Shown here: positions 1 through 64,000 of the stretch, piece by piece
Layout of the letters: each line of letters opens with the position of its first letter
Position numbering within the stretch: position 1 is the first letter of the stretch
Assembly (NCBI RefSeq): GCF_037392515.1
Contig: NC_090280.1
Location: forward strand, 29,455,118-29,519,117
Source of the DNA: Haliotis asinina
Taxonomy: Eukaryota; Mollusca; Gastropoda; Lepetellida; Haliotidae
Direction: 5' to 3'
DNA: 64,000 nucleotides
Position numbers and translations under genes: made by a program
The notes under the pieces: model-generated
Told to the model about the DNA's origin: nothing
The model's database searches: none
What the model saw: only the letters and a program-made list of their open reading frames with translations

Positions 1-756
1 ACTCAGATTATAAATCCACAATAAGATCTTTTATCCGTGATCTGATGCAGAAGAAGTGGGATACCCAGGTAGGTATAAATAAATTACATGCAATAAACCC
101 TTATATCGGTTATAGTTATTTGGGTTGAAAGAACTTTTTAATAATGTTAGCTCTCATGTAATTATTGCATTTTTAAAAGAATTAGATTTGTTAAATGAAT
201 TGTAAATAGATAAATATTTTATTCTTGGAAGTTTGAATTAGTAACTTAGAGTGTTAGTGGCAGTATCCTCGAGGGGGATTAAAGCACTGTAAAATCATTG
301 TCCTCCTGAGAGGGTTCGTAAGTCCCAAAACGTTTAAAGTACGTCAAAACGTTCCACTGTTTCTAATCGTAGAATACCCGTCCTTTTAATTTATGGCTAG
401 ATTTTTTGAATTGCTAACGGCTGAAGGGATGATGTAAATCCAGCTAGGGTCCATGCAGGAACCAAATGTATTGTAAGTCCCCATGGTCCCAAGTATGGTG
501 ATCTACCTTCTGTCGTTGGTGATATATAGCCCGTATTTTATATTGTGTTGTCCTAATAGTGATCTTAGTTTTAACTTTCCAGACTAGTTTTAAATTGTAA
601 CTATGATATTCTAGTTGTTTTACTGTCCTTTGTTGACATGTTTATTTATGAAATATATTTAATCCATTTCAGTGTTAAATGTTCTCGTCACGATATGGCT
701 AAATATTGCCGATGTGAAGTTAAATATTAACTCACTCACTCACTCACTCACTCACT
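1..756 (+). mobile_element. ACTC-LINE, 5'-truncated 3' end
   Basis: The first ~150 bases encode the C-terminal stretch after the RNase H domain (IRDLMQKKWDTQVGINKLHAI). The reading frame is then lost through a deletion. The family 3' UTR follows, recognisable by the GTACGTAAGTCCCAAAACRTT-like segment, the 'ggtgatctacctt' segment and the terminal GATATGGCT...ATTGCCGATGTGA tail with ACTC repeats at ~728-756. The copy is cut by the window edge, so its 5' extent is unknown. It is a non-autonomous relic. Confidence 0.85.
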
Positions 757-1557
757 AATGCAGACGAAGTGGGACGCTCAAGTGGGTGTCAGCAAACTAG
801 GTGAAATAATACCGTATGTTGGTTACACCTGGGTTGTCAACTTGTCCTCCGTTTTGTGTCCCTTGTGAGAGAGTCACAGTCAAACAACTCCTGCTTGACT
901 GTTGAATTCTCCATCATAAGGGATAAATATTTCCATGTTAAAACTGTTAAGGATCTTTTTGATACTCTTAATTATCATTTAATTCTTTGATTTTGAAAAG
1001 AAATTGATTTCATTAATGAAATTTGATAAATATGTTCTGTAAGTAGATGTGTTTTAATGACTGGTAGTTTTGATTAGTAACTTTGATTGTTTTCGGCTGT
1101 ACCTTCAAAGGGGTTAAAGTACCGTAAAATTATTGTCCCCATGAAAGGGTATGTAAGACCCAAACCTTTCAAAGAAAAATTGAAACATACCAAATTTGTA
1201 ACTATAGCATTTTTGTTATTTTAATTTTCGGCTAGTTTTTCCTACAGTCGCCAGTAGCTGAGGTGATGCAACGGCACTGTAAGTCCCCGTGGTCCCTGGT
1301 AAGGTGGTCTATCCTCAGCTGATGGCGACCAATAGACCAATTTTACATTGTTTTGTCCAAACTCATTTTTCTCCTTTAAAGATATCTGCTAGATAGTTTT
1401 AACTCAGTCTGTGATAATCTAGTGTTTTACTGTCTTTCGTCGACCGGATTTTCTATATCTTATGTCTATCGTATAAATTTAGAACTAGTTTTAGTCACGA
1501 TATGGTTGAAATATTGCCGATATGACTTTAAATCTTAACTCACTCACTCACTCACGT
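757..1557 (+). mobile_element. ACTC-LINE, 5'-truncated 3' end (second copy, tail to head)
   Basis: This copy starts directly after the ACTC tail of the preceding copy with 'atgcagacgaagtgggac', the same C-terminal pol segment (MQ.KWD.QVG). It continues through a degraded zinc-motif region (CVPCERVTVKQLLLDC-like) and the 3' UTR to a tail at ~1495-1557. It is more diverged and shorter than the first copy. Its abutment on an ACTC tail suggests that older tails can serve as landing or recombination sites; that part is inference. Confidence 0.8.
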
Positions 1558-1954
1558 AAACCAAAAACACCAATGTCAGCAAGATAACAGTTTGGTGATG
1601 GCGTGTTATTGGCCAGGCTGAAAACGTAATACAATCATGCGTATTCATATATTGTCAATACCACTTCAAAATACTTTCTGGAAGTTCAAATTGAAATTTT
1701 AGTTTGTGGGCACATCCGTCTTTGCCAGCTATAATTCGTACTATTTCGCCAAATAATGTACAAAAAACAAGAGAGAGTGTCAATGTGCACGCATACAAGC
1801 ATACTGTTCTATATTCTTTTGGTTTTACAACTGGTTTGCATACACATACATGAACATGTATTTATGGTGAATTTACAACTGATTTAGCCACGATATGGTT
1901 GACATATTGCCAATGTGGCCCAACGTTTTAACACGCTCGCTCACTCATTTATCG
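1558..1954 (+). other. Spacer with a short ACTC-LINE tail
   Basis: Nothing codes here. Bases ~1870-1950 hold a decayed family 3' tail (CACGATATGGTTGACATATTGCC ... CGCTCGCTCACTCA). The rest (1558-1870) is unrecognised AT-rich DNA. Confidence 0.6.
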
Positions 1955-2360
1955 TGTGGAGGCTCAGGGCATCCTGTCAACTGATACCACGTTATATACT
2001 CAAGCAGAAAATAGATTACATACATATATATATGACAACGAGAGCGAGAGTGCGCAGGTGAAGGGGTGGGTTGGTCTGATACACCTCTGGTTATCAATTA
2101 TTCTATCGTCGGTTATCTCACACGTTTTTACTAAACAGCACTAGCCATTTTAACATGCACATTCCTGTATAGAGGTTCAAAGGGCCCTGCCAACTAAAAA
2201 CCACGTCCCATCCTGAAGCTGAAATGGATTAAGACAACGAGAGCAGAGGGAGGTTATTTGTTGGGTCTGAGGCACCGTTCGTTATCAGGTCTTCAGTCGT
2301 CTGTTAACTCACACGTTTTTACCAGACGCTGCACAAGTCATTTTCACAAGTACATTTCTG
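1955..2360 (+). repeat. Degenerate ~210-bp tandem duplication upstream of gene A
   Basis: Unit 1 begins near 1961 (AGGCTCAGGGCATCCTGTCAA) and unit 2 near 2173 (AGGTTCAAAGGGCCCTGCCAA). Shared blocks recur in the same order in both: GACAACGAGAGC, GTTGGGTCTGA-like, TATCA..T.TTC...GTC, AACTCACACGTTTTTAC and ACATTYCTG. The second unit ends ~70 bp before the gene A start codon, so the duplication occupies its proximal promoter. I do not see the same block upstream of B, C or D. Confidence 0.7.
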
Positions 2361-2421
2361 CTCTAAACTTAAAGTTTAAAGCTCGTGCTAGAGAACGAAA
2401 GAGGGATTGCACTACAGCAGA

Positions 2422-2655
2422 ATGTTCCTAGTGGTTCTGTGCACTTTGTTGCTGTGGGGATCGGCGTTTTCTGACACAACCGTCACAATCTACAACGAGT
2501 GGCTCTCCCAGGGTGGGCATGTTCACAATGAATTTGCAAGATGGAGCAAAATTAATGGACTGACACAAGAAAACCTAATACCCAAATGTAAATCTATCGG
2601 GACAGCTGCTGGGCGTTGGCTGAACAGAGACGAGAGTGACAACCTCTTTCCTAAT
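2422..2655 (+). CDS. GH86-like secreted glycoside hydrolase, gene A, exon 1 of 3
   Basis: Encodes residues 1-78. The ATG at 2422 is chosen because it opens a classical signal peptide (MFLVVLCTLLLWGSAFS, cleavage expected before DTT), and paralogues B and D start at the equivalent codon. The open frame extends upstream only to a TTG. The mature part starts TVTIYNEWLSQGG and ends in GRWLNRD..NLFPN. The exon ends on a codon boundary (phase 0) at N followed by the donor GTATGT. A TTTAAA at 2375-2380 lies 42-47 bp before the ATG, as in the paralogues, and may be a TATA-like element. Exon 2 follows after a ~1.1-kb intron that holds SINEs. Confidence 0.85.
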
Positions 2656-2813
2656 GTATGTATGACATGCAAAAGATATACTGGTAAATGATTTCATATT
2701 TTGATTATTGAATGATGTCACTGGACAAAGAGCCATTCATGTAATATTGCAGCCAGCGCCGGTTGTTATTGTATAGGGCCGGCAGTTCCAAATATCAGCT
2801 AGCCCAAATGACT

Positions 2814-3079
2814 TTCAGTAAATGATCTACCCGTGAAAGTCCCGGGGTAGAATAGGCCTTCAGCAACCCATGCTTGCCATAAAAGGTGACTAACGGGATC
2901 GGGTGGTCAGGCTCCCTGACTTGGTTCACACATGTCATTGGTTCCCAATTGTGCAGATCAGTGCTCATGTTGTTGATCACTGGATTGTCTGGGCCAGACT
3001 CGATTATTTACAGACAGCCGCCATATAGCTGGAATATTGCTGAGTGCTGCGTAAAACTCACTCATTCAGTAAATTATCT
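2814..3079 (+). mobile_element. SINE-III, complete copy with target-site duplication (gene A intron 1)
   Basis: The body (~2829-3064) starts ACCCGTGAAAGTCCCGGGGT, contains the central block GACTCGATTATTTACAGAC.GCCGCCATATAGCTGG, and ends GCGTAAAACTCACTCA. It is flanked by 15-bp direct repeats TTCAGTAAATGATCT (2814-2828) and TTCAGTAAATTATCT (3065-3079), with one mismatch. This marks a retrotransposed unit of about 236 bp. I see no convincing tRNA A/B boxes in this family. Its last ~45 bp resemble the ACTC-LINE tail. Confidence 0.85.
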
Positions 3080-3558
3080 GTCTTTTTCAGCTTGAATATT
3101 TCCCTATGTTTTTTCTTTATTAACGTTCGGGAACGTTACTACTGCGCAAGTTAGGACTATAAACAGTCCCGAATTTTTACACCAATTTATTCAACTGGAT
3201 CTATAAATAATAATCAGTACCGTTTGATACACATAGTCACCTGCACATTGCAATACTGAGCTCCATCAAGTTCTTGCAAACGCCGTGCAGTGTGCTCTGT
3301 CATAAAACGTGCTCTCACAAAAGGAAATCTAGAAATCTGGAAAACGAGGTTCGGTCGCTAGAAATCTTTGACGGTCTCGTACGAACTTAATATTATATCA
3401 GTCACGTTGTTCGTTACAAAAAATACGCTTAATAAGCGCACAGTTGTAACCAGTGAGCTAGAGGCATTGTGACTCACACTCTTCACTTTCACACGAGGAC
3501 ATTCGCCACGAGCTGATGAGACTAAATTTTCGGTTTGTTTATATTTATTTCACTCCAG
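3080..3558 (+). other. Gene A intron 1, unrecognised sequence
   Basis: No open frame, RNA gene or known repeat recognised. A small palindromic stretch GTTCGGGAACGTTAC lies near 3126. It appears to be ordinary intron DNA. Confidence 0.5.
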
Positions 3559-3672
3559 CATGGGGTGAGTGAGTGAGGTTAACGCAGCATATATCAGTAT
3601 TCTAGGAATATTCCAGCATATCACGGCGGGAACAACAGAAATAAGCTTCATCACAACATGGAAGTCACTTAT
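3559..3672 (-). mobile_element. SINE-II 3' fragment
   Basis: Read on the minus strand it ends with CCGTGATATGCTGGAATATTCC ... AACCTCACTCACTCACC, the 3' half of SINE-II ('ccgccgtgatattgctggaatattgct'). The tRNA-like head is missing. It lies ~60 bp before the exon 2 acceptor of gene A. Confidence 0.65.
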
Positions 3673-3731
3673 CGACGTTGTCAACGGAAAAACTAACACA
3701 CCCATACTGTAATGTATCATTTCATTTTCAG

Positions 3732-3876
3732 TGGCCAGAAAGCCCAAGTCAACCTGGATACCCAGACCCCACCTATCTCCAGGACCATGCACTTCAGTCA
3801 AAGACTTGGGCATCGTATATGCAACAACTAAATGGCTATGGGAGTGCCATCGACAACATGGTCTGGAACATAAGAG
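3732..3876 (+). CDS. GH86-like glycoside hydrolase, gene A, exon 2 of 3
   Basis: Encodes residues 79-126 plus one base of the next codon: WPESPSQPGYPDPTYLQ ... NGYG.AIDNMVWNIR. The acceptor is TTTTCAG before TGG, and the donor leaves 'g' then GTGTCT (phase 1). All four paralogues have exactly 145 nt here and the same boundary residues (WP.SP at the start, G spanning the junction). This supports both splice sites despite the small size. Confidence 0.85.
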
Positions 3877-4038
3877 GTGTCTAAAGTCATTAAAGTTTCA
3901 GAGATAACTGAACCAAAACCATATAAGGAACAGCAAGCTACTTATATCCCCCGTAATCTTGTACTACACCAACATACTGTACCCCTTAGATGGTATGTAT
4001 GTCCCGAAACATTCGAGTAATATTTCATCTTACCTCGA

Positions 4039-4415
4039 TTTCAATCACAGACGACCGCCTCCGTGGTGTGGTGGGTTGAGCGTCCAACCGGAGAGCAGAA
4101 GGTCGTGGGTTCGATCCCTGCCGCGTCATAGCTAAACATGTTAAAGCGTACTTGTTGGTCCCTGTCTGGCTCTGGTCATTAATGAATACAACAAGGACTG
4201 GTCGGCTCGTAGTCAGTCAGTATAATATGTCTGACGGTGGAACTCATGCTTAACTGTGACATGGTATCTCACTGAGCTGGCACAAGAAAACCAGTCTGGA
4301 CCTGTGCAAGTAGCCACGCGTACACACACATGCACGTCGTCATATGAGCGAAATATTTATATTTTATGTGCGACGTGAAACCCCTATTTAACCTCACCTC
4401 ACTTTAATCGCAGAA
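4039..4415 (+). mobile_element. SINE-I, tRNA-derived, near-complete (gene A intron 2)
   Basis: A tRNA-like head carries an A-box-like TGGTGTGGTGGGTTGAGCG (~4064-4082) and a B box GGTTCGATCCC at ~4108-4118. A ~280-bp body and a tail (GAAATATTTA ... GTGCGACGTGAAACCCC..TTTAACCTCACCTCAC) follow. Imperfect direct repeats TTTCAATCACAGA (4039-4051) and CTTTAATCGCAGA (4402-4414) flank it and look like an aged target-site duplication. It is a pseudo-tRNA, not a tRNA gene. Confidence 0.8.
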
Positions 4416-4439
4416 TATGCACGCTTTTGTTTATGGTTA

Positions 4440-4676
4440 AACGTGTCCCAAATCGCTAGCATCTAAAGGAATGGTTCCAACAGTACTGTACCTCCCCATG
4501 GTTCCAGATATGGTGATCTACCTTCAGTTGCTGGGCTTCTAGCTCTTCTTATATGTCTGCTTTACTATCCTTCGGCGACAGATTGTAACATACACCATAA
4601 TTAACAAATGGCCTAGTCCAGTCACGATTAGGCTAAGATATTACCGATGTGATTTTATAATTACACACGCTAACTA
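4440..4676 (+). mobile_element. ACTC-LINE 3' UTR fragment
   Basis: Contains the family segments 'ccccatggttccagatatggtgatctaccttcagttg', 'ttactatcctt.g.cgaca' and a decayed tail CACGATTAGGCTAAGATATTACCGATGTGA. There are no coding remains. Confidence 0.7.
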
Positions 4677-4884
4677 CTTCACCAACAGTCGTAAAAGTGT
4701 GTTATCTTTCGTCATTTTGAGAAGTGGTTTTATAATGGTTCCGCTGTTGAAATGATTTCCTTTTACAGCTGGTACACAGGATTAGTTTTCACAACTAAGC
4801 TTGTCAGGAGTAAAGCCAGGACATGTCTTGCACCTCAGGCCTCTAAAGCTATGATGTCCTTAAATGAGGAAAATTAGTAACACA

Positions 4885-4968
4885 GTTTGAACTGATACAT
4901 TTAATAGTTGTGATTCAATGGTTGTACCCTATTCTTTGTTATGGCTCTGACATTTGGGGAACATATCA
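4885..4968 (+). mobile_element. LINE relic (pol C-terminal PILCYGSDIWG)
   Basis: One frame reads LYPILCYGSDIWGTY, the conserved block after the RT thumb in CR1/L2-type LINEs (compare PILLYGSEIWG on the minus strand near 48.1 kb). It is about 80 bp of a much older insertion and nothing longer is recoverable by eye. Confidence 0.45.
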
Positions 4969-4975
4969 TTACAGC

Positions 4976-5665
4976 GAGTGAGTGAGTCAGTTAATATTTA
5001 AAGTCACTTTGGCAATATATCAGCCATATCGTGACTAAAACAATATACAGATTAACAACAATGAGCGTTAGATTATACAATTCTCTCAACGAAGGACATT
5101 AAAATAACTAGAATATTACAGATATACATGTAAAACTAGTTATGAAATCTAAAACATTTTAGCTATAAGGGACAACACAATATGAAAATAGACTATAGAT
5201 CGTCAACAACTGATGGTAGATCACCAACATGGGGACCATGGGGACTTACAGTACGTTACTTACCTGCATGGGCCATATTTGGATTTACACCATCTCTTCA
5301 GCCGTTGGTGAATGTAAGAAATGTTGGCCTAAATTAAAATAACAAGAAAACTACGTTTGAAAATCCTGGTAAATTTACATTGACTATGAACGTTTTGGGA
5401 TTTACATTCCGTCTCCGGAGGACAATAATTTTACATTACTTCAACCCCCTTTAAGGGTACAGCCACTAAAAGTTCAAGTTCCTAATCTAAATTACCAATT
5501 ATTAAAATACATATTACATATTACATACACAACATATTACCCAGAATTCAACAATTAAATCCATTTCCTTTAAAAACCAATAATTAAATGAGAACTGATT
5601 GTGTTAAAAAGATCCTTAACTGTTTTAACAGTAAAGCATGCATCCCTTGTGATGGGCATGTCATT
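4976..5665 (-). mobile_element. ACTC-LINE, 5'-truncated 3' end
   Basis: A reverse-oriented tail GTGAGTGAGTCAGTTAATATTTAAAGTC starts at ~4976. The 3' UTR follows through 'tacgtaccctctc'-type and 'ggggttgaagtaatgtaaaattattgtcctcc' segments. At 5584-5665 lies the last ~25 codons of pol (TVKDLFNTIS-like). It lies in gene A intron 2 and is non-coding today. Confidence 0.8.
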
Positions 5666-5749
5666 ACAAAATAATAGAGGCTCTGCAAATTTTGTAAGCA
5701 GTACCTTAGGGTGAAGCGAAGTAAGTTAACTTGTATGGTTCTTGGCGAG

Positions 5750-5932
5750 TGTGACAGACTCCCATTACAGGGAAGCAATGACATGTGTCAACCAAGTCAG
5801 CAAGCGTGACCACCCGATCCCGTTAGTCGCCTATTCCGACAAGCAAAGTCGCCTGTAATGGCAAGCATTGGTTGCTGAAGGCTTATTCCACCCCGGGATC
5901 TTTACGGGTCTAGTTATAGTGCCTAAATAACT
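5750..5932 (-). mobile_element. SINE-III fragment (gene A intron 2)
   Basis: On the minus strand it reads GACCCGTAAAGATCCCGGGGTGGAATAAGCC ... CGGGATCGGGTGGTCACGCTTGCTGACTTGGTTGACACATGTCATTG. The 3' half, including the ATATAGCTGG block and the ACTC tail, is missing. It abuts the preceding LINE fragment. Confidence 0.75.
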
Positions 5933-6192
5933 ACTTGCTCATTACTCTTCTGTAAACCTTTCGCAAAGTCAAATCGTGCTACTGCACACAATGCTGACCT
6001 ATACTTATAACATGTACAGATCTTAAACTCCAGGACAAATAGCTGCAAAGTTGTTTTTTGCACTCACTAGACGTACAATCTGACTGTAAATATGTGTCAG
6101 CCTATCAACTCACAACAATGTACTTAGAACGTAGTTTAAGGCAAGCTGATAATGTTTGACTTTCCTTTTTTTTCTCACGTTCTTTTTTACAG

Positions 6193-7649
6193 GTCTGAAC
6201 TGGCCCGACTGGATGGATAAGTCACATCATCAAGGTCAGTTCCCAAACAACGTTGACGCTGCATCAGAATTTGTGTCGCTAATGGTTCAGAGTGCTAATA
6301 ACTACACAGGAGGACGCCTTCCTTACACATTTGAAGTCATCAATGAACCTGATTGGGTCGAAAAGATTATTGACCAACAAACAAATATAGATTTCCACAA
6401 GGTCGTTGCCCAAAAGCTGAAATCACGATTTGGAATGAAAGTTGCCGGACCAACATACACCAGTATGGCCATGCGACAAGCAGATGAAAATAACTTCAGC
6501 TATTGGAAAAGAACTGCGAAGTTTATGGACATGACGCTTGATCATTTGGACTTTTTCTCTTTCCATTCCTACAGTTATCTGCGGGTGTCAGGTGGAAACT
6601 TTTCACGTTTTGGCATCAACGAAGCTCGTCTGGTCGCTTCTATTGACATGGTGGAGAATTACTCCCATCTCAAGAAAGGCAAAAATGTTCCGTTAGTTGT
6701 CAGTGAATTTGGTAGAGGAAATGTTATCGGACTTCCCGACGGTTTCGAAAATGGAACGATTGACTTTGAGACCATTTATCAACCCAACGGTTTCATGTTT
6801 ACTTTCCTGAACTTGAGGGAGTTTATCGAAATAGTTCTAGTTTTTCTTCACGGAAATGTTCAATATCCGGGTCATCCCACTCTAAGGAATTCCTTATTTA
6901 CAAAAGATGGTCGTGCTCTTAACATGACGAAATATTTCACGTTTTGGACAAACTTCGTTTATGACCAAATGTTTATTCGTGTTTCAAGTCAATACAATGG
7001 ACAAGAAAGAGTCGTTGCACCCCTGGCCCTAGCAAACCCTCTCACCAAAGAGGTGGTAGTTCTTCTTCACAACTATGACAGAAAATGGCAAAATGTACTA
7101 CTGGACTTCTCCAACAGCTGGATCAATCCTTCCACGGGCGAACAAACATGCGTTCTTTTTGAAAATGGTAATCCGGCAATTCATTCTAACTATCATTTCA
7201 ACATATCGAAAGATCATGGCTCCGTGGGTCTGCCTGGATCATCAACATGCTTCTACACGTTCAAAACCAACTACAACTTTGACAGAATGCCCACGTGCAA
7301 CCAAAGCACATATTATGGCAAAGACATGGTCATCCCTATCAACAATGGGCATGCTCAGACAACCATCCGTCTTCCAAGTACTGGTTACAGTTCTGCGCAT
7401 CTTAGGGTGGGAGTTAGCAGAGACTTGAATGCTGACGCACGGCCCAAGGCAGTTGTGTTCAATGGCCAGATGTTGTCATCAAGTTACATGCTCTTTGATT
7501 CTATGAAGACCGACGGGAAAACAAAATGGAACGTGTGGGTGTTCATGGTCCCTGAATCACAGGTCCGTGCAACAAACAACGTCAACATGACCTTTGATGG
7601 CGACGGTGGTCATGTGTCATCTGTTGGCCTCATTGTCGGCAAAATATAG
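6193..7649 (+). CDS. GH86-like secreted glycoside hydrolase, gene A, exon 3 of 3 (catalytic exon)
   Basis: Encodes residues 127-611 and the stop TAG. The acceptor is TTTTTTACAG after a long pyrimidine tract. The barrel holds FEVINEPDW with the predicted acid/base Glu178, HLDFFSFHSYSY on a barrel strand, and VVSEFG with the predicted nucleophile Glu298. The ~120-residue spacing fits clan GH-A. A beta-sandwich follows (VVLLHNYD..., ETCV and STCFYTF, whose Cys may pair), then a C-terminal sandwich ending MTFDGDGGHVSSVGL, similar to what I recall at the end of GH86 agarases. Many NxS/T sites and the signal peptide indicate secretion. The likely role is hydrolysis of red-algal galactans in the gut; the family is recalled, not computed. 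A GH39/GH30-like enzyme is the main alternative. The whole protein is 611 residues with no defect seen. Confidence 0.85.
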
Positions 7650-7716
7650 AAGAAAACTCTCCCTCTCAGAAAATGGCCGTTCTTATGACTGAACTTCCAG
7701 TAGGAGGCTACCTGTC

Positions 7717-7730
7717 AATAAAGGAATAAA
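7717..7730 (+). terminator. Poly(A) signals of gene A
   Basis: Two AATAAA hexamers at 7717-7722 and 7725-7730, 68-81 bp after the stop codon. They are well placed for 3' end formation. I see no AATAAA in the first ~200 bp after the stop of gene B. Confidence 0.65.
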
Positions 7731-8019
7731 GTTTATTAAATGACCATGTGTGTTGGGATTTGGTATGCCTCTGCCCACAGCTATTACAGTCAAAGAAGAA
7801 CGACACCTGTGTCAAAGTGCGTGATGAGTTAGCTAGTTAAAGTCTAATGTCACCTCTGCAGTATTTCAGCTACGACGTTTCAAAAAGGAAACAATAGTGT
7901 GCTTACAAAGATGCTTGCACATTGCACTCTGAGTTAAATCAGCAGATAGGGCTTTTACTTGTTATTGACGTATAATGAACTTGGAAGATGTTGCTCACTG
8001 CCCCACACTTGTGTTAAAG

Positions 8020-8180
8020 GCAGTGGAATGGTCTAGTGGTTAAAGCATTAACTCTTCACGCCAAAGACCCCAGTTCGATCCCCACATTGGTACAATGTAT
8101 GAAGCTCATTTTGGATGTCCTCCACAGTGATACTGCGAGAAACAGCAGCAACCGTCAAACCATACCCACTCACTAACACT
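8020..8180 (+). mobile_element. SINE-II, tRNA-derived
   Basis: The head has an A-box-like TGGTCTAGTGGTTAAAGC (~8029-8046) and a B box AGTTCGATCCC (~8072-8082). The family body 'acaatgtatgaagctcattttggatgtcc' follows, with a short tail CCCACTCACTAAC near 8165-8178. The 3' domain (GTGATATTGCTGGAATATTGC) is degraded. It is a pseudo-tRNA SINE, not a functional tRNA. Confidence 0.7.
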
Positions 8181-8330
8181 TATGGTAGCAAAACGTTTTG
8201 CAATCTATGATTGATCATGCCCCGACAAATGACCTTGGACCTTAACGAATGACCAAGACAGCGTAGTGGATGTTGTGGGCTGTGGCACAGGCACACTGTT
8301 TGTGGTATATTTTGGAACACGCCAGCAAAT

Positions 8331-8410
8331 GAATGAATGAATAGTATTTTACGAAGCAATTTTCCAGCAATATCACGGCGGGTCCAGATAGGTCAATATT
8401 GGACAAGCTT
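8331..8410 (-). mobile_element. SINE-II 3' fragment
   Basis: Minus-strand reading gives CCCGCCGTGATATTGCTGGAAAATTGCTTCGTAAAATACTATTCATTCATTC. The usual ACTC tail has become ATTC repeats. About 80 bp survive. Confidence 0.6.
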
Positions 8411-8544
8411 AAAACAAATCATTCAAGTACCCAGTAATGTTAGCAGTAAAAACAGCAAACGTCAGATTTCAGACAAGTTAACCTGAACAACGTTGTGACG
8501 TCAGACAATTATGACGCCACTCTCCAAATGTACGCTTTTGCGTG

Positions 8545-8617
<73 letters not shown>
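8545..8617 (+). repeat. Compound microsatellite (AT)10(GT)26
   Basis: An uninterrupted AT run at 8545-8564 passes directly into a GT run at 8565-8617. Open frames across it (poly VC or TH) are artefacts of the repeat. Such arrays are length-polymorphic. Confidence 0.97.
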
Positions 8618-8618
<1 letters not shown>

Positions 8619-8784
8619 AATGGGTGTATTGATCTTGCTTCGAATCGTTGTAAAATACTAAGTATTTGTTCAAGCGGGACGATGAAAACGGAAAAAAATC
8701 CTCGAGTCATGAGGAACAGACCAACTTGACATCAACATGAAACAGATATGAAAATGACGTCACTTATGATTGTGACTGAGTCTT

Positions 8785-8870
8785 CTTATTTCAATATCCA
8801 GCAATATCACGGTAGGGACACCATAGAAGAGTTTCAGCGTTAAAGCCTAACCACTACCCTCGTTAGTGAA
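8785..8870 (-). mobile_element. SINE-II fragment
   Basis: The plus strand shows TTTCAATATCCAGCAATATCACGGTAGGGACACCATAGAAGAG, the reverse of the SINE-II 3' domain. Head and tail are both missing. Confidence 0.5.
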
Positions 8871-9354
8871 ATTTAGACTACTTCACATTGAGCCTCAAGG
8901 TCTTGATTAATTGGTTGTCACTTTGACCGCGTCTGTCATAACGTCAGTTAATTCAAGGCAATCTTATTGTTTCTTTATTTGTCCATTGTTGTCTCCTTCT
9001 CTGCGCATTGTTGTTTCACAATATGTCTGTTTACATCTGTAGTGTCAGACAGTCTGGTACTCCGAATGTATGGACGTTTTTACAGTTATTCACCTCCCTG
9101 GACAGAATTTTCAATAGCCACCACACCACATTGAAATGCAGACAAAGACTTCAGTTTTATCAATTTCTCATGTTTTGTACATTTTATGATACATACCAAT
9201 ATCAATCAAGTGATATTGGTTAAACTGGTACTGGATGCTGACACAGGAAAGAGATCGTCTAGATATATAGCTACGTACTTTGAATCACTTGTAGCTTTAC
9301 AATACACTTAGTAAAGGGACATTCTCTTGACGTTGAATATCACAAGGGTCCACT
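8871..9354 (+). other. Intergenic, unrecognised
   Basis: No gene or clear repeat seen. Open frames here are short and of low quality. Confidence 0.5.
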
Positions 9355-9880
9355 TGAGAGGCCCTTCTTCATCTGTCCCCTGAGGGGGTACGTAAATCCC
9401 GAAACATTCGAAGTTAAATATAAGTTTATGTGATGTTTAAGCGTAGAATTTGTGTTCTGTTAAAATTCGGCTAAATTGTTTCTCCAACCGCCAGCGGCTG
9501 AAGGGATGATGTAAAGTCATCTAGGGATCACGCAGTTAGCAAAAGTACTGAAAGTCCCCATGGTCCCCTGTATGATGATCTACCTTCAATGGTGATTTAT
9601 AGTCCGTTTCTATATTGCCTCATGGTATATATTTTTAGTTAAATGTTAGTTTTATATGTTTATATGTGATATATCCGTAGAACTACTATTCATCGTAAGC
9701 AGTTTTCTAGCTCTTAATAGTATTGATTTTCACTGATAATTAATCAACAAAAACTTCAGTGGCAGGTTTTTACGTTCTCAATATATTGCTTTTGATATTC
9801 ATATAAATTCGATGTTCTGGTCTCGATATGGCAACAATGGTAACGATGTGACACTAAATATTTACTCGGTCATTAATTTA
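9355..9880 (+). mobile_element. ACTC-LINE 3' UTR copy (left half of an inverted pair)
   Basis: The family 3' UTR is readable from the 'cccctgagggggtacgtaaatcccgaaacattcgaag' segment through 'gatgatctaccttcaatgg' to a degraded tail GATATGGCAACAATGGTAACGATGTGACAC. It contains no pol sequence. Confidence 0.75.
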
Positions 9881-9884
9881 TTTC

Positions 9885-10275
9885 CGTATCAAAAACAATA
9901 AATTGAGAAAAGCTGTCATCGAAGGACTGTAAAATACTAGATTATCACATATATGAACATAAAACTAGTGTATAAAAATGAAAAGTGTATTTGAAGAAGA
10001 AAACACAGTATAAAACAACAAGACAATTCAATATGAAACAACTGAAGGCAGAATGTGGGTCCCAGCTAGATCTACACCATCACTTCAGCTGTTAGACACA
10101 TCTGGAATTTAGACACATCTGGCCGGAAATTAAAAATACACGTGTTCTACGCTTAAAATCAGTGGAAAGTTTAAATTTGCTGTGAATGCTTTAGGACTTG
10201 TGCACCTTCTCAGGAGGGCAATACTTTTACAAAACCTTAACCCCTCCCGATGATACAGTATTGGCATGTAATAAA
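9885..10275 (-). mobile_element. ACTC-LINE 3' UTR copy (right half of an inverted pair)
   Basis: Minus-strand family 3' UTR: 'aaggactgtaaaatactagattatcac', 'caactgaaggcagaatgtggg', 'catcacttcagctgttag' and 'gggaggggttaaggttttgtaaaag' (the last read on the minus strand). It faces the previous copy tail to tail. Confidence 0.75.
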
Positions 10276-10704
10276 GCTGTTCTTTTGTATGACTATTTTG
10301 ACCCTTCTGGTATTCCATACATTCAATGTCAGGTAACAGTTTAAGGAATTCTACCATGCTCTCTAACAGAATTCCAACAGGAGTTGTGGAAGGTAGTTGA
10401 CATATCCAACCAATCAAAAAACACGTAAAATTTGGAACATTTATTTAGACCGAAGGCCATGTCATTCCAAAGAGATAGCTGAGTGGTTTCATGTAAGTCA
10501 CCTGTTGGAAAGCAGAACTTCACATGGGCTAAATACCTACTGTATCTATCCCTTGTATATGTGTGTTTCCAACGCAGAAAAAAGCAATAATTTCTTTACC
10601 TTACCTTAAAAGCCATCCCTGTGTCAAAGCGACTGTGTCGACGGTAACTAGCTCAAAATTGTTTCTTCTGCCCCAACCTCTTTGATCGGTAATGCAACAC
10701 ATCT
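10276..10704 (+). other. Intergenic, unrecognised
   Basis: No supported gene. Short frames on both strands have no recognisable motif. Confidence 0.5.
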
Positions 10705-11604
10705 GCGATGCCACTTCTTATTCCATACACTGATTACATAGTTAGCACAAAAACTTACATCCATGGTCCGATGCAGAGGAAGTGGGACACCCAAGTACGT
10801 ATTAATAAGGTTTATACAATAAAGCCATTTGTTGGTTACATCTGCTTAGGTTGTCAATCCAGATTTGAAGAGGTCATGATGCGACGATGTCGTATTGACC
10901 ATGTTAGATACAGTCACGATTATCTATTGAAAGGCGAAGATTTTCTTCTTTGTATCCCTTCTGCTGAAAGAATGACGGTCAAACATGTCCTGCCTGACTG
11001 TGTTGAGTTTTCCATTACAACGGATACCTATTTCAAAACACGATCTATGAATGATCTTTTTCACTGTCAGTTCTTATGTAATTATGACATTTTTTTGAAA
11101 AATACATTTGTTAAATGATTTGTAAATAGACAAATGTTTTAACATTAGCAGTTTAAATTAGTAACTTATATAGATTGTCAGTAGCTGTATCCTCAAAGGG
11201 GGTTAAACTACTGTAAAATTATTGCCCTCCTAAGAGGGTACGTAAGTCCCAAAACATCCCAAGTAAACTGAAACTTTCCATGTTCTTAATCGTAGCGTGT
11301 ATGCCCTTTTATGAATCCATCTAGGGTCCATGCAGGAAGCAAATGTACCTTAAGTCACCATGGTCTCTGGCATGGTGGCCTACCTTCATTTGCTAGTAGT
11401 CTATAGCCTCACTTTACATTGTGTAGTCATTTCTGGTTAAATGTTTTAGATTTAGTTACTAGTTTAATATGGCTATCTGTGATACACTAGTGGTGTTACT
11501 GGTTGTCGTCAGCTGGGTGTTAGTTTCTAATTTTCGTGATGTAAAATATAATTACTATATGAAATATTGCCGAAGTGACCATGAATATTAACTCACTCAC
11601 TCCA
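10705..11604 (+). mobile_element. ACTC-LINE, 5'-truncated, with readable pol C-terminus
   Basis: Bases 10708-11118 keep an open frame of 136 codons covering the end of pol: PLLIPYTDY, MQRKWDTQVRINK, VGYICLGCQSRFEEVMMRRCRIDHVRY and a C..C-x7-H-x4-C type motif (LLCIPSAERMTVKHVLPDC, first part altered). The 3' UTR follows and the tail ends with AACTCACTCACTCC at ~11604. The frame begins inside the pol sequence, so it is a fragment, not a gene. Confidence 0.85.
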
Positions 11605-11744
11605 ATAATATATACACACTGCCGGCAATGTTCTCAAGATATTAGCTATATCGTGATCATACTAAATCATACTCGAATTCCGTTTTCAAGTAAAACGGAT
11701 ATTTAGATATACTTTGTCTTAGTGCCTCCCGTCTCTTTTGGAAT

Positions 11745-11906
11745 AGGGGTGGTGGGGTAGCCTAATGATTAGAAACGTAAAAGACACCGGTTCGATTCCC
11801 CATATGATCACAATGTGTGAAGCCCATTTCCGGTGTCCCCCGCCGTGTTATCACCAGAATATCTTTACAATTGACATGAGAGCAAGCAAACTCACTCCCT
11901 CACTCA
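11745..11906 (+). mobile_element. SINE-II, tRNA-derived, near-complete
   Basis: A-box-like GGTGGGGTAGCCTAATGATTAG (~11750-11771) and B box GGTTCGATTCCCC (~11789-11801). The body CACAATGTGTGAAGCCCATTTCCGGTGTCCCCCGCC follows, then the tail CAAACTCACTCCCTCACTC. This is the clearest SINE-II copy in the window. Confidence 0.8.
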
Positions 11907-14194
11907 AATCAGATCATTGTTTTCCATAATTCATTTCAAACATTCATACCATCTCTCTAGACTCAGACTGCAGCCGGTTGAATCAATATCATCCCACACG
12001 CAGGTACTTTCACGAGAGGAATTATATGTTGTGAAATGAGAAATGAGATTAAGAAACAACATGGTGAAACATTAGGCAGTTACTAAAACTAGGTCCGAAA
12101 CCCTGGACCTCCCGTGTGTGATCGATTTGCATGTAGCGACTTTATAACCTTGGAACCCAATACCTAAGATGAGCTTGGAAAATCTTGTAACAGTTTTCCA
12201 ATAGGAGACATGCACATAGTAAATGCCCTGTCAAGCCTTCAAGGGTTATTCAGGTCCCGTCTCGTTAAGACGAAGAGTAGTGACGACGCCCTGGAACTCG
12301 CAGATCGCCTAACGATCCGTGGTCACACCATGTTAATTCTGTATCGTTCACTTTTCCTTCCCCTGACATAATTGACACAAAACTGGTACCGTGTCACAAG
12401 GATGAGGTCATGCTGATGTTGAAGGGCAGGTATTGTCGTCTCAGCCTTGTCGTATCCTCCATCTCGTGGATGACATGACCATCTGGTCAACGTGGAGTCT
12501 TCGGTAATAGTGATGGTTTAACCCAATTTCTATCCACGAGACCCGATAAACGCCATCATGCGGTAGTTGTAAGTTAGAAACATGTTCAGCAATTTCTGTA
12601 GCCGTCAAATGCGTCTATGTACGCCAGCATGCGTTGGAGATAAGTCGATCAAGGTTATACGGTCAAAGCACGTTTTACGTAGACTAGACATTATGTCCAC
12701 TTCTGACCAACTTAGAAGTAACGTGTGACGACGATTGCATAATTTACTTACAACTTGTGGCCCCCGTATGAAGGATGTATACGTTGGCATGCGCCTACAA
12801 TTTTGAGCATGCACTTTTCGACGTCCTCACCATACCACGATGCTTCAGCATGCGTTCAACTTTTACATCATGGTGCGACAGGGCCCAAACGTAACATCAC
12901 TAATGAACCCATGAAGCTGGAGGAGGCCAGGACATTTGTTAAACCCATGGTGGAGATGCTGGATAATTGATGATGCATGAACTGTGACCGCCATACAGTA
13001 TACATCCACAAGATTGCTGAGCGTGAGAAAACAGACACTTATCAAACAGGGTACCTTCCACTGATCTGCATACACGCCCTATTGTGGTCAACACAAGAGA
13101 ATCAGGTTAGTATATGACCCTCCCATTACATATGTCTGGCAAATATAGCCAAATGGTCAGAGAAAACATCCATGAGTATTCACCTCCGGACCCGGAGAGC
13201 AAAAGGGTTTGTTGCCTGTGATGTGAAGACTTAGATACTTGTGAATTATGAATCCAACTCTGAAAAACGTTGGTGAAAAACATTTGCTATGAGACCGTAT
13301 GGGAATTTGTCAAGTATTTAGTTCAGAAAAACGTAAAGTAGGTTATGGGAGAAAATATCTTTACCGTTATCTCCTTGTCAGGAATGGCAGGAACGTATGG
13401 AACTGTTTATAGTAACCCTTAAAAGATTGAAGTGCCTCTTTTTGAAACGCCTGTCCACACAAAGCTTCATTACTTACCTTGTTTCAACGTGGAATTATAC
13501 GAGATATCGGAATTTATTGGGGGGCTTTTCAGGAACTTCTACTGAAGGCTGAATGTTTTACTTAAGATACCATCTAATGTGTAATACCTGATGTATAGGT
13601 CTCATATATTTAAGTATGTTTCCGAACAATAGTGAAATTGTCTCTTTGATTGTTCAGAGTGCCTGTGACCACAGCCTGACCTTTCGTATCTGAATCCAGG
13701 TTTGCTGTGTTGGTAAAACCATGAACAATTTGTAAATAATTGATACGTTTGGAATCTGGAAACTAATAACCTTATTACAAATATTCAATACGTTTGCCAG
13801 ATAAACAGACATGCTATCGATCGTTGAAAACATTCAGAATCCTTATCCGAGCGTGCTGCCAGAACTACAAAACACATAAGTATCAGTTTTCTTCAATCTT
13901 GAAAAAAAGCATATGAGGCCGCCTGGAAGCACGGAAGTTTTAAGGATTAACATGAGAGGTCGTATACTTGAATCTATCTATCAGTAACATAGATCGTTTC
14001 ATGCCTGTTGGAAACTACATATCAATTGGTTGCAGTGATATATCCACTGCATGCAACCCCTTCGATAGAGCATTATTCAAATAAGATACCTGACAGCAAT
14101 TCATGAACATACACCTATGAAATGGTTGAAAACATACAATGATCTCTGAACTCCTAGTTTATAGACCCATATTTACTTGTGTATCGTAACATAC
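11907..14194 (+). other. 2.3 kb upstream of gene B, mostly unrecognised
   Basis: I find no gene I can support. A frame ending at 12970 contains a protein-like stretch (NEPMKLEEARTFVKPMVEMLDN), but it has no partner exon and no motif I recognise. The region is less repeat-rich than the rest of the window and could hold distal regulatory DNA of gene B. Confidence 0.45.
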
Positions 14195-14368
14195 AATGAG
14201 CTATTTTATCCTCCTGCAACTAGTTTTAACATCCTGTAATATACTAATAGTTTTTATATTGTCCCTCGATGGCAGATATTCAGGTATAACAAGAATAAAC
14301 TAGTTCCAGTCACAACAAGGCTGAAATATTGCTGATGTGACTTTAAATGTTCACGCTCTCACTCGCCT
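14195..14368 (+). mobile_element. ACTC-LINE 3' tail fragment
   Basis: Decayed 3' UTR end with CAGTCACAACAAGGCTGAAATATTGCTGATGTGACTTTAAATG and CACTCGC. About 170 bp survive. Confidence 0.65.
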
Positions 14369-14379
14369 GTCGATTGGAA

Positions 14380-14540
14380 ATAATCGATTGTGGACCAGAC
14401 ACTCCAGTGATCAGCAGCTTCTGCATCTATTTACGCAACTGAAATACGATGACATGTCAGCGAGCCTGACCACCTGATCCAGTTAGTCGTCTCTTGCGAC
14501 AAGTATGGGTTGCTGAAGACCAGTTCTAACCCTTTACAGA
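14380..14540 (-). mobile_element. SINE-III fragment
   Basis: The plus strand reads GGACCAGACACTCCAGTGATCAGCAGC ... GACATGTCAGCGAGCCTGACCACCTGATCCAGTTAGTCG ... GGGTTGCTGAAG, the reverse of SINE-III. The head (CCCGGGGTAG) has mutated to AACCCTTTACAG. It lies ~190 bp before the gene B start codon. Confidence 0.7.
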
Positions 14541-14724
14541 TATGATGCTTGAGGGGATGACTCTGTTTAGACAGAGACACGTTTCCATACCACTTACTTT
14601 ATCTACTCTTATCTCAAACATGTTTTGACTATTACCTGAGGACTGTCATGTGCTACTTTCCCACGTTGGCCACAACCCTGAAACAAACATTTAAAAGCAG
14701 AATTTCTTGATAGCAGCATGTGAA

Positions 14725-14952
14725 ATGTTGCTACCGGTTCTGTACACCTTATTGCTGTGGGGAGCAGCGTCCTCTGACACAACTGTCACGATCTACAACG
14801 AGTGGCTGTCCCAGGGTGGACGTATGCACTATGAAGTTGAACGGTGGAACAAAGTTAATGGGCTCACCCAGTTGAACCTAATACCAAATATGAAATCCAT
14901 CCGAGCAGCTGCCGGGCGCTGGGTGAACAGAGACATAAACCTTTTTCCAAAT
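14725..14952 (+). CDS. GH86-like secreted glycoside hydrolase, gene B, exon 1 of 3
   Basis: Encodes residues 1-76: signal peptide MLLPVLYTLLLWGAASS, then DTTVTIYNEWLSQGGRMHYE and a C-terminal GRWVNRDINLFPN. The ATG at 14725 is chosen by alignment with A and D. The frame runs upstream only to a TTG. Compared with A and D it lacks two codons between NRD and NLF, and the KCKSI motif reads NMKSI, so one Cys shared by A and D is absent. The donor is GTACGT at phase 0. A TTTAAAAG at 14690-14697 lies 28-35 bp before the ATG. Confidence 0.82.
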
Positions 14953-15019
14953 GTACGTATTAGGTAAAACATTATACAGAAAGAAAAGATTTTGGAAAAT
15001 GTGTGATTTCGATGTACTG

Positions 15020-15255
15020 CTGTTCAAGCAGACGCCTCCCCACGGTGCTTAGTAAGGTGATCTACATTGACTTTCTCCATCTATATTGCCTTAATTCTTA
15101 AATACTTTTAAGTATACATCTGTAAGTGTTACGTTGTTAACCCAACCGTTGACAGGGATGCCTAGTTCAATTTTATTTTTTATGAATCTATGATTTGATT
15201 TACTCGCATGGCTGAAATACTGCCAATGTCACCTAACTCGCTCACACACTCCAAC
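15020..15255 (+). mobile_element. ACTC-LINE 3' UTR fragment (gene B intron 1)
   Basis: Shows 'cctccccacggtgcttagtaaggtgatctac' and a tail ACTCGCATGGCTGAAATACTGCCAATGTCACCTAACTCGCTCACACACTC. It is strongly decayed. Confidence 0.6.
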
Positions 15256-15394
15256 AAAGTCTATGCTTTGCCATGCGATGGAAATGAGGCAGTTAATGTG
15301 TAGGAAATAATACATACTTTAATGATCACGGGACAGGTCTCCTATCGGTATGTCTGGAACAGACTACATTGCTACACTGCTGAATCTCTGTTTC

Positions 15395-15665
15395 TGTAAG
15401 TCCCCTTGATCCCAAGTATCGTGATATACCTTCGACTGTTGGTAATCTATAGTCCGTTTGCATAAAGATAGAAATAGTGTTTTATGCTCACATGCTACTT
15501 TGCAGTATAATTCTGTGAAAAATAGGTTATTTCACTGTCCTTAGTAGACAGGTAAGTACACAAGTTTGTATGTAACATAATTTTCATTTATACATAAAAC
15601 TTTGAAAGTCGCGATACCGTTGAAATACTGCCCATGTGATTGTAATTTTAACTCGCTCACTCAAT
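15395..15665 (+). mobile_element. ACTC-LINE 3' UTR fragment (gene B intron 1)
   Basis: Shows 'gtaagtccccttgatcccaagtatcgtgatataccttcgactgttgg' and a tail CGCGATACCGTTGAAATACTGCCCATGTGATTG followed by AACTCGCTCACTCA. Confidence 0.65.
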
Positions 15666-15673
15666 CTGTTATT

Positions 15674-15835
15674 TGTTGAAAAGATTTATCTGTTTCAAAC
15701 CCAGAGATATTCTGTTGAAAAGTGGTTTCAAACACAGATATTCATCGGTGTTTATTTCGTTAGTTGTTTCAAACATAGGATATTCTGCGATACTCAGTGG
15801 TTTCAAACAAAGATAAATTCAGTGATGCTAAGTGG
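15674..15835 (+). repeat. Degenerate minisatellite, about 4 units (gene B intron 1)
   Basis: Units centre on TTTCAAACMYAGRDATA-like cores near 15695, 15726, 15765 and 15802, each followed by TTC.GYGATRCT or similar, with spacing of about 31-39 bp. No known family. Another short ACTC-LINE tail fragment (GATATGGCTGAGATATTGCC) follows at ~15838-15882. Confidence 0.6.
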
Positions 15836-16061
15836 TAAAGATATGGCTGAGATATTGCCAGTGTGACTCACTCGCTCACTTTTTATGTTATAATTTCCTA
15901 AATATGATATCATTTTACGTTCCATGCTAGTTTCAATCTCTACTTTGGTGACAGATTTTGTAACATCACATTGTAAAGTATTTACGTTTGACATTATGTC
16001 ATTGATGATGTCCCCAGAATGGAACGGCATCTAAGTTCTTGTCAATGTATTTTTTTTTCAG

Positions 16062-16206
16062 TGGCCTCAAAGCCACAGTCACCATGGCTACCCAGACCCT
16101 ACATATCTCCAGGACCACGCGCTCCAGTCAAAAACGTGGTCATGGTATATGCAACAACTCAGTAACTATGGGAACAACATCGCTAACATTGTCTGGAACA
16201 TAGAAG
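16062..16206 (+). CDS. GH86-like glycoside hydrolase, gene B, exon 2 of 3
   Basis: Encodes residues 77-124 plus one base: WPQSHSHHGYPDPTYLQ ... NYGNNIANIVWNIE. The acceptor follows a strong T run (TTTTTTTTCAG) and the donor is g then GTATGA. Length (145 nt) and phase 1 match the paralogues. The frame is open but contains no ATG-initiated stretch long enough to stand out alone. Confidence 0.83.
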
Positions 16207-16243
16207 GTATGAGACGTTACTAAACTCTTTTAGAGAGAGCTTG

Positions 16244-17318
16244 TGCCACTGTCATTGGATATAGAAGAATATCTTCTCGACTACCCAAGTACAGCTGTAT
16301 TTTCACAACAGAAAAGCTAACGCTATCTTACCAACTCTTAAATATATAAAAGATATCGTAAATATTTACAACACATAACATTTTCCGATTCTCTTTATGT
16401 CTTCAGACTATCACAAATCTTTCTTGTAAACATCCACTCTTAATAGAAAGTATTGAATTGTATAATTATCTTGCTATTGGCCAATGCGACATCGTGATCT
16501 GTTGGTTATCTTTTTGGAATCCCTGGTAATACGATGGGCGACTTCAATGCCAAATTAAATCTGTGACGCCACTTCTTATTTGATACACTAATTACAAAGC
16601 TAGCCGATGCAGAAGAAGTATGACACCCTAGCAGGTATCAATAAATAACATGCAATGAAACCATATCCGTTACACTCACTTGGGTTGTCAGTCCAGATTT
16701 GAAGACGTCGTTATGCAACCATGTCGCATTGGCCATATATGATATACGCACGAATATTTTATGAACGGCGAAGATCCTCCTTTTCCATCGCGTGTGAATC
16801 ACTGTCTAGAACATCCCGATAGACTGTGTTTAGTATTCCATCACTAGGGATACCTATTTCAAATCAAGAACTACGAACGATCTTTTTAACAATATCAGTT
16901 CACATTTAATTATTGCATTGGTAAAAAAAAATGAGAATTGTTATTATTATTAAATTGATTTGTAATTAGATAAATATTTTAGGATTGGAACTTTGAATTA
17001 GTAACTCAGATGGTTAGTGGCTGAATCATCGAGGAGGCTAAGGTACTGTAAAATTATTGTCCTCCTGACACGGTAAGTAAATCGCAAAACATTACAATTA
17101 CATTAAACTTTCCACTGTTTATAATCGTAGCATTTGTGTCTTTTTAATTTTGGGCTAGATGTGTCTAAATCGATAACAGCTGAAGTGTAAATCTAGCTAG
17201 ACCCTATATAGGGTAAATGTACTGTAATTCCACATGGTCTCCAGTGTGGCACCAAGTTTGTCACGATATGGCTGAAATATTGACGCTGTGACTTTGAACT
17301 CACTCACTCACTCTCTCA
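16244..17318 (+). mobile_element. ACTC-LINE, 5'-truncated, RNase H to tail (gene B intron 2)
   Basis: Begins ~40 bp after exon 2 with TGTGCCACTGTCATTGGAT (the ACATVIGS motif of RNase H). It passes through degraded 'tccttctt..cttcaggctat' and 'ggccaatgcgacatcgt..tctgttggtta' segments (CWLPSHVG). It then covers the zinc-motif region and the 3' UTR to AACTCACTCACTCACTCTC. Several frame breaks make it non-coding. Confidence 0.8.
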
Positions 17319-17528
17319 GCGATGTATACAATCACCACCAAAAGTAACGTGAATAGTGTGAAATGAAGGTATTGACAATGAATAAAACATGGCATTTTTT
17401 TGACTAACTTTACTTTCAAAAAAGTCAGCGATAACTCGAAAAAAGCACTTGGTATGTTTATTTTTCACATGACAGGAAAATCCAATAAATCAATTTGGAA
17501 ACCTTAACGGGAAACACACGTTAACGTC

Positions 17529-18187
17529 AATAGTGAGTGAGTGAGTTAATATTTAACGTCACATCGGCAATCTTGCAGCCATATCGTGACGAGAACAGTC
17601 TTGAAAAGAGGAATCTATATATATATAGTAAACAACCTGTCAACGAAGGACAGTAAAACAACTAGAGTATCACAATAATAAATAAAACTAGCTTGGAAAG
17701 TTAAAACTAACATCATTATTCAGACAATACCATAAAAACAGGCTCTATAGATCGAGAACAACTGAAGGTAGATCACCATACGAGAGGCCATGGGGACTTT
17801 TGCTACCTGCATAGACCCTAGCTGGATTTACACCATCCCCTCAGCTGCTGGAGATTGTATGCAAGATTAGCCACAAATTAAAATGACAGAAATACTACAG
17901 CTACAAAAAAATGGAAGATTAAATTTGACCTCAAATGTTTTGGGACTTACGTACCCTCTCAGGAGGACAATTATTTTACGGTACTTCAACACCCTTCGAG
18001 GATACAGCCGCTAACGATCTCAGTTACTAATTCAACTTCCTATCATAAAATGTTTATATATTTACAAGTCAGATAACAAATCTAATTCTTTTAAATATGC
18101 AAAAATTAAATGAGAACTTAAGCTACTAAAAAGGTCCATCATAGTTCTTGATTTGAAATAATTGTCCCTTGTGATGGAGTTAACGTC
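17529..18187 (-). mobile_element. ACTC-LINE, 5'-truncated 3' end (gene B intron 2)
   Basis: The tail GTGAGTGAGTTAATATTTAACGTCACATCGGCAATC starts at 17529. The 3' UTR and the last ~36 codons of pol (NSITRDNYFKSRTMMDLF...LKELDLLSDL) end at ~18187. Directly beyond, on the same strand, lies the end of a Tc1/mariner transposase, so an open frame at 18062-18361 spans both and is a chance chimera. Confidence 0.8.
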
Positions 18188-19165
18188 AATAACGGCTGTG
18201 ACCCCCATTGGCATCAGTAACATATCACCTCCCAATGCTGTTGAAGGGACGTCGAATGGACCTGTTGGGAATGTTGTTATAAGCGTCAACAACATTCCGT
18301 TGTAGTCGTTGCAAGTTATCTGTGCGTGCTTACTGTTGGTGAACTTGTCTTTCCATCTCATCCCAGAGGCGTTCGATGGGATTCAAATCAAAGCTGGCTA
18401 ATCATTGTATGAATGTTGTTGATCTGGAAGAATGTCTGTGTCAGTCTTGCAGTGTGCACTCCCGCTTTATCGTGCTGAAAAACAAGATGACGTCTTCGAA
18501 AGAAAACTGGACGAATTACTAGTGTCAACACTTCGTCGATTCAGGGCTGCGCATTAACACCCCTACCAAGACCGTGCGAATTGGTCTGAAAGATTACATG
18601 TTGTACATGTCGCCCAAACTTATTTCACCCCAAAACATGAGGGAAGGCCTTGCTCAATGATCTCTCTCCAAAACACATGGTTCTGAGAATCTTTCACCTT
18701 GACGACGTCATATTTTCACTCTGCCTTCTGAGATGACGATGCAAAAGCGACTTTCATCTGAGACGACGATGTTCTGCCACTATCCATTGCACCATTTGCG
18801 ATGGACTGCCGCCCAGTTCAGTCCAGCACGTCAAAAGTGCTCGAAGGCAAAGTAAACCAGAGTATGATGGCGACGTGTGGGTCTGCTGTGTCTTCCTACG
18901 GTCTTACATGCTGTTGTGGTAGTTGGTATGAAGCAACTTGTCAAATGAGAGGTCACAATGGAGTGGTCTTGCCAGTGTGACGTTTACACGTGGACGTCCG
19001 CCACGAGGGTGGTCAGCAACAGTGTTTGTCTGCTGATAGTGGTCAGATGAACTGATGAGTTCCATAATGCCTGGCGACGCGTTGGAAGCTCCAACCTGCT
19101 GCCTCAATAGTCCCTACAGCTCTCTGACGTTCGGTAGCTCTTAAACGGGACTGTTAAACGGTCAC
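18188..19165 (-). mobile_element. Tc1/mariner-like DNA transposon relic
   Basis: Minus-strand fragments in transposase order: a helix-turn-helix end with TNTVADHPRGGRPRVNV (~18970-19040), VVSDESRFC (~18755), HDKAGVHTARLTQTFFQ (~18460), DLNPIERLWDEM (~18375) and the C-terminal NNIPNRSIRR ... DANGGHSRY (~18190-18270). These are the DDE-domain landmarks of Tc1/mariner transposases. The frame is broken by several stops and shifts. I could not place the terminal inverted repeats with confidence. It is an old, immobile copy in gene B intron 2. Confidence 0.8.
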
Positions 19166-19579
19166 TGTTGTGAACATGCGAACACAGACGTTAAGCAGTA
19201 ACATCTATCATCGGCATCATAAGAGCAAGAGCATCATGGAAATAATGTCATTCTATTTCAAGACCTGTCTCGGCACTACGTTCACATCAGCGATGTGTGA
19301 CGTCACATACGCTGTGTCTGTAGTAAACAGGTTTTGGCTCGAAAAACAGCATTAACGGAATCAATTACATATCAGAAAGCCACTGTTGATTTACGTCACA
19401 GTAGATATTGAGGAATGTCGCGTTTCTTTTGGCGGTGAGTATAAAAAGAGTGATATAGCGTTAGAGAGAGATACCTTGGACAAAGCCAACCTCGAACAGG
19501 TGTCCCAGTGTCTAATGATAATCTGAATGCTTTACCTTTTACAGTTTTTGTCCTATCAGTCTATGGTGCAGGTACTGGT

Positions 19580-19795
19580 CCTTGAAGATCCGGGGTAGAA
19601 TAGGTGTCCAGAAACTCATGCTTGCCACAAAAGGCGACTATCCTTGTTGTAAGAGGCGACTAATGTGATCAGTTGGTCAGTCGTCCTGACTTGGTTGATA
19701 CGTCATCGGTTCCCCACTGCGCATATCAGTTTTCATGCTGGTCTGATCCAAACGAGTGCGGCATAAACATAACTTTACTCACTCACTCTTGTGCG
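19580..19795 (+). mobile_element. SINE-III copy (gene B intron 2)
   Basis: Reads CCTTGAAGATCCGGGGTAGAATAGG ... AAGAGGCGACTAATGTGATCAGTTGGTCAG ... TCATCGGTTCCC ... GAGTGCGGCATAAACATAACTTTACTCACTCACTC. Internal deletion has removed the CCAGACTCGATTATT block. No clean target-site duplication seen. Confidence 0.7.
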
Positions 19796-19899
19796 AGTTC
19801 TATTCAGCTAGTAAATGGGCATTGGGGACACAAAACCTGCAACTGGAAATTATTACGGCCCAGCAATTCACTTTCTTATTTACTCAGTCATTTTATTAT

Positions 19900-20196
19900 C
19901 ACGGACTTCTGGTGTCTGCCATTCATAAATCCCAAAACATTCGAGGCAAATGTTGTTCTACATTTGTTGTTTATGATTATAACAAAAGATCAATACAATC
20001 GCCAGTGCCTGAAGGGATGGTGTAAATCCAGCAGTACTTAAGTCCTAATGGATCCAAGTATGGTGATCTACCTTCAGTTTTTGGCGTTACTATAGCCTCT
20101 TTTTATGTTCTAATGTATTGTATTTATTGTGCATGCAAAATATTTCTCATCAAAAATGTTGCGAGGATGACGTTAAATTTTTAACTCAGTCACTCG
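19900..20196 (+). mobile_element. ACTC-LINE 3' UTR fragment (gene B intron 2)
   Basis: Family segments 'cataaatcccaaaacattcgaggc', 'cgccagtgcctgaagggatggtgtaaatccagc' and 'ccaagtatggtgatctaccttcagtt' are seen, with a decayed tail ending TTTTTAACTCAGTCACTCG. Confidence 0.7.
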
Positions 20197-20224
20197 ACCC
20201 TTACATTATCTCTTCTCACACATG

Positions 20225-20387
20225 TTTCTGTCACGTAGTGGTAAAGACTCACTTGTCATGCTGAAGACCCCTGTTCAGTTCCGTATATGGGAATAATACG
20301 GGAATAATGCGTGAAGGCCAGTTTTTGCAATGATACTGATGGAAAATTCCTAAAAGTAGAATGAAAATGAACTCACTCGCTCATGTT
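20225..20387 (+). mobile_element. SINE-II whose tail abuts the exon 3 acceptor of gene B
   Basis: Decayed tRNA-like head (GTAGTGGTAAAGACTC; B-box-like TGTTCAGTTCC), body GTGAAGGCCAGTTTTTGC, and tail AATGAACTCACTCGCTCATG. Only TTCCAG separates the tail from exon 3. The pyrimidine-rich stretch upstream of this acceptor is therefore SINE-derived, unlike A (long T/C run) and C/D (TTATTTACAG). Confidence 0.65.
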
Positions 20388-20391
20388 CCAG

Positions 20392-21848
20392 GTAGACACT
20401 GGCCCGCCTGGATAGATAAGTCTCATCATCATGGCGGATTCCCAAACAATGTTGACGCTGCATCAGAGTTTGTATCGCTGATGGTTCAGAGTGCCAAGGA
20501 CTACACAGGCGGTCGCCTTCCCCACATATTTGAGGTCATCAATGAACCTGACTGGTACGAAGATGTTATTGACCCACAAACGAATATAGACTTTCACAGA
20601 GCCGTGGCCGACAAGCTGAAATCACGATTTGGAATGGAAGTTGCCGGACCGTCGTACACTAGTATGGCATTACGACAAGCAGATGAAAATAACTTCAGCT
20701 CCTGGAAAAGAACTGCAAAGTTTCTGGACATGTCTCTTGATCACTTGGACTTTTTCTCGTTCCATTCCTACAACTATCTGCATATCTCAGGTGGAAGCCA
20801 TACCAACTCTGGCATCAACGAAGCTCGTCTGGTTGCTTCTCTTGACATGGTGGAGAATTATTCCCATATCAAGAAAGGAAAGAACGTTCAGCTAATTAAC
20901 ACTGAATTTGGATTAGGCGTGTCAGGAGTTCCAGCCGGTTTTGAAAATGGACTAATAGACTTTCAGACCATTTATCAATCAAACGGCTTCATGTTTACTT
21001 TCCTTAACCTGAGAGAGTTTATCGACAGAGTTACCGTATTTCTCTTTTCGAATGAGCAATATCCAGGTCATCCTTCCCTTCGGAATTCCTTATTTACAAT
21101 GCAAGGACAACCTCGTGAGATGACAAAATTCTTCACGTTATGGAAAAATTTTATTTATGACCACAGATTCCTCCGTATCTCCAGTCAATACAATGGACAG
21201 GAGAGAGTAGTTGCATCACTCGCCCTTGCAAATCCTCACACAAAAGAGATGATGGTTCTACTCCACAACTATGGAAGTAAATTCGAGAATGTTAAACTGG
21301 ACTTTCCCAACAACTGGCTTAACCCTTCCTCTGGTGAAGAAACATGCGTTCTGCTCGACAATGGCAATCCATCTATTCATGCCAATTACCATTTCGACAG
21401 GTCTAAGCTTCATGGCACCGTCGATCTGCCTGGATCGTCAACCTGCTTCTACAAGTTTAAAACTAACTACAACTTTAATGGAATACGCACGGATAACGAG
21501 AACACATACTATGGCAAGAAAATGATCATCCCTATCAGCAACGGACATGCACAGACAACCATCGATCTACCCAGCTCCGGATACCATTCATCGTATCTTA
21601 GAGTAGGAATTAGCCGCGACAAGAATGCCAATGCAAAACCCAAGACCGTTGTCTTCAATGGCCACACGTTATCTTCGAGTTACATGTTGTTTGATGCCAC
21701 AAAGGTTAACAGGAAAACAAAGTGGAACGTGTGGGTCTTCATGGTTCCGGCATCACAGGTCCACACGTCAAATACAGTGACCATGACATTTGATGGAAAC
21801 GGTGGTCACGTGACATCCGTCGCACTGGTTGCTGGCAAGCTTCATTAG
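20392..21848 (+). CDS. GH86-like secreted glycoside hydrolase, gene B, exon 3 of 3 (catalytic exon)
   Basis: Encodes residues 125-609 and the stop TAG; same length as in gene A (1457 nt). The acceptor is GTTCCAG, and the first codons read R-H-W-P-A-W in place of L-N/S-W-P-D-W in the other copies. Catalytic Glu176 lies in FEVINEPDW and Glu296 in INTEFG. HLDFFSFHSYNYL, the ETCV/STCFYKF pair and the C-terminal MTFDGNGGHVTSVAL all persist. No stop or shift is seen. Predicted role as for gene A: secreted hydrolysis of an algal galactan. An upstream ATG at 20361 lies in SINE/intron sequence and is not used in this model. Alternative: a diverged clan GH-A enzyme with another substrate. Confidence 0.85.
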
Positions 21849-22450
21849 ATAAAATCATTGTTCAGTTCTTTGTTCGTTGTGTATATATAAAAAGGGTGCC
21901 ATTTACAAAAAGCAGACAAGTCTGAAATATACTGAGCAAACGATGAGCAAGCTACAATGAATCACAATGCAGATTTCTAGTACAGTGCAACTGAGTCAAA
22001 AGTCAGGTAACAGGACAAGAAAATTAACTCACCAGAATCTTGGTATTGCACAGAGAGAGCAGAAATACCAATTGAAGCTTGTTCAAAAAGTCAGCAGTCA
22101 GACTTTGTCAAACGATAGTGATGTAGATGATGTTGTTGACAAATAGGCGTTACAAAAGGCAGCGGCACACAACTCCAGTAATTCCGAGTGTAAATTCCTG
22201 TGTGTGTCCCTCAACACGACAACAAGCCTTGATATACACTGACACAATGTCTGGAACATTGGAGCAATGTGCGGCTATCGCCATTCACTTTGAAATTTCT
22301 CGAACAAGGATAGTTAACTCTGGTGTGTTATCTAAAGAGGCCTGCCGCTAAAAATACTGTTGCCAAATGTGACCCACAACTCAAAACGCCAAACATTGCG
22401 AACCATTAATAACCATCACCTAATCAATGATTATGCAAATTAGAAAAAAA
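21849..22450 (+). other. Downstream of gene B, unrecognised
   Basis: 3' flank with no AATAAA in the first ~200 bp, so the polyadenylation signal is unclear. No coding or repeat family recognised. Confidence 0.45.
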
Positions 22451-22451
22451 C

Positions 22452-22768
22452 GCTCGAAACATTGATGAGGTTTAACGTCGCTCTTTACATTACGCTCATA
22501 TGACGGCGTGATGTCTCAAGCTGTCGTATAGTGCTGGCGGACAGAGATACTACAAAGAATGCCACATCATATGCATGTGTGTGCATGTATGCACTCAGAC
22601 ACATTATACTGACTCCGAGCCGACCAGTCCTTGTTGTACTCATTAATACCAAACACGGAACAACAAGTATCATGTTTTAACGTCTTTTAGCATGATGCAG
22701 CCGGGGATCGAACCCGCGACCTACCCCTCTTAGGGCGGACGCTCTTAACTGGTACACTGTGGAGGTGG
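22452..22768 (-). mobile_element. SINE-I, tRNA-derived, near-complete
   Basis: The plus strand shows GGGGATCGAACCCGCGACC (reverse of the B box GGGTTCGATCCCC) at ~22704-22722 and an A-box-like segment near 22745. Toward lower coordinates comes the body shared with the 4.05-kb copy (reverse of 'aatgagtacaacaaggactggtcggctcggagtcagtataa') and the tail ...GCGACGTTAAACCTCATC. Same family as 4039-4415, opposite strand. Confidence 0.8.
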
Positions 22769-23487
22769 TCTCTGTTAGATACATTCTGGTTTTGCGGATG
22801 TTATAAATCAACCCAATAGATTTAGAATTGTGATCCTAAAAATATGCACAAAAAGGTTATCAAGCAGGAGCCCCTATTAGTAACCTGTTTACATCGATAG
22901 AATGTTCATTTACACGGTATGCGAGACAGACAATGAAATGAATAATAGAAAATATACAGCGGAATGTAATAAATACTATGGTTGAACTGTTAATAATCAT
23001 GCACATATCTTTCTTTACACAGTACAATATCTGGGATATGATAAACATCATTAACACACAGCAACGTTTTGAAGGACGGTCAGTAGTATTGATTAAACTC
23101 TCAGTTGACTTTAATATGAGGAATTCAATATGTCTGTCATATGAAGCATGAGTGAAAATGAAGCAAATCAAGTGAAAAGAGCACTTACTTAATGCGCGCA
23201 AGCCACAACACACAGTACAAATAATAAAAACAGCAATAATAATGTATTCACTGTCATTCACCTGATGAAGGGGCAAGTATAAGGGAAATTAAAATAATAC
23301 ATGAACACTTGATTAAACGAGATCATAAATTGGCTTGCACCGGAAGTTAACACCAAGCAGAAATATGGCATCTTGCGACGTCGAACTGGACTATCTTAAA
23401 TCAATCAACTCATAGATAAAACATGCCTGATCTTGTGAAGTGCAAGATATGTGTACTGGCAATAATCACGTTCTCCTCTCAATCCAA
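22769..23487 (-). other. Intergenic with an unassigned 138-codon frame
   Basis: The minus strand carries an open frame at 22860-23276. Its first part (VNDSEYIIIAVFIICTVCCG) resembles a membrane segment, preceded by a CAG and followed by GTAAGT near 23185, so a small host exon is conceivable. The remainder is low-complexity and hydrophobic. I recognise no family and do not call a gene. Confidence 0.25.
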
Positions 23488-25050
23488 ACATTGTGAATCC
23501 TCTCTATGAGGATTTGTATAACAAAACGTCTTCCCTTCTTCCGCCTCTTCGGCTCAGAATTAAGCCATTTCTTGCTGCTTCTAGCATTGAGCTGGAAAAT
23601 ATAGCTCCCTCCCGTCTTCTTTCTTCTCCTCCTTGGCAGTTGGTTAAGCCACAAGTTGACCTTACATTAACTACATTTAAAAAATCAGACGCCAATGAAT
23701 TACAGTATAAACAACAATATAATCAATTGAAACATAAATATAACAATTATAAATCCTTATATACAGATGGATCCAAGGACGGTGGCGCAGTTGCTTGTGC
23801 TACTGTCATTGGATCCAGAACAATATCTTCTAGATTACCAGACAATAGTTCTATTTTTACAGCTGAAGCTAACGCCATATTAACAGCCCTTAAATATATT
23901 CAAAGACACCCGAAACGTAAACAGTATATAATATATTCCGACTCTCTTTCTTGCCTTCAGGCTATTAAAAATATTTCTTGTAAACATCCACTTTTAATTG
24001 ACATTATTGAATTGTATAATGATCTTGCTACTGGCCAATACGGCATCGTCTTCTGTTGGTTACCCAGCCATGTAGGGATCTCTGGTAACACATTGGCTGA
24101 CCTTGCGGCTAAAGCAGCACTCAACAAATCTGTGACCCCACTGCCTATTCCTTACAGTGATTACAAAGCCACCATTAGGTGTTATTTCCGTGACCTGATG
24201 CAGAAGAAGTGGGACACCCAAATAGGTATAAATAAATTACATGAGATAAAACCTTACATTGGTTATACCCACTTGGGTTGTCAGTCGAGATTTGAAGAGG
24301 TTATACGACGATGTCGTATTGGCCACACATACTCATGCGTACCTGTTAAAAAGTGAGGATCCTCCATTTTGTATCCATTGTGATGAGAGAGTCACGGTCA
24401 AGCATATCCTGTATTAGTATTTGAATGTCAAAACCATCAAGGATCTTTTTACCACTGTTGCTTCTCATTTAGTTACTGGTTTCTTAAAAGAAATTGATTT
24501 TTTGGTTGAAGTTTGAGTAATATGTTCTGTAAATATTTGTATTTTAAATATTGGTAGCTCAGATAAATAAGTTGAATTGTTGGTGGCTGTACCCTCAAAG
24601 GGGGTTGAAGTATAGTAAAATTATTGTCCTCCTGAGAGGGTACGTAAGTCCCAAAACATTTGATATAAATTTAAGCCTACCACGTTTTTAATCGTAGTAT
24701 TCATGTTATTTAAATTTTGGCTAACGTTTCGTACACTCACCAGCAGCTGAAGGGATGGTGTAAATCCAACTGAGGTCCATGTAGGTAGCAAAGGTACTGT
24801 AAGTCCCCATGGTCCCTAGTGTGGTGATCTACCTTCTATTGTTGGCGATATATAGTCTGTTTTTATATTGTATTGTCTCAATAGTGATATTAGTGTTAAC
24901 TTTCCATGCTTGTTTTAATTGAAATTGTGATATTCTAGTTGTTTTACTGTCCTTTGTCGACAGGTTTTCATGGTGCTCATATATTCCATTTCAATGTTAT
25001 TGTCCCGTCACGATATGGTTGAAATATTGCCGATGTGACGTTAAATATCA
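23488..25050 (+). mobile_element. ACTC-LINE, 5'-truncated, with intact RNase H frame
   Basis: An open frame at 23493-24356 (287 codons) covers the end of the RT thumb (LYEDLYNK..SLLPPL.LRIKPFL) and a full RNase H domain: YTDGSKDGGAVACATV (first Asp), FTAEANAILTALKYI (Glu), YSDSLSCLQAI (Asp), and CWLPSHVGISGNTLADLAAKAA (His and last Asp). The frame fails after CRIGHTYS, before the zinc motif. The 3' UTR and tail run to 25050. RNase H is typical of I-group LINEs. This is a truncated insertion, so no independent protein is expected. Confidence 0.88.
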
Positions 25051-25204
25051 ACTCACTCACTCACTCACTCACTCACTCACTCACTCACTCACTCACTCAC
25101 TCACTCACTCACTCACTCACTCACTCACTCACTCACTCACTCACTCACTCACTCACTCACTCACTCACTCACTCACTCACTCACTCACTCACTCACTCAC
25201 TCAC
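25051..25204 (+). repeat. (ACTC)n array, about 38 units, at a LINE 3' end
   Basis: An uninterrupted 154-bp ACTC/TCAC run directly follows the tail CGATGTGACGTTAAATATCA. Most other copies in the window end with 2-7 units, so this one has expanded. Frames across it (LTHS repeats) are not proteins. Confidence 0.97.
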
Positions 25205-26479
25205 AACAACCCAGTCAATAATATATCCAATCAGTGAAAGACCCTTGAAAATGGATTGCTCAGGGATTGGCATACCAGCCGTAATATTGAAGGCGTGTCT
25301 ACGCATCCCTTAGTTATTCGCACGAAGTAACACATTTGATTTGATGTAATGAAAACGATGTAAGAATCTACATCGATACGTCGCTCAATGTAATAAACAA
25401 GAAGTTGTCATCCATAAAGCTGCATGTCTCATTTTTGTTTTAGTAATGTTTATGGGGTTCACGGGTGATGATGATATGATAAACATAAGAGTGGCGACTA
25501 AACACAGCTCTTGGGTCGTTCAAGTTGACACCTCGTCTGTGAAGCACAGAGGGAGACACGGACGGCGAACAACGCTTCTTAAGAATTCACCAGCTTGTAA
25601 CCATGCAATGGCCCTGCTTCTGACGTGGGCGCGTAACGATTTGTAGAAGACATTATGAGGCTTTAAAACTGTCTGTTGAGTTTTTTTAAAGTACATGTCA
25701 ACTCAAGCTGCTTGGGAAGTCTGTCCTCCACATGCACCAGTCTGTTGTGCTTGAGCGTTTGAATCGAACATGGTGTGTTTCAACACATTTGAGTTTCACT
25801 GTTTTTGGCAATGTTTCATTTCACTCAAACTCAACGAATACTGTATCAGTTGCTTCACTTCAAGCCCTAAGATGTTAATTTAAGTGCTCATTCAGCACAC
25901 CAAAAAAAGTTGCATTCACCTTTGAAGTATGAATGACCAAACCATGTTTAAGTGTATATATGACGATCAGATTTTAGGGTGTTCCTTTTTGTTTGTGCTA
26001 TATATAATATATTATTAATACATGCACTTAACTTGAATTATTAGAATGTTAGATGATACTTTGTACATATTGTAATGATTAAGATGGGCAGTGTAAACGA
26101 CCAATGTACATATTTTAAGTGAAAGTATTATAAAGTGATACTATGATAGCATGTTAGATGATACTTTGTACATATTTTAAACATATGTTAATGATTAAGA
26201 AGGAAGTTAATATTAGAATTAAGAAGAGAAATATTTTGTAAATGCACATGTATGAATAGAATGAAAGTGAACGTCTTGTGGCTGTCGCCTTCCTTTGATT
26301 TTAGGGTCATTGTATAAACACCCGAACCCATTGTTGCAAACGTCCACACTTTTCGCACGAAGTCGAAAACGAAAAACAAATCACGTTTATACACGTCCAA
26401 AAGAGTCGCCTTCCTGCTAGTGAACCATTAAAGGTTTACTCTTCAGTGCCCATTTTTGTGTTGAAATATCAGAGAGATT
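25205..26479 (+). other. Intergenic between LINE array and gene C block
   Basis: No gene supported. A direct repeat (GTTAGATGATACTTTGTACATATT) occurs at ~26046 and ~26152 with the following NRTAATGATTAAGA block, a ~107-bp tandem duplication. The rest is AT-rich and unrecognised. Confidence 0.5.
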
Positions 26480-27269
26480 AGGGTGAAGTCTGTATTAGGC
26501 TAGTAGGCAATGGTATATGGTATAGTCTACTTAACTTTTAAGTCATAAGCTACATACGTACATCATATACTAGTATGCACCTTACACTAACTAAGCAAGA
26601 CGTGTATAATGATTTTGAAATAATTATATAATGGTTTTAAGAATCATCAGTAGATTCTTCTTATTCTTACTGTTCTTAACCTTAAGCTTATAGTTGAAGT
26701 AAAGCAGATTGTGTCCACCCTGTACGTTTACAAAGAACAGACGCCACTATATGGCTGAAATATTGCCGATGTGACGTTAAACATCAACTCACTAACTCAC
26801 TCACTCATTACAGTGAACTGACCGTCAACGTGACCATGATGAAGTGGGGGTTCATCATATATATATAACTGTGACATTTGTTATTGGTCACCAATTTCTT
26901 CAGTCTTGCGGTCACAGTGTCACCAAACTTACCTTGAAACAGACTATAAAGGACCCCCCCCCCAATACTTCTACTGGTGACTGCATTTTGTTGTTAGCAT
27001 ATTGGGAGTACACTATTTTGAATTGGGTCAGTTCTCCAACACGGTTGGTTTGCCACATTCAGGAATGTTCCAGCTAGATGGCGGTGGCCTGTAAATGCTA
27101 GTAATCGAGTCTGGACCAGAACATTCTTATCATCCACTTTTTCTATTTATCTGAAATAATGGGACTATCTAAAATTGTCACGTGTTGTTCTCCCATGTCT
27201 CCCATGTTTGAAAAAAAAAACATTTTAAAATTTCTGCTGTGAACAGAAGTATCATACTTTCACTGCAAA

Positions 27270-27551
27270 ATGTTCCTGCTGCTCCTTTGGCCCTTGTTGT
27301 TGTGTGGAGCAGCGCTCGCTGACACAACTATCACAATCTCCAACCAGTGGCTCTCTGAAGGTGGACGTGTCCACTATGAACCTGAAAGATGGAATAAAAT
27401 AAACGGCCTCACCCAATAGAATTTAATTCCAAACTGTAAATCTATCGGAACAGCTCCCGGACGGTGGGTGAACAGAGACCTGAGGTCTTTGAAGGGCATT
27501 TAGAGAGGGCATAGAGAGACCTGAGGGATGATCTTTTTGCCAATGGAAGTA
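27270..27551 (+). pseudogene. Gene C exon 1, decayed
   Basis: The ATG at 27270 and the signal peptide (MFLLLLWPLLLCGAALA) are intact and 49 codons read like gene D. Then the codon equivalent to Gln50 of D is TAG (27417-27419). Further on, after NRD, an extra ~40 bp with a duplicated AGAGACCTGAGG disturbs the frame. The expected donor AATGTAAGT is AATGGAAGT, so the GT is lost. Three independent lesions indicate that exon 1 is dead, while exons 2 and 3 of C remain open. A TTTTAAAA at 27223-27230 marks the candidate TATA-like site. Confidence 0.85.
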
Positions 27552-27649
27552 CTATGAAAAACGCCTTGTGCATATATAATGATAATTTTGTAAATGATAT
27601 CTCCCATGCATGATTTTATGTACTTGTAGATAATGATATCTGACAAACT

Positions 27650-27780
27650 CTTACAGCAAAGTTGGTTGACCTTACCATCCAGTGATCATATGATCAGTTC
27701 TATCCCGGATCCTCACGAGCATTTACTACCTCATAGATTGGATTGTCTAGTTCTGCGTTAAACAAACAATTAAACAAGCA
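27650..27780 (-). mobile_element. Old SINE-like repeat shared by C and D intron 1
   Basis: Contains CCATCCAGTGATCATATGATCAG and GGATTGTCTAGTTCTGCGTTAAACAAACAATTAAACAAG. The same element lies at 40021-40215 in gene D, where it is longer and shows GGCGGTGGTCTGTAATTAATCGAGTCTGGACC. Because both duplicates hold it at the same place, it predates the C/D duplication. Its core is related to SINE-III but its tail is different. Confidence 0.6.
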
Positions 27781-28096
27781 ATACCCAAGTGAGCAAAAGT
27801 ACAAACTGTAATGCTTAGAGCACTCATTAGGCGTGGGGCACCCGTGGTGAGAGGTGGGTAACGCTAACAGTTCTTCCCCGTGTAGATCTGTGGTAGAATA
27901 GTTCCGTCCCTAAAATATATTACATAAACACAGTGGTATTGAAGTACAGGTACCTGAGCAGGTTAAAATATCTTATTTTGGTAATTCGGATTGCGTCACC
28001 ATTTCAAAGCTAATGGTTTATCTGTCCTGGGAAGATTTATCTGTATCTTGTCATCCCATGAAAGCTGTGCACAGTTAATCATCGTTTTTCCTTCAG

Positions 28097-28241
28097 TGGC
28101 CACAAAGTCCTAGTCGGCCGGAATACCCAGATCCAGCTTACCTCCAGGACCCTGGACGTCAGCAAGTGACATTTGCGACCTACATGAACCAACTGAATGG
28201 CTACGGGAATAACATCTCCAAGATGGTCTGGAACATACAAG
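28097..28241 (+). CDS. GH86-like glycoside hydrolase, gene C, exon 2 of 3
   Basis: Open and 145 nt long: WPQSPSRPEYPDPAYLQDPGRQQVTF ... NNISKMVWNIQ then one base. The donor site is GCAAGT, not GT, as in D. In frame and phase this is the only site matching A and B, so a GC-AG intron is proposed. Compared with D it differs by DP for DH and QVTF for QAIF. Whether it is still used depends on an alternative first exon, because exon 1 is ruined. Confidence 0.7.
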
Positions 28242-29187
28242 GCAAGTCAATCAAACGTTTGAAGAAAGATATATAATAGGAACATATATTGTTGATGTGA
28301 CAGTTGTTGGTGTTTTCCTCTGGACAACACCATTAACAATCTTTAACATGTCCTCGCTTGTTTCCTTGCACCTGTATTGTATATAGAAAATACTTATTCA
28401 AATATGTCACTCCCTCCATATTCATTGGTATTTTAACAGACATTTTACTGGTAATTATTGGAGATTGAGTGTGGCTTTACACCTTGAAACAACATTCCGG
28501 TGGTATAAAGTAGAAGACACAACGTATGGACTTTACACATTCTGCCTCTGAGGGAAACCCGCACCCCGGGCAGTATAACTGCTAGGCTAACTCGCCACCC
28601 ATAGACGTGATTGATCATCCTTAAGTATACTGCATATATGTCCACTTATACCAGTGCCCACATGTTTATATGAATTTCTTGTTCAGTATATGTCTATTTC
28701 AACCAGCTGTTCATCCAGACCACACTCACGGTTTGTAGCCGTTCCAGCCCTTAGAGAGTGGGTAGTGAAGAATCCTTTACAGAATCCCCTGGCTCAGAGC
28801 CCTTGGACCACCCCGGACAGAAAGCGTCTCCTGTAGGGGCTATAGAGTACCCATGGTTAGGCTTAGGATACTTGAGTGGACGAAGGTAAAACTCATCACA
28901 GCCAACTGTCCTGGAATCAAGTTGTACATACATTCCATGTAAGCTGCAATGTAGCTGTCGTCATATCATATTAGCAAAAAAACCCCGAAGCACCCTACTT
29001 CCTTTTTTTCATTTTAAGATATCACATAAAGAATCTCATTCATCTGACATGGTTGAAAGTATCTGGTGAAATGGATGAGGTAAATTATTGTGGTATGTTT
29101 TTTATCCTTCCAACAGTCTGTCTCCTGCACAGAAGAGCGCGTCCATAGCGTCTGTATCATGCATCCTGTGCCACCTATAAAGGAACT

Positions 29188-29209
29188 CCCCCCCCCCCCC
29201 CCCCCCCCC
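29188..29209 (+). repeat. Poly(C) tract, 22 nt
   Basis: Lies inside a ~60-bp segment (TATAAAGGAAC...CCCAATACTTCTACTGGTGACTGCATTT) that also occurs at ~26945-27000, upstream of exon 1 of C, with a shorter C run (10). One copy therefore moved within the C block. Confidence 0.9.
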
Positions 29210-29550
29210 AATACTTCTACTGGTGACTGCATTTTTTTGTTAGCTTTATAGGTCGCCATTATTAATATTGCTGTGTTTGGGTGAAGTCTTGAGAAACCAG
29301 GGCGCCAGTATGTGTGATTTTAGGTTAAAGCACAATTAACTCGCAACCAGCTGCAGGAATATGTGTGAGTCTGAGCAGTTTGTTCCTTACTGAGGGCAGA
29401 GAACATTGGTTTTGATCCTGAATGGAACTCAGCAAAACGGTACTGTAGTTTACTGACAAAACTAAATTTTAAATATCCCTTATAGTACACAGAAGGTAGT
29501 TTAACATGGAATGAATGCTTGATTTGCTTGTCTCTGGAAATTATTTACAG

Positions 29551-31022
29551 GTTTAAACTGGCCAGATTGGATGAATAAGTCAAAACATCATGGCAAATTC
29601 CCCAATAATGTTGATGCAGCATCAGAGTTCGTGTCACTGATGGTCCAGGGTTGCAAGGACTTCACATTAGGACGAATTCCATATGTATTTGAAGTCATCA
29701 ATGAACCTGATTGGGCGGAAAACATCATTGACCCACAAACGAATATAGAATTCAACAGGGCAGTTGCTGACAAACTCAGATCCAGATATGGAATGAAAGT
29801 TGCTGGACCCACATACACAAGTATGGCCTTACGTCAAGCAGACGAAGATAACTTCACATATTGGAAGAGAACTGCTGAGTTTCTGGATATGTCTCTTGAC
29901 CACTTGGACTTTTTCGGTTTCCATTCCTATAACTATCTCCGTATATCAACTGCTGGAAACTATTCTTACTTTGGCATAAATGAAGCTCGTCTAGTTGCAT
30001 CTCTGGACATGGTGGAAAATTACTCTTTCATCAAGAAAGGAAAAAATGTTCAATTAGTTAACACTGAATTTGGATGCGGTAACATTTTCGGAGTCAGTCC
30101 TAATTTTGAAAATGGACTGATAGACTTTGAAACCATTTATCAACCAAACGGCTTCATGTTTACCTTCCTTAATATGAGAGAGTTTATAGACAGAGTTACC
30201 GTCTTCCTGTCGTCAAATGGACAATACCCTGGTCATCCTTCCCTGAGGTATTCCTTATTTACTCTTGATGGCCACCCCCTTCAACCAACCAAATTCTTCA
30301 GGTTTTGGCAAAACTTTACTAATGACCAAAAATTTCTTCGAGTCTCAAGTCAGTATAATGGGCAGGAGAGAATGGTTGCACCTCTTGTCCTTGCAAACCC
30401 TCTCACCAAGGAGATGGTAGTTCTTCTCCACAACTATGGTAGTAAATTTGAGAATGTTAAACTATACTTTCCAAACAACTGGCTCATCCCTTCCACGGGT
30501 GAAGAAACATGCGTTCTGCTCGAAAATGGTAATCCAGCTTTTCATGACAATTATCATTTTAACATATCGAAGCTTCATGGCACTGTTGGTCTGCCCGGAT
30601 CTTCAACCTGCTTCTACAAGTTCAAAACCAACTACAACTTTGCTGGACTACGCACGAACAACGAGACCACATACTACGGCAAGGACATGATCATACCAAT
30701 CAATAACGGACATGCACAGACAACCATACATCTACCCAGCTCTGAATACCATATCGCTCACCTTAGAGTGGGAGTGAGCAGAGGCCTCAATGCGGATGCA
30801 AAACCGCATGCAGTTGAGTTCAATGGTCAGACTTTGTCTTCAGGTTACACCCTGTTTGACTCTATGAAGAATGATGATAGCTTGCGTAAAACAACATGGA
30901 ACGTTTTGGAATTCATGGTTCCAGAATCACAGGTCTACACAACCAACACCGTCAGCATGACCTTTAATGGAGATGGTGGTCACGTGACATCTGTCGCCCT
31001 CGTTGTTGGAAAACTTCAGTAG
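29551..31022 (+). CDS. GH86-like glycoside hydrolase, gene C, exon 3 of 3 (open although exon 1 is dead)
   Basis: 1472 nt, open throughout, ending TAG. The acceptor is TTATTTACAG. FEVINEPDW (acid/base Glu) and VNTEFG (nucleophile) are intact, as are HLDFFGFHSYNYL, the ETCV/STCFYKF pair and the terminal MTFNGDGGHVTSVAL. C and D share a one-residue insertion before YFGINEA and a longer NDDSLRKTTWN loop relative to A and B, hence 489 rather than 484 residues after the junction Gly. By hand count about 19 residues differ from D. At most of these C keeps the residue found in A and B. Either C lost exon 1 very recently or it is expressed from another 5' end. Confidence 0.7.
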
Positions 31023-31084
31023 ATAAATTTCACTTTGAGAATTTTTGTGCTTGTTTTTATTTCGTATCACACAAGATAAAAGGG

Positions 31085-31385
31085 GGAGTTGATATTTATA
31101 GGCTTAATGACAATATGTCAGCCATATCGTGACTTCAGAATTTATATATTCGTAATAAACTTATTGAAATTATTTTTCAAAATGAGAACAGAGGACAATA
31201 AAACCAAATAGAATATCACTGTATCATGAATTAAGAATTAAGAAAGCATTTCAAATTTGGACAATACAGTGTAAAGCTGGGCTATAAACACTAACTGAAG
31301 GTAGATAGAAGAGACCAAGCTGCCTTACAGTGCCTTTTCCACGTGGCAAAAGGCACCCTAAGAGTTGTGATCAATTTGATTCATA
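31085..31385 (-). mobile_element. ACTC-LINE 3' UTR fragment (first of a minus-strand stack)
   Basis: GATATTTATAGGCTTAATGACAATATGTCAGCCATATCGTGAC is the reversed tail without clear GTGA repeats, followed by 'ggacaataaaaccaaatagaatatcac' and 'aactgaaggtagat'. The D block has a matching copy at ~51170. Confidence 0.65.
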
Positions 31386-31885
31386 TGCAGGTTTATTTTT
31401 TGTCACATCGGCAATATTTCAGCTATATCGTGACGCGAACAATGAATCACCATCAATAAACGTATAAATTAAAAAAAACAAATATCACAGACAAGGTAAA
31501 ACTACCAGGTAACCATAATGAGATACTGTACAAAGAACAAAACTAAATAAGAACTGGCTATAAATTACCAGGAACTGATGACTGACCGCCATCCCAGGGA
31601 CCATGGAGATTACGAATGATGTATGAAGTGATGTTGATTTGGGTACAGAGAAGGGTCCTGATACTCAATACACTCCTGCTTCCAAACTAGACTGTAAAAC
31701 TCCACACTAAAGACCACGGGGAAGTACAGTACAATATATTCTACGATTAAAAACATAGTAGCCTTAAATTTACTTTGAAAGGCAAAGTCTAACATACTCT
31801 CACTGGAAGACAATTGCATTTACAATTCTTTAAATACTTTTTAATCAATCACTAACAATCTCAGTTACTAATCTGAAAACAGCAG
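31386..31885 (-). mobile_element. ACTC-LINE 3' UTR copy (second of stack)
   Basis: Starts TTTTGTCACATCGGCAATATTTCAGCTATATCGTGACGCGAACA and continues through the family 3' UTR to about 31.88 kb, including 'caaggtaaaactacc', 'gggaccatggagattac' and 'ctcactggaagacaattgcattt'. Confidence 0.65.
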
Positions 31886-31899
31886 TTTTGCAACTCTGA

Positions 31900-32435
31900 G
31901 TCAATGAATTAATATTTAACGTCACATCGGCAATAATTGCAACCGTATCGTAACAAAAACAGTCCATATAATGAAAATGAAAACATTTTCAAGTGTAAAA
32001 CTAGTCCACGACGGGCAATAAAAATATACTACAGTATCACAGATATGAACATAAAACTAGCATGAAAAACTACATTATTGTAATTTAAGAAGACAATACG
32101 GTATAAAATATAGGTTATAGATTGCCAACAACTGAAGGTTAATCGCTATGCTTGGGTCTATTGGGGTTTACAGTACCTTTGCTACCTGCATGAACCCCAG
32201 CTGGATTTCCACCATCCCTTCAGACACTGGCGTTCATGCTGAAATTTAGCTCTACATTAAAGTGACAAAAGTACTTCGATTAAAAATCTGGTAGGCTTAA
32301 ATGTACTTCAAATGTTTTGGGACTTGTGCATCTTCTTAGAAGGACAATCATCTTACGCTACGGCATCCCCCTTTGAAGGCGTGACCACTAAAATTGAAAT
32401 CTCTAATTTAAATCACTAAAACTAAAAATATACTT
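31900..32435 (-). mobile_element. ACTC-LINE 3' UTR copy (third of stack)
   Basis: GTCAATGAATTAATATTTAACGTCACATCGGCAATAATTGC is the reversed tail. Then come 'aactgaaggttaatcgctatgcttggg', 'cctgcatgaaccccagctgg' and 'gggacttgtgcatcttcttagaaggacaatcatcttacg'. Its beginning matches D-block sequence at ~51.66 kb. Confidence 0.75.
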
Positions 32436-33064
32436 CTTAACACAAGATATGAATCACAATTCATCACTCTCACATCAAGACCTCTGTGAGTTGTTATTAC
32501 TTTAGAATTGACTCATTTGTATTGTATATGAGTGAGTGAGGGAGTTAATGTTTAACGTCGCATCGGCAATATTTCAGCCATATTGTGACGAGAACATTTA
32601 ACAAAGAAAAGGATTATATGTATATTATAAAATCTGTCGGCGAAGGACAGTAAAAGAACTAGAATATCACAATTTAAATTAAAACTAGCGTGGAAAGATA
32701 AAACTAATATCACTATTCGGACAATACAACATAAAATCCGGCTATAGATTGCCAACAACTGAAGGTAGATCACCATACTAGGGGCCATGGGGACTTACAG
32801 TACCTTTGCTACCTGCATGGACCCTAGTTGGATTTACATCATCCCCTCAGCTGTTAGCAATTTAGTCCCATCTAGCCAAATATTAAAAATACACATATGC
32901 TACGATTACAAACACTGGAAGTTTAAACGTACAGGAAATGTGTAGGGACTTACGTACCCTCTCAGGAGGACAATACTTTTACGGTACTTCAACCCCCTTT
33001 GAGGGTACAGCCACTAACAATTCAAGTTGCAGCTTAAAATGCAGCTATGTACAGAATATAATAA

Positions 33065-36000
33065 TCAAAATTCAGTGATGAAATCAATTTCTTTTAAAAA
33101 GCCAAGAATTAAATGAGAACTTACGGTGTTAAAAAGGTCCTTAATTGTTTTTACATTGAAATATTTGTCCCTTATGATGGAGAATTCAACACAGTCACAA
33201 GGGATGCAAAACGGAGGATCCTCACCTTTCAGTAGGTATGAATGAGTATATCTAGTGTGGCCAATGCGACATCGTCGTAAAATAACCTCTTCAAATCTGG
33301 ACTGACAACCCAAGTAAGTATAACCAATGTAAGGTTTTATCTCATGTAATTTATTTATTCCCAATTGGGTGTCCCACTTCTTCTGCATCAGATCACGGAT
33401 ATAAGATCTAATGTTAGCTTTATAATCAGTGTATGGAATAAGAAGTGGTGTCACAGATTTGTTGAGTGCCGCCTTGGCAGCAAGATCGGCCATTGCGTTA
33501 CCAGAAATGCCCACGTGGCTGGGTAACCAACAGAAGACGATGTCGTATTGGCCAGTAGCAAGAGTATTATACAATTCAATAATTTCAATTAAAAGTGGAT
33601 GTTTACAAGAGATATTTTTAATCGCCTGAAGGCAAGAAAGAGAATCGGAATAGATTATATATTGTTTACGTTTAGGGTGTCTTTGAATATATTTAAGAGC
33701 TGTTAATATGGCGTTAGCTTCAGCTGTAAAAATAGAACTATTATCGGGTAATCTAGAAGATATTGTTCTGGATCCATTGACAGTGGCACAAGCCACTGCG
33801 CCACCGTCCTTGGATCCATCTGTAAATAAGGGTTTGCAATTGCTATATTTATGTTTTAATTGATGATATTCTTGTTTATATTGTAAGTCATTAGTTTCTG
33901 ATATTTTAAATGTAGTTAATTCGGTGCCCAAGAGGTGGAACAAGAGAAGATTTTTTGTTATACAAATCCTCATAAAGGGGATTGAACACACAGTTAAAGG
34001 CAGGGTTAGATTCATTAGAATATAATTTAGTAATATATTGTAAAGACAGTTTTATACGACGTTGAGTAAGAGATGGTTCATCGGCCTCAACGTAGAGACT
34101 ATCAATAGGTGACGTTCTGAAAGACCCAAGACAAAGTCTTAAGCCTTGATGGTGGACGGAGTCAAGAAGTTTAAGATTGCTTTTGCAGGCTCCACCATAT
34201 ACGATGGAGCCATAATCAAGTTTCGAACGCACGAGTGATCGATATAGATGTAAGAGGGTTGCTTGATCCCCTCCCCACTTTGAGTTGGAAACAACTTTCA
34301 ACAAGTCAACAACAAGCCTTCAGGCATTTAGGTTTAAGGGACTTAATATGAGGCAGAAATGTTAAGTGGGAGTCAAAGATTAGGCCCAAGAACTTGGCCT
34401 CCTTTACAACTTTGATGGGAGTGCCATCTAGAGATAGTTCAGGGTCTTTATGTGGCTTATATTTTCTGCAAAAATGTATACAATTAGTTTTCGATTTAGA
34501 AAATTTAAAGCCGTTTTCAAGACACCATTTATTTATTTTGTTTAAACACAACTGCAGTTCAATAGTATGCATGTTTTTCCCACGACAAGAAATATTAAAA
34601 TCATCCACAAATAACGATCCATCTATTGAATCGTTTAAAACTTTTGATAAACTATTTATCTTTATGCTAAAAAGTGTGACAGACAGCATACTGCCTTGTG
34701 GAACACCCTGATCCTGAGTGTAATGATCAGACAGGGTAGAACCCACTCGAACTTGAAACTGTCTATCATTTAAAAAGTTGGCTATAAATTGAGGTAAACG
34801 ATCTCGCAAGCCAAAGTCATGTAAATCTCTTAAAATACCATATTTCCAGGTTGTGTCATATGCTTTTTCGAGATCAAAAAAGATAGACACAGCATATTGT
34901 TTATTAATTAGTACATTTTTAACAAATGATTCTAAACGCACTAGGTGATCAACAGTACTTCTGTTTTTGCGGAAACCACACTGTATATCTGTTATGAGAT
35001 TATTTGTTTCCAAGTACCAAACAAGTCGATTATTTATCATGCGTTCCATGGTCTTGCAAACACAGCTAGTTAATGAAATCGGACGATAATTAGATGGATC
35101 CGTATGATCACGTCCAGGTTTAGGTATTGGTACTACTATGGCGTCACGCCATGAAGGAGGAAAGTTACCCGATGTCCAAATACCATCAAAAATATTTAGG
35201 AGAGTTTCCTGACAGGATTCTGGTAAATGTTTCAGGAGTTGATAATGTATGTTATCAGCTCCTGTAGCAGTATCATGAGCTTGATCAAATGCAGTATGGA
35301 GTTCATGAATAGAAAACGTTTCATTATAATCTTCCCCATTATCGGAATTGAAATTAATAGTTTTCTTTTCTTCTTGTTTTTGATATTGCTGGAATTTTGG
35401 TACATAATTTGAAGAGGAAGAATGTTTAGCAAGGGTTTCACCCAGTTTATTAGCAATATCTGATTTATCAGTAAGCAATTGATCTCCATGTTTAAGATGA
35501 TGGACAGTAGATTTAGTACCTTTACCTTTAATTTTCTGGACCATGTTCCACACCTTGGACATGGGTGTCCGAGAGTTTATTTTAGATACATAATTTTGCC
35601 AAGATTGGCGTTTGTTCTGTTTAAAAGTACGCCGTGCTTTAGCATTTACAATTTTAAATTTATTTAAATTATGCACCATAGGATGGCGACGGAAATAATG
35701 TTTTGCTTTTTTCCTTGCCTTCCTAGCTTGTTTGCCCTCATCATTAAACCATGGTTTTCGAATATGGGGAACTGCAGAGGAATTTGGTATACACTCATCA
35801 GCTATAGAGTTCAATTCATCAGAAAAGCATTTAATAGCATCAAGAACGTCAATAAAACGTTCAGGTTTAAGTTTTTCAGCACACAGTGTTTCATATAAAG
35901 CCCAGTTAGCCTTTTTAAAATTCCGCCTTGATGATGGAGGAACATCAGTGGGAGTTACAGATTTTAGTACAGTAGGAAAATGGTCACTTCCACAGAGGTC

Positions 36001-36600
36001 ATCGTGGACTGACCATTCAAATTCATTTATTAGTTCTGAATTTGTGAGTGGGAAGTCAAGAGCAGTATAAGTCCCTGTACCGGGGTGTAAATATGTGTTG
36101 GAACCATCATTATGAATACATAAATCATTGTCAGAACAAAAGTCCTCCAACAATTTACCTTTAGTGTTTGTAGTTACACTACCCCAGAGTGGGTTGTGCC
36201 CATTTAAGTCTCCCATTATAATACAGGGCTTCGGGCGCTGATCATATAGAGCTTGAAGATCAGTTTTGGCAAACGTCGTCGACGGAGAAATATAAAGAGA
36301 GCATAGCGTAAACGCTACATGTAAAGTAATTCTCACTGCAACAGCCTGCATATTAGTATTAAGTGAAACAGGGCTTTGAATAACGTTTTGTTTGACTAGA
36401 ATGGATGATCCGCCAGTAGCCCGATCACCCGGAGGTGCAAAACAGTGATATGCATTAAAATGACGAAGGTTAAATGTATCTGTTTGTTTTAAATATGTCT
36501 CTTGGAGACATATCGCTGAAGGTATAAAATCTTGGACTAATAGTTGTAATTCATGTAAATTAGTCCTTAATCCTCTGCAGTTCCACTGTACAATATTAGT
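33065..36600 (-). pseudogene. ACTC-LINE ORF2: endonuclease, RT, RNase H
   Basis: In order from ~36600: APE endonuclease (IVQWNCRGLRTN, ICLQETYL, MGDLNGHNPLWGS, CGSDHFP); RT with SWRDAIVVPIPKPG, FFDLEKAYDTTW, QGVPQGSMLS and active site FVDD; thumb; RNase H with LFTDGSKDGG, AEANAIL, YSDSLSCLQAI and LPSHVGISGNAMADLAA. The C-terminal C-x2-C...H...C motif is gutted: CIPC joins directly to DCVEF, losing about 11 residues present in the 56.8-kb copy. The frame shifts near 34305 and again near 33910-34010, so the protein is split in three. The frame is open back into ORF1 without an ATG before 36351. Confidence 0.9.
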
Positions 36601-36608
36601 GGAATAAA

Positions 36609-37875
36609 CTATCTTTTGGGGGGATTTATTGGGGATCTACCCCGCACTCTTTTAGAGGGCGACAAGCTATGTGCCCTAGAATGGACGTTTTCAGAAACGT
36701 CTATGTCTTCAAGAGACCCGTATTTATTGAACAATTGAATTTTGTTCTGTGACCCTTTAGGAGCTCTGCCACTTTGTTGTTTTGAAGCATCGGGCTTTGG
36801 CTTCGATTTATTTTTCACAGTTTGTTGACTATCAGCTGTGGATTGAGACTTTGAGTGTGACTGAGATGATGATTTGTGATCAGAAGACGACTTTGAGGTA
36901 CTAGGAAGTGATTCCTCAGTCTGAGATGACGTAGTAGGGGATAAAAGCTGTGGAGAATCGCAGTTGACCCAAGTCAAGGTAGTTTGGCAGCCTGTAGATG
37001 ATTTTGGTATTTTAGATCTGGACTCAGATGGTGGTTTTGCGACTGTAGCGTAACTTTCTGTAAGGTCAGATCTTTTTTGCTTCAGAAAAAGAGATGTTTT
37101 GGGTATATTTTATTCTGTTTATTTCCATTTGCTCTTTCCATATTGGGCACTGTTTTGACGAAGATGAATGGTCGCCTGAGCAGTTGGTGCATTTTCTAAA
37201 GTCACTGTCACAATTTTCTGTTGTGTGTGTCTTCTCACCACAGTGAGCACACACAACAGACAATGTGCAGGTAGATACACCGTGTCCATATTTCTGGCAT
37301 TTAAAACACCTGAGCGGGTTGGGGATGTATGTATCGACCTGAATATTACAGTAGCCTGCCTTCACTGATTTGGGTGCATTTGGAGAGGAAAACGTAAACA
37401 GATACGTATTGGTTTTGATGGTTTCGTTGTTTCTTCGGGTTGAAAAGCGCTTGACGTGGAGTACACCTTGATCCTTCATTTCTGATCTTATATCAAGTTC
37501 CGACATATCGTCAAACAATCGGTCTCGATCCCTAACGATACCTTTGCTTGTGTTCGGGGTTTTGTGAGCAGACACTGTGACGGGAATGCCCACGAAAGAT
37601 TTGATGTTCATCAGGTTGGTGGATTGTTGTTTTTTACTACATTCAACTAATAGTGCACCCGAACGTAATCGTCTAATATTTTTCACATCTCCAGCAATAC
37701 CTTGAATACCTTTGGAGACAGCAAAGGGGTTAAGCTTTAAAGGTGTTTTGTCAGGAGTCTCAATCACAACGAAACGCGGCCAATACTCAATCAATGCAGA
37801 CGGTCTATGGTCAGTATCATAAGGGTCAGTTTCAAGTAAACGTTTTGTTTTCTTGGGTGGAATTTCATAAGCCAT
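36609..37875 (-). pseudogene. ACTC-LINE ORF1: CCHC zinc-knuckle nucleic-acid-binding protein
   Basis: Start chosen at MAYEIPPKKTKRLLETDPYD (37875). An upstream ATG at 37992 lies in 5' UTR-like sequence. An RRM-like middle (YWPRFVVIETPD ... GALLVECSKKQQS) is followed by three knuckles near 37130-37310 (CFKCQKYGHGVSTC, CAHCGEKTHTTENC, CTNCSGDHSSSSKQC). A Ser/Gln-rich tail ends SPINPPKR at 36609. The frame is lost near 37066, where a short deletion relative to the 60.8-kb copy removes about 11 nt after SEAKK. ORF2 lies in the -1 frame and overlaps the ORF1 stop. Confidence 0.87.
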
Positions 37876-38487
37876 GGTTAGTTTAATTTGGTTCATCATC
37901 CGAGCTCCCCACCCACCACGGAGTATCACAAGGACAATGCTAAAGCAAGCGGGCCTCCAGCCTGCAGCACCAAGGATACCCGGATGATACACTCTAGTAG
38001 AAGAATTATAAGAAATTAATCTACCAGATTGGCCCTTGAGCCATCGCCTTCTGGCACAAGACTCTAGGCAAAGTTCATATGATCATAATGCACAATACTT
38101 AAATGTACAGATTAACAATAGTGCCAAGACCAAACTTCAAAATAATTCCAAATCAGATTTCTGCAATGACACACATGTAGTCTATGCACAGGGCTTGGCA
38201 TGACCAGCCGATTGGTTGAATCGGGCCCATTCAACCACCCGTCTAGGTGAAGTAAGGGCCGAAGTGGTGTGTTGGGCAAATGGAACACAGTTAAAAGCCC
38301 AACTGCCCTCAACCACCAGGATCCCGTCCTCCACCGACACGGGACGCAACCCACGGCAAACAGGTTGCCCAATTTAGTCGCCTCTTACGACAAGCAATGG
38401 GGTGCTGTGGACGGGAGAAGAGCACTTAGCGTTACCCAGCACCCACCACGAGGAGGTGGCTCTTCATGGGTGCCCTATTGTATATGA

Positions 38488-39030
38488 AAACTCCTGAACG
38501 TTCAAGAGTGTCGTCGAAGGCATCTATTGAAGAATTCAACTGGAGTGTGAAAATTAAATTTAATTCCTCGCCATTTGCACAAGTCAAAGTAAATTGCAAT
38601 GCACAAAATGTAATAGGAATTGACGTAAATTGACTCGTAATTCCGCATGTTTTGAGGGGTGTTTTGTTGCATTTCATACATCATATAAGCTTGTTAAAGT
38701 GATAACTCAAGAAAGTTACTTATTGGTACCAACTTTGAGGGAAATCCATCATTTCTTGATTTATCCCCGTAACAAGCTTATATGATGCATGAAATACAAG
38801 GAAACAAAGACATACGTATTTATGAATGATTAAACTGTTTTCACAATTTACGTAAATTTTTATTACAATTTACCTCAACTAAAATTGTTACAATGTTCGT
38901 CAGTGTACGTACAATTTACGTGTTTATTAATATTTACGTCAAGTGTATTACAGTTGCCTGCAAGTATTACAATTTGTTTGGGTTTTTTTTAATTACAATT
39001 TACGTCATAACAGGCTGTGTTAAAACAACT
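38488..39030 (+). repeat. Unclassified AT-rich repeat with 30-bp inverted arms
   Basis: Arms at 38667-38696 (TTGCATTTCATACATCATAT...) and 38770-38799 pair with two mismatches around a 73-bp loop. Copies of ACAATTTACGT occur near 38837, 38912 and 38996, with the reverse form ACGTAAATTG near 38627. This could be a MITE or foldback element. No coding frame seen. Confidence 0.6.
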
Positions 39031-39671
39031 AGTGTATAGTCTGCATTAGGCTAGTGGGCAGTGGAATATCTACTTAACCCATAAGTCATAAATTACTTAA
39101 TTCATAAAGTACTATGTAACTTGCAAAGGGCATAAGTGTAATGAGTTTGAAATAATCAGTAGACTTTATTATCATTTCGGTTCGTAACCCTAAACTTTCA
39201 GTTGCAATAAATCAGATTGTGTCCACCCTGAACATTTGCACTGAACTGAAAAGTCAACTTGAACATTAGCCACGGTGCTGAATGACGAAGTGGGGTTTCT
39301 TTCTAACATATGTATAAATAACTGTGACATGTGTTCACCAATTCAGACGTGTGGTCACGCGTCACCACACTTACCTTGACACAGACTAACTAAGCTGCTC
39401 CTATTGCTCTAAGGGTCATTGCATTTTGTTGTTTTAAGAAACGTGGGCACGGTGGGGGTACACTATGTTGAAGTGGGCCCAGTCTGCAATATGGTTGCTT
39501 TGCAGCACTCAGGAATATTCCAGCTAGATGGCCGCGGTCTGCAGTCTTATCATCCGTTTTTTCTACTTATCTCTAATAATGTGTCTATCTAAAACTGTCA
39601 CGTGCTGTTCTCCCATGTGTCAATTTAACAGTTTCTGCTGGTGAACAGAAGTATCATACTTTCACTGCAAA

Positions 39672-39905
39672 ATGTTCCCCCTGGTCCTTTTCCCTTTGTT
39701 GTTGTGTAGAGCAGCGCTAGCTGACACAACTATCACAATCTACAACGAATGGCTCTCTCAAGGTGGACGTGTCCACTATGAACCTGAAAGATGGAAAAAA
39801 ATAAACGGCCTCACCCAACAGAACCTAATTCCAAAGTGTAAATCTATCGCGACGGAGACCGGACGGTGGTTGAACAGAGACGTGAACGACGGCCTTTTTG
39901 CAAAT
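39672..39905 (+). CDS. GH86-like secreted glycoside hydrolase, gene D, exon 1 of 3
   Basis: Encodes residues 1-78: signal peptide MFPLVLFPLLLCRAALA, then DTTITIYNEWLSQGGRVHYE, LTQQNLIPKCKSI and GRWLNRDVNDGLFAN. The ATG at 39672 is the first in frame and matches A and B. The donor is a consensus GTAAGT, phase 0. All three lesions of gene C exon 1 are absent. ATTTAA at 39623-39628 is in the place of the TTTAAA motif of the paralogues. A TATAAATA near 39310 is another possible core promoter, shared with the C block. Confidence 0.87.
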
Positions 39906-40020
39906 GTAAGTACTATGTAAAAGGCCTTGTGCATATATGATTGTATTTTCTATTGGGAAATATCTCCCATGCATGGTGTTATGTACTTGTAGATGATAAT
40001 ATCTGACAAACTCTTACAAC

Positions 40021-40215
40021 AATATTGGTTGGTTGGGTGGTTAACGCCGCATTCAACGATATTATACCAGTATGGCGGTGGTCTGTAATTAATCGAGTCT
40101 GGACCTTACCATCCAGTGATCAACAACATGATCAGTTCCTTCCCGAATCGTTACGAACATTTCCGGCCACACAAATAGGATATTGTCTAGTTCGGCGTTA
40201 AGCAACAAACACATA
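40021..40215 (-). mobile_element. Old SINE-like repeat (gene D intron 1)
   Basis: Counterpart of 27650-27780. Shows AACGCCGCATTCAACGATATTATACCAGTATGGCGG, GAGTCTGGACC and CCAGTGATCAACAACATGATC, ending GGATATTGTCTAGTTCGGCGTTAAGCAACAAACA. Shared position in C and D makes it older than their duplication. Confidence 0.6.
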
Positions 40216-40440
40216 AACAAGTATTACCTAAGTGGGTTAAGCTGTCCTAAGCACAAACTTAGAAGAAGATGTAACGCTAACAGTTCTTCCCTATTTGGAT
40301 CTATTTTAGAATAGTCCTGCCCTAATTTATATTACATAAAGACAGTGGTATAGAAGTACACGTATCTGAGCAGGTGAAATATCTCATTTAGTTTATCGGA
40401 TGTCGTCACTATTTCAAAGCGAACGGTTGTTTCACAATCC

Positions 40441-40672
40441 TGTCTTCAGCAACCCATGCTTGCCATAAAAGGCGACTATGCTTGTCGTAAGAGGCGACTA
40501 ACGGGATCGGGTGGTCAGGCTCGCTGACTTGGTTAACACATGTCATCGGTTCCCATTTGCGCAGATCGATGCTCATGTTGTTGGTCACTGGATTGTCTGG
40601 TCCAGACTAGATTATTCACAGACCGCAGCCATATAGCTGGAATATTAAGTCATAACTCACTAACTCACTGTC
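40441..40672 (+). mobile_element. SINE-III copy (gene D intron 1)
   Basis: Reads CTTCAGCAACCCATGCTTGCC, AAGAGGCGACTAACGGGATCGGGTGG, GACTTGGTTAACACATGTCATCGGTTCCC, CCAGACTAGATTATTCACAGACCGCAGCC and ATATAGCTGGAATATT, with tail CATAACTCACTAACTCAC. The 5' ~30 bp (CCCGGGGTAG head) is missing. It is absent from gene C at this place, so it inserted after the duplication or was lost from C. Confidence 0.8.
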
Positions 40673-40742
40673 TTGGGAAAATGTATCTGTATCTTGTCAT
40701 CTCATGAAAGCTGTGCACAGTTATTCATCGTTTTTCCTTCAG

Positions 40743-40887
40743 TGGCCACAAAGTCCTAGTCGGCCGGATTACCCAGATCCAGCTTACCTCCAGGACCATG
40801 GACGTCAGCAAGCGATATTTGCGACCTACATGAACCAACTGAATGGCTACGGGAATAACATCTCTAACATGGTCTGGACCTTACACG
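40743..40887 (+). CDS. GH86-like glycoside hydrolase, gene D, exon 2 of 3
   Basis: 145 nt: WPQSPSRPDYPDPAYLQDHGRQQAIF ... NNISNMVWTLH plus one base. The acceptor is TTTTTCCTTCAG. The donor is g then GCAAGTG, a GC-AG intron as in C. The nearest GT lies four bases downstream and would give the wrong phase for exon 3. If the frame is read through without splicing it hits TGA within three codons. Confidence 0.85.
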
Positions 40888-41059
40888 GCAAGTGAATCAA
40901 ACGTTTGAAGAGGGATATAATATAGGAACATATATGGATAGAAAGAAGACAGAGCAGTCAGTGTCCTAGACGGAATGAATGTTTAGTTTTTTCTTACTTT
41001 TCTAATACCTTCATCAATTTTCTAATACCTTCATCAATCATTTGTTTCAAGGACCGTTC

Positions 41060-41432
41060 TTGTATCCTAACGCATGGTGATATGCCTTCAGTTCCAGGTG
41101 ATCACATGACCTCTAGTATGGTGATCTACATTTAGCTGTTGGTGATCTATAGTCTGTTTTTACGTTGTATTGTCTGAATAGTGATATCGGTTTTGACGTT
41201 TCATGCTAGTTTTATTTCTTATTGTGATGTTCTAGTTGTTTTACTGTCCTTTGTCGACAGGTTTTTACCATATACATAAATACTTTTTTCAAGAATGTTC
41301 TCGTCACGATATGGCTGCAATACTGCCGATGTTAAATATTAACTCACTCACTCACTCACTCCAGGTGATCAATAGCCTGCTTTTATGTTACGTGTTGCCC
41401 CAATAATAGTTTTACTAGTTTTAACTGTACAT
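41060..41432 (+). mobile_element. ACTC-LINE 3' ends, two adjacent fragments (gene D intron 2)
   Basis: The first reads 'ctagtatggtgatctacatttagctgttggtgatctatagtctg' to CACGATATGGCTGCAATACTGCCGATG ... AACTCACTCACTCACTC at ~41284-41361. Then 'caggtgatcaatagcctgcttttatgtt' begins a second ~60-bp internal fragment of the same 3' UTR right behind the tail. Confidence 0.7.
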
Positions 41433-42908
41433 GTTGGTTTTTATTCACATGGTGATGGTCCATGCTAGCCATTCTCGAAACGTCCGTAGCCCTACGAACA
41501 TCTTAAGCCCATTCTTACCACATAGGCTATCATCAAAGTTAAGAATAGACCGATCCAGTCTGTCAATCAAAACTGGCGCATGCGTCGATTTCGGCCAATC
41601 AGCAGGCCGGGTGTGCATCGTGGATTTGTTAGACTAATTTCCGGAGTTAATCGAAGCCTCCGAAGCGATGTGCTTCGAATTATGCCATTCACACTCGTAG
41701 TATCTGTTATACATTACTGCAATTTAATGAGTGCCTTCAACAAAACCATTTTGGTGAAGACAAACAAAATTTAGGTGGATCAAGGAATGCGATAGGCCTC
41801 ACGATCAGTTAATTGTCGGCACCATCGTTCTCGAAACCTACGTCTGCTCGAAGTTGAGAATTTGCATGAATTTCCACACTTTCGAACGTTTGCAAAACCA
41901 TTACCATTTGTATGACAACAACTAGCAGCTTTAGGCTTCGCAAGTGTTATAACACGGATAAATTTTGTAAGTAAAAAATTTGTTTTTGCATAACGTTGTA
42001 GTCAATACTGGGCATTGTTTTGGTAGACCATAAAACTGAAACGAGACAGGCGAGAAGGCCGTGACACAATGTAAACAAATCTGACAGCGATCTGATTTCG
42101 GTTAAGGAAGACCTAAATGGCACAATTTGTTACATTGTTACAGAACAATGTGATGTATATGGTTGCCTTCGATCTTACATATTCTTAAATTTGTCACACA
42201 TTTTATGATGTTGTCAAGTTTCAAGAGCACAATCTGAAGGGCTTCTCTGCAGTATACTATCCGTCAATAGCTCAAAATATTTGAGGAGTAATATTTTTAA
42301 TTCAAAGGGACAGTGTAAGCAGATGCCTATCACGCAATATCCAAAATATGAAAAGCATTGAGTGTCTATAAGACCATGCCTTAAATATTTCGGAATTTCC
42401 AAAAGGAGATGTGGATCGAGACGAAAGCTATGCCAGAAGAATAGTGACTTTCTGGAATATTGGAGGGAATTAAATACAATTGTATTTCTTAACGAAGAGA
42501 ATATTGTTTAATTTTTGTTACAACATAAATTTGTTCATGCAGGAGAGGTACATTGGTACACTTTAGGAATAATACAGTCATTAAAACTGATAGCAAGATA
42601 TCTTTTAAGGATCTTACATCCTTTAGTAAACGTACATAGAAAGGTAGTAAAATAAATAATAATATAACCGGTTATAAACAATAATTCCTAACTGACTGAG
42701 ATATTAGATTCGTGTGGTTTGGAAGCAGAACCAGGCATAATTAGACAACACTATAGACATGTCATGGCAGAGCAATAGCTTGGCACTAACTTGGCAAATG
42801 CTCCGTTTTGGCCACACCCTGGTCAGGCACATATGTGTGATTACACAAATGTCAGTTTGTGATCAAATCCATATGTAGTTCAGTATATGGGTATTTCAAA
42901 TGCAATAT
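41433..42908 (+). other. Gene D intron 2, unassigned 1.5 kb with promoter-like motifs
   Basis: No coding frame supported. Bases 41576-41585 read GCGCATGCGT (NRF1-type site) and 41593-41603 read GGCCAATCAGC (NF-Y/CCAAT). This is an unusually GC-rich patch inside AT-rich intron, so it may be a promoter or the 5' end of an unrecognised repeat. CTCGAAACRTMCG-like direct repeats occur near 41475 and 41830. Confidence 0.4.
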
Positions 42909-44552
42909 TCCCATACTTTGATAAGAGGGTAGGATTCTTTATGGATAACAACTGCTTTATTACATATGACGCGACGTTTCGGTATGGATCCTTATACCGC
43001 TGTGAAGCAAGGGTGGAGTAATACATCACAGAACAGACTTAAAAACATGGACAGGGATAAAGCAATAACAAAATGTAGGTATGAATAAAAGGCGGGGGAT
43101 TAACAACAACAACAATTGGTGGTAGTAATGATGTGACTATGAGAAGAAGCCAATAGTAGCTGTAGCCAAATCCACGGCCTGCCCATGGGCTCCCCTCTGT
43201 CCCCATTACTCACAGAAATCTATATGACCTCCTTTGAAAAGCAAGCCCTCAACACCTCGACCATCAAGCCTACTTGCTGGTACAGAAAGGTTGACGACAC
43301 CTTTGTCATCCTACGTCAAGACCAAGACCCAGCTACCCTCCTGCAACACCTCAACCAACAGCACCCCCGTGTCCAGTTCACCTTAGAAACAGAAACAAAT
43401 GGTCAGCTTCCCTTTCTAGATGTCCTTGTAACCAGAGCCCCAGACAACAAGATAGAAACCAGTGTCTACAGAAAGCCAACCCACTCTGACCAATACATTC
43501 ATTTCGACTCCAACCATCCTCTGAAAACCCAAACTGGAATCATCTCTACCCTCACCAGACGGGCCATAAACCTCTCCCCCATAAGTCCCAGTGGAGAAAT
43601 AGAACACCTCCGACGTGTTTTCACCAAGTTCAACCACTACCCACCAAAGCTAGTTGTTAAAATGATCAGATCCACGCTCCACCCAACAAGAAAAGAGGCC
43701 ACCAACAAACCTGAACCAGCACCTATCCGCATCGCTTTGCCCTTCATTGGAAAAACCTCCAACCACATCAGCCGTCTCCTAAAGCAACAAGCCGGCATTG
43801 AAACCTACTTTACCAGCTCTACATCACTGAAAACCCTGCTCAAAGCGAATGGCAGGAACATCTCTAAACAACATCAGCTACCGACAGGTGTCGTCTACAA
43901 AATCAACTGCGACTGTGGGTGAATATGTAGGTGAAACCTCACGGCCCATAAACATCAGAATCAAAGAACACTTATCATCCACAACCAAATCAGATCGGAA
44001 ATCTGCTAAATCCGACCACATCATCAAATGTCCCAATCACTGCATAATTTGGGACAATGTAGAGATATTATCCAAAAAACCACAAGGATTTCACCCAAAG
44101 AAAACTGGCAGAAGCAGTTCAAATCAGCAGACACAAGCCCTCAATCAACAGAGATCAGGGATATCTCATCCCAACTGCATAACATGAACTGATAAAAATA
44201 ACAGATTAGAGCTCACCAGCCATCATTACTAATTACCCTATCAGCCAAGTATACTTTGTTACAGCTACAGCTACTATTGGCTTCCTCTCATTGCCACATC
44301 ATTACTACCACCAATTGTTGTTGTTGTTAATCCCCCGCCTTTCATTCATACCTACATGTTGTTATTGCTTTATCCCTGTCCATGTATATAAGTCTGTTCT
44401 GTGATGTATTACTCCACCCTTGCTTGACCATACGGATCCATACCGCAACGTCGCGTCATATGTAATAAAGAAGTTGTTATCCATAAAGAATCATACCCTC
44501 TTTTCACTCACCAGCTTCTAATAATGCCAGTCAAACAAATCCCATACTTTGA
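42909..44552 (+). mobile_element. Penelope-like element, 5'-truncated, with inverted arms and target-site duplication
   Basis: Bounded by perfect 13-bp direct repeats TCCCATACTTTGA (42909-42921 and 44540-44552). Inside lie two ~240-bp arms in inverted orientation (~42923-43166 and ~44264-44502). Between them is the C-terminal part of a Penelope-type RT (GLPMGSPLSPLL, then YRKVDDTF at the active site, QLPFLDVLV, VYRKPTHSDQY) and a GIY-YIG endonuclease region (YVGETSRPINIRIKEH). It lacks the N-terminal half and is a broken fossil, fairly young judging from arm similarity and clean flanking repeats. It lies in gene D intron 2. Confidence 0.87.
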
Positions 44553-44940
44553 CACGACTTTCTGTCGCCCTGGCACCTGTTCTTTGAGCAGTCCACCTAA
44601 ACCGCTCTCGCACACACATGTGGGCGTTGTAGGTCTTAGAGGTTATTATAGAATCCTTCAAATCCGGTCCTGGCACACAGCCTTTGAACCACCCAAGCCA
44701 GAATGTGTCTCCCTATAAGAGCTGTAGAGTACCAATTGATAGGCTTAGGATACTTGAGTGGAGGAAGGTAAAAATTATCATAACCCACTGTCCTGAAATC
44801 AGGTTGTATATGCATTGCATGCAAACACTTTAGCCGCCGTTATGTGTAATTAAAAAAACCCTATTTTTTAAAACGATATTAATTTCTTTCTCTTATTTTA
44901 AGTTTTAAGTCAGAGAGTTAATATTTAGCGTCGCATCGTA

Positions 44941-47140
44941 GGATGTAGGACTCCAATGTTTTAGTTTTAATCAATCTTTATTCCGTACTAACGAGGCAAA
45001 AAGCCTATAGTACATTTGTATACACGACATTTACAACTGAGCAGCAGTAAAACACGTGTGGGATATTTAGAAATTACAAATTTAAATTAGATTTTCTTTG
45101 TATGAATGCAATATAGATATACACTGACAGGTTCTGTAATTCAATAATTCTGTAATTCACTTTTCATAACATTGTCATTTCTATTTCATTTGGATGCTAG
45201 ATATTTCTTTCTAAGGTTTCCATAGGCGGAAAATATGAAAAGAAAATGGTATTCATCTTCTACAACATTATCGTTACAGAGGTTACAAAGTCTATGGTTA
45301 CGAGGAATATTAATATAACGACCAGTTTCAACAAATAACTCGTGCGATGAGCAGCGAAAACGAGATAAAGGCACACGGAATTTCCTTACAGTGATGTTTG
45401 ATGAATACTATTCTTTGCATAGTTCAGATTTCCAATGTTTATAGTACAGACATTTCGAGGAAAGACAGATTGATTCAAGACATTTTTGTTGACAGATGTC
45501 TTTCATTCTTTGGGTCAATGACGTAACGAAATAGTTTTCTGGCTGGGTGTTTTGATTATTCCAAACATAACCATATCCCGTTTTGAATAAAAATTCCCTT
45601 ACATTAGTCACCCAGTTTCTTTTCCCATTTTTGTCATATATCATCATCATATTATAACATTTCTTAGGAAATCTATGACTTGTTAACAAACGTAACCAGT
45701 ACTTTATAACTCTGATAGAAGAATATATGCATCACGGAAATCTGCCACACTCGCCGTACACCATGTGTTAGATTTCAAGCCGAGGTATTTTTTGCATGCA
45801 TATAAATGGATATTTTCTATAGATTCATAATTTTTCAGTCCCCATATTTCTGATCCATGTAACAGTATTGGGCTTACTTAAGTATCAAATAATTTGAAGA
45901 ATGTTTTGTACGATAATTCCCCCAAAATGTTGAGATTTATAATTATGTTTATCCAAATCTTAAGGGCTTGCACAGATGCCTGTTTTGTGTGGTTAGTCCA
46001 CGAAAGATGGTTGGAAAATAGACGTCAACATATTTATATAAGTTTTTAGTTTCTATTTTGTCGCCTTTTGTAAGTTTATTTCTCCCTTTTTGAATGTTTT
46101 CCACCATTGCCATTCTCCTATTAACTGCAAAATTCCATTCATCAGATTAGATTTCAAGTTGATCAATTTGTTTCTGTAGGTCACTTATGGTGCTAGAAAA
46201 TAAGACAATGTCATCAGCGAAGAGTAACAGGAATAATTGGATTAAGTCGGGATGTAACTGGATCCGATTGTACAGTTATCACATAATTGCACAGCTAAAT
46301 CATTGATAATAAATGTAAGCAGAAAGGTTCTTAAATTACAGCCTTGTCTGACACCTAAATGGCAAATAACAGTTTCTTAGACTTCGTTATTGTTTCTCGC
46401 ACACACTTTGACATTTTGATATATACTACTTAGAAGTTTATTAATTTTTTGGCTAAGTCCACGAGTTTGTAAAAGGCCCCATAACTTATTTCTCTTTCTA
46501 GAATCGAATGACTTAGGAAAATAAAAAAAAGGGCATAGCATTTTCCACCTCTTGGATTCAAATATTTTTGGACAATGGATTGAAGTATGAATATATTAGC
46601 AGTTGTGATGTAGCCCTGTCTATGATATATGTAAAAAGGTTTCCGAACATACTAAGGAGTGTAATTCCACAATAAGCATTTGGATTGTTTACATCACCAT
46701 GTTTATGTATGGGAACAATAATACCAGTTGGCCCAGATGAAGGAAAACAACCAGTTTCTAGTATAACATAATATATCAGACGAATGTTTAAAAAATTCAG
46801 GGATAACATTGTCCATCCCTGATGGTTTTTAGCACTTGTGGTTCTGTCTATCTATGTGTGCATCTAAAATGTTACAGGCATAATCCAGGTTTGCGTCAGT
46901 ATTTCCAAAGTGTGTTGGTGTCTTACTATTTGCAACAGTATCGTTTATTTCCGGCTTAAAAAAAGATTTTCAAAATATGTATACCAATTTTCAATTCCTA
47001 TTGTATTGTTTGGGTTGTTTTTCGAGTTATGTTGTTTTAATTCCGAACAGAATATTTTCGAATCGTTTATATTTGTTTCTAAGTATACCCTTTTCTGATC
47101 AAAACATTCTTTCTCCTTCCGTTTACAGGTCTTAGTGTAC
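44941..47140 (-). mobile_element. CR1/L2-like LINE, copy 1 (5'-truncated, decayed)
   Basis: Minus-strand order: endonuclease-RT linker (SKIFCSELKQHNSKNNPNNTIGIENWYTYFENLF, ~46950-47100), RT start (GCFPSSGPTGIIVPIHKHGDVNNPNAY, ~46700-46770), degraded palm, then LTSHRFPKKCYNMM ... and a C-terminal zinc motif (HELFVETGRYINIPRNHRLCNLCNDNVVEDEYHFLF, ~45230-45340). The 3' UTR includes CTATAGGCTTTTTGCC and ends GGAATAAAGATTGATTAAAAC at ~44945. Multiple breaks; inactive. It has no RNase H, unlike the ACTC-LINE. Confidence 0.8.
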
Positions 47141-47149
47141 TTAGTGTAT

Positions 47150-49307
47150 TGACATACATACAGACAGACAGACATATAGTTTATTTGTATATGTGGCCTT
47201 AGGCCAATAGTACATCTGTGAAAAATCTTAACATTGCATATATGCGCTACCTGTAATTTCGTATGTTGCTGTCACATGATAAATCTATAGACCCTCATTT
47301 GTAATTTACATTACTTTCTCTGACCCTAAGTATGTGGTACAACACAAGCGCTACCTTAAACAATAGGGCCGTATCTTCTGTGTGGATCAGCATACAGAAT
47401 TTTTGTCTCGATGGTTGGTTATGAAAGAATTGAGGCTGATATTTTTCTCTTAATTTCTGAATATTGCGGGCATATAAGTAGTACATGGTGCTCGTCCTCT
47501 TGCAATAGATTACAGAATGGACACTGTACTATTGTATTTACAGTTTTGGCTAATCGCACGGCTTGGACATTAAAATTGTGGGCATTACATCTACATTTAG
47601 TGCGCGCAAGCTTAAGTTGATTTAATCTTTGAAAAGTAATTTTCTGTATTAATACAATATTTATATGCTGTATAAAAGTTTACAGACGTAGATGAAGTTA
47701 TTTCATTGTACCAGTATTGTTGATAAATATCTTTGCAACTCGGCTTGAATAGTTCGATGAAATATTCTGCATTGCTTACATTTTGAGCAAGCCATACATT
47801 TCCAAAGCCATGACTGAAAAGAATAGTTCTGACGAAAGAAACCCAATTAGTATCTCCTGTATCATCTTATGTTTTAAGCATTTCATAACTACGTCGTGAA
47901 TATCGTGAAATTGGTTCTCTCATCATTCTAGGCAAGATGATGTAACCCGACAGCGGGCGTTAATAAATAGTTTAAAACGTCCACATTCAGCTAAAATAAC
48001 TTTGTACGCGGTTCTGTAACCAACACGTAACAGGGAACTTACAGAACTTTGAATGTACTTTTTCAATATTCATATGTATCCTAGTGCCCCATATTTCAGA
48101 ACCGTACAGCAAAATTGGTTGACCTTTCCCATCAAACAGTTTAAAACTTGCGTTTAAAACTTGCGGTAGTTCTTTGCATTTACATATGAATTTCTTTATG
48201 ACATGTAGGACTCGTTCGGCTTGCATAGATAATGTTTCACAGGCTCTGGAAAATGTATTTCTATAAGAAAAATATGATACCTAAATATTTATCATATGAT
48301 ACCATCTCCAATGTTTGGCCGTTGAGGTACCATTTTTCACTATTGGACATTTTACCTCCATTTTTGAAAACCATTACTTTAGTTTTACCCATATTTATGT
48401 CGAGGCCCAATTTCAGACAATATTCATTTAGAGTATCTATCTTACATTGTAACTGGACAACAGAATCAGCAAGGATCACGACATCATCTGCAAATAGCAG
48501 CACTTCAAGATCTCTGATATGTTCGTTAATAAGTAAACCTCTCGTATCATTTGATAACAGTTCCTTAACAAGTTCCTCGACATGTAACAAGAAAAGAACC
48601 GGTGATAGAATGCAACCTTGCCTGACTCCCGCATATGTATCAAATACGTCACTCATTGGAAGTTTACTAATTCTGACAGATGCTCTTAAGTTGGTGTACA
48701 TATTACGTAGAAGACTTTGGAGTTTACCATGTATTCCTGACTGTAGTAGAACATATGACAGTTTCGTTCTCTTAACAGAATCAAACGCTCTCTTAAAGTC
48801 TACGAAAAGGTAATACATTTCCCCCCTTTCTTCTGTAGGTGTTTATGGATAATACTATTAAGAGTCAATAAGTGGTTCATAGTTGAATATTCTTCTCGAA
48901 ATCCTGCTTGGCACTCTAATAGACGTTCGCGTGTAGACACCCAAAACTTAATGCGATTATCTTATACAGTGGTAAATATCTTATTTAGTGTATTCAGTAG
49001 TGCAATGCCTCTATAACTGTTTGGGTCACTACTTTCTCCCGACTTATGCAGAGGTACTATCAGTCCTACATTCCAGGCATCTGGGAAAACACTGGGATCT
49101 AGAACTCGATTAAACAGCCTATTCATAAGAGGAAGCAGTAAAGACATACATTCTGTAAAGAAAGTCGACTGGAAAACCATTTCTAGATCTGTGATAGCTT
49201 TCGAGGGATTCAGTTGTTTTCTGTTTTCAAAAAGCCTTTCATAATTTGCATCGTTTCTTTTTCATATAGTCACACTCACTATCAAACCATTTATTTCTAT
49301 TACTATT
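47150..49307 (-). mobile_element. CR1/L2-like LINE, copy 2 (5'-truncated)
   Basis: Minus-strand order: linker NRNKWFDSEC (~49290), RT start (FPDAWNVGLIVPLHKSGESSDPNSYRGIALLNTLNKIF, 48962-49180), RT palm (FVDFKRAFDSVKRTKL, GVRQGCILSPVLF, LLFADDVVILAD; open frame 48261-48818), thumb (QPILLYGSEIWGTRIH, ~48090), and zinc motif CPFCNLLQEDEHHVLLICPQYSEIKRK (~47450-47525). The 3' UTR has ATTGGCCTAAGGCCACATATAC and ends in (TCTG)n at ~47160. It lies head to tail with copy 1. Broken by several frameshifts. Confidence 0.82.
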
Positions 49308-49659
49308 GTTTAAATGTTTATATTGCTGTGTTCGCGTGCAAGAGTTACGAAACCAGGGCGTAAATATCTATGCTTTTATGTTTCAGCGATATAAACTCCT
49401 CAGACTCGCCAATATTTGCGCTGCTGCTTTGGTCCTCGGCCTAACGGCCATGGAATCAACCAGCCACGCGAATGTTGGTGAGATTGAGCAGGTTATTAGT
49501 TACAAAGTGCAAAGAATAGGCTTGGTTTGGACCCGGAATGGGACTCAACAAAGCGGTGCAGTAGTTTACTGAGAAAGTGAAATTTTAAATATGCCTTATA
49601 GTACACAGAGGGTAGTTTGATGTTTGATCTGCGTCTCTTAATCTCATAATTATTTACAG

Positions 49660-51131
49660 GTTTAAGCTGGCCAGATTGGATGAATAAGTCAAAACATCAT
49701 GACAAATTCCCCAACAATGTTGATGCAGCATCAGAGTTCGTGTCACTGATGGTCCACGGTTGCAAGGACTTCACATTAGGACGAATTCCATATGTATTTG
49801 AAGTCATCAATGAACCTGATTGGGCGGAAAACATCATTGACCCACAAACGAATATAGAATTCAACAGGGCAGTTGCTGACAAACTCAGATCCAGATATGG
49901 AATGAAAGTTGCTGGACCCACATACACAAGTATGGCCTTACGTCAAGCAGACGAAGATAACTTCACATATTGGAAGAGAACTGCTGAGTTTCTGGATATG
50001 TCTCTTGACCACTTGGACTTTTTTGGTTTCCATTCCTATAACTATCTCCGTATATCAAATGCTGGAAACTATTCTTACTTTGGCATAAATGAAGCTCGTC
50101 TAGTTGCATCTCTGGACATGGTAGAAAATTACTCTTTCATCAAGAAAGGAAAAAATGTTCAATTAGTTAACACTGAATTTGGATGCGGTAACATTTTCGG
50201 AGTCAGTCCTAATTTTGAAAATGGACTGATAGACTTTGAAACCATTTATCAACCAAACGGCTTCATGTTTACCTTCCTAAATATGAGAGAGTTTATAGAC
50301 AGAGTTACCGTCTTCCTGTCGTCAAATGGACAATACCCTGGTCATCCTTCCCTGAGGTATTCCTTATTTACTCTTGATGGCCATCCCCTTCAACCAACCA
50401 AATTCTTCAGGTTTTGGCAAAACTTTACTAATGACCAAAAATTTCTTCGAGTCTCAAGTCAGTATAATGAACAGGACAGAATGGTTGCACCTCTTGTCCT
50501 TGCAAACCCTCTCACCAAGGAGATGGTAGTTCTTCTCCACAAGTATGGTAGTAAATTTGAGAATGTTAAATTGGACTTTCCAAACAACTGGCTCATCCCT
50601 TCCACGGGTGAAGAAACATGCGTTCTGCTCGAAAATGGTAATCCAGCTTTTCATGACAATTATCATTTTAACATATCGAAGCTTCATGGCACTGTTGGTC
50701 TGGACGGGTCTTCAACCTGCTTCTACAAGTTCAAAACCAACTACAACTTTGCTGAACTACGCACGAACAACGAGACCACATACTACGGCAAGGACATGAT
50801 CATACCAGTCAATGACGGACATGCACAGACAACCATACACCTACCCAGCTCTGAATACCATACCGCTCACCTGAGAGTGGGAGTGAGCAGAGACCTCAAT
50901 GCGGATGCAAAACCGCATGCAGTGCAGTTCAATGGTCAGACTTTGTCTTTAGGTTACATGCTATTTGACTCTATGAAGAATGATGATAGCTTGCGTAAAA
51001 CAACATGGAACGTTTTGGAATTCATGGTTCCAGAATCACTGGTCAACACAACCAACACCGTCAGCATGACCTTTAATGGAGATGGTGGTCACGTGACATC
51101 TGTCGCCCTTGTTGTTGGAAAACTTCAGTAG
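49660..51131 (+). CDS. GH86-like secreted glycoside hydrolase, gene D, exon 3 of 3 (catalytic exon)
   Basis: Encodes residues 127-616 and the stop TAG; acceptor TTATTTACAG. Acid/base Glu178 in FEVINEPDW and nucleophile Glu299 in VNTEFG. HLDFFGFHSYNYL, the ETCV/STCFYKF pair and MTFNGDGGHVTSVAL are kept. Complete protein: 616 residues. Unusual changes at positions otherwise constant in A, B and C: NEQDR for NGQER, LLHKYG for LLHNYG, LDGSS for LPGSS, and NDGHA for NNGHA or SNGHA. These lie in or after the late barrel and in the sandwich domains, not at the catalytic Glu. D may be changing substrate, or constraint may be relaxed. It should work as a secreted gut carbohydrase like A. Confidence 0.85.
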
Positions 51132-51169
51132 ATAAATTTCACTTTGAGAATATCTGACTTGTTTTAATT

Positions 51170-51664
51170 CTTATCACAAGTGATGTAAATGGTATTATTA
51201 AAATAGTTTGTGACTGAAGGACAATAAAACCAACTAGAATATAAGACCAACAAGAATTAAAACTAGCATCTCTCTCTCAAATCGGATTTCAAATTAGGAC
51301 AATACAGTATAAAGGTGGACTTTAGATCAGCAACATCTGATGGTAGATCACAATACTATGGACCATGGAACCTTACAGTGCCTTTGCCACATGAGAAAAG
51401 AGTAGAGTTGTGATTAATTTGATTCATAAACAATACGAATGCTGTATTAAGTGATGCCGAAAAGAGTCCGGGTCCTGAAACACAATGCACGCTTAATCAT
51501 GCTTCCAGAACGGACTGTAGAACACCAAATTTATTCTATTTACTTTAAAAGATATGGTCTAACATACTTTCACTGGAAGGCAATAACATTTTCAATACTT
51601 CAAATACTTTTGAACCAACTTCTAACAATCTTTGTTACTAATCTGAAAACAATAGTGTCGCAAC
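51170..51664 (-). mobile_element. ACTC-LINE 3' UTR fragment downstream of gene D
   Basis: Duplicate of the 31.09-31.88 kb LINE ends: 'gaaggacaataaaaccaactagaatat', 'gacaatacagtataaaggtgg', 'tgatggtagatcacaatactatggaccatgg' and 'tttcactggaaggcaataacattt'. Confidence 0.65.
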
Positions 51665-52165
51665 TCTGAGTCAGTGAAATAATACTTAACGTCACAGCGG
51701 CAATATTGCAACCATATCGTGACGAAAACAATTCATATAATAGAAATGAAAACATTCTGAATTGTGAAACTAATCTGATCTAAAGAAACAAAACAACAGA
51801 TATCCTCTTTACACATCAAAAACAACCAACAATTAACTGAAAACTAATTACCCATATTTTAAAGATCCTTCTGGATAAAACTTTGAAATAAAACTTTGAA
51901 AGAGATGATAAACAATGCATGACAAGGGATACAAAATGTAGGATGCTCTTATTCTTAAGCGTTCACATCTGGACAACCCAATGGGTGTAACCGATATTTG
52001 GTCTAATTTTGTGTATTTAACACTTTCTTGGATCGTTTGCATAGGATTTTGGGTGTATGATCTAACCACGGTTTTAAAATGGAAGTATGTTATGACAACT
52101 GTCACAGATTTGTTCACTGCTGAACATAGTGCCGTAGAATAGGCATTGTATTACCAGAAATGCAA
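51665..52165 (-). mobile_element. ACTC-LINE, 5'-truncated 3' end
   Basis: Reversed tail GTCAGTGAAATAATACTTAACGTCACAGCGGCAATATTGCAACCATATCGTGAC. A shortened 3' UTR follows, and at ~51890-52150 degraded pol sequence (TKLDQISVTPIGLSRCERLRIRA resembles the IGYTYLGCQSRFEEVI region). Confidence 0.65.
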
Positions 52166-53624
52166 TGGTTTTCTTTAAATTAAATTTCTTGCAAACAAAC
52201 CACGGGTAGTTCATAACAGGGGTAGTTCATAAACTTGCAAAAGTAACCGTAAATCATCATTTTTTATGCCGCATCAGCCATATTTCAGCTCTGTGATGAG
52301 AGAACTCGTTAATGATAATTCTAACATAGTTAAAACAAACAAGTGGATAAAAGTCACTCATACCAGAAAAGGATAAAACTCAGAAATTATGATTAAAATC
52401 AATGCCATGTCACAAAATGGTTTCTCTCAATTATTTTATTCTCCTACTAATGAAATTGTGTACAAACACTGCCATTGTAGAAACACTGCCATAATATTGA
52501 GGAATTACCATTTTGTCCACACAGTCAAAAAGAATGGCTTTCACAGTTACCTGACGTCGACAAGGAAGGGACTATAAAATGTTAGAAGGGCACCATGAGT
52601 ATAGTGGGAATGACCTGTTTGGCACTGACGTAACACATTATCATCTCTTCAGCAGACAACACTGATATTGGTATGACTGATCATTGGCTGAATGTTATTC
52701 AGCTTGATTGTCGTTTGTTTATTCCAATTTGAACACCAACATAATTCCTTAATTGCGGGACTTCAATTGGTATGAGGACGATTGCTTTTTTATCCTGATT
52801 TCTCCCGGGCATCGGCTTTACTATTACCTTTTTATTCCGATGTGGCTTAATGTCCAAGAAAAGAATTTCTCTGTGTTTACAACAGACACATCTTTGCAGC
52901 AAATCACAAATTGAGTGAGCAAGTTAAAATTAAAATTACACTGGCAGTATTTCGGTGAAAGTTTTCTGTATAAATGAAACTTAAGTTACTTACAGTCTTT
53001 CTACTGGCCTGTCTACAAAAGACAATAAATAACTTGTCTATCACAGAATTATACTCCAAACTAAAGTGAGAGCATAAACACTATTTTTTTATTTGTACAG
53101 TGTAATGTTAATCTAGCTTTGCAATATTTTTTGATGGACAAAAAGTACTCATTGCGTAGCAGAACATATCTATCACAGATAAAGAAAACGTGGTATTCAT
53201 ATCACAGTGCAAGCAAATCGATTCTATGTCGGATTTATCACTGACTTTTTTATGTTCTTGGTTAACCCTGAAATCATGAAGAGATATACGAACGAAATTA
53301 ACATATCGATTTAGTTAAGTTTCTATTTTCAAGTTTATGTATATATGTTTCACATTGGGATAGGTTTTTATTACTAAAATAGTGTGATATATATGATGAT
53401 GATTCAATATTCTGCTGTCAGGATTGGATGTACATATCGATCATAACGTGAAACATTCATTCTTAACAACTTAATTCAATATTTTATAACTTTTATCCGT
53501 GTTGTTATGAATAAACAGTATCGTTCGGTTTCTCCAAGAATAGCTTTGTTTGCTGCATATATTTACCCACTCCTGGAAATCATTTGAAGAAGTTTGTTTG
53601 TACTTTTTCTATAACTTCCTTTCA
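52166..53624 (+). other. Intergenic with two decayed LINE tails
   Basis: Short minus-strand ACTC-LINE relics are visible at ~52255-52310 (GCCGCATCAGCCATATTTCAGC) and ~52910-53075 (GAGTGAGCAAGTTAAAATTAAAATTACACTGGCAGTATTTCGG). The rest is unrecognised AT-rich sequence without a supported gene. Confidence 0.5.
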
Positions 53625-56600
53625 CTTTGTGCTATCTTTACATTCCCCCAACATCGTTGCTTCAATTAACTGATCTTCAAGCACTTTACGACCAACTTCC
53701 AAAGCCCTGCATCATTATGGGTGATCTCAATGGTCATAACCCACTATGGGGTAGTGTGCATACAAGCAATATAGGAAGGTTACTTGAAGAGTTCATTTCA
53801 AATAATGATTTATGCATCTATAACGATGGCTCTCACACTTATCTACATCCTGGGAATGGTACTTATTCTAGTCTTGATTTATCTGTCACTGACTCAATCC
53901 TCCTGAATGAATTTGAATGGTCCGTCCATGACGACCTTTGTGGAAGTGATCACTTTCCTACATTTCTAACACCTGTAACCCCTTCTGACGTTCCTCCGTC
54001 ATCCAGATGGAATTTTAAGAAGGCTAACAGGCCTTTATATGAAACTCTCTGTGCTGACAAACTTAAACCTGAACTTTTCACTGATGTTGCTGACGCTATA
54101 AAGTGTTTTACTGATGAGGTGAACAACATAGCCAATGGATGTATCCCTAAGTCCTCCGCAACTCCACATATTAGAAAACCGTGGTTCAGCGATGATTGCA
54201 AACAAGCTCGGAAGGCACGGAAAAAAGCTGAATATTATTTCCGCCGCCATCCTACGGTCCACAATTTGAACAAATATAAAATTCTTAATGCTAAAGCTCG
54301 GCGTACCTTTAAGCAAAGTAAACGCCATTCTTGGCGAACGTATGTATCAAAGATCAGTGCACGTACGCCGATATCAAAAGTATGGAACATGATTCAGAAA
54401 ATCAAGGGTAAGGGCACTAAATCCAGCATTCAACACCTTCAGGATGGTGATCAGCTACTGACTAACAAATCCGATATCGCAAATAAACTGGGTGAAACCC
54501 TCGCCAAACACTCTTCTACAAATTATGTGCCTGAATTTCAGAAATATAAAAATCAGCAAGAAAAGAAAGCTATAAATTTCAGTTCAAATAATGATAGAAG
54601 ATTATAATGAAATATTTTCTATTCATGAGCTTCATACTGCTCTTGAACAAGCTCATGATACTGTTTAAGGAGCTGATCATATACATTATCAACTCCTGAA
54701 ACACTTACCAGAATCTTGTTTAGAAATCCTTTTAAATATATTTGATGACATCTGGACTTCGGGAAAATTTCAGTCTTCATGGCGAGATGCTATAGTAGTC
54801 CAAATCCCTAAACCTGGACGTGATCATACTGATCCTTCAAATTATCGACCAATTTCTCTCACAAGCTGTGTTTGCAAAACCATGGAACGAATGATAAACA
54901 ATAGACTAGTTTGGTACTTAGAGACCGATAACCTCATAACAGATATTCAGTGTGGTTTTCGTAAAAACAGAAGTACCATTGATCACTTAGTGCGTTTAGA
55001 ATCATTTGTCAAAAACGCTATAATTAATAAACAACATGCAGTCTCTATATTTTTTGATTTAGAAAAGGCCTATGACACTACATGGAAATATGGCATTTTG
55101 AAAGATTTGCATGACTTTGGACTGCGAGGCCGTGTGCCTCAATATATTTCCAACTTTTTAAATGACAGACAATTTCAAGTCCGAGTGGGTTCTACCTTGT
55201 CTGATCATTATAGTCAGGATCAGAGTGTCCCACAAGGCAGTATTTTATCTGTCACTTTATTTAGCATTAAAATCAACTGTTTATCTAAGGTTTTAAATGA
55301 TTCAATTGATGGATCACTTTTGAGGATGATTTAATATTTCTTGTCGCGGTAAAAATATGCATACTATTGAAAGACAACTGCAATTGTGTTTAAACAAAAT
55401 TAACAAGTGGTGTCTTGAAAACGGTTTTAAATTTTCTAAATCGAAAACTAATTGTATACATTTTTGTAGAAGATATAAACTGCATAAGGACCCTGAACTA
55501 TTTCTCAGTGGCACTCCCATCAAAGTGGTAAAGGAAGCTAAGTTCTTAGGTATAATTTTTGACTCCCATTTAACCTTTTTACCACATATTAAGTCCCTTG
55601 AAACTAAATGCCTGAAGGCCCTTGACTTGTTGAAAGTCATTTCTAATTGTAAGTGGGGAGGGGATCAAGCTACCTTCCTGCAACTTTATCGATCATTGAT
55701 CAAAACTTGATTACGGCTGCATCGTCTATGGTGGAGCCTGCAAAAGCAACCTAAAACTTTTAGATTCTGTTCACAATCAAGGTCTAAGACTTAGTCTTGG
55801 CTCATTTCGAACTTCACCCGTCGACACAATGTACGTTGAGGCTGATGAACCATCTCCTAAACAACGCCGTATAAAATTAGCTTTACAGTATATAACCAAA
55901 TTATATTCCAACGAGTCAAACCCTGCATTTAACTGTGTCTTTAAACCTCTGTATGAGGATTTGTATAACAAGAAGTTTTCCCTTGTTCCGCCTCTTGGAC
56001 TAAGAGTGAAACCTTTCCTTTCTGCTGCTGGTATAGCGCTAGACAACATAGCTCCCTCCCGTCTGATTTACTCTCCTCCTTGGCAGTTGGTTAGGCCACA
56101 AGTAGACCTTACACTGACTACATTTAAAAAATCAGAAACTAATGAATTACAATATAAACAAGAATATAATCAACTAAAAAATAAATATTGCAATTACAAA
56201 TCCTTATTCACAGACGGATCCAAGGACCACCGGTGGCGCAGTGGCTTGTGCTACTGTCATTGGATCTAAAACAATATCTTTTAGATTACCCGATAGCAGT
56301 TTAATTTTCACGGCTGAAGCAAACGTCATATTGACGGCTCTTAAATATATTCAAAGACACCCGAAACATCAACAATTTATAATCTATTCAGACTCTCTTT
56401 CTTGCCTTGAGGCGATTAAAAACGTATCATGTAAACATCCACTTTTAATAGAAATTATTGAATTATGTAATGATCTTGTTACTGGCCAGTGTGACATCGT
56501 CTTTTGTTGGTTACCCAGCCACGTTGGTATTACTGGGAACACAATGGCCGATCGTGCTGCGAAGGTAGCACTGAACAAATCTGTGACACCACTTCTTATC

Positions 56601-57466
56601 CCCTACTCTGATTATAAAGCTGTTATCAGATCTTATATCCGGGATATCATGCAGAAGAGATGGGACACTCAAGTAGGTATCAATACATTACATGCGGTAA
56701 AACCCTATGTTGGTTACACCTACTTGGGTTGTCAGTCCAGATTTGAGGAGGTCATCATCCGACGATGCCGTATTGGCCACAACAGGTATAGACATCAATA
56801 CCTATTGAAAGGTGAAGATCCTCCGTTTTGTATCCCTTGTGATGAACGAATCACAGTCAAGCATCTCTTGCTTGACTGTGTTGAGTACTCCATCACAAGG
56901 GATAAATATCACGAACTTTGCAGGATCTTTTTATTAATCATAGTTCTCATTTAATTATTGCTTTTTTAAAAGACTTAGATTTGTTGTCTGAGCTCTAAAT
57001 TGAGGGTTAAAGTACAGTAAAATTATTGTCCTCCCGAGAGGGTACGTAAGTCCCATAACATTCGAAGTAAATTAAAGCTCTCCACTGTTTTACTCGTAGT
57101 ATACGTGTAGTTTTAATATATGGCTAGATATGACGAAATTGCTAACGGCTGAAGGGATGATGTAAATCCAGCCAGGGTCCATGCAGGTAGCAAAAGTACT
57201 GTAAGTCCCCATGGTCCCTAGTATGGTGATCTACCTTCAGTTGTTGGCAATCTATAGCCCGTTTTTATATTGTAGTGTTCTCAGTAATTAAACTGTTTTA
57301 GATATCATTACTAGATTTAAATGAATGTCTGTGATATACTAGTGGTTTTGCTGTTCTTTGTCAACAGATTGTTTCAAGTATTATTGATATATATCATGTT
57401 TTTGTATTGTTCTCGTCACAATATGACTGAGATACTGCCGATAAATATTAACTCACTCACTCACTA
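53625..57466 (+). mobile_element. ACTC-LINE, nearly full ORF2 plus tail, 5'-truncated
   Basis: Starts inside the endonuclease (LQALYDQLPKPCIIMGDLNGHNPLWGS, CGSDHFP; frame 53627-54607), then RT fragments (54882-55334 with FFDLEKAYDTTW and QSVPQGSILS; 55357-55710 with KFLGIIFDSHLTFLPHIKSL), thumb (55829-56269) and RNase H (56241-56954: FTAEANVILTAL, YSDSLSCLEAI, CWLPSHVGITGNTMADRAAKVA). The zinc motif CIPCDERITVKHLLLDC is complete here. Frames shift near 54600, 55325 (within the FVDD active-site codons), 55705 and 56235. The tail ends AACTCACTCACTCAC at ~57466. Inactive; it shares the family 3' UTR. Confidence 0.88.
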
Positions 57467-60330
57467 TAACTTCCTGGTATTTTACACCCCAGATTTGTAA
57501 CCCATATGTGAGAAGAGGAGATATTTTGGAATCAAATATTTTACACGCAGTTTGAAAATCAATATGTTTGTTGCAAGTAAACAATGATAAGACTGGTCCC
57601 ATTGCTTTCCGTCCCTGAATTGCCAAAGTTTCACATGCCTTTGTCCATATCAATCTTCAGGAAAACATAATACCCAGGTAATTGTAATAAGTCACAATTT
57701 CGAGATTTATATTATTATAAGACCAATTTTCAAGTCTGGAAAGTATACCTCCATTTCTGAAGACAATGATTTTTTATTTGTTTATGTTTACACTTAGTCC
57801 CCATTTCGAGCAATACTCAGGTAAGACATCCAATTGCCTTTGCAGACCAACAGTGAAGAAGGAAAACAACAACATCATCTGCAAATAACAACAACATTAA
57901 ATCGTCAATACTCTGGTTAACAAATATACCATAATTGCGGGCCTCACACATTTCGTGCACAAGTTTATTGATAAAGAATATAAATAATACAGGACTTAGA
58001 ATGCAACCTTGTTTAACTCCAGCTGATGTACTGAACGCTGGTGTCTTATGATTATCGACTTTGACCGCTGCTTTAACGACATTATACATGTTTCTTAAGA
58101 CATTATAGCTCTTACCATTATAGCTTTTTACAAGCAGATATAACAATTTTCTTCTGTCAACGAGGTCAAAGACCTTTTAAAAATCTATAAATGCACCATA
58201 AAATCTACCTTTGTGCTTATTCAGATATTAGTACATAAGGCCTGTAAAGTAAATATTTGGTCTGCAGTGGAATACTCTGGGCGAAACCCAGCTTGAGATT
58301 CAGCAATGAGTTTATTAAAATGCAACCAGATTCTTATACTTTTTTCTATAATTAATGTAAAAGTCTTTTCACAACAGGTCAAGAGATATATGCCTCTGTA
58401 GTTGTTTGGATTATTTCTTGGCCATGATTTAAATAACGGGATTATCATACCAGTATTCCAGCTATCTGAAAATACACCACTATCCAAGACTTTATGGAAC
58501 AATAAGAGTAGAAAAGGTAAGAGATATGAACTACTCAGCTTTAAAAAATCAGGTGGTATACCATCATCACCAGGGGGCTTTACCTGGTGTCAAGTCCCGA
58601 ACATTGTTAAGTAACTCTTTTTCTGAGATATTACACTAATCAGTATGTCATTAGTAAGGTCTATTGGGGAATTATCACAAAATTCACAAGTGTGGTTATC
58701 AACAAAACTATACACTTCATCATCGAACGAATTATTCTGTTGTTTTTTTCTTTGGGTTCATACGTCTGGTGTGATGTTACCCGTTCCTTTGTCTGATAAA
58801 AATCGACGTTTCACTGTTCTCCAGAAGAGTCTACAATCACCTTCCAGAGGCGACATTTGAGATCTCATCTGCATGTACTTTATCGTATTGGTCTTTCCTC
58901 AGCTTGCAGTAACGTTTAAAGTTTGCTTTAGCTTGCAAATAATTTGTTAGGTCATTTTTGCAATGATACTTTCTAAGTTTAGTGAGATATTTATACTTCT
59001 CTGATTTCAGAAACTTGCACTCATTGGTTACTACTTTTTTCTTTAAAATTGTTTGCATTATAGCTCACAGCGACATTAACATAAGTGTCTAGGGATCAAA
59101 CAAATTCCTCCTTACATGTATCTATAATATCATCAGAAACCACCGCCTAAAATTGTTCATAGCTAGTATCATTCATTCTAAAGCGAGGTACTCGAACCAT
59201 CGGTATGTCATTATGGACATTTGTACATTGCTGTGTAGAGAAAATATTAGTAAAGGTGGTTGGTGGCGGTTGGTGATCTGATTCTGTCCTTGTGAGGACT
59301 GACATATCCTCCATATTAGGAAATAAACAAGTACTGAAGATAACATAGTCTACTATACTGGTTCCAGTGTTAGAAATATATGTCCAGTTAGCCCATTGGC
59401 GATATGCATGTGCATGGTTTTACCAAGAGTGAGCATCTCAAGACCATGTCGTTGATAAGTTTGTCATAACTCTAGAAGGCAGTACAACCCTCACTTTGTG
59501 CATTGTCCATGAAAGGGAAGAGTTGTGATCTAAGCCATCTCACCCTCTCCGTGAAATCTTCTGAGATGCGAAAGTTTATATCATCTTTCAGGAGAGATTT
59601 TCGAGCCTGTAGGATGTTACTTTCATCCTTGTAAGAGGTAAACTTTACAAGGGCAGGGTGAATGGCTGTTTTTGCTTTCAGTCGATGTGTCCGCTGCATC
59701 GGTACAGTATCGGAGTTTTCTAGTTTAAGGATATCGTAAAAGAAGTTTCTCACTTTGGCTTCACTATCCTCCAACGATTCCAAGAAATATCAGATTTGAT
59801 CTACGTGACTGTGCCTCGATGTTGTCAGTTTTAATTTCTAAATCAAACAATTTCTGTTTGCAATCCTACTTTTCTGCCTTTAGGTCAACTAATTTATCCC
59901 CAAAGTCTTCAGAAAGTCTATCAAACTTTGAGTTCATAGATGATTTCTCATCCTGAATTGTTTTCTTTGCAATGGCAGCCATATTAGTCCGGTCGGACTG
60001 TGCCTGTTCACTCCCACCCGATAAACATTCGCCCGCCACGTTTTTGTTGTCAATGTTGTTTGTAATCCGTTATTATTGGAGTCACTATTATAGTACCGAC
60101 CACCAGTTCTGGGTCCAGGGTTGCTTTCAAAGTCACCCGACACATCAAGCATACACAAGTCCACAAACAATCGTGTACCCATCTCGATACACGGCGTTAG
60201 CGTAATAACGGGGGTGTTCCAGCCACTTTGTTTTCAATCTTTGACAAAAAGGATCGAATGGTGGCCCTCCAAACATCAGACATGAAAGATCAAAGTGTGC
60301 TGTATGTACATCGACAAATGCTCCCAAATC
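57467..60330 (-). mobile_element. 2A-bearing LINE (CR1/Crack/L2 group), internally deleted
   Basis: Minus-strand order: 5' part; ORF1 start with a 2A-like peptide (60111-60182); coiled coil (FDRLSEDFGDKLVDLKAEK, ~59880-59945); L1-ORF1p-like RRM (QSRRSNLIFLGI then 59472-59783, RTHRLKAKTAIHPALVKFTSY ... RISEDFTERVRWLR); only the end of the endonuclease (GTSIVDYVIFSTCLF ... RTESDHQP, ~59300); linker (~58850-59050); RT (FPLFKSWPRNNPNNYRGI-like start 58221-58502, palm 57817-58146 with GVKQGCILSPVLF and LLFADDVVVF); and thumb (PLLTYGLQIWGVKY). It lacks its 3' end, which is cut at the ACTC tail of the preceding element. Several frame breaks. Confidence 0.82.
60111..60182 (-). other. 2A-like translational recoding peptide at ORF1 N-terminus
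   Basis: The first 24 codons end in VSGDFESNPGP, which matches the 2A consensus D-x-E-x-N-P-G-P preceded by a hydrophobic leader (LFVDLCMLD). In known 2A peptides the ribosome skips the final Gly-Pro bond, releasing the leader and the downstream protein separately. 2A sequences at ORF1 N-termini of non-LTR retrotransposons are established in several invertebrates. The leader has signal-like hydrophobicity. Confidence 0.75.
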
Positions 60331-60589
60331 GGTGAAGGCATGTTACTGTAACACCCAAGTTGAGACCCACATTATCAACCCGCTCAGGCATAAAAACAAT
60401 ATGTTAATGGTAAATTTACTAACATCTCAAAATCCCCTTCTGATACATTCAGTTGCAACTTTGTTAAAACATATATTTATTGCTAGATAATTATTTTAAT
60501 TTGTGTTCACGTGACATTATAAACGCAGTATATCTCAACTGCAAATTGGTCCATAAGCCCGTATATTACCGAATAAAAATGTCTGTCTG

Positions 60590-63500
60590 TCAAAATGGAC
60601 ACAGTGTATCTACCTGCTCAATGTCTGTTATGTGTGTTCATTGTGGTGAGAAGACACACACAACAGAACATTGTGACAGTGATTTTAAAAAATGCACGAA
60701 CTGCTCAGGCGACCATTCATCTTCTCCGAAACAATGACCAATTAGGAAAGAGCAAATGGCGATAAACAAGCTAAAGTTTTCCCAAAATATTTCTTTTTCT
60801 GAGGCAAAAAAAATCTGGTGAAGAGATCTGACCTTCCAGAAAGTTATGTTACAGTAGCAAAATCATCACCTGAATCCAGCTCGAAAATAACAAAATCATC
60901 CACAGGATGCCAAACTACCTTGACTTGGGTCAGTTCCAACTGTCCACAGCTTCTGTACCCTCCTATATCATCCCAGACTGAGGAATCACTTATTAGTTCC
61001 TCAAAGTATTTTTCTGGTCATAAATCCCCTTCTTCTTCACAGTCACGCTCTGAGTCCCACTCAACAGCTGACAGACAACAAATTGCTAAAATAAGCCCAA
61101 AGCTAAGCCTGATGCTTCAAAACAACAAAGTGGCAGAGCACCAAAGGGTCACAAAATAGAATTCAATTGTTCAACAAATATGGATCTCTTGAAGACAAGG
61201 ACGTGTCTCAAATGGTCCATTCTAGGCCACATAGCTTGTCGCCCTCCACAAAAGTGCTTGGTAGATCCCCAATAAATCCACCCAAAAGATAGTTTATTCC
61301 ACTAATATTGTACAGTGGAACTGCAGAGGACTGAGGACTAACTTACATGATTTGCAGGTATTAGTCCAAATTTTTACACCTTCAGCGATCTGTTTGCAGG
61401 AGACGTATTTAAAACAGACATACACTTTTGACCTTCATCATTACAAAGCATGTCATTGCTTTTCACCTCCAGGTGATAAGGCCACAATAGGATCTTCCAT
61501 TCTAGTCAATGAGAACATAATCCATAGCCCCGTTTCACTTAATACCAATTCCTTGCCGTACAACTAACTTTGCACGTTGCGTTTACATTATCTTCTCTCT
61601 ATATCTCTCCGTCTTTGACGTTTTACAAAAGGTTAACTGGGCTTTATATGAAACACTGTGTGCTGCAAAACTTAAACCTGAACGTTTTATTGACTTTCCT
61701 GATGCTATTAAATGCTTTCCCGATGAACTGAATTCCATTGCTGATGAGTGCATACCAAATTCCTCTGCAGTTCCACATATCCGGAAACCATGGTTCAGTG
61801 AAGATTGCAAACAAGCTAGGAAGGCAAGGAAAAAAGCAGAACATTATTTCCGTCGCCATCCTATGGTGTATAATTTAAATACATTTTAAATTTTAAATGC
61901 TAAAGCGCAGCGTACGTTTAAACAGAACAAACGCCAACCTTGGCAAAATTATGTATCCAAAATAAATTCTTGGACACTCATGTCCAAGGTATGGAACATG
62001 GTCAAGATAATTAAAGGTGAAGATACTAAATCTGGAGTCCATCATCTTAAACATGGAGATCAATTACAGATAAATCAGATATTGCAAAAAAACTGGGTGA
62101 AACCCTCGCTAAACACTCTTTCTTTTCTAATTATGTGTCTACATTCCAAAAGTACCAAAAACAACATGAAAGGAAACCTATTAACTTCAGTTCTGATAAT
62201 GGGGAATACTATAATGAACTATTTTCTGCTCACAAGCTCTATACGGCTCTTGAGCAAGTGAGTGAGTTTAGTTTTACGTCGCACTTAGCAATATTCCAGC
62301 TATATGGCGACGGTCTGTAAATAATCGAGTCTGAACCAGACAATCCAGTGATCAACAACATGAGCATCGATCTGCGCAATGGGGAACCGATGACATGTGT
62401 CAACCAAGTCAGCTAGTCTGACCACCCGATCCCGTTAGTCGCCTCTTACGACAAGCCTAGTCACCTTTTATGGCAAGCATGGGTTGCTGAAGGCCTATTC
62501 TACCCCGGGACCTTCACAGGTCCTCTTGAGCAAGCCCACGATACTGCTACAGAAGCTGATAACATACATCATCAGCACTTACCAGAATCCTGTCTTCAAA
62601 CTGTGTTGACTATTTTTGATTATATTTGGACATCGGTTAACTTTCCTCCCTCATGGCGTGACGCTATAGTAGTACCAATACCTAAACCTGCACGTGATCA
62701 TACGGATCCGTCAAATTATCGAACAATTTCACTAACTAGCTGTGTTTGCAAAACCATGAAACGCATGATAAATAATCGACTTGTTTGATACTTCGAAACA
62801 AAAGACCATATAACAGATATACAGTGTGGTTTCCGTAAAAATAGAGGTACTGTCGATCATTTAGTGCGTTTAGAATCATTTGTTAAAAACACTTTAATCT
62901 ATAAACAACACGATGTGTATATCTTTTTGGATCTTGAGAAGGCATATGATACAACCTGGAAATATAGCATTTTAAGAGATTTACATGACTTCGGTTTGCC
63001 AGGTCGTTTGCCTGATTTGTGGCCAACTTTTTAAATGACAGACAATTCCAGGTCCGCGTGGGTTCTGCCCTTTTTGATCATTACAATCAGTATCAGGGTG
63101 TTCCACAAGGCAGTATTTTGTCTGTTTATGTCTCATTTTAGCATAAAGATCAACAGTTATTCTAAAGGCCTACGACTTCGTCTTGGTTCTTTTAGAACCT
63201 CAGAGTCTCCTATCGACAGTCTTTACGTCGAAGGTGATGACCCTTCTCTCAACCAACGCCGTATAAAACTATTTTTACAATACATTACAAACTTAGCTTC
63301 TAATGAGTCTAACCCCGCATTTAATTGTGTCTTTAATCCTCTTTATGAGGATTTGTATAACAAAACGTTTTCCCTTGTTCCGCCTCTTGGGCTCAGAATC
63401 AAGCCATTTCTTGCTGCTTCTAGCATTGAGCTGGAAAATATAGTTCTTCTCCTCCTGAGCAATTGGTTAGATCCCAAGTGGACCTAACATTAACTACATT

Positions 63501-64000
63501 TAAAAATGAGAGAAGAATATAATCAATTAAAACATAAATATAGTAATTAAAAATCATTATTTATCTGCCACTGTCATTGGATCGAAAACAATATCTTCTT
63601 GATTACCGGATAACAGCTCGAATTTTACAGCTGAAGCCATATCAACGGCTCTTAAATATATTCAAAGACACCCTAAACATTAACAGTATATAATCTTTTC
63701 AGACTCTCTTTCTTGCTTTCAGGCTATTAAAATATTTCTTGCCAACATTATTGATTTGTATAGTAATCTTGCTACTGTTGGTTACCCAGCCACGTTGGCG
63801 TTTCTGGTAACACAATGTGCGATCTTGCTGCCAAGGCAGCACTCAACAAATCTGAGACACCACTTCTTATTCCATACTCTGATTACAAAGCTAGCATTAG
63901 AACTTACATCCGTGATCTGATGCAGAAAACGTGATACACCCAAGTAGGTATGAATAAATTACATGAAATAAAACCGCATGTTGGTTACACTTACTTGGCA
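60590..64000 (+). mobile_element. ACTC-LINE, ORF1 knuckles to RNase H, continues past window
   Basis: Begins in the ORF1 knuckle region (NGHSVSTC, CVHCGEKTHTTEHC, CTNCSGDHSSS), then the ORF1 tail (60818-61159). The endonuclease start (NIVQWNCRGLRTNL, ICLQETYLKQTYTF; ~61310-61560) follows. A deletion removes the rest of the endonuclease up to ~61625 (VNWALYETLC). RT fragments lie to ~63130 with a SINE-III inserted at 62259-62522. A second deletion joins FSIKINSYSK to GLRLRLGSF, removing the RT active site (~63160). RNase H is degraded (AEA, CWLPSHVG partly lost). Stops and shifts are numerous and this is one of the oldest long copies. The window ends in the pol C-terminus. Confidence 0.85.
62247..62534 (-). 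mobile_element. SINE-III inserted in a LINE, with perfect target-site duplication
   Basis: Perfect 12-bp direct repeats CTCTTGAGCAAG at 62247-62258 and 62523-62534 bound a 264-bp body. On the minus strand it starts GACCTGTGAAGGTCCCGGGG and ends GCGACGTAAAACTAAACTCACTCAC. It splits the LINE RT reading frame, so it is younger than that LINE. This is the best-defined SINE-III in the window and fixes both ends of the family. Confidence 0.93.

Follow-up and report, generated by a model that had tools for sequence, protein, structure and literature searches.

Do abalones themselves encode enzymes that cut the gels of red seaweed? A 64,000-nt stretch of the Haliotis asinina genome, here called the window, raises this question through a tandem array of GH86-like genes. 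GH86-type enzymes are used by marine bacteria on red seaweed. According to one study, agarose is broken down predominantly by marine bacteria (PMC5849685), and in passages on abalone digestion in another, red-algal polysaccharides are discussed solely by way of bacterial genomes (PMC5870069). We give a probability of about two in three to the reading that the locus holds three intact copies and one pseudogene copy of an abalone GH86-type hydrolase. This hydrolase carries a predicted export leader and probably cleaves agar or porphyran, the galactans of red algae, at beta-1,4 bonds in the gut.

Three intact genes and one pseudogene lie in tandem

Four head-to-tail copies occupy the + strand from the ATG of gene A at 2422 to the end of the gene D stop codon at 51131. 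When the window was searched by tblastn with 61 relatives as queries (E<=1e-3), 12 islands were found, corresponding to three exons in each of four copies, and all were accounted for. The exons are as follows.

Gene A exon 1: 2422..2655, + strand, 234 nt; hydrophobic leader and start of the barrel; GT donor; phase 0
Gene A exon 2: 3732..3876, + strand, 145 nt; ends in phase 1
Gene A exon 3: 6193..7649, + strand; NEPDW and SEFG; two beta-sandwich domains; PF18040 at 28.7 bits
Gene B exon 1: 14725..14952, + strand, 228 nt
Gene B exon 2: 16062..16206, + strand, 145 nt
Gene B exon 3: 20392..21848, + strand; PF18040 at 38.9 bits
Gene C exon 1 remnant: 27270..27479, + strand; in-frame TAG; insertion and GG (no GT donor) just downstream
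Gene C exon 2: 28097..28241, + strand; open; the donor of intron 2 is GC
Gene C exon 3: 29551..31022, + strand; open; PF18040 at 42.5 bits; 97.6% identical to exon 3 of D; putative gene-conversion tract
Gene D exon 1: 39672..39905, + strand, 234 nt
Gene D exon 2: 40743..40887, + strand, 145 nt; GC donor; followed by the 8772-nt intron 2
Gene D exon 3: 49660..51131, + strand; PF18040 at 47.8 bits

Genes A, B, and D are open from ATG to stop and encode spliced proteins of 611, 609, and 616 aa, respectively. The first-pass annotation had described four genes on one strand with shared exon lengths, shared intron phases, and a signal peptide in every copy. The four copies, their strand, and their span were confirmed, but gene C is a pseudogene, leaving A, B, and D as the intact genes. 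Exon 2 measures 145 nt in every copy, whereas exon 1 is 234, 228, and 234 nt in A, B, and D and broken in C, and exon 3 is 1457 nt in A and B and 1472 nt in C and D. Phases 0 and 1 are common to the introns of the three intact copies. A, B, and D have hydrophobic N termini (Kyte-Doolittle 11-mer maximum of 2.3 to 3.1) and are predicted to be exported by way of them. In the intact copies, intron 1 spans 837 to 1109 nt; the length of intron 2 ranges from 1309 to 8772 nt across all four, with a GC-AG splice pair at intron 2 in both C and D.

The gene A protein is 99.5% identical to P0017, an H. asinina protein representing a 90% cluster, and the gene B protein is identical (100%) to P0001, an H. 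asinina protein that NCBI names beta-porphyranase A-like. These identities mark the window as nuclear DNA of an abalone. Full-length D had no near-identical representative among the relatives listed (best match, 78.8%), and it is 95% identical to the 483-aa P0039. Among A, B, and D, dN/dS was 0.16 to 0.20 at dS of 0.77 to 1.06, indicating that all three are constrained by purifying selection. Seven of the eight other larger open frames scanned in the window carry reverse transcriptase, endonuclease, or RNase H domains (Pfam). The eighth (37066-38082, - strand), which adjoins a retrotransposon-type frame, gave no match in the Pfam scan.

Gene C is decaying and has probably exchanged sequence with gene D

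Gene C (27270-31022) is a pseudogene in decay in which exons 2 and 3 remain open. Its exon 1 contains an in-frame TAG. Just downstream lie an insertion of ~40 bases, itself carrying one or more additional in-frame stops, and a GG where the GT donor would be expected. These stops, the insertion, and the lost donor rule out an array of four functional genes.

Divergence between C and D is uneven along the copies. Over exon 3, they are 97.6% identical across 1472 bases with zero gaps, compared with 81.0% for intron 1 and 78.8% for the final 200 bases before the end of intron 2. Identity in the 3′ flank is 81.2% and then 73.3%. Low divergence is not confined to exon 3: exon 1 is 88.6% identical, exon 2 is 93.8% identical, and the 5′ flank is 91.4% identical over 81 alignable bases. 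For exons 2 and 3 together, dS was 0.047 and dN/dS was 0.49. The best reading is that a recent gene-conversion tract covers exon 3, since selection on the protein would poorly explain synonymous divergence so far below that of the introns.

The genes belong to a divergent GH86-type family

The first-pass annotation had named GH86 from motif and domain resemblance and had proposed HMM searches, a structure prediction, and a phylogeny with bacterial GH86 as checks. The Pfam family BPA_C (PF18040; cut-off, 26.2 bits) scored above its cut-off in the exon 3 peptides of all four copies (28.7, 38.9, 42.5, and 47.8 bits). Agreement with Pfam was partial: PF18206 (Porphyrn_cat_1), covering the first beta-sandwich, was below cut-off or absent in all eight molluscan-type proteins scanned but above it in both bacterial ones. 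PF18040 itself was above cut-off in four of the eight and below in the other four. Precomputed Pfam labels on the 61 relatives include PF18040 on 48, PF18206 on 1, PF00150 (GH5-type) on 11, and PF01229 (GH39) on 6, the last two being absent from P0001 and P0017. NCBIfam gave no match for the window peptides.

At E<=10, none of the four window peptides matched GH39 (Glyco_hydro_39; cut-off, 26 bits). P0001 and P0017 gave no GH39 match either, and the best score among the eight molluscan-type proteins was 25.6 bits, under the cut-off. GH5 (Cellulase; cut-off, 23.5 bits) likewise had no match in the window peptides, P0001, or P0017. Three of the eight relatives scanned (P0051, P0057, and P0060) passed the Cellulase cut-off with 24.8 to 30.1 bits, and we read these matches in distant relatives as probably reflecting the barrel shared across the GH-A clan.

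Searches against PDB sequences pointed to GH86. Gene B exon 3 matched GH86 chains at 1e-15 to 4e-10. A profile of 20 molluscan-type proteins matched 8h97 (2.4e-41), 5ta1 (3e-41), and 4aw7 (4.5e-28); GH86 chains scored 101 to 145 bits, and the next row, a beta-xylosidase, scored 18.9 bits (E = 0.004), followed by a GH39-labelled chain at 0.042. Profile-profile comparison of the molluscan and bacterial alignments gave a probability of 100 and an E value of 7.6e-50 over 579 columns, nearly the full length. Identity is low, at about 18-22%, to bacterial as well as characterised GH86 enzymes. BPA_C, the PDB searches, the profile-profile comparison, and the predicted fold described below together back the first-pass GH86 call, and we read the family as a probable divergent, GH86-type member of the GH-A clan. 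For the window genes, assignment to GH39, GH30, GH5, or GH51 was rejected on the basis of Pfam, the PDB profile search, and the predicted fold.

Catalytic residues and predicted fold are conserved

Both catalytic Glu motifs noticed at first pass are present in all four copies: NEPDW throughout, and the second as SEFG in A and TEFG in B, C, and D. Conservation was counted in an alignment (A6) of 46 of the 61 molluscan clusters, after removal of fragments and near-copies, together with 20 of the 120 bacterial proteins listed. E176 and E296 are present in all 66 rows, as are N175, H249, and Y251, and E296 aligns with E322 of BuGH86. We take Glu176 (in NEP) to be the acid/base and Glu296 (in TEFG) the nucleophile of a retaining, endo-acting mechanism.

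Modelling of the gene B protein predicted an eight-stranded barrel and two beta-sandwich domains. The predicted fold agrees with that of GH86, in which a (beta/alpha)8 barrel precedes two beta-sandwich (Ig-like) domains; identity to 4aw7 is about 18-20%. Each of the 46 molluscan rows has Cys443 and Cys476 in the first beta-sandwich, as against 0 and 2 of the 20 bacterial rows, respectively; the two may form a disulfide.

The family occurs in several molluscs, and its origin is plausibly an old transfer

Relatives were drawn from 5.8 billion clustered proteins by searches that require shared 5-residue words, so that distant animal relatives may be missed. Molluscan-seeded searches returned an identical set of 61 clusters: 56 from four Haliotis species, 2 from Mytilus, 1 from Pinctada, 1 from the chiton Liolophura, and P0060, which was counted as molluscan from its placement and is included in the bivalve group of the tree. 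The family is therefore not restricted to abalones. Members in filter-feeding mussels and a pearl oyster fit poorly with a strictly macroalgal diet. H. asinina accounts for 17 clusters, which lie on contigs of three sizes, 12 of them on a 106 Mb contig. No close bacterial donor was found, as molluscan-seeded searches gave the 61 clusters only. Seeding with molluscs and bacteria together yielded 504 proteins; among the 120 listed, every row naming an organism was bacterial, and the 61 molluscan clusters were also absent from those 120, which makes the list uninformative on other animals. On viral contigs, seven stretches fitted a pattern and none was a relative.

Two unrooted trees were built, one of 71 rows (41 molluscan, comprising 37 from the database and 4 from the window, and 30 bacterial) and a more careful one of 37 rows (23 molluscan and 14 bacterial). 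In both, molluscan rows formed one side of a fully supported branch and bacteria the other, separated by a stem of 3.35 and 3.48 changes per column, respectively. Chiton, bivalve, and two Haliotis branches split near the base of the molluscan side. The 71-row tree, when midpoint rooted, placed Haliotis_2 outside the rest (SH-aLRT, 94), and the careful tree gave a polytomy. The simplest reading of this basal split is that at least one copy existed before the classes parted.

The intron-bearing, duplicated gene is an animal gene, as first proposed, given its introns, its setting among retrotransposon parts, and the presence of relatives on Haliotis contigs that reach 106 Mb. Bacteria carrying GH86 genes do include Agaribacterium haliotis strain feces2 and Paraferrimonas haliotis, whose names point to abalone and which might suggest that the genes are bacterial contaminants or came from gut bacteria very recently. 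We regard that explanation as having next to no chance. The introns have conserved phases, retrotransposon parts are interspersed, relatives lie on the long contigs just mentioned, and the GH86 proteins of bacteria with abalone-pointing names (L032 and L040) fall on the bacterial side, apart from the molluscan branch (SH-aLRT, 100); contamination as such is ruled out by the introns, the retrotransposon parts, and the separate clade. An ancient transfer from bacteria is plausible, the unrooted tree carrying no direction. An early mollusc would have acquired a bacterial GH86-like gene once; introns and the mollusc-only cysteine pair would have been gained; and in abalones the gene would then have multiplied in tandem, with C and D undergoing gene conversion.

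Function and substrate

The proteins are proposed to be retaining endo-hydrolases that would attack the beta-1,4 bonds of agar or porphyran in the gut. Acting in the digestive fluid, they would yield shorter chains that could be absorbed or passed on to gut microbes. With A, B, and D predicted to be secreted, the abalone probably produces red-seaweed gel-cutting enzymes of its own. We would give even odds to a wider account, in which molluscs have had a GH86-type agarase or porphyranase, captured once from bacteria, since before chitons, bivalves, and gastropods split, abalones have expanded it into a multi-gene kit for digesting red-seaweed galactans, and their agar digestion is at least in part the animal's own rather than that of microbes.

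In PMC5849685, agarases and porphyranases are distinguished at the -2 subsite by residues T82/F77 and M396/S326. Our alignments conflict around T82, and position 396 of the B. uniformis sequence used is Glu, not Met; assignment of substrate specificity from these residues was dropped because of the conflict. A point against the red-algal reading is that the diet of one abalone, H. discus hannai, is described as mainly brown algae (PMC6181387).

The family could instead consist of catalytically dead or regulatory GH86 relatives that bind carbohydrate or serve a structural role. Gene C is indeed decaying, and activity of the rest is predicted from sequence, but invariance of both catalytic Glu residues and of N175, H249, and Y251, together with the low dN/dS, makes this very improbable. 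More weight, though still well short of the red-algal reading, goes to an active GH86-fold hydrolase directed at another, perhaps sulfated, galactan; slime from microalgae or bacteria and a glycan of molluscs themselves are examples. The occurrence of the family in the filter-feeding Mytilus and Pinctada and in a chiton would suit such a substrate, as would the ~20% identity to characterised GH86 and a stem long enough for a change of substrate. Automatic NCBI names are also split: three H. cracherodii clusters are called funoran endo-beta-hydrolase-like, and the remaining names include beta-porphyranase A-like and beta-agarase-like. Against it, the catalytic residues are retained along with other invariant columns and the predicted fold, and 56 of the 61 clusters come from seaweed-grazing abalones, a share that may be inflated because the database includes genomes of four abalones. 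We consider this other-galactan alternative unlikely and prefer agar or porphyran as the substrate.

Novelty and comparison with known systems

The homology is already in public annotation, in that NCBI names read beta-porphyranase A-like; this name and funoran endo-beta-hydrolase are labels of the source annotation. In the open-licence PubMed Central literature (titles and abstract starts, among the matches listed), no paper on animal-encoded GH86 was found. The phrase "porphyranase A-like" was absent from the open-licence PubMed Central literature searched, and no paper on funoranase was found there. If the genes work as predicted, an animal lineage has its own agarase or porphyranase, an old gene capture has grown into a large tandem family, and it becomes directly testable which organism breaks down red seaweed inside a grazing animal. 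The family would then be of use in abalone feeding and as a source of enzymes produced through an animal secretory pathway.

Among the closest known enzymes is the beta-porphyranase BpGH86A of Bacteroides plebeius (PDB 4aw7), about 18-20% identical to the abalone protein. Residues of its L6S pocket have no confident counterpart in the abalone alignment. BpGH86A is bacterial and its gene intronless, whereas the abalone genes have introns. The beta-agarase BuGH86 of Bacteroides uniformis (PDB 5ta0, 5ta1, and 5ta5) is likewise about 18-20% identical, and the molluscan Cys443/Cys476 pair is rare in bacterial rows. BuGH86 acts on agarose, with a main product that is reported to resemble neoagarobiose (PMC5849685). 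Aga86A_Wa agarase (PDB 8h97), also bacterial, shares about 20% identity. The NCBI beta-porphyranase A-like proteins of Haliotis, Mytilus, and Liolophura belong to the same family as the window genes, with gene B matching P0001 exactly. An animal enzyme for seaweed polysaccharide has a precedent in the host-encoded alginate lyase of H. discus hannai (PMC6181387). That lyase is a different enzyme from the GH86-type hydrolases described here and acts on a different substrate, from brown algae.

Probable sequence exchange and intron 2 in the GH86-type array

Pseudogene C and gene D, two of the four tandem copies, were compared across exon 3 and its surroundings.

28242-29550, intron 2 of C, GC donor
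29551-31022, exon 3 of C
40888-49659, intron 2 of D, GC donor
49660-51131, exon 3 of D

Pairwise comparison in the window showed that the two third exons are 97.6% identical and align without gaps, while the flanking intron and 3′ sequences are 73-81% identical. The third exon is therefore likely a gene-conversion tract, with a pseudogene as one partner. Intron 2 begins with GC in C and D and with GT in A and B; GC is a non-canonical donor that was passed down within one branch of the array.

Retroelements

The 8.8-kb size of D intron 2 is due in part to two reverse-transcriptase fragments inside it. The first scored under the Pfam cut-off and appears Penelope-like. LINE-like copies or pieces also lie in the window.

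43143-44187, +, reverse-transcriptase fragment
48261-48842, -, reverse-transcriptase fragment
23466-24356, +, LINE-like
33065-38082, -, LINE-like
53615-56954, +, LINE-like
57817-58589, -, LINE-like
60803-63487, +, LINE-like

The frames at 23466-24356, 33065-36636, 53615-54607 and 57817-58176 gave matches to endonuclease, reverse transcriptase or RNase H domains; the remaining LINE-like pieces were assigned from resemblance alone.

Relatives in molluscs and bacteria

The family has two deep branches in Haliotis. The second (P0051 and P0054-P0059) is 36-40% identical to B, and two of its members, P0051 and P0057, exceed the Pfam GH5 cut-off; this branch possibly acts on a different substrate. 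GH86-type proteins of mussels and pearl oyster (P0048, P0052 and P0053), which are filter feeders, retain both catalytic Glu residues.

Among bacterial GH86 sequences, L018, on a contig labelled Clostridia MAG SZUA-378, was compared with L004 and P0066. With branch lengths of at most about 0.002 in the tree, it is near-identical to the plasmid agarase of Bacteroides uniformis; recent transfer or a mis-binned contig could account for this.
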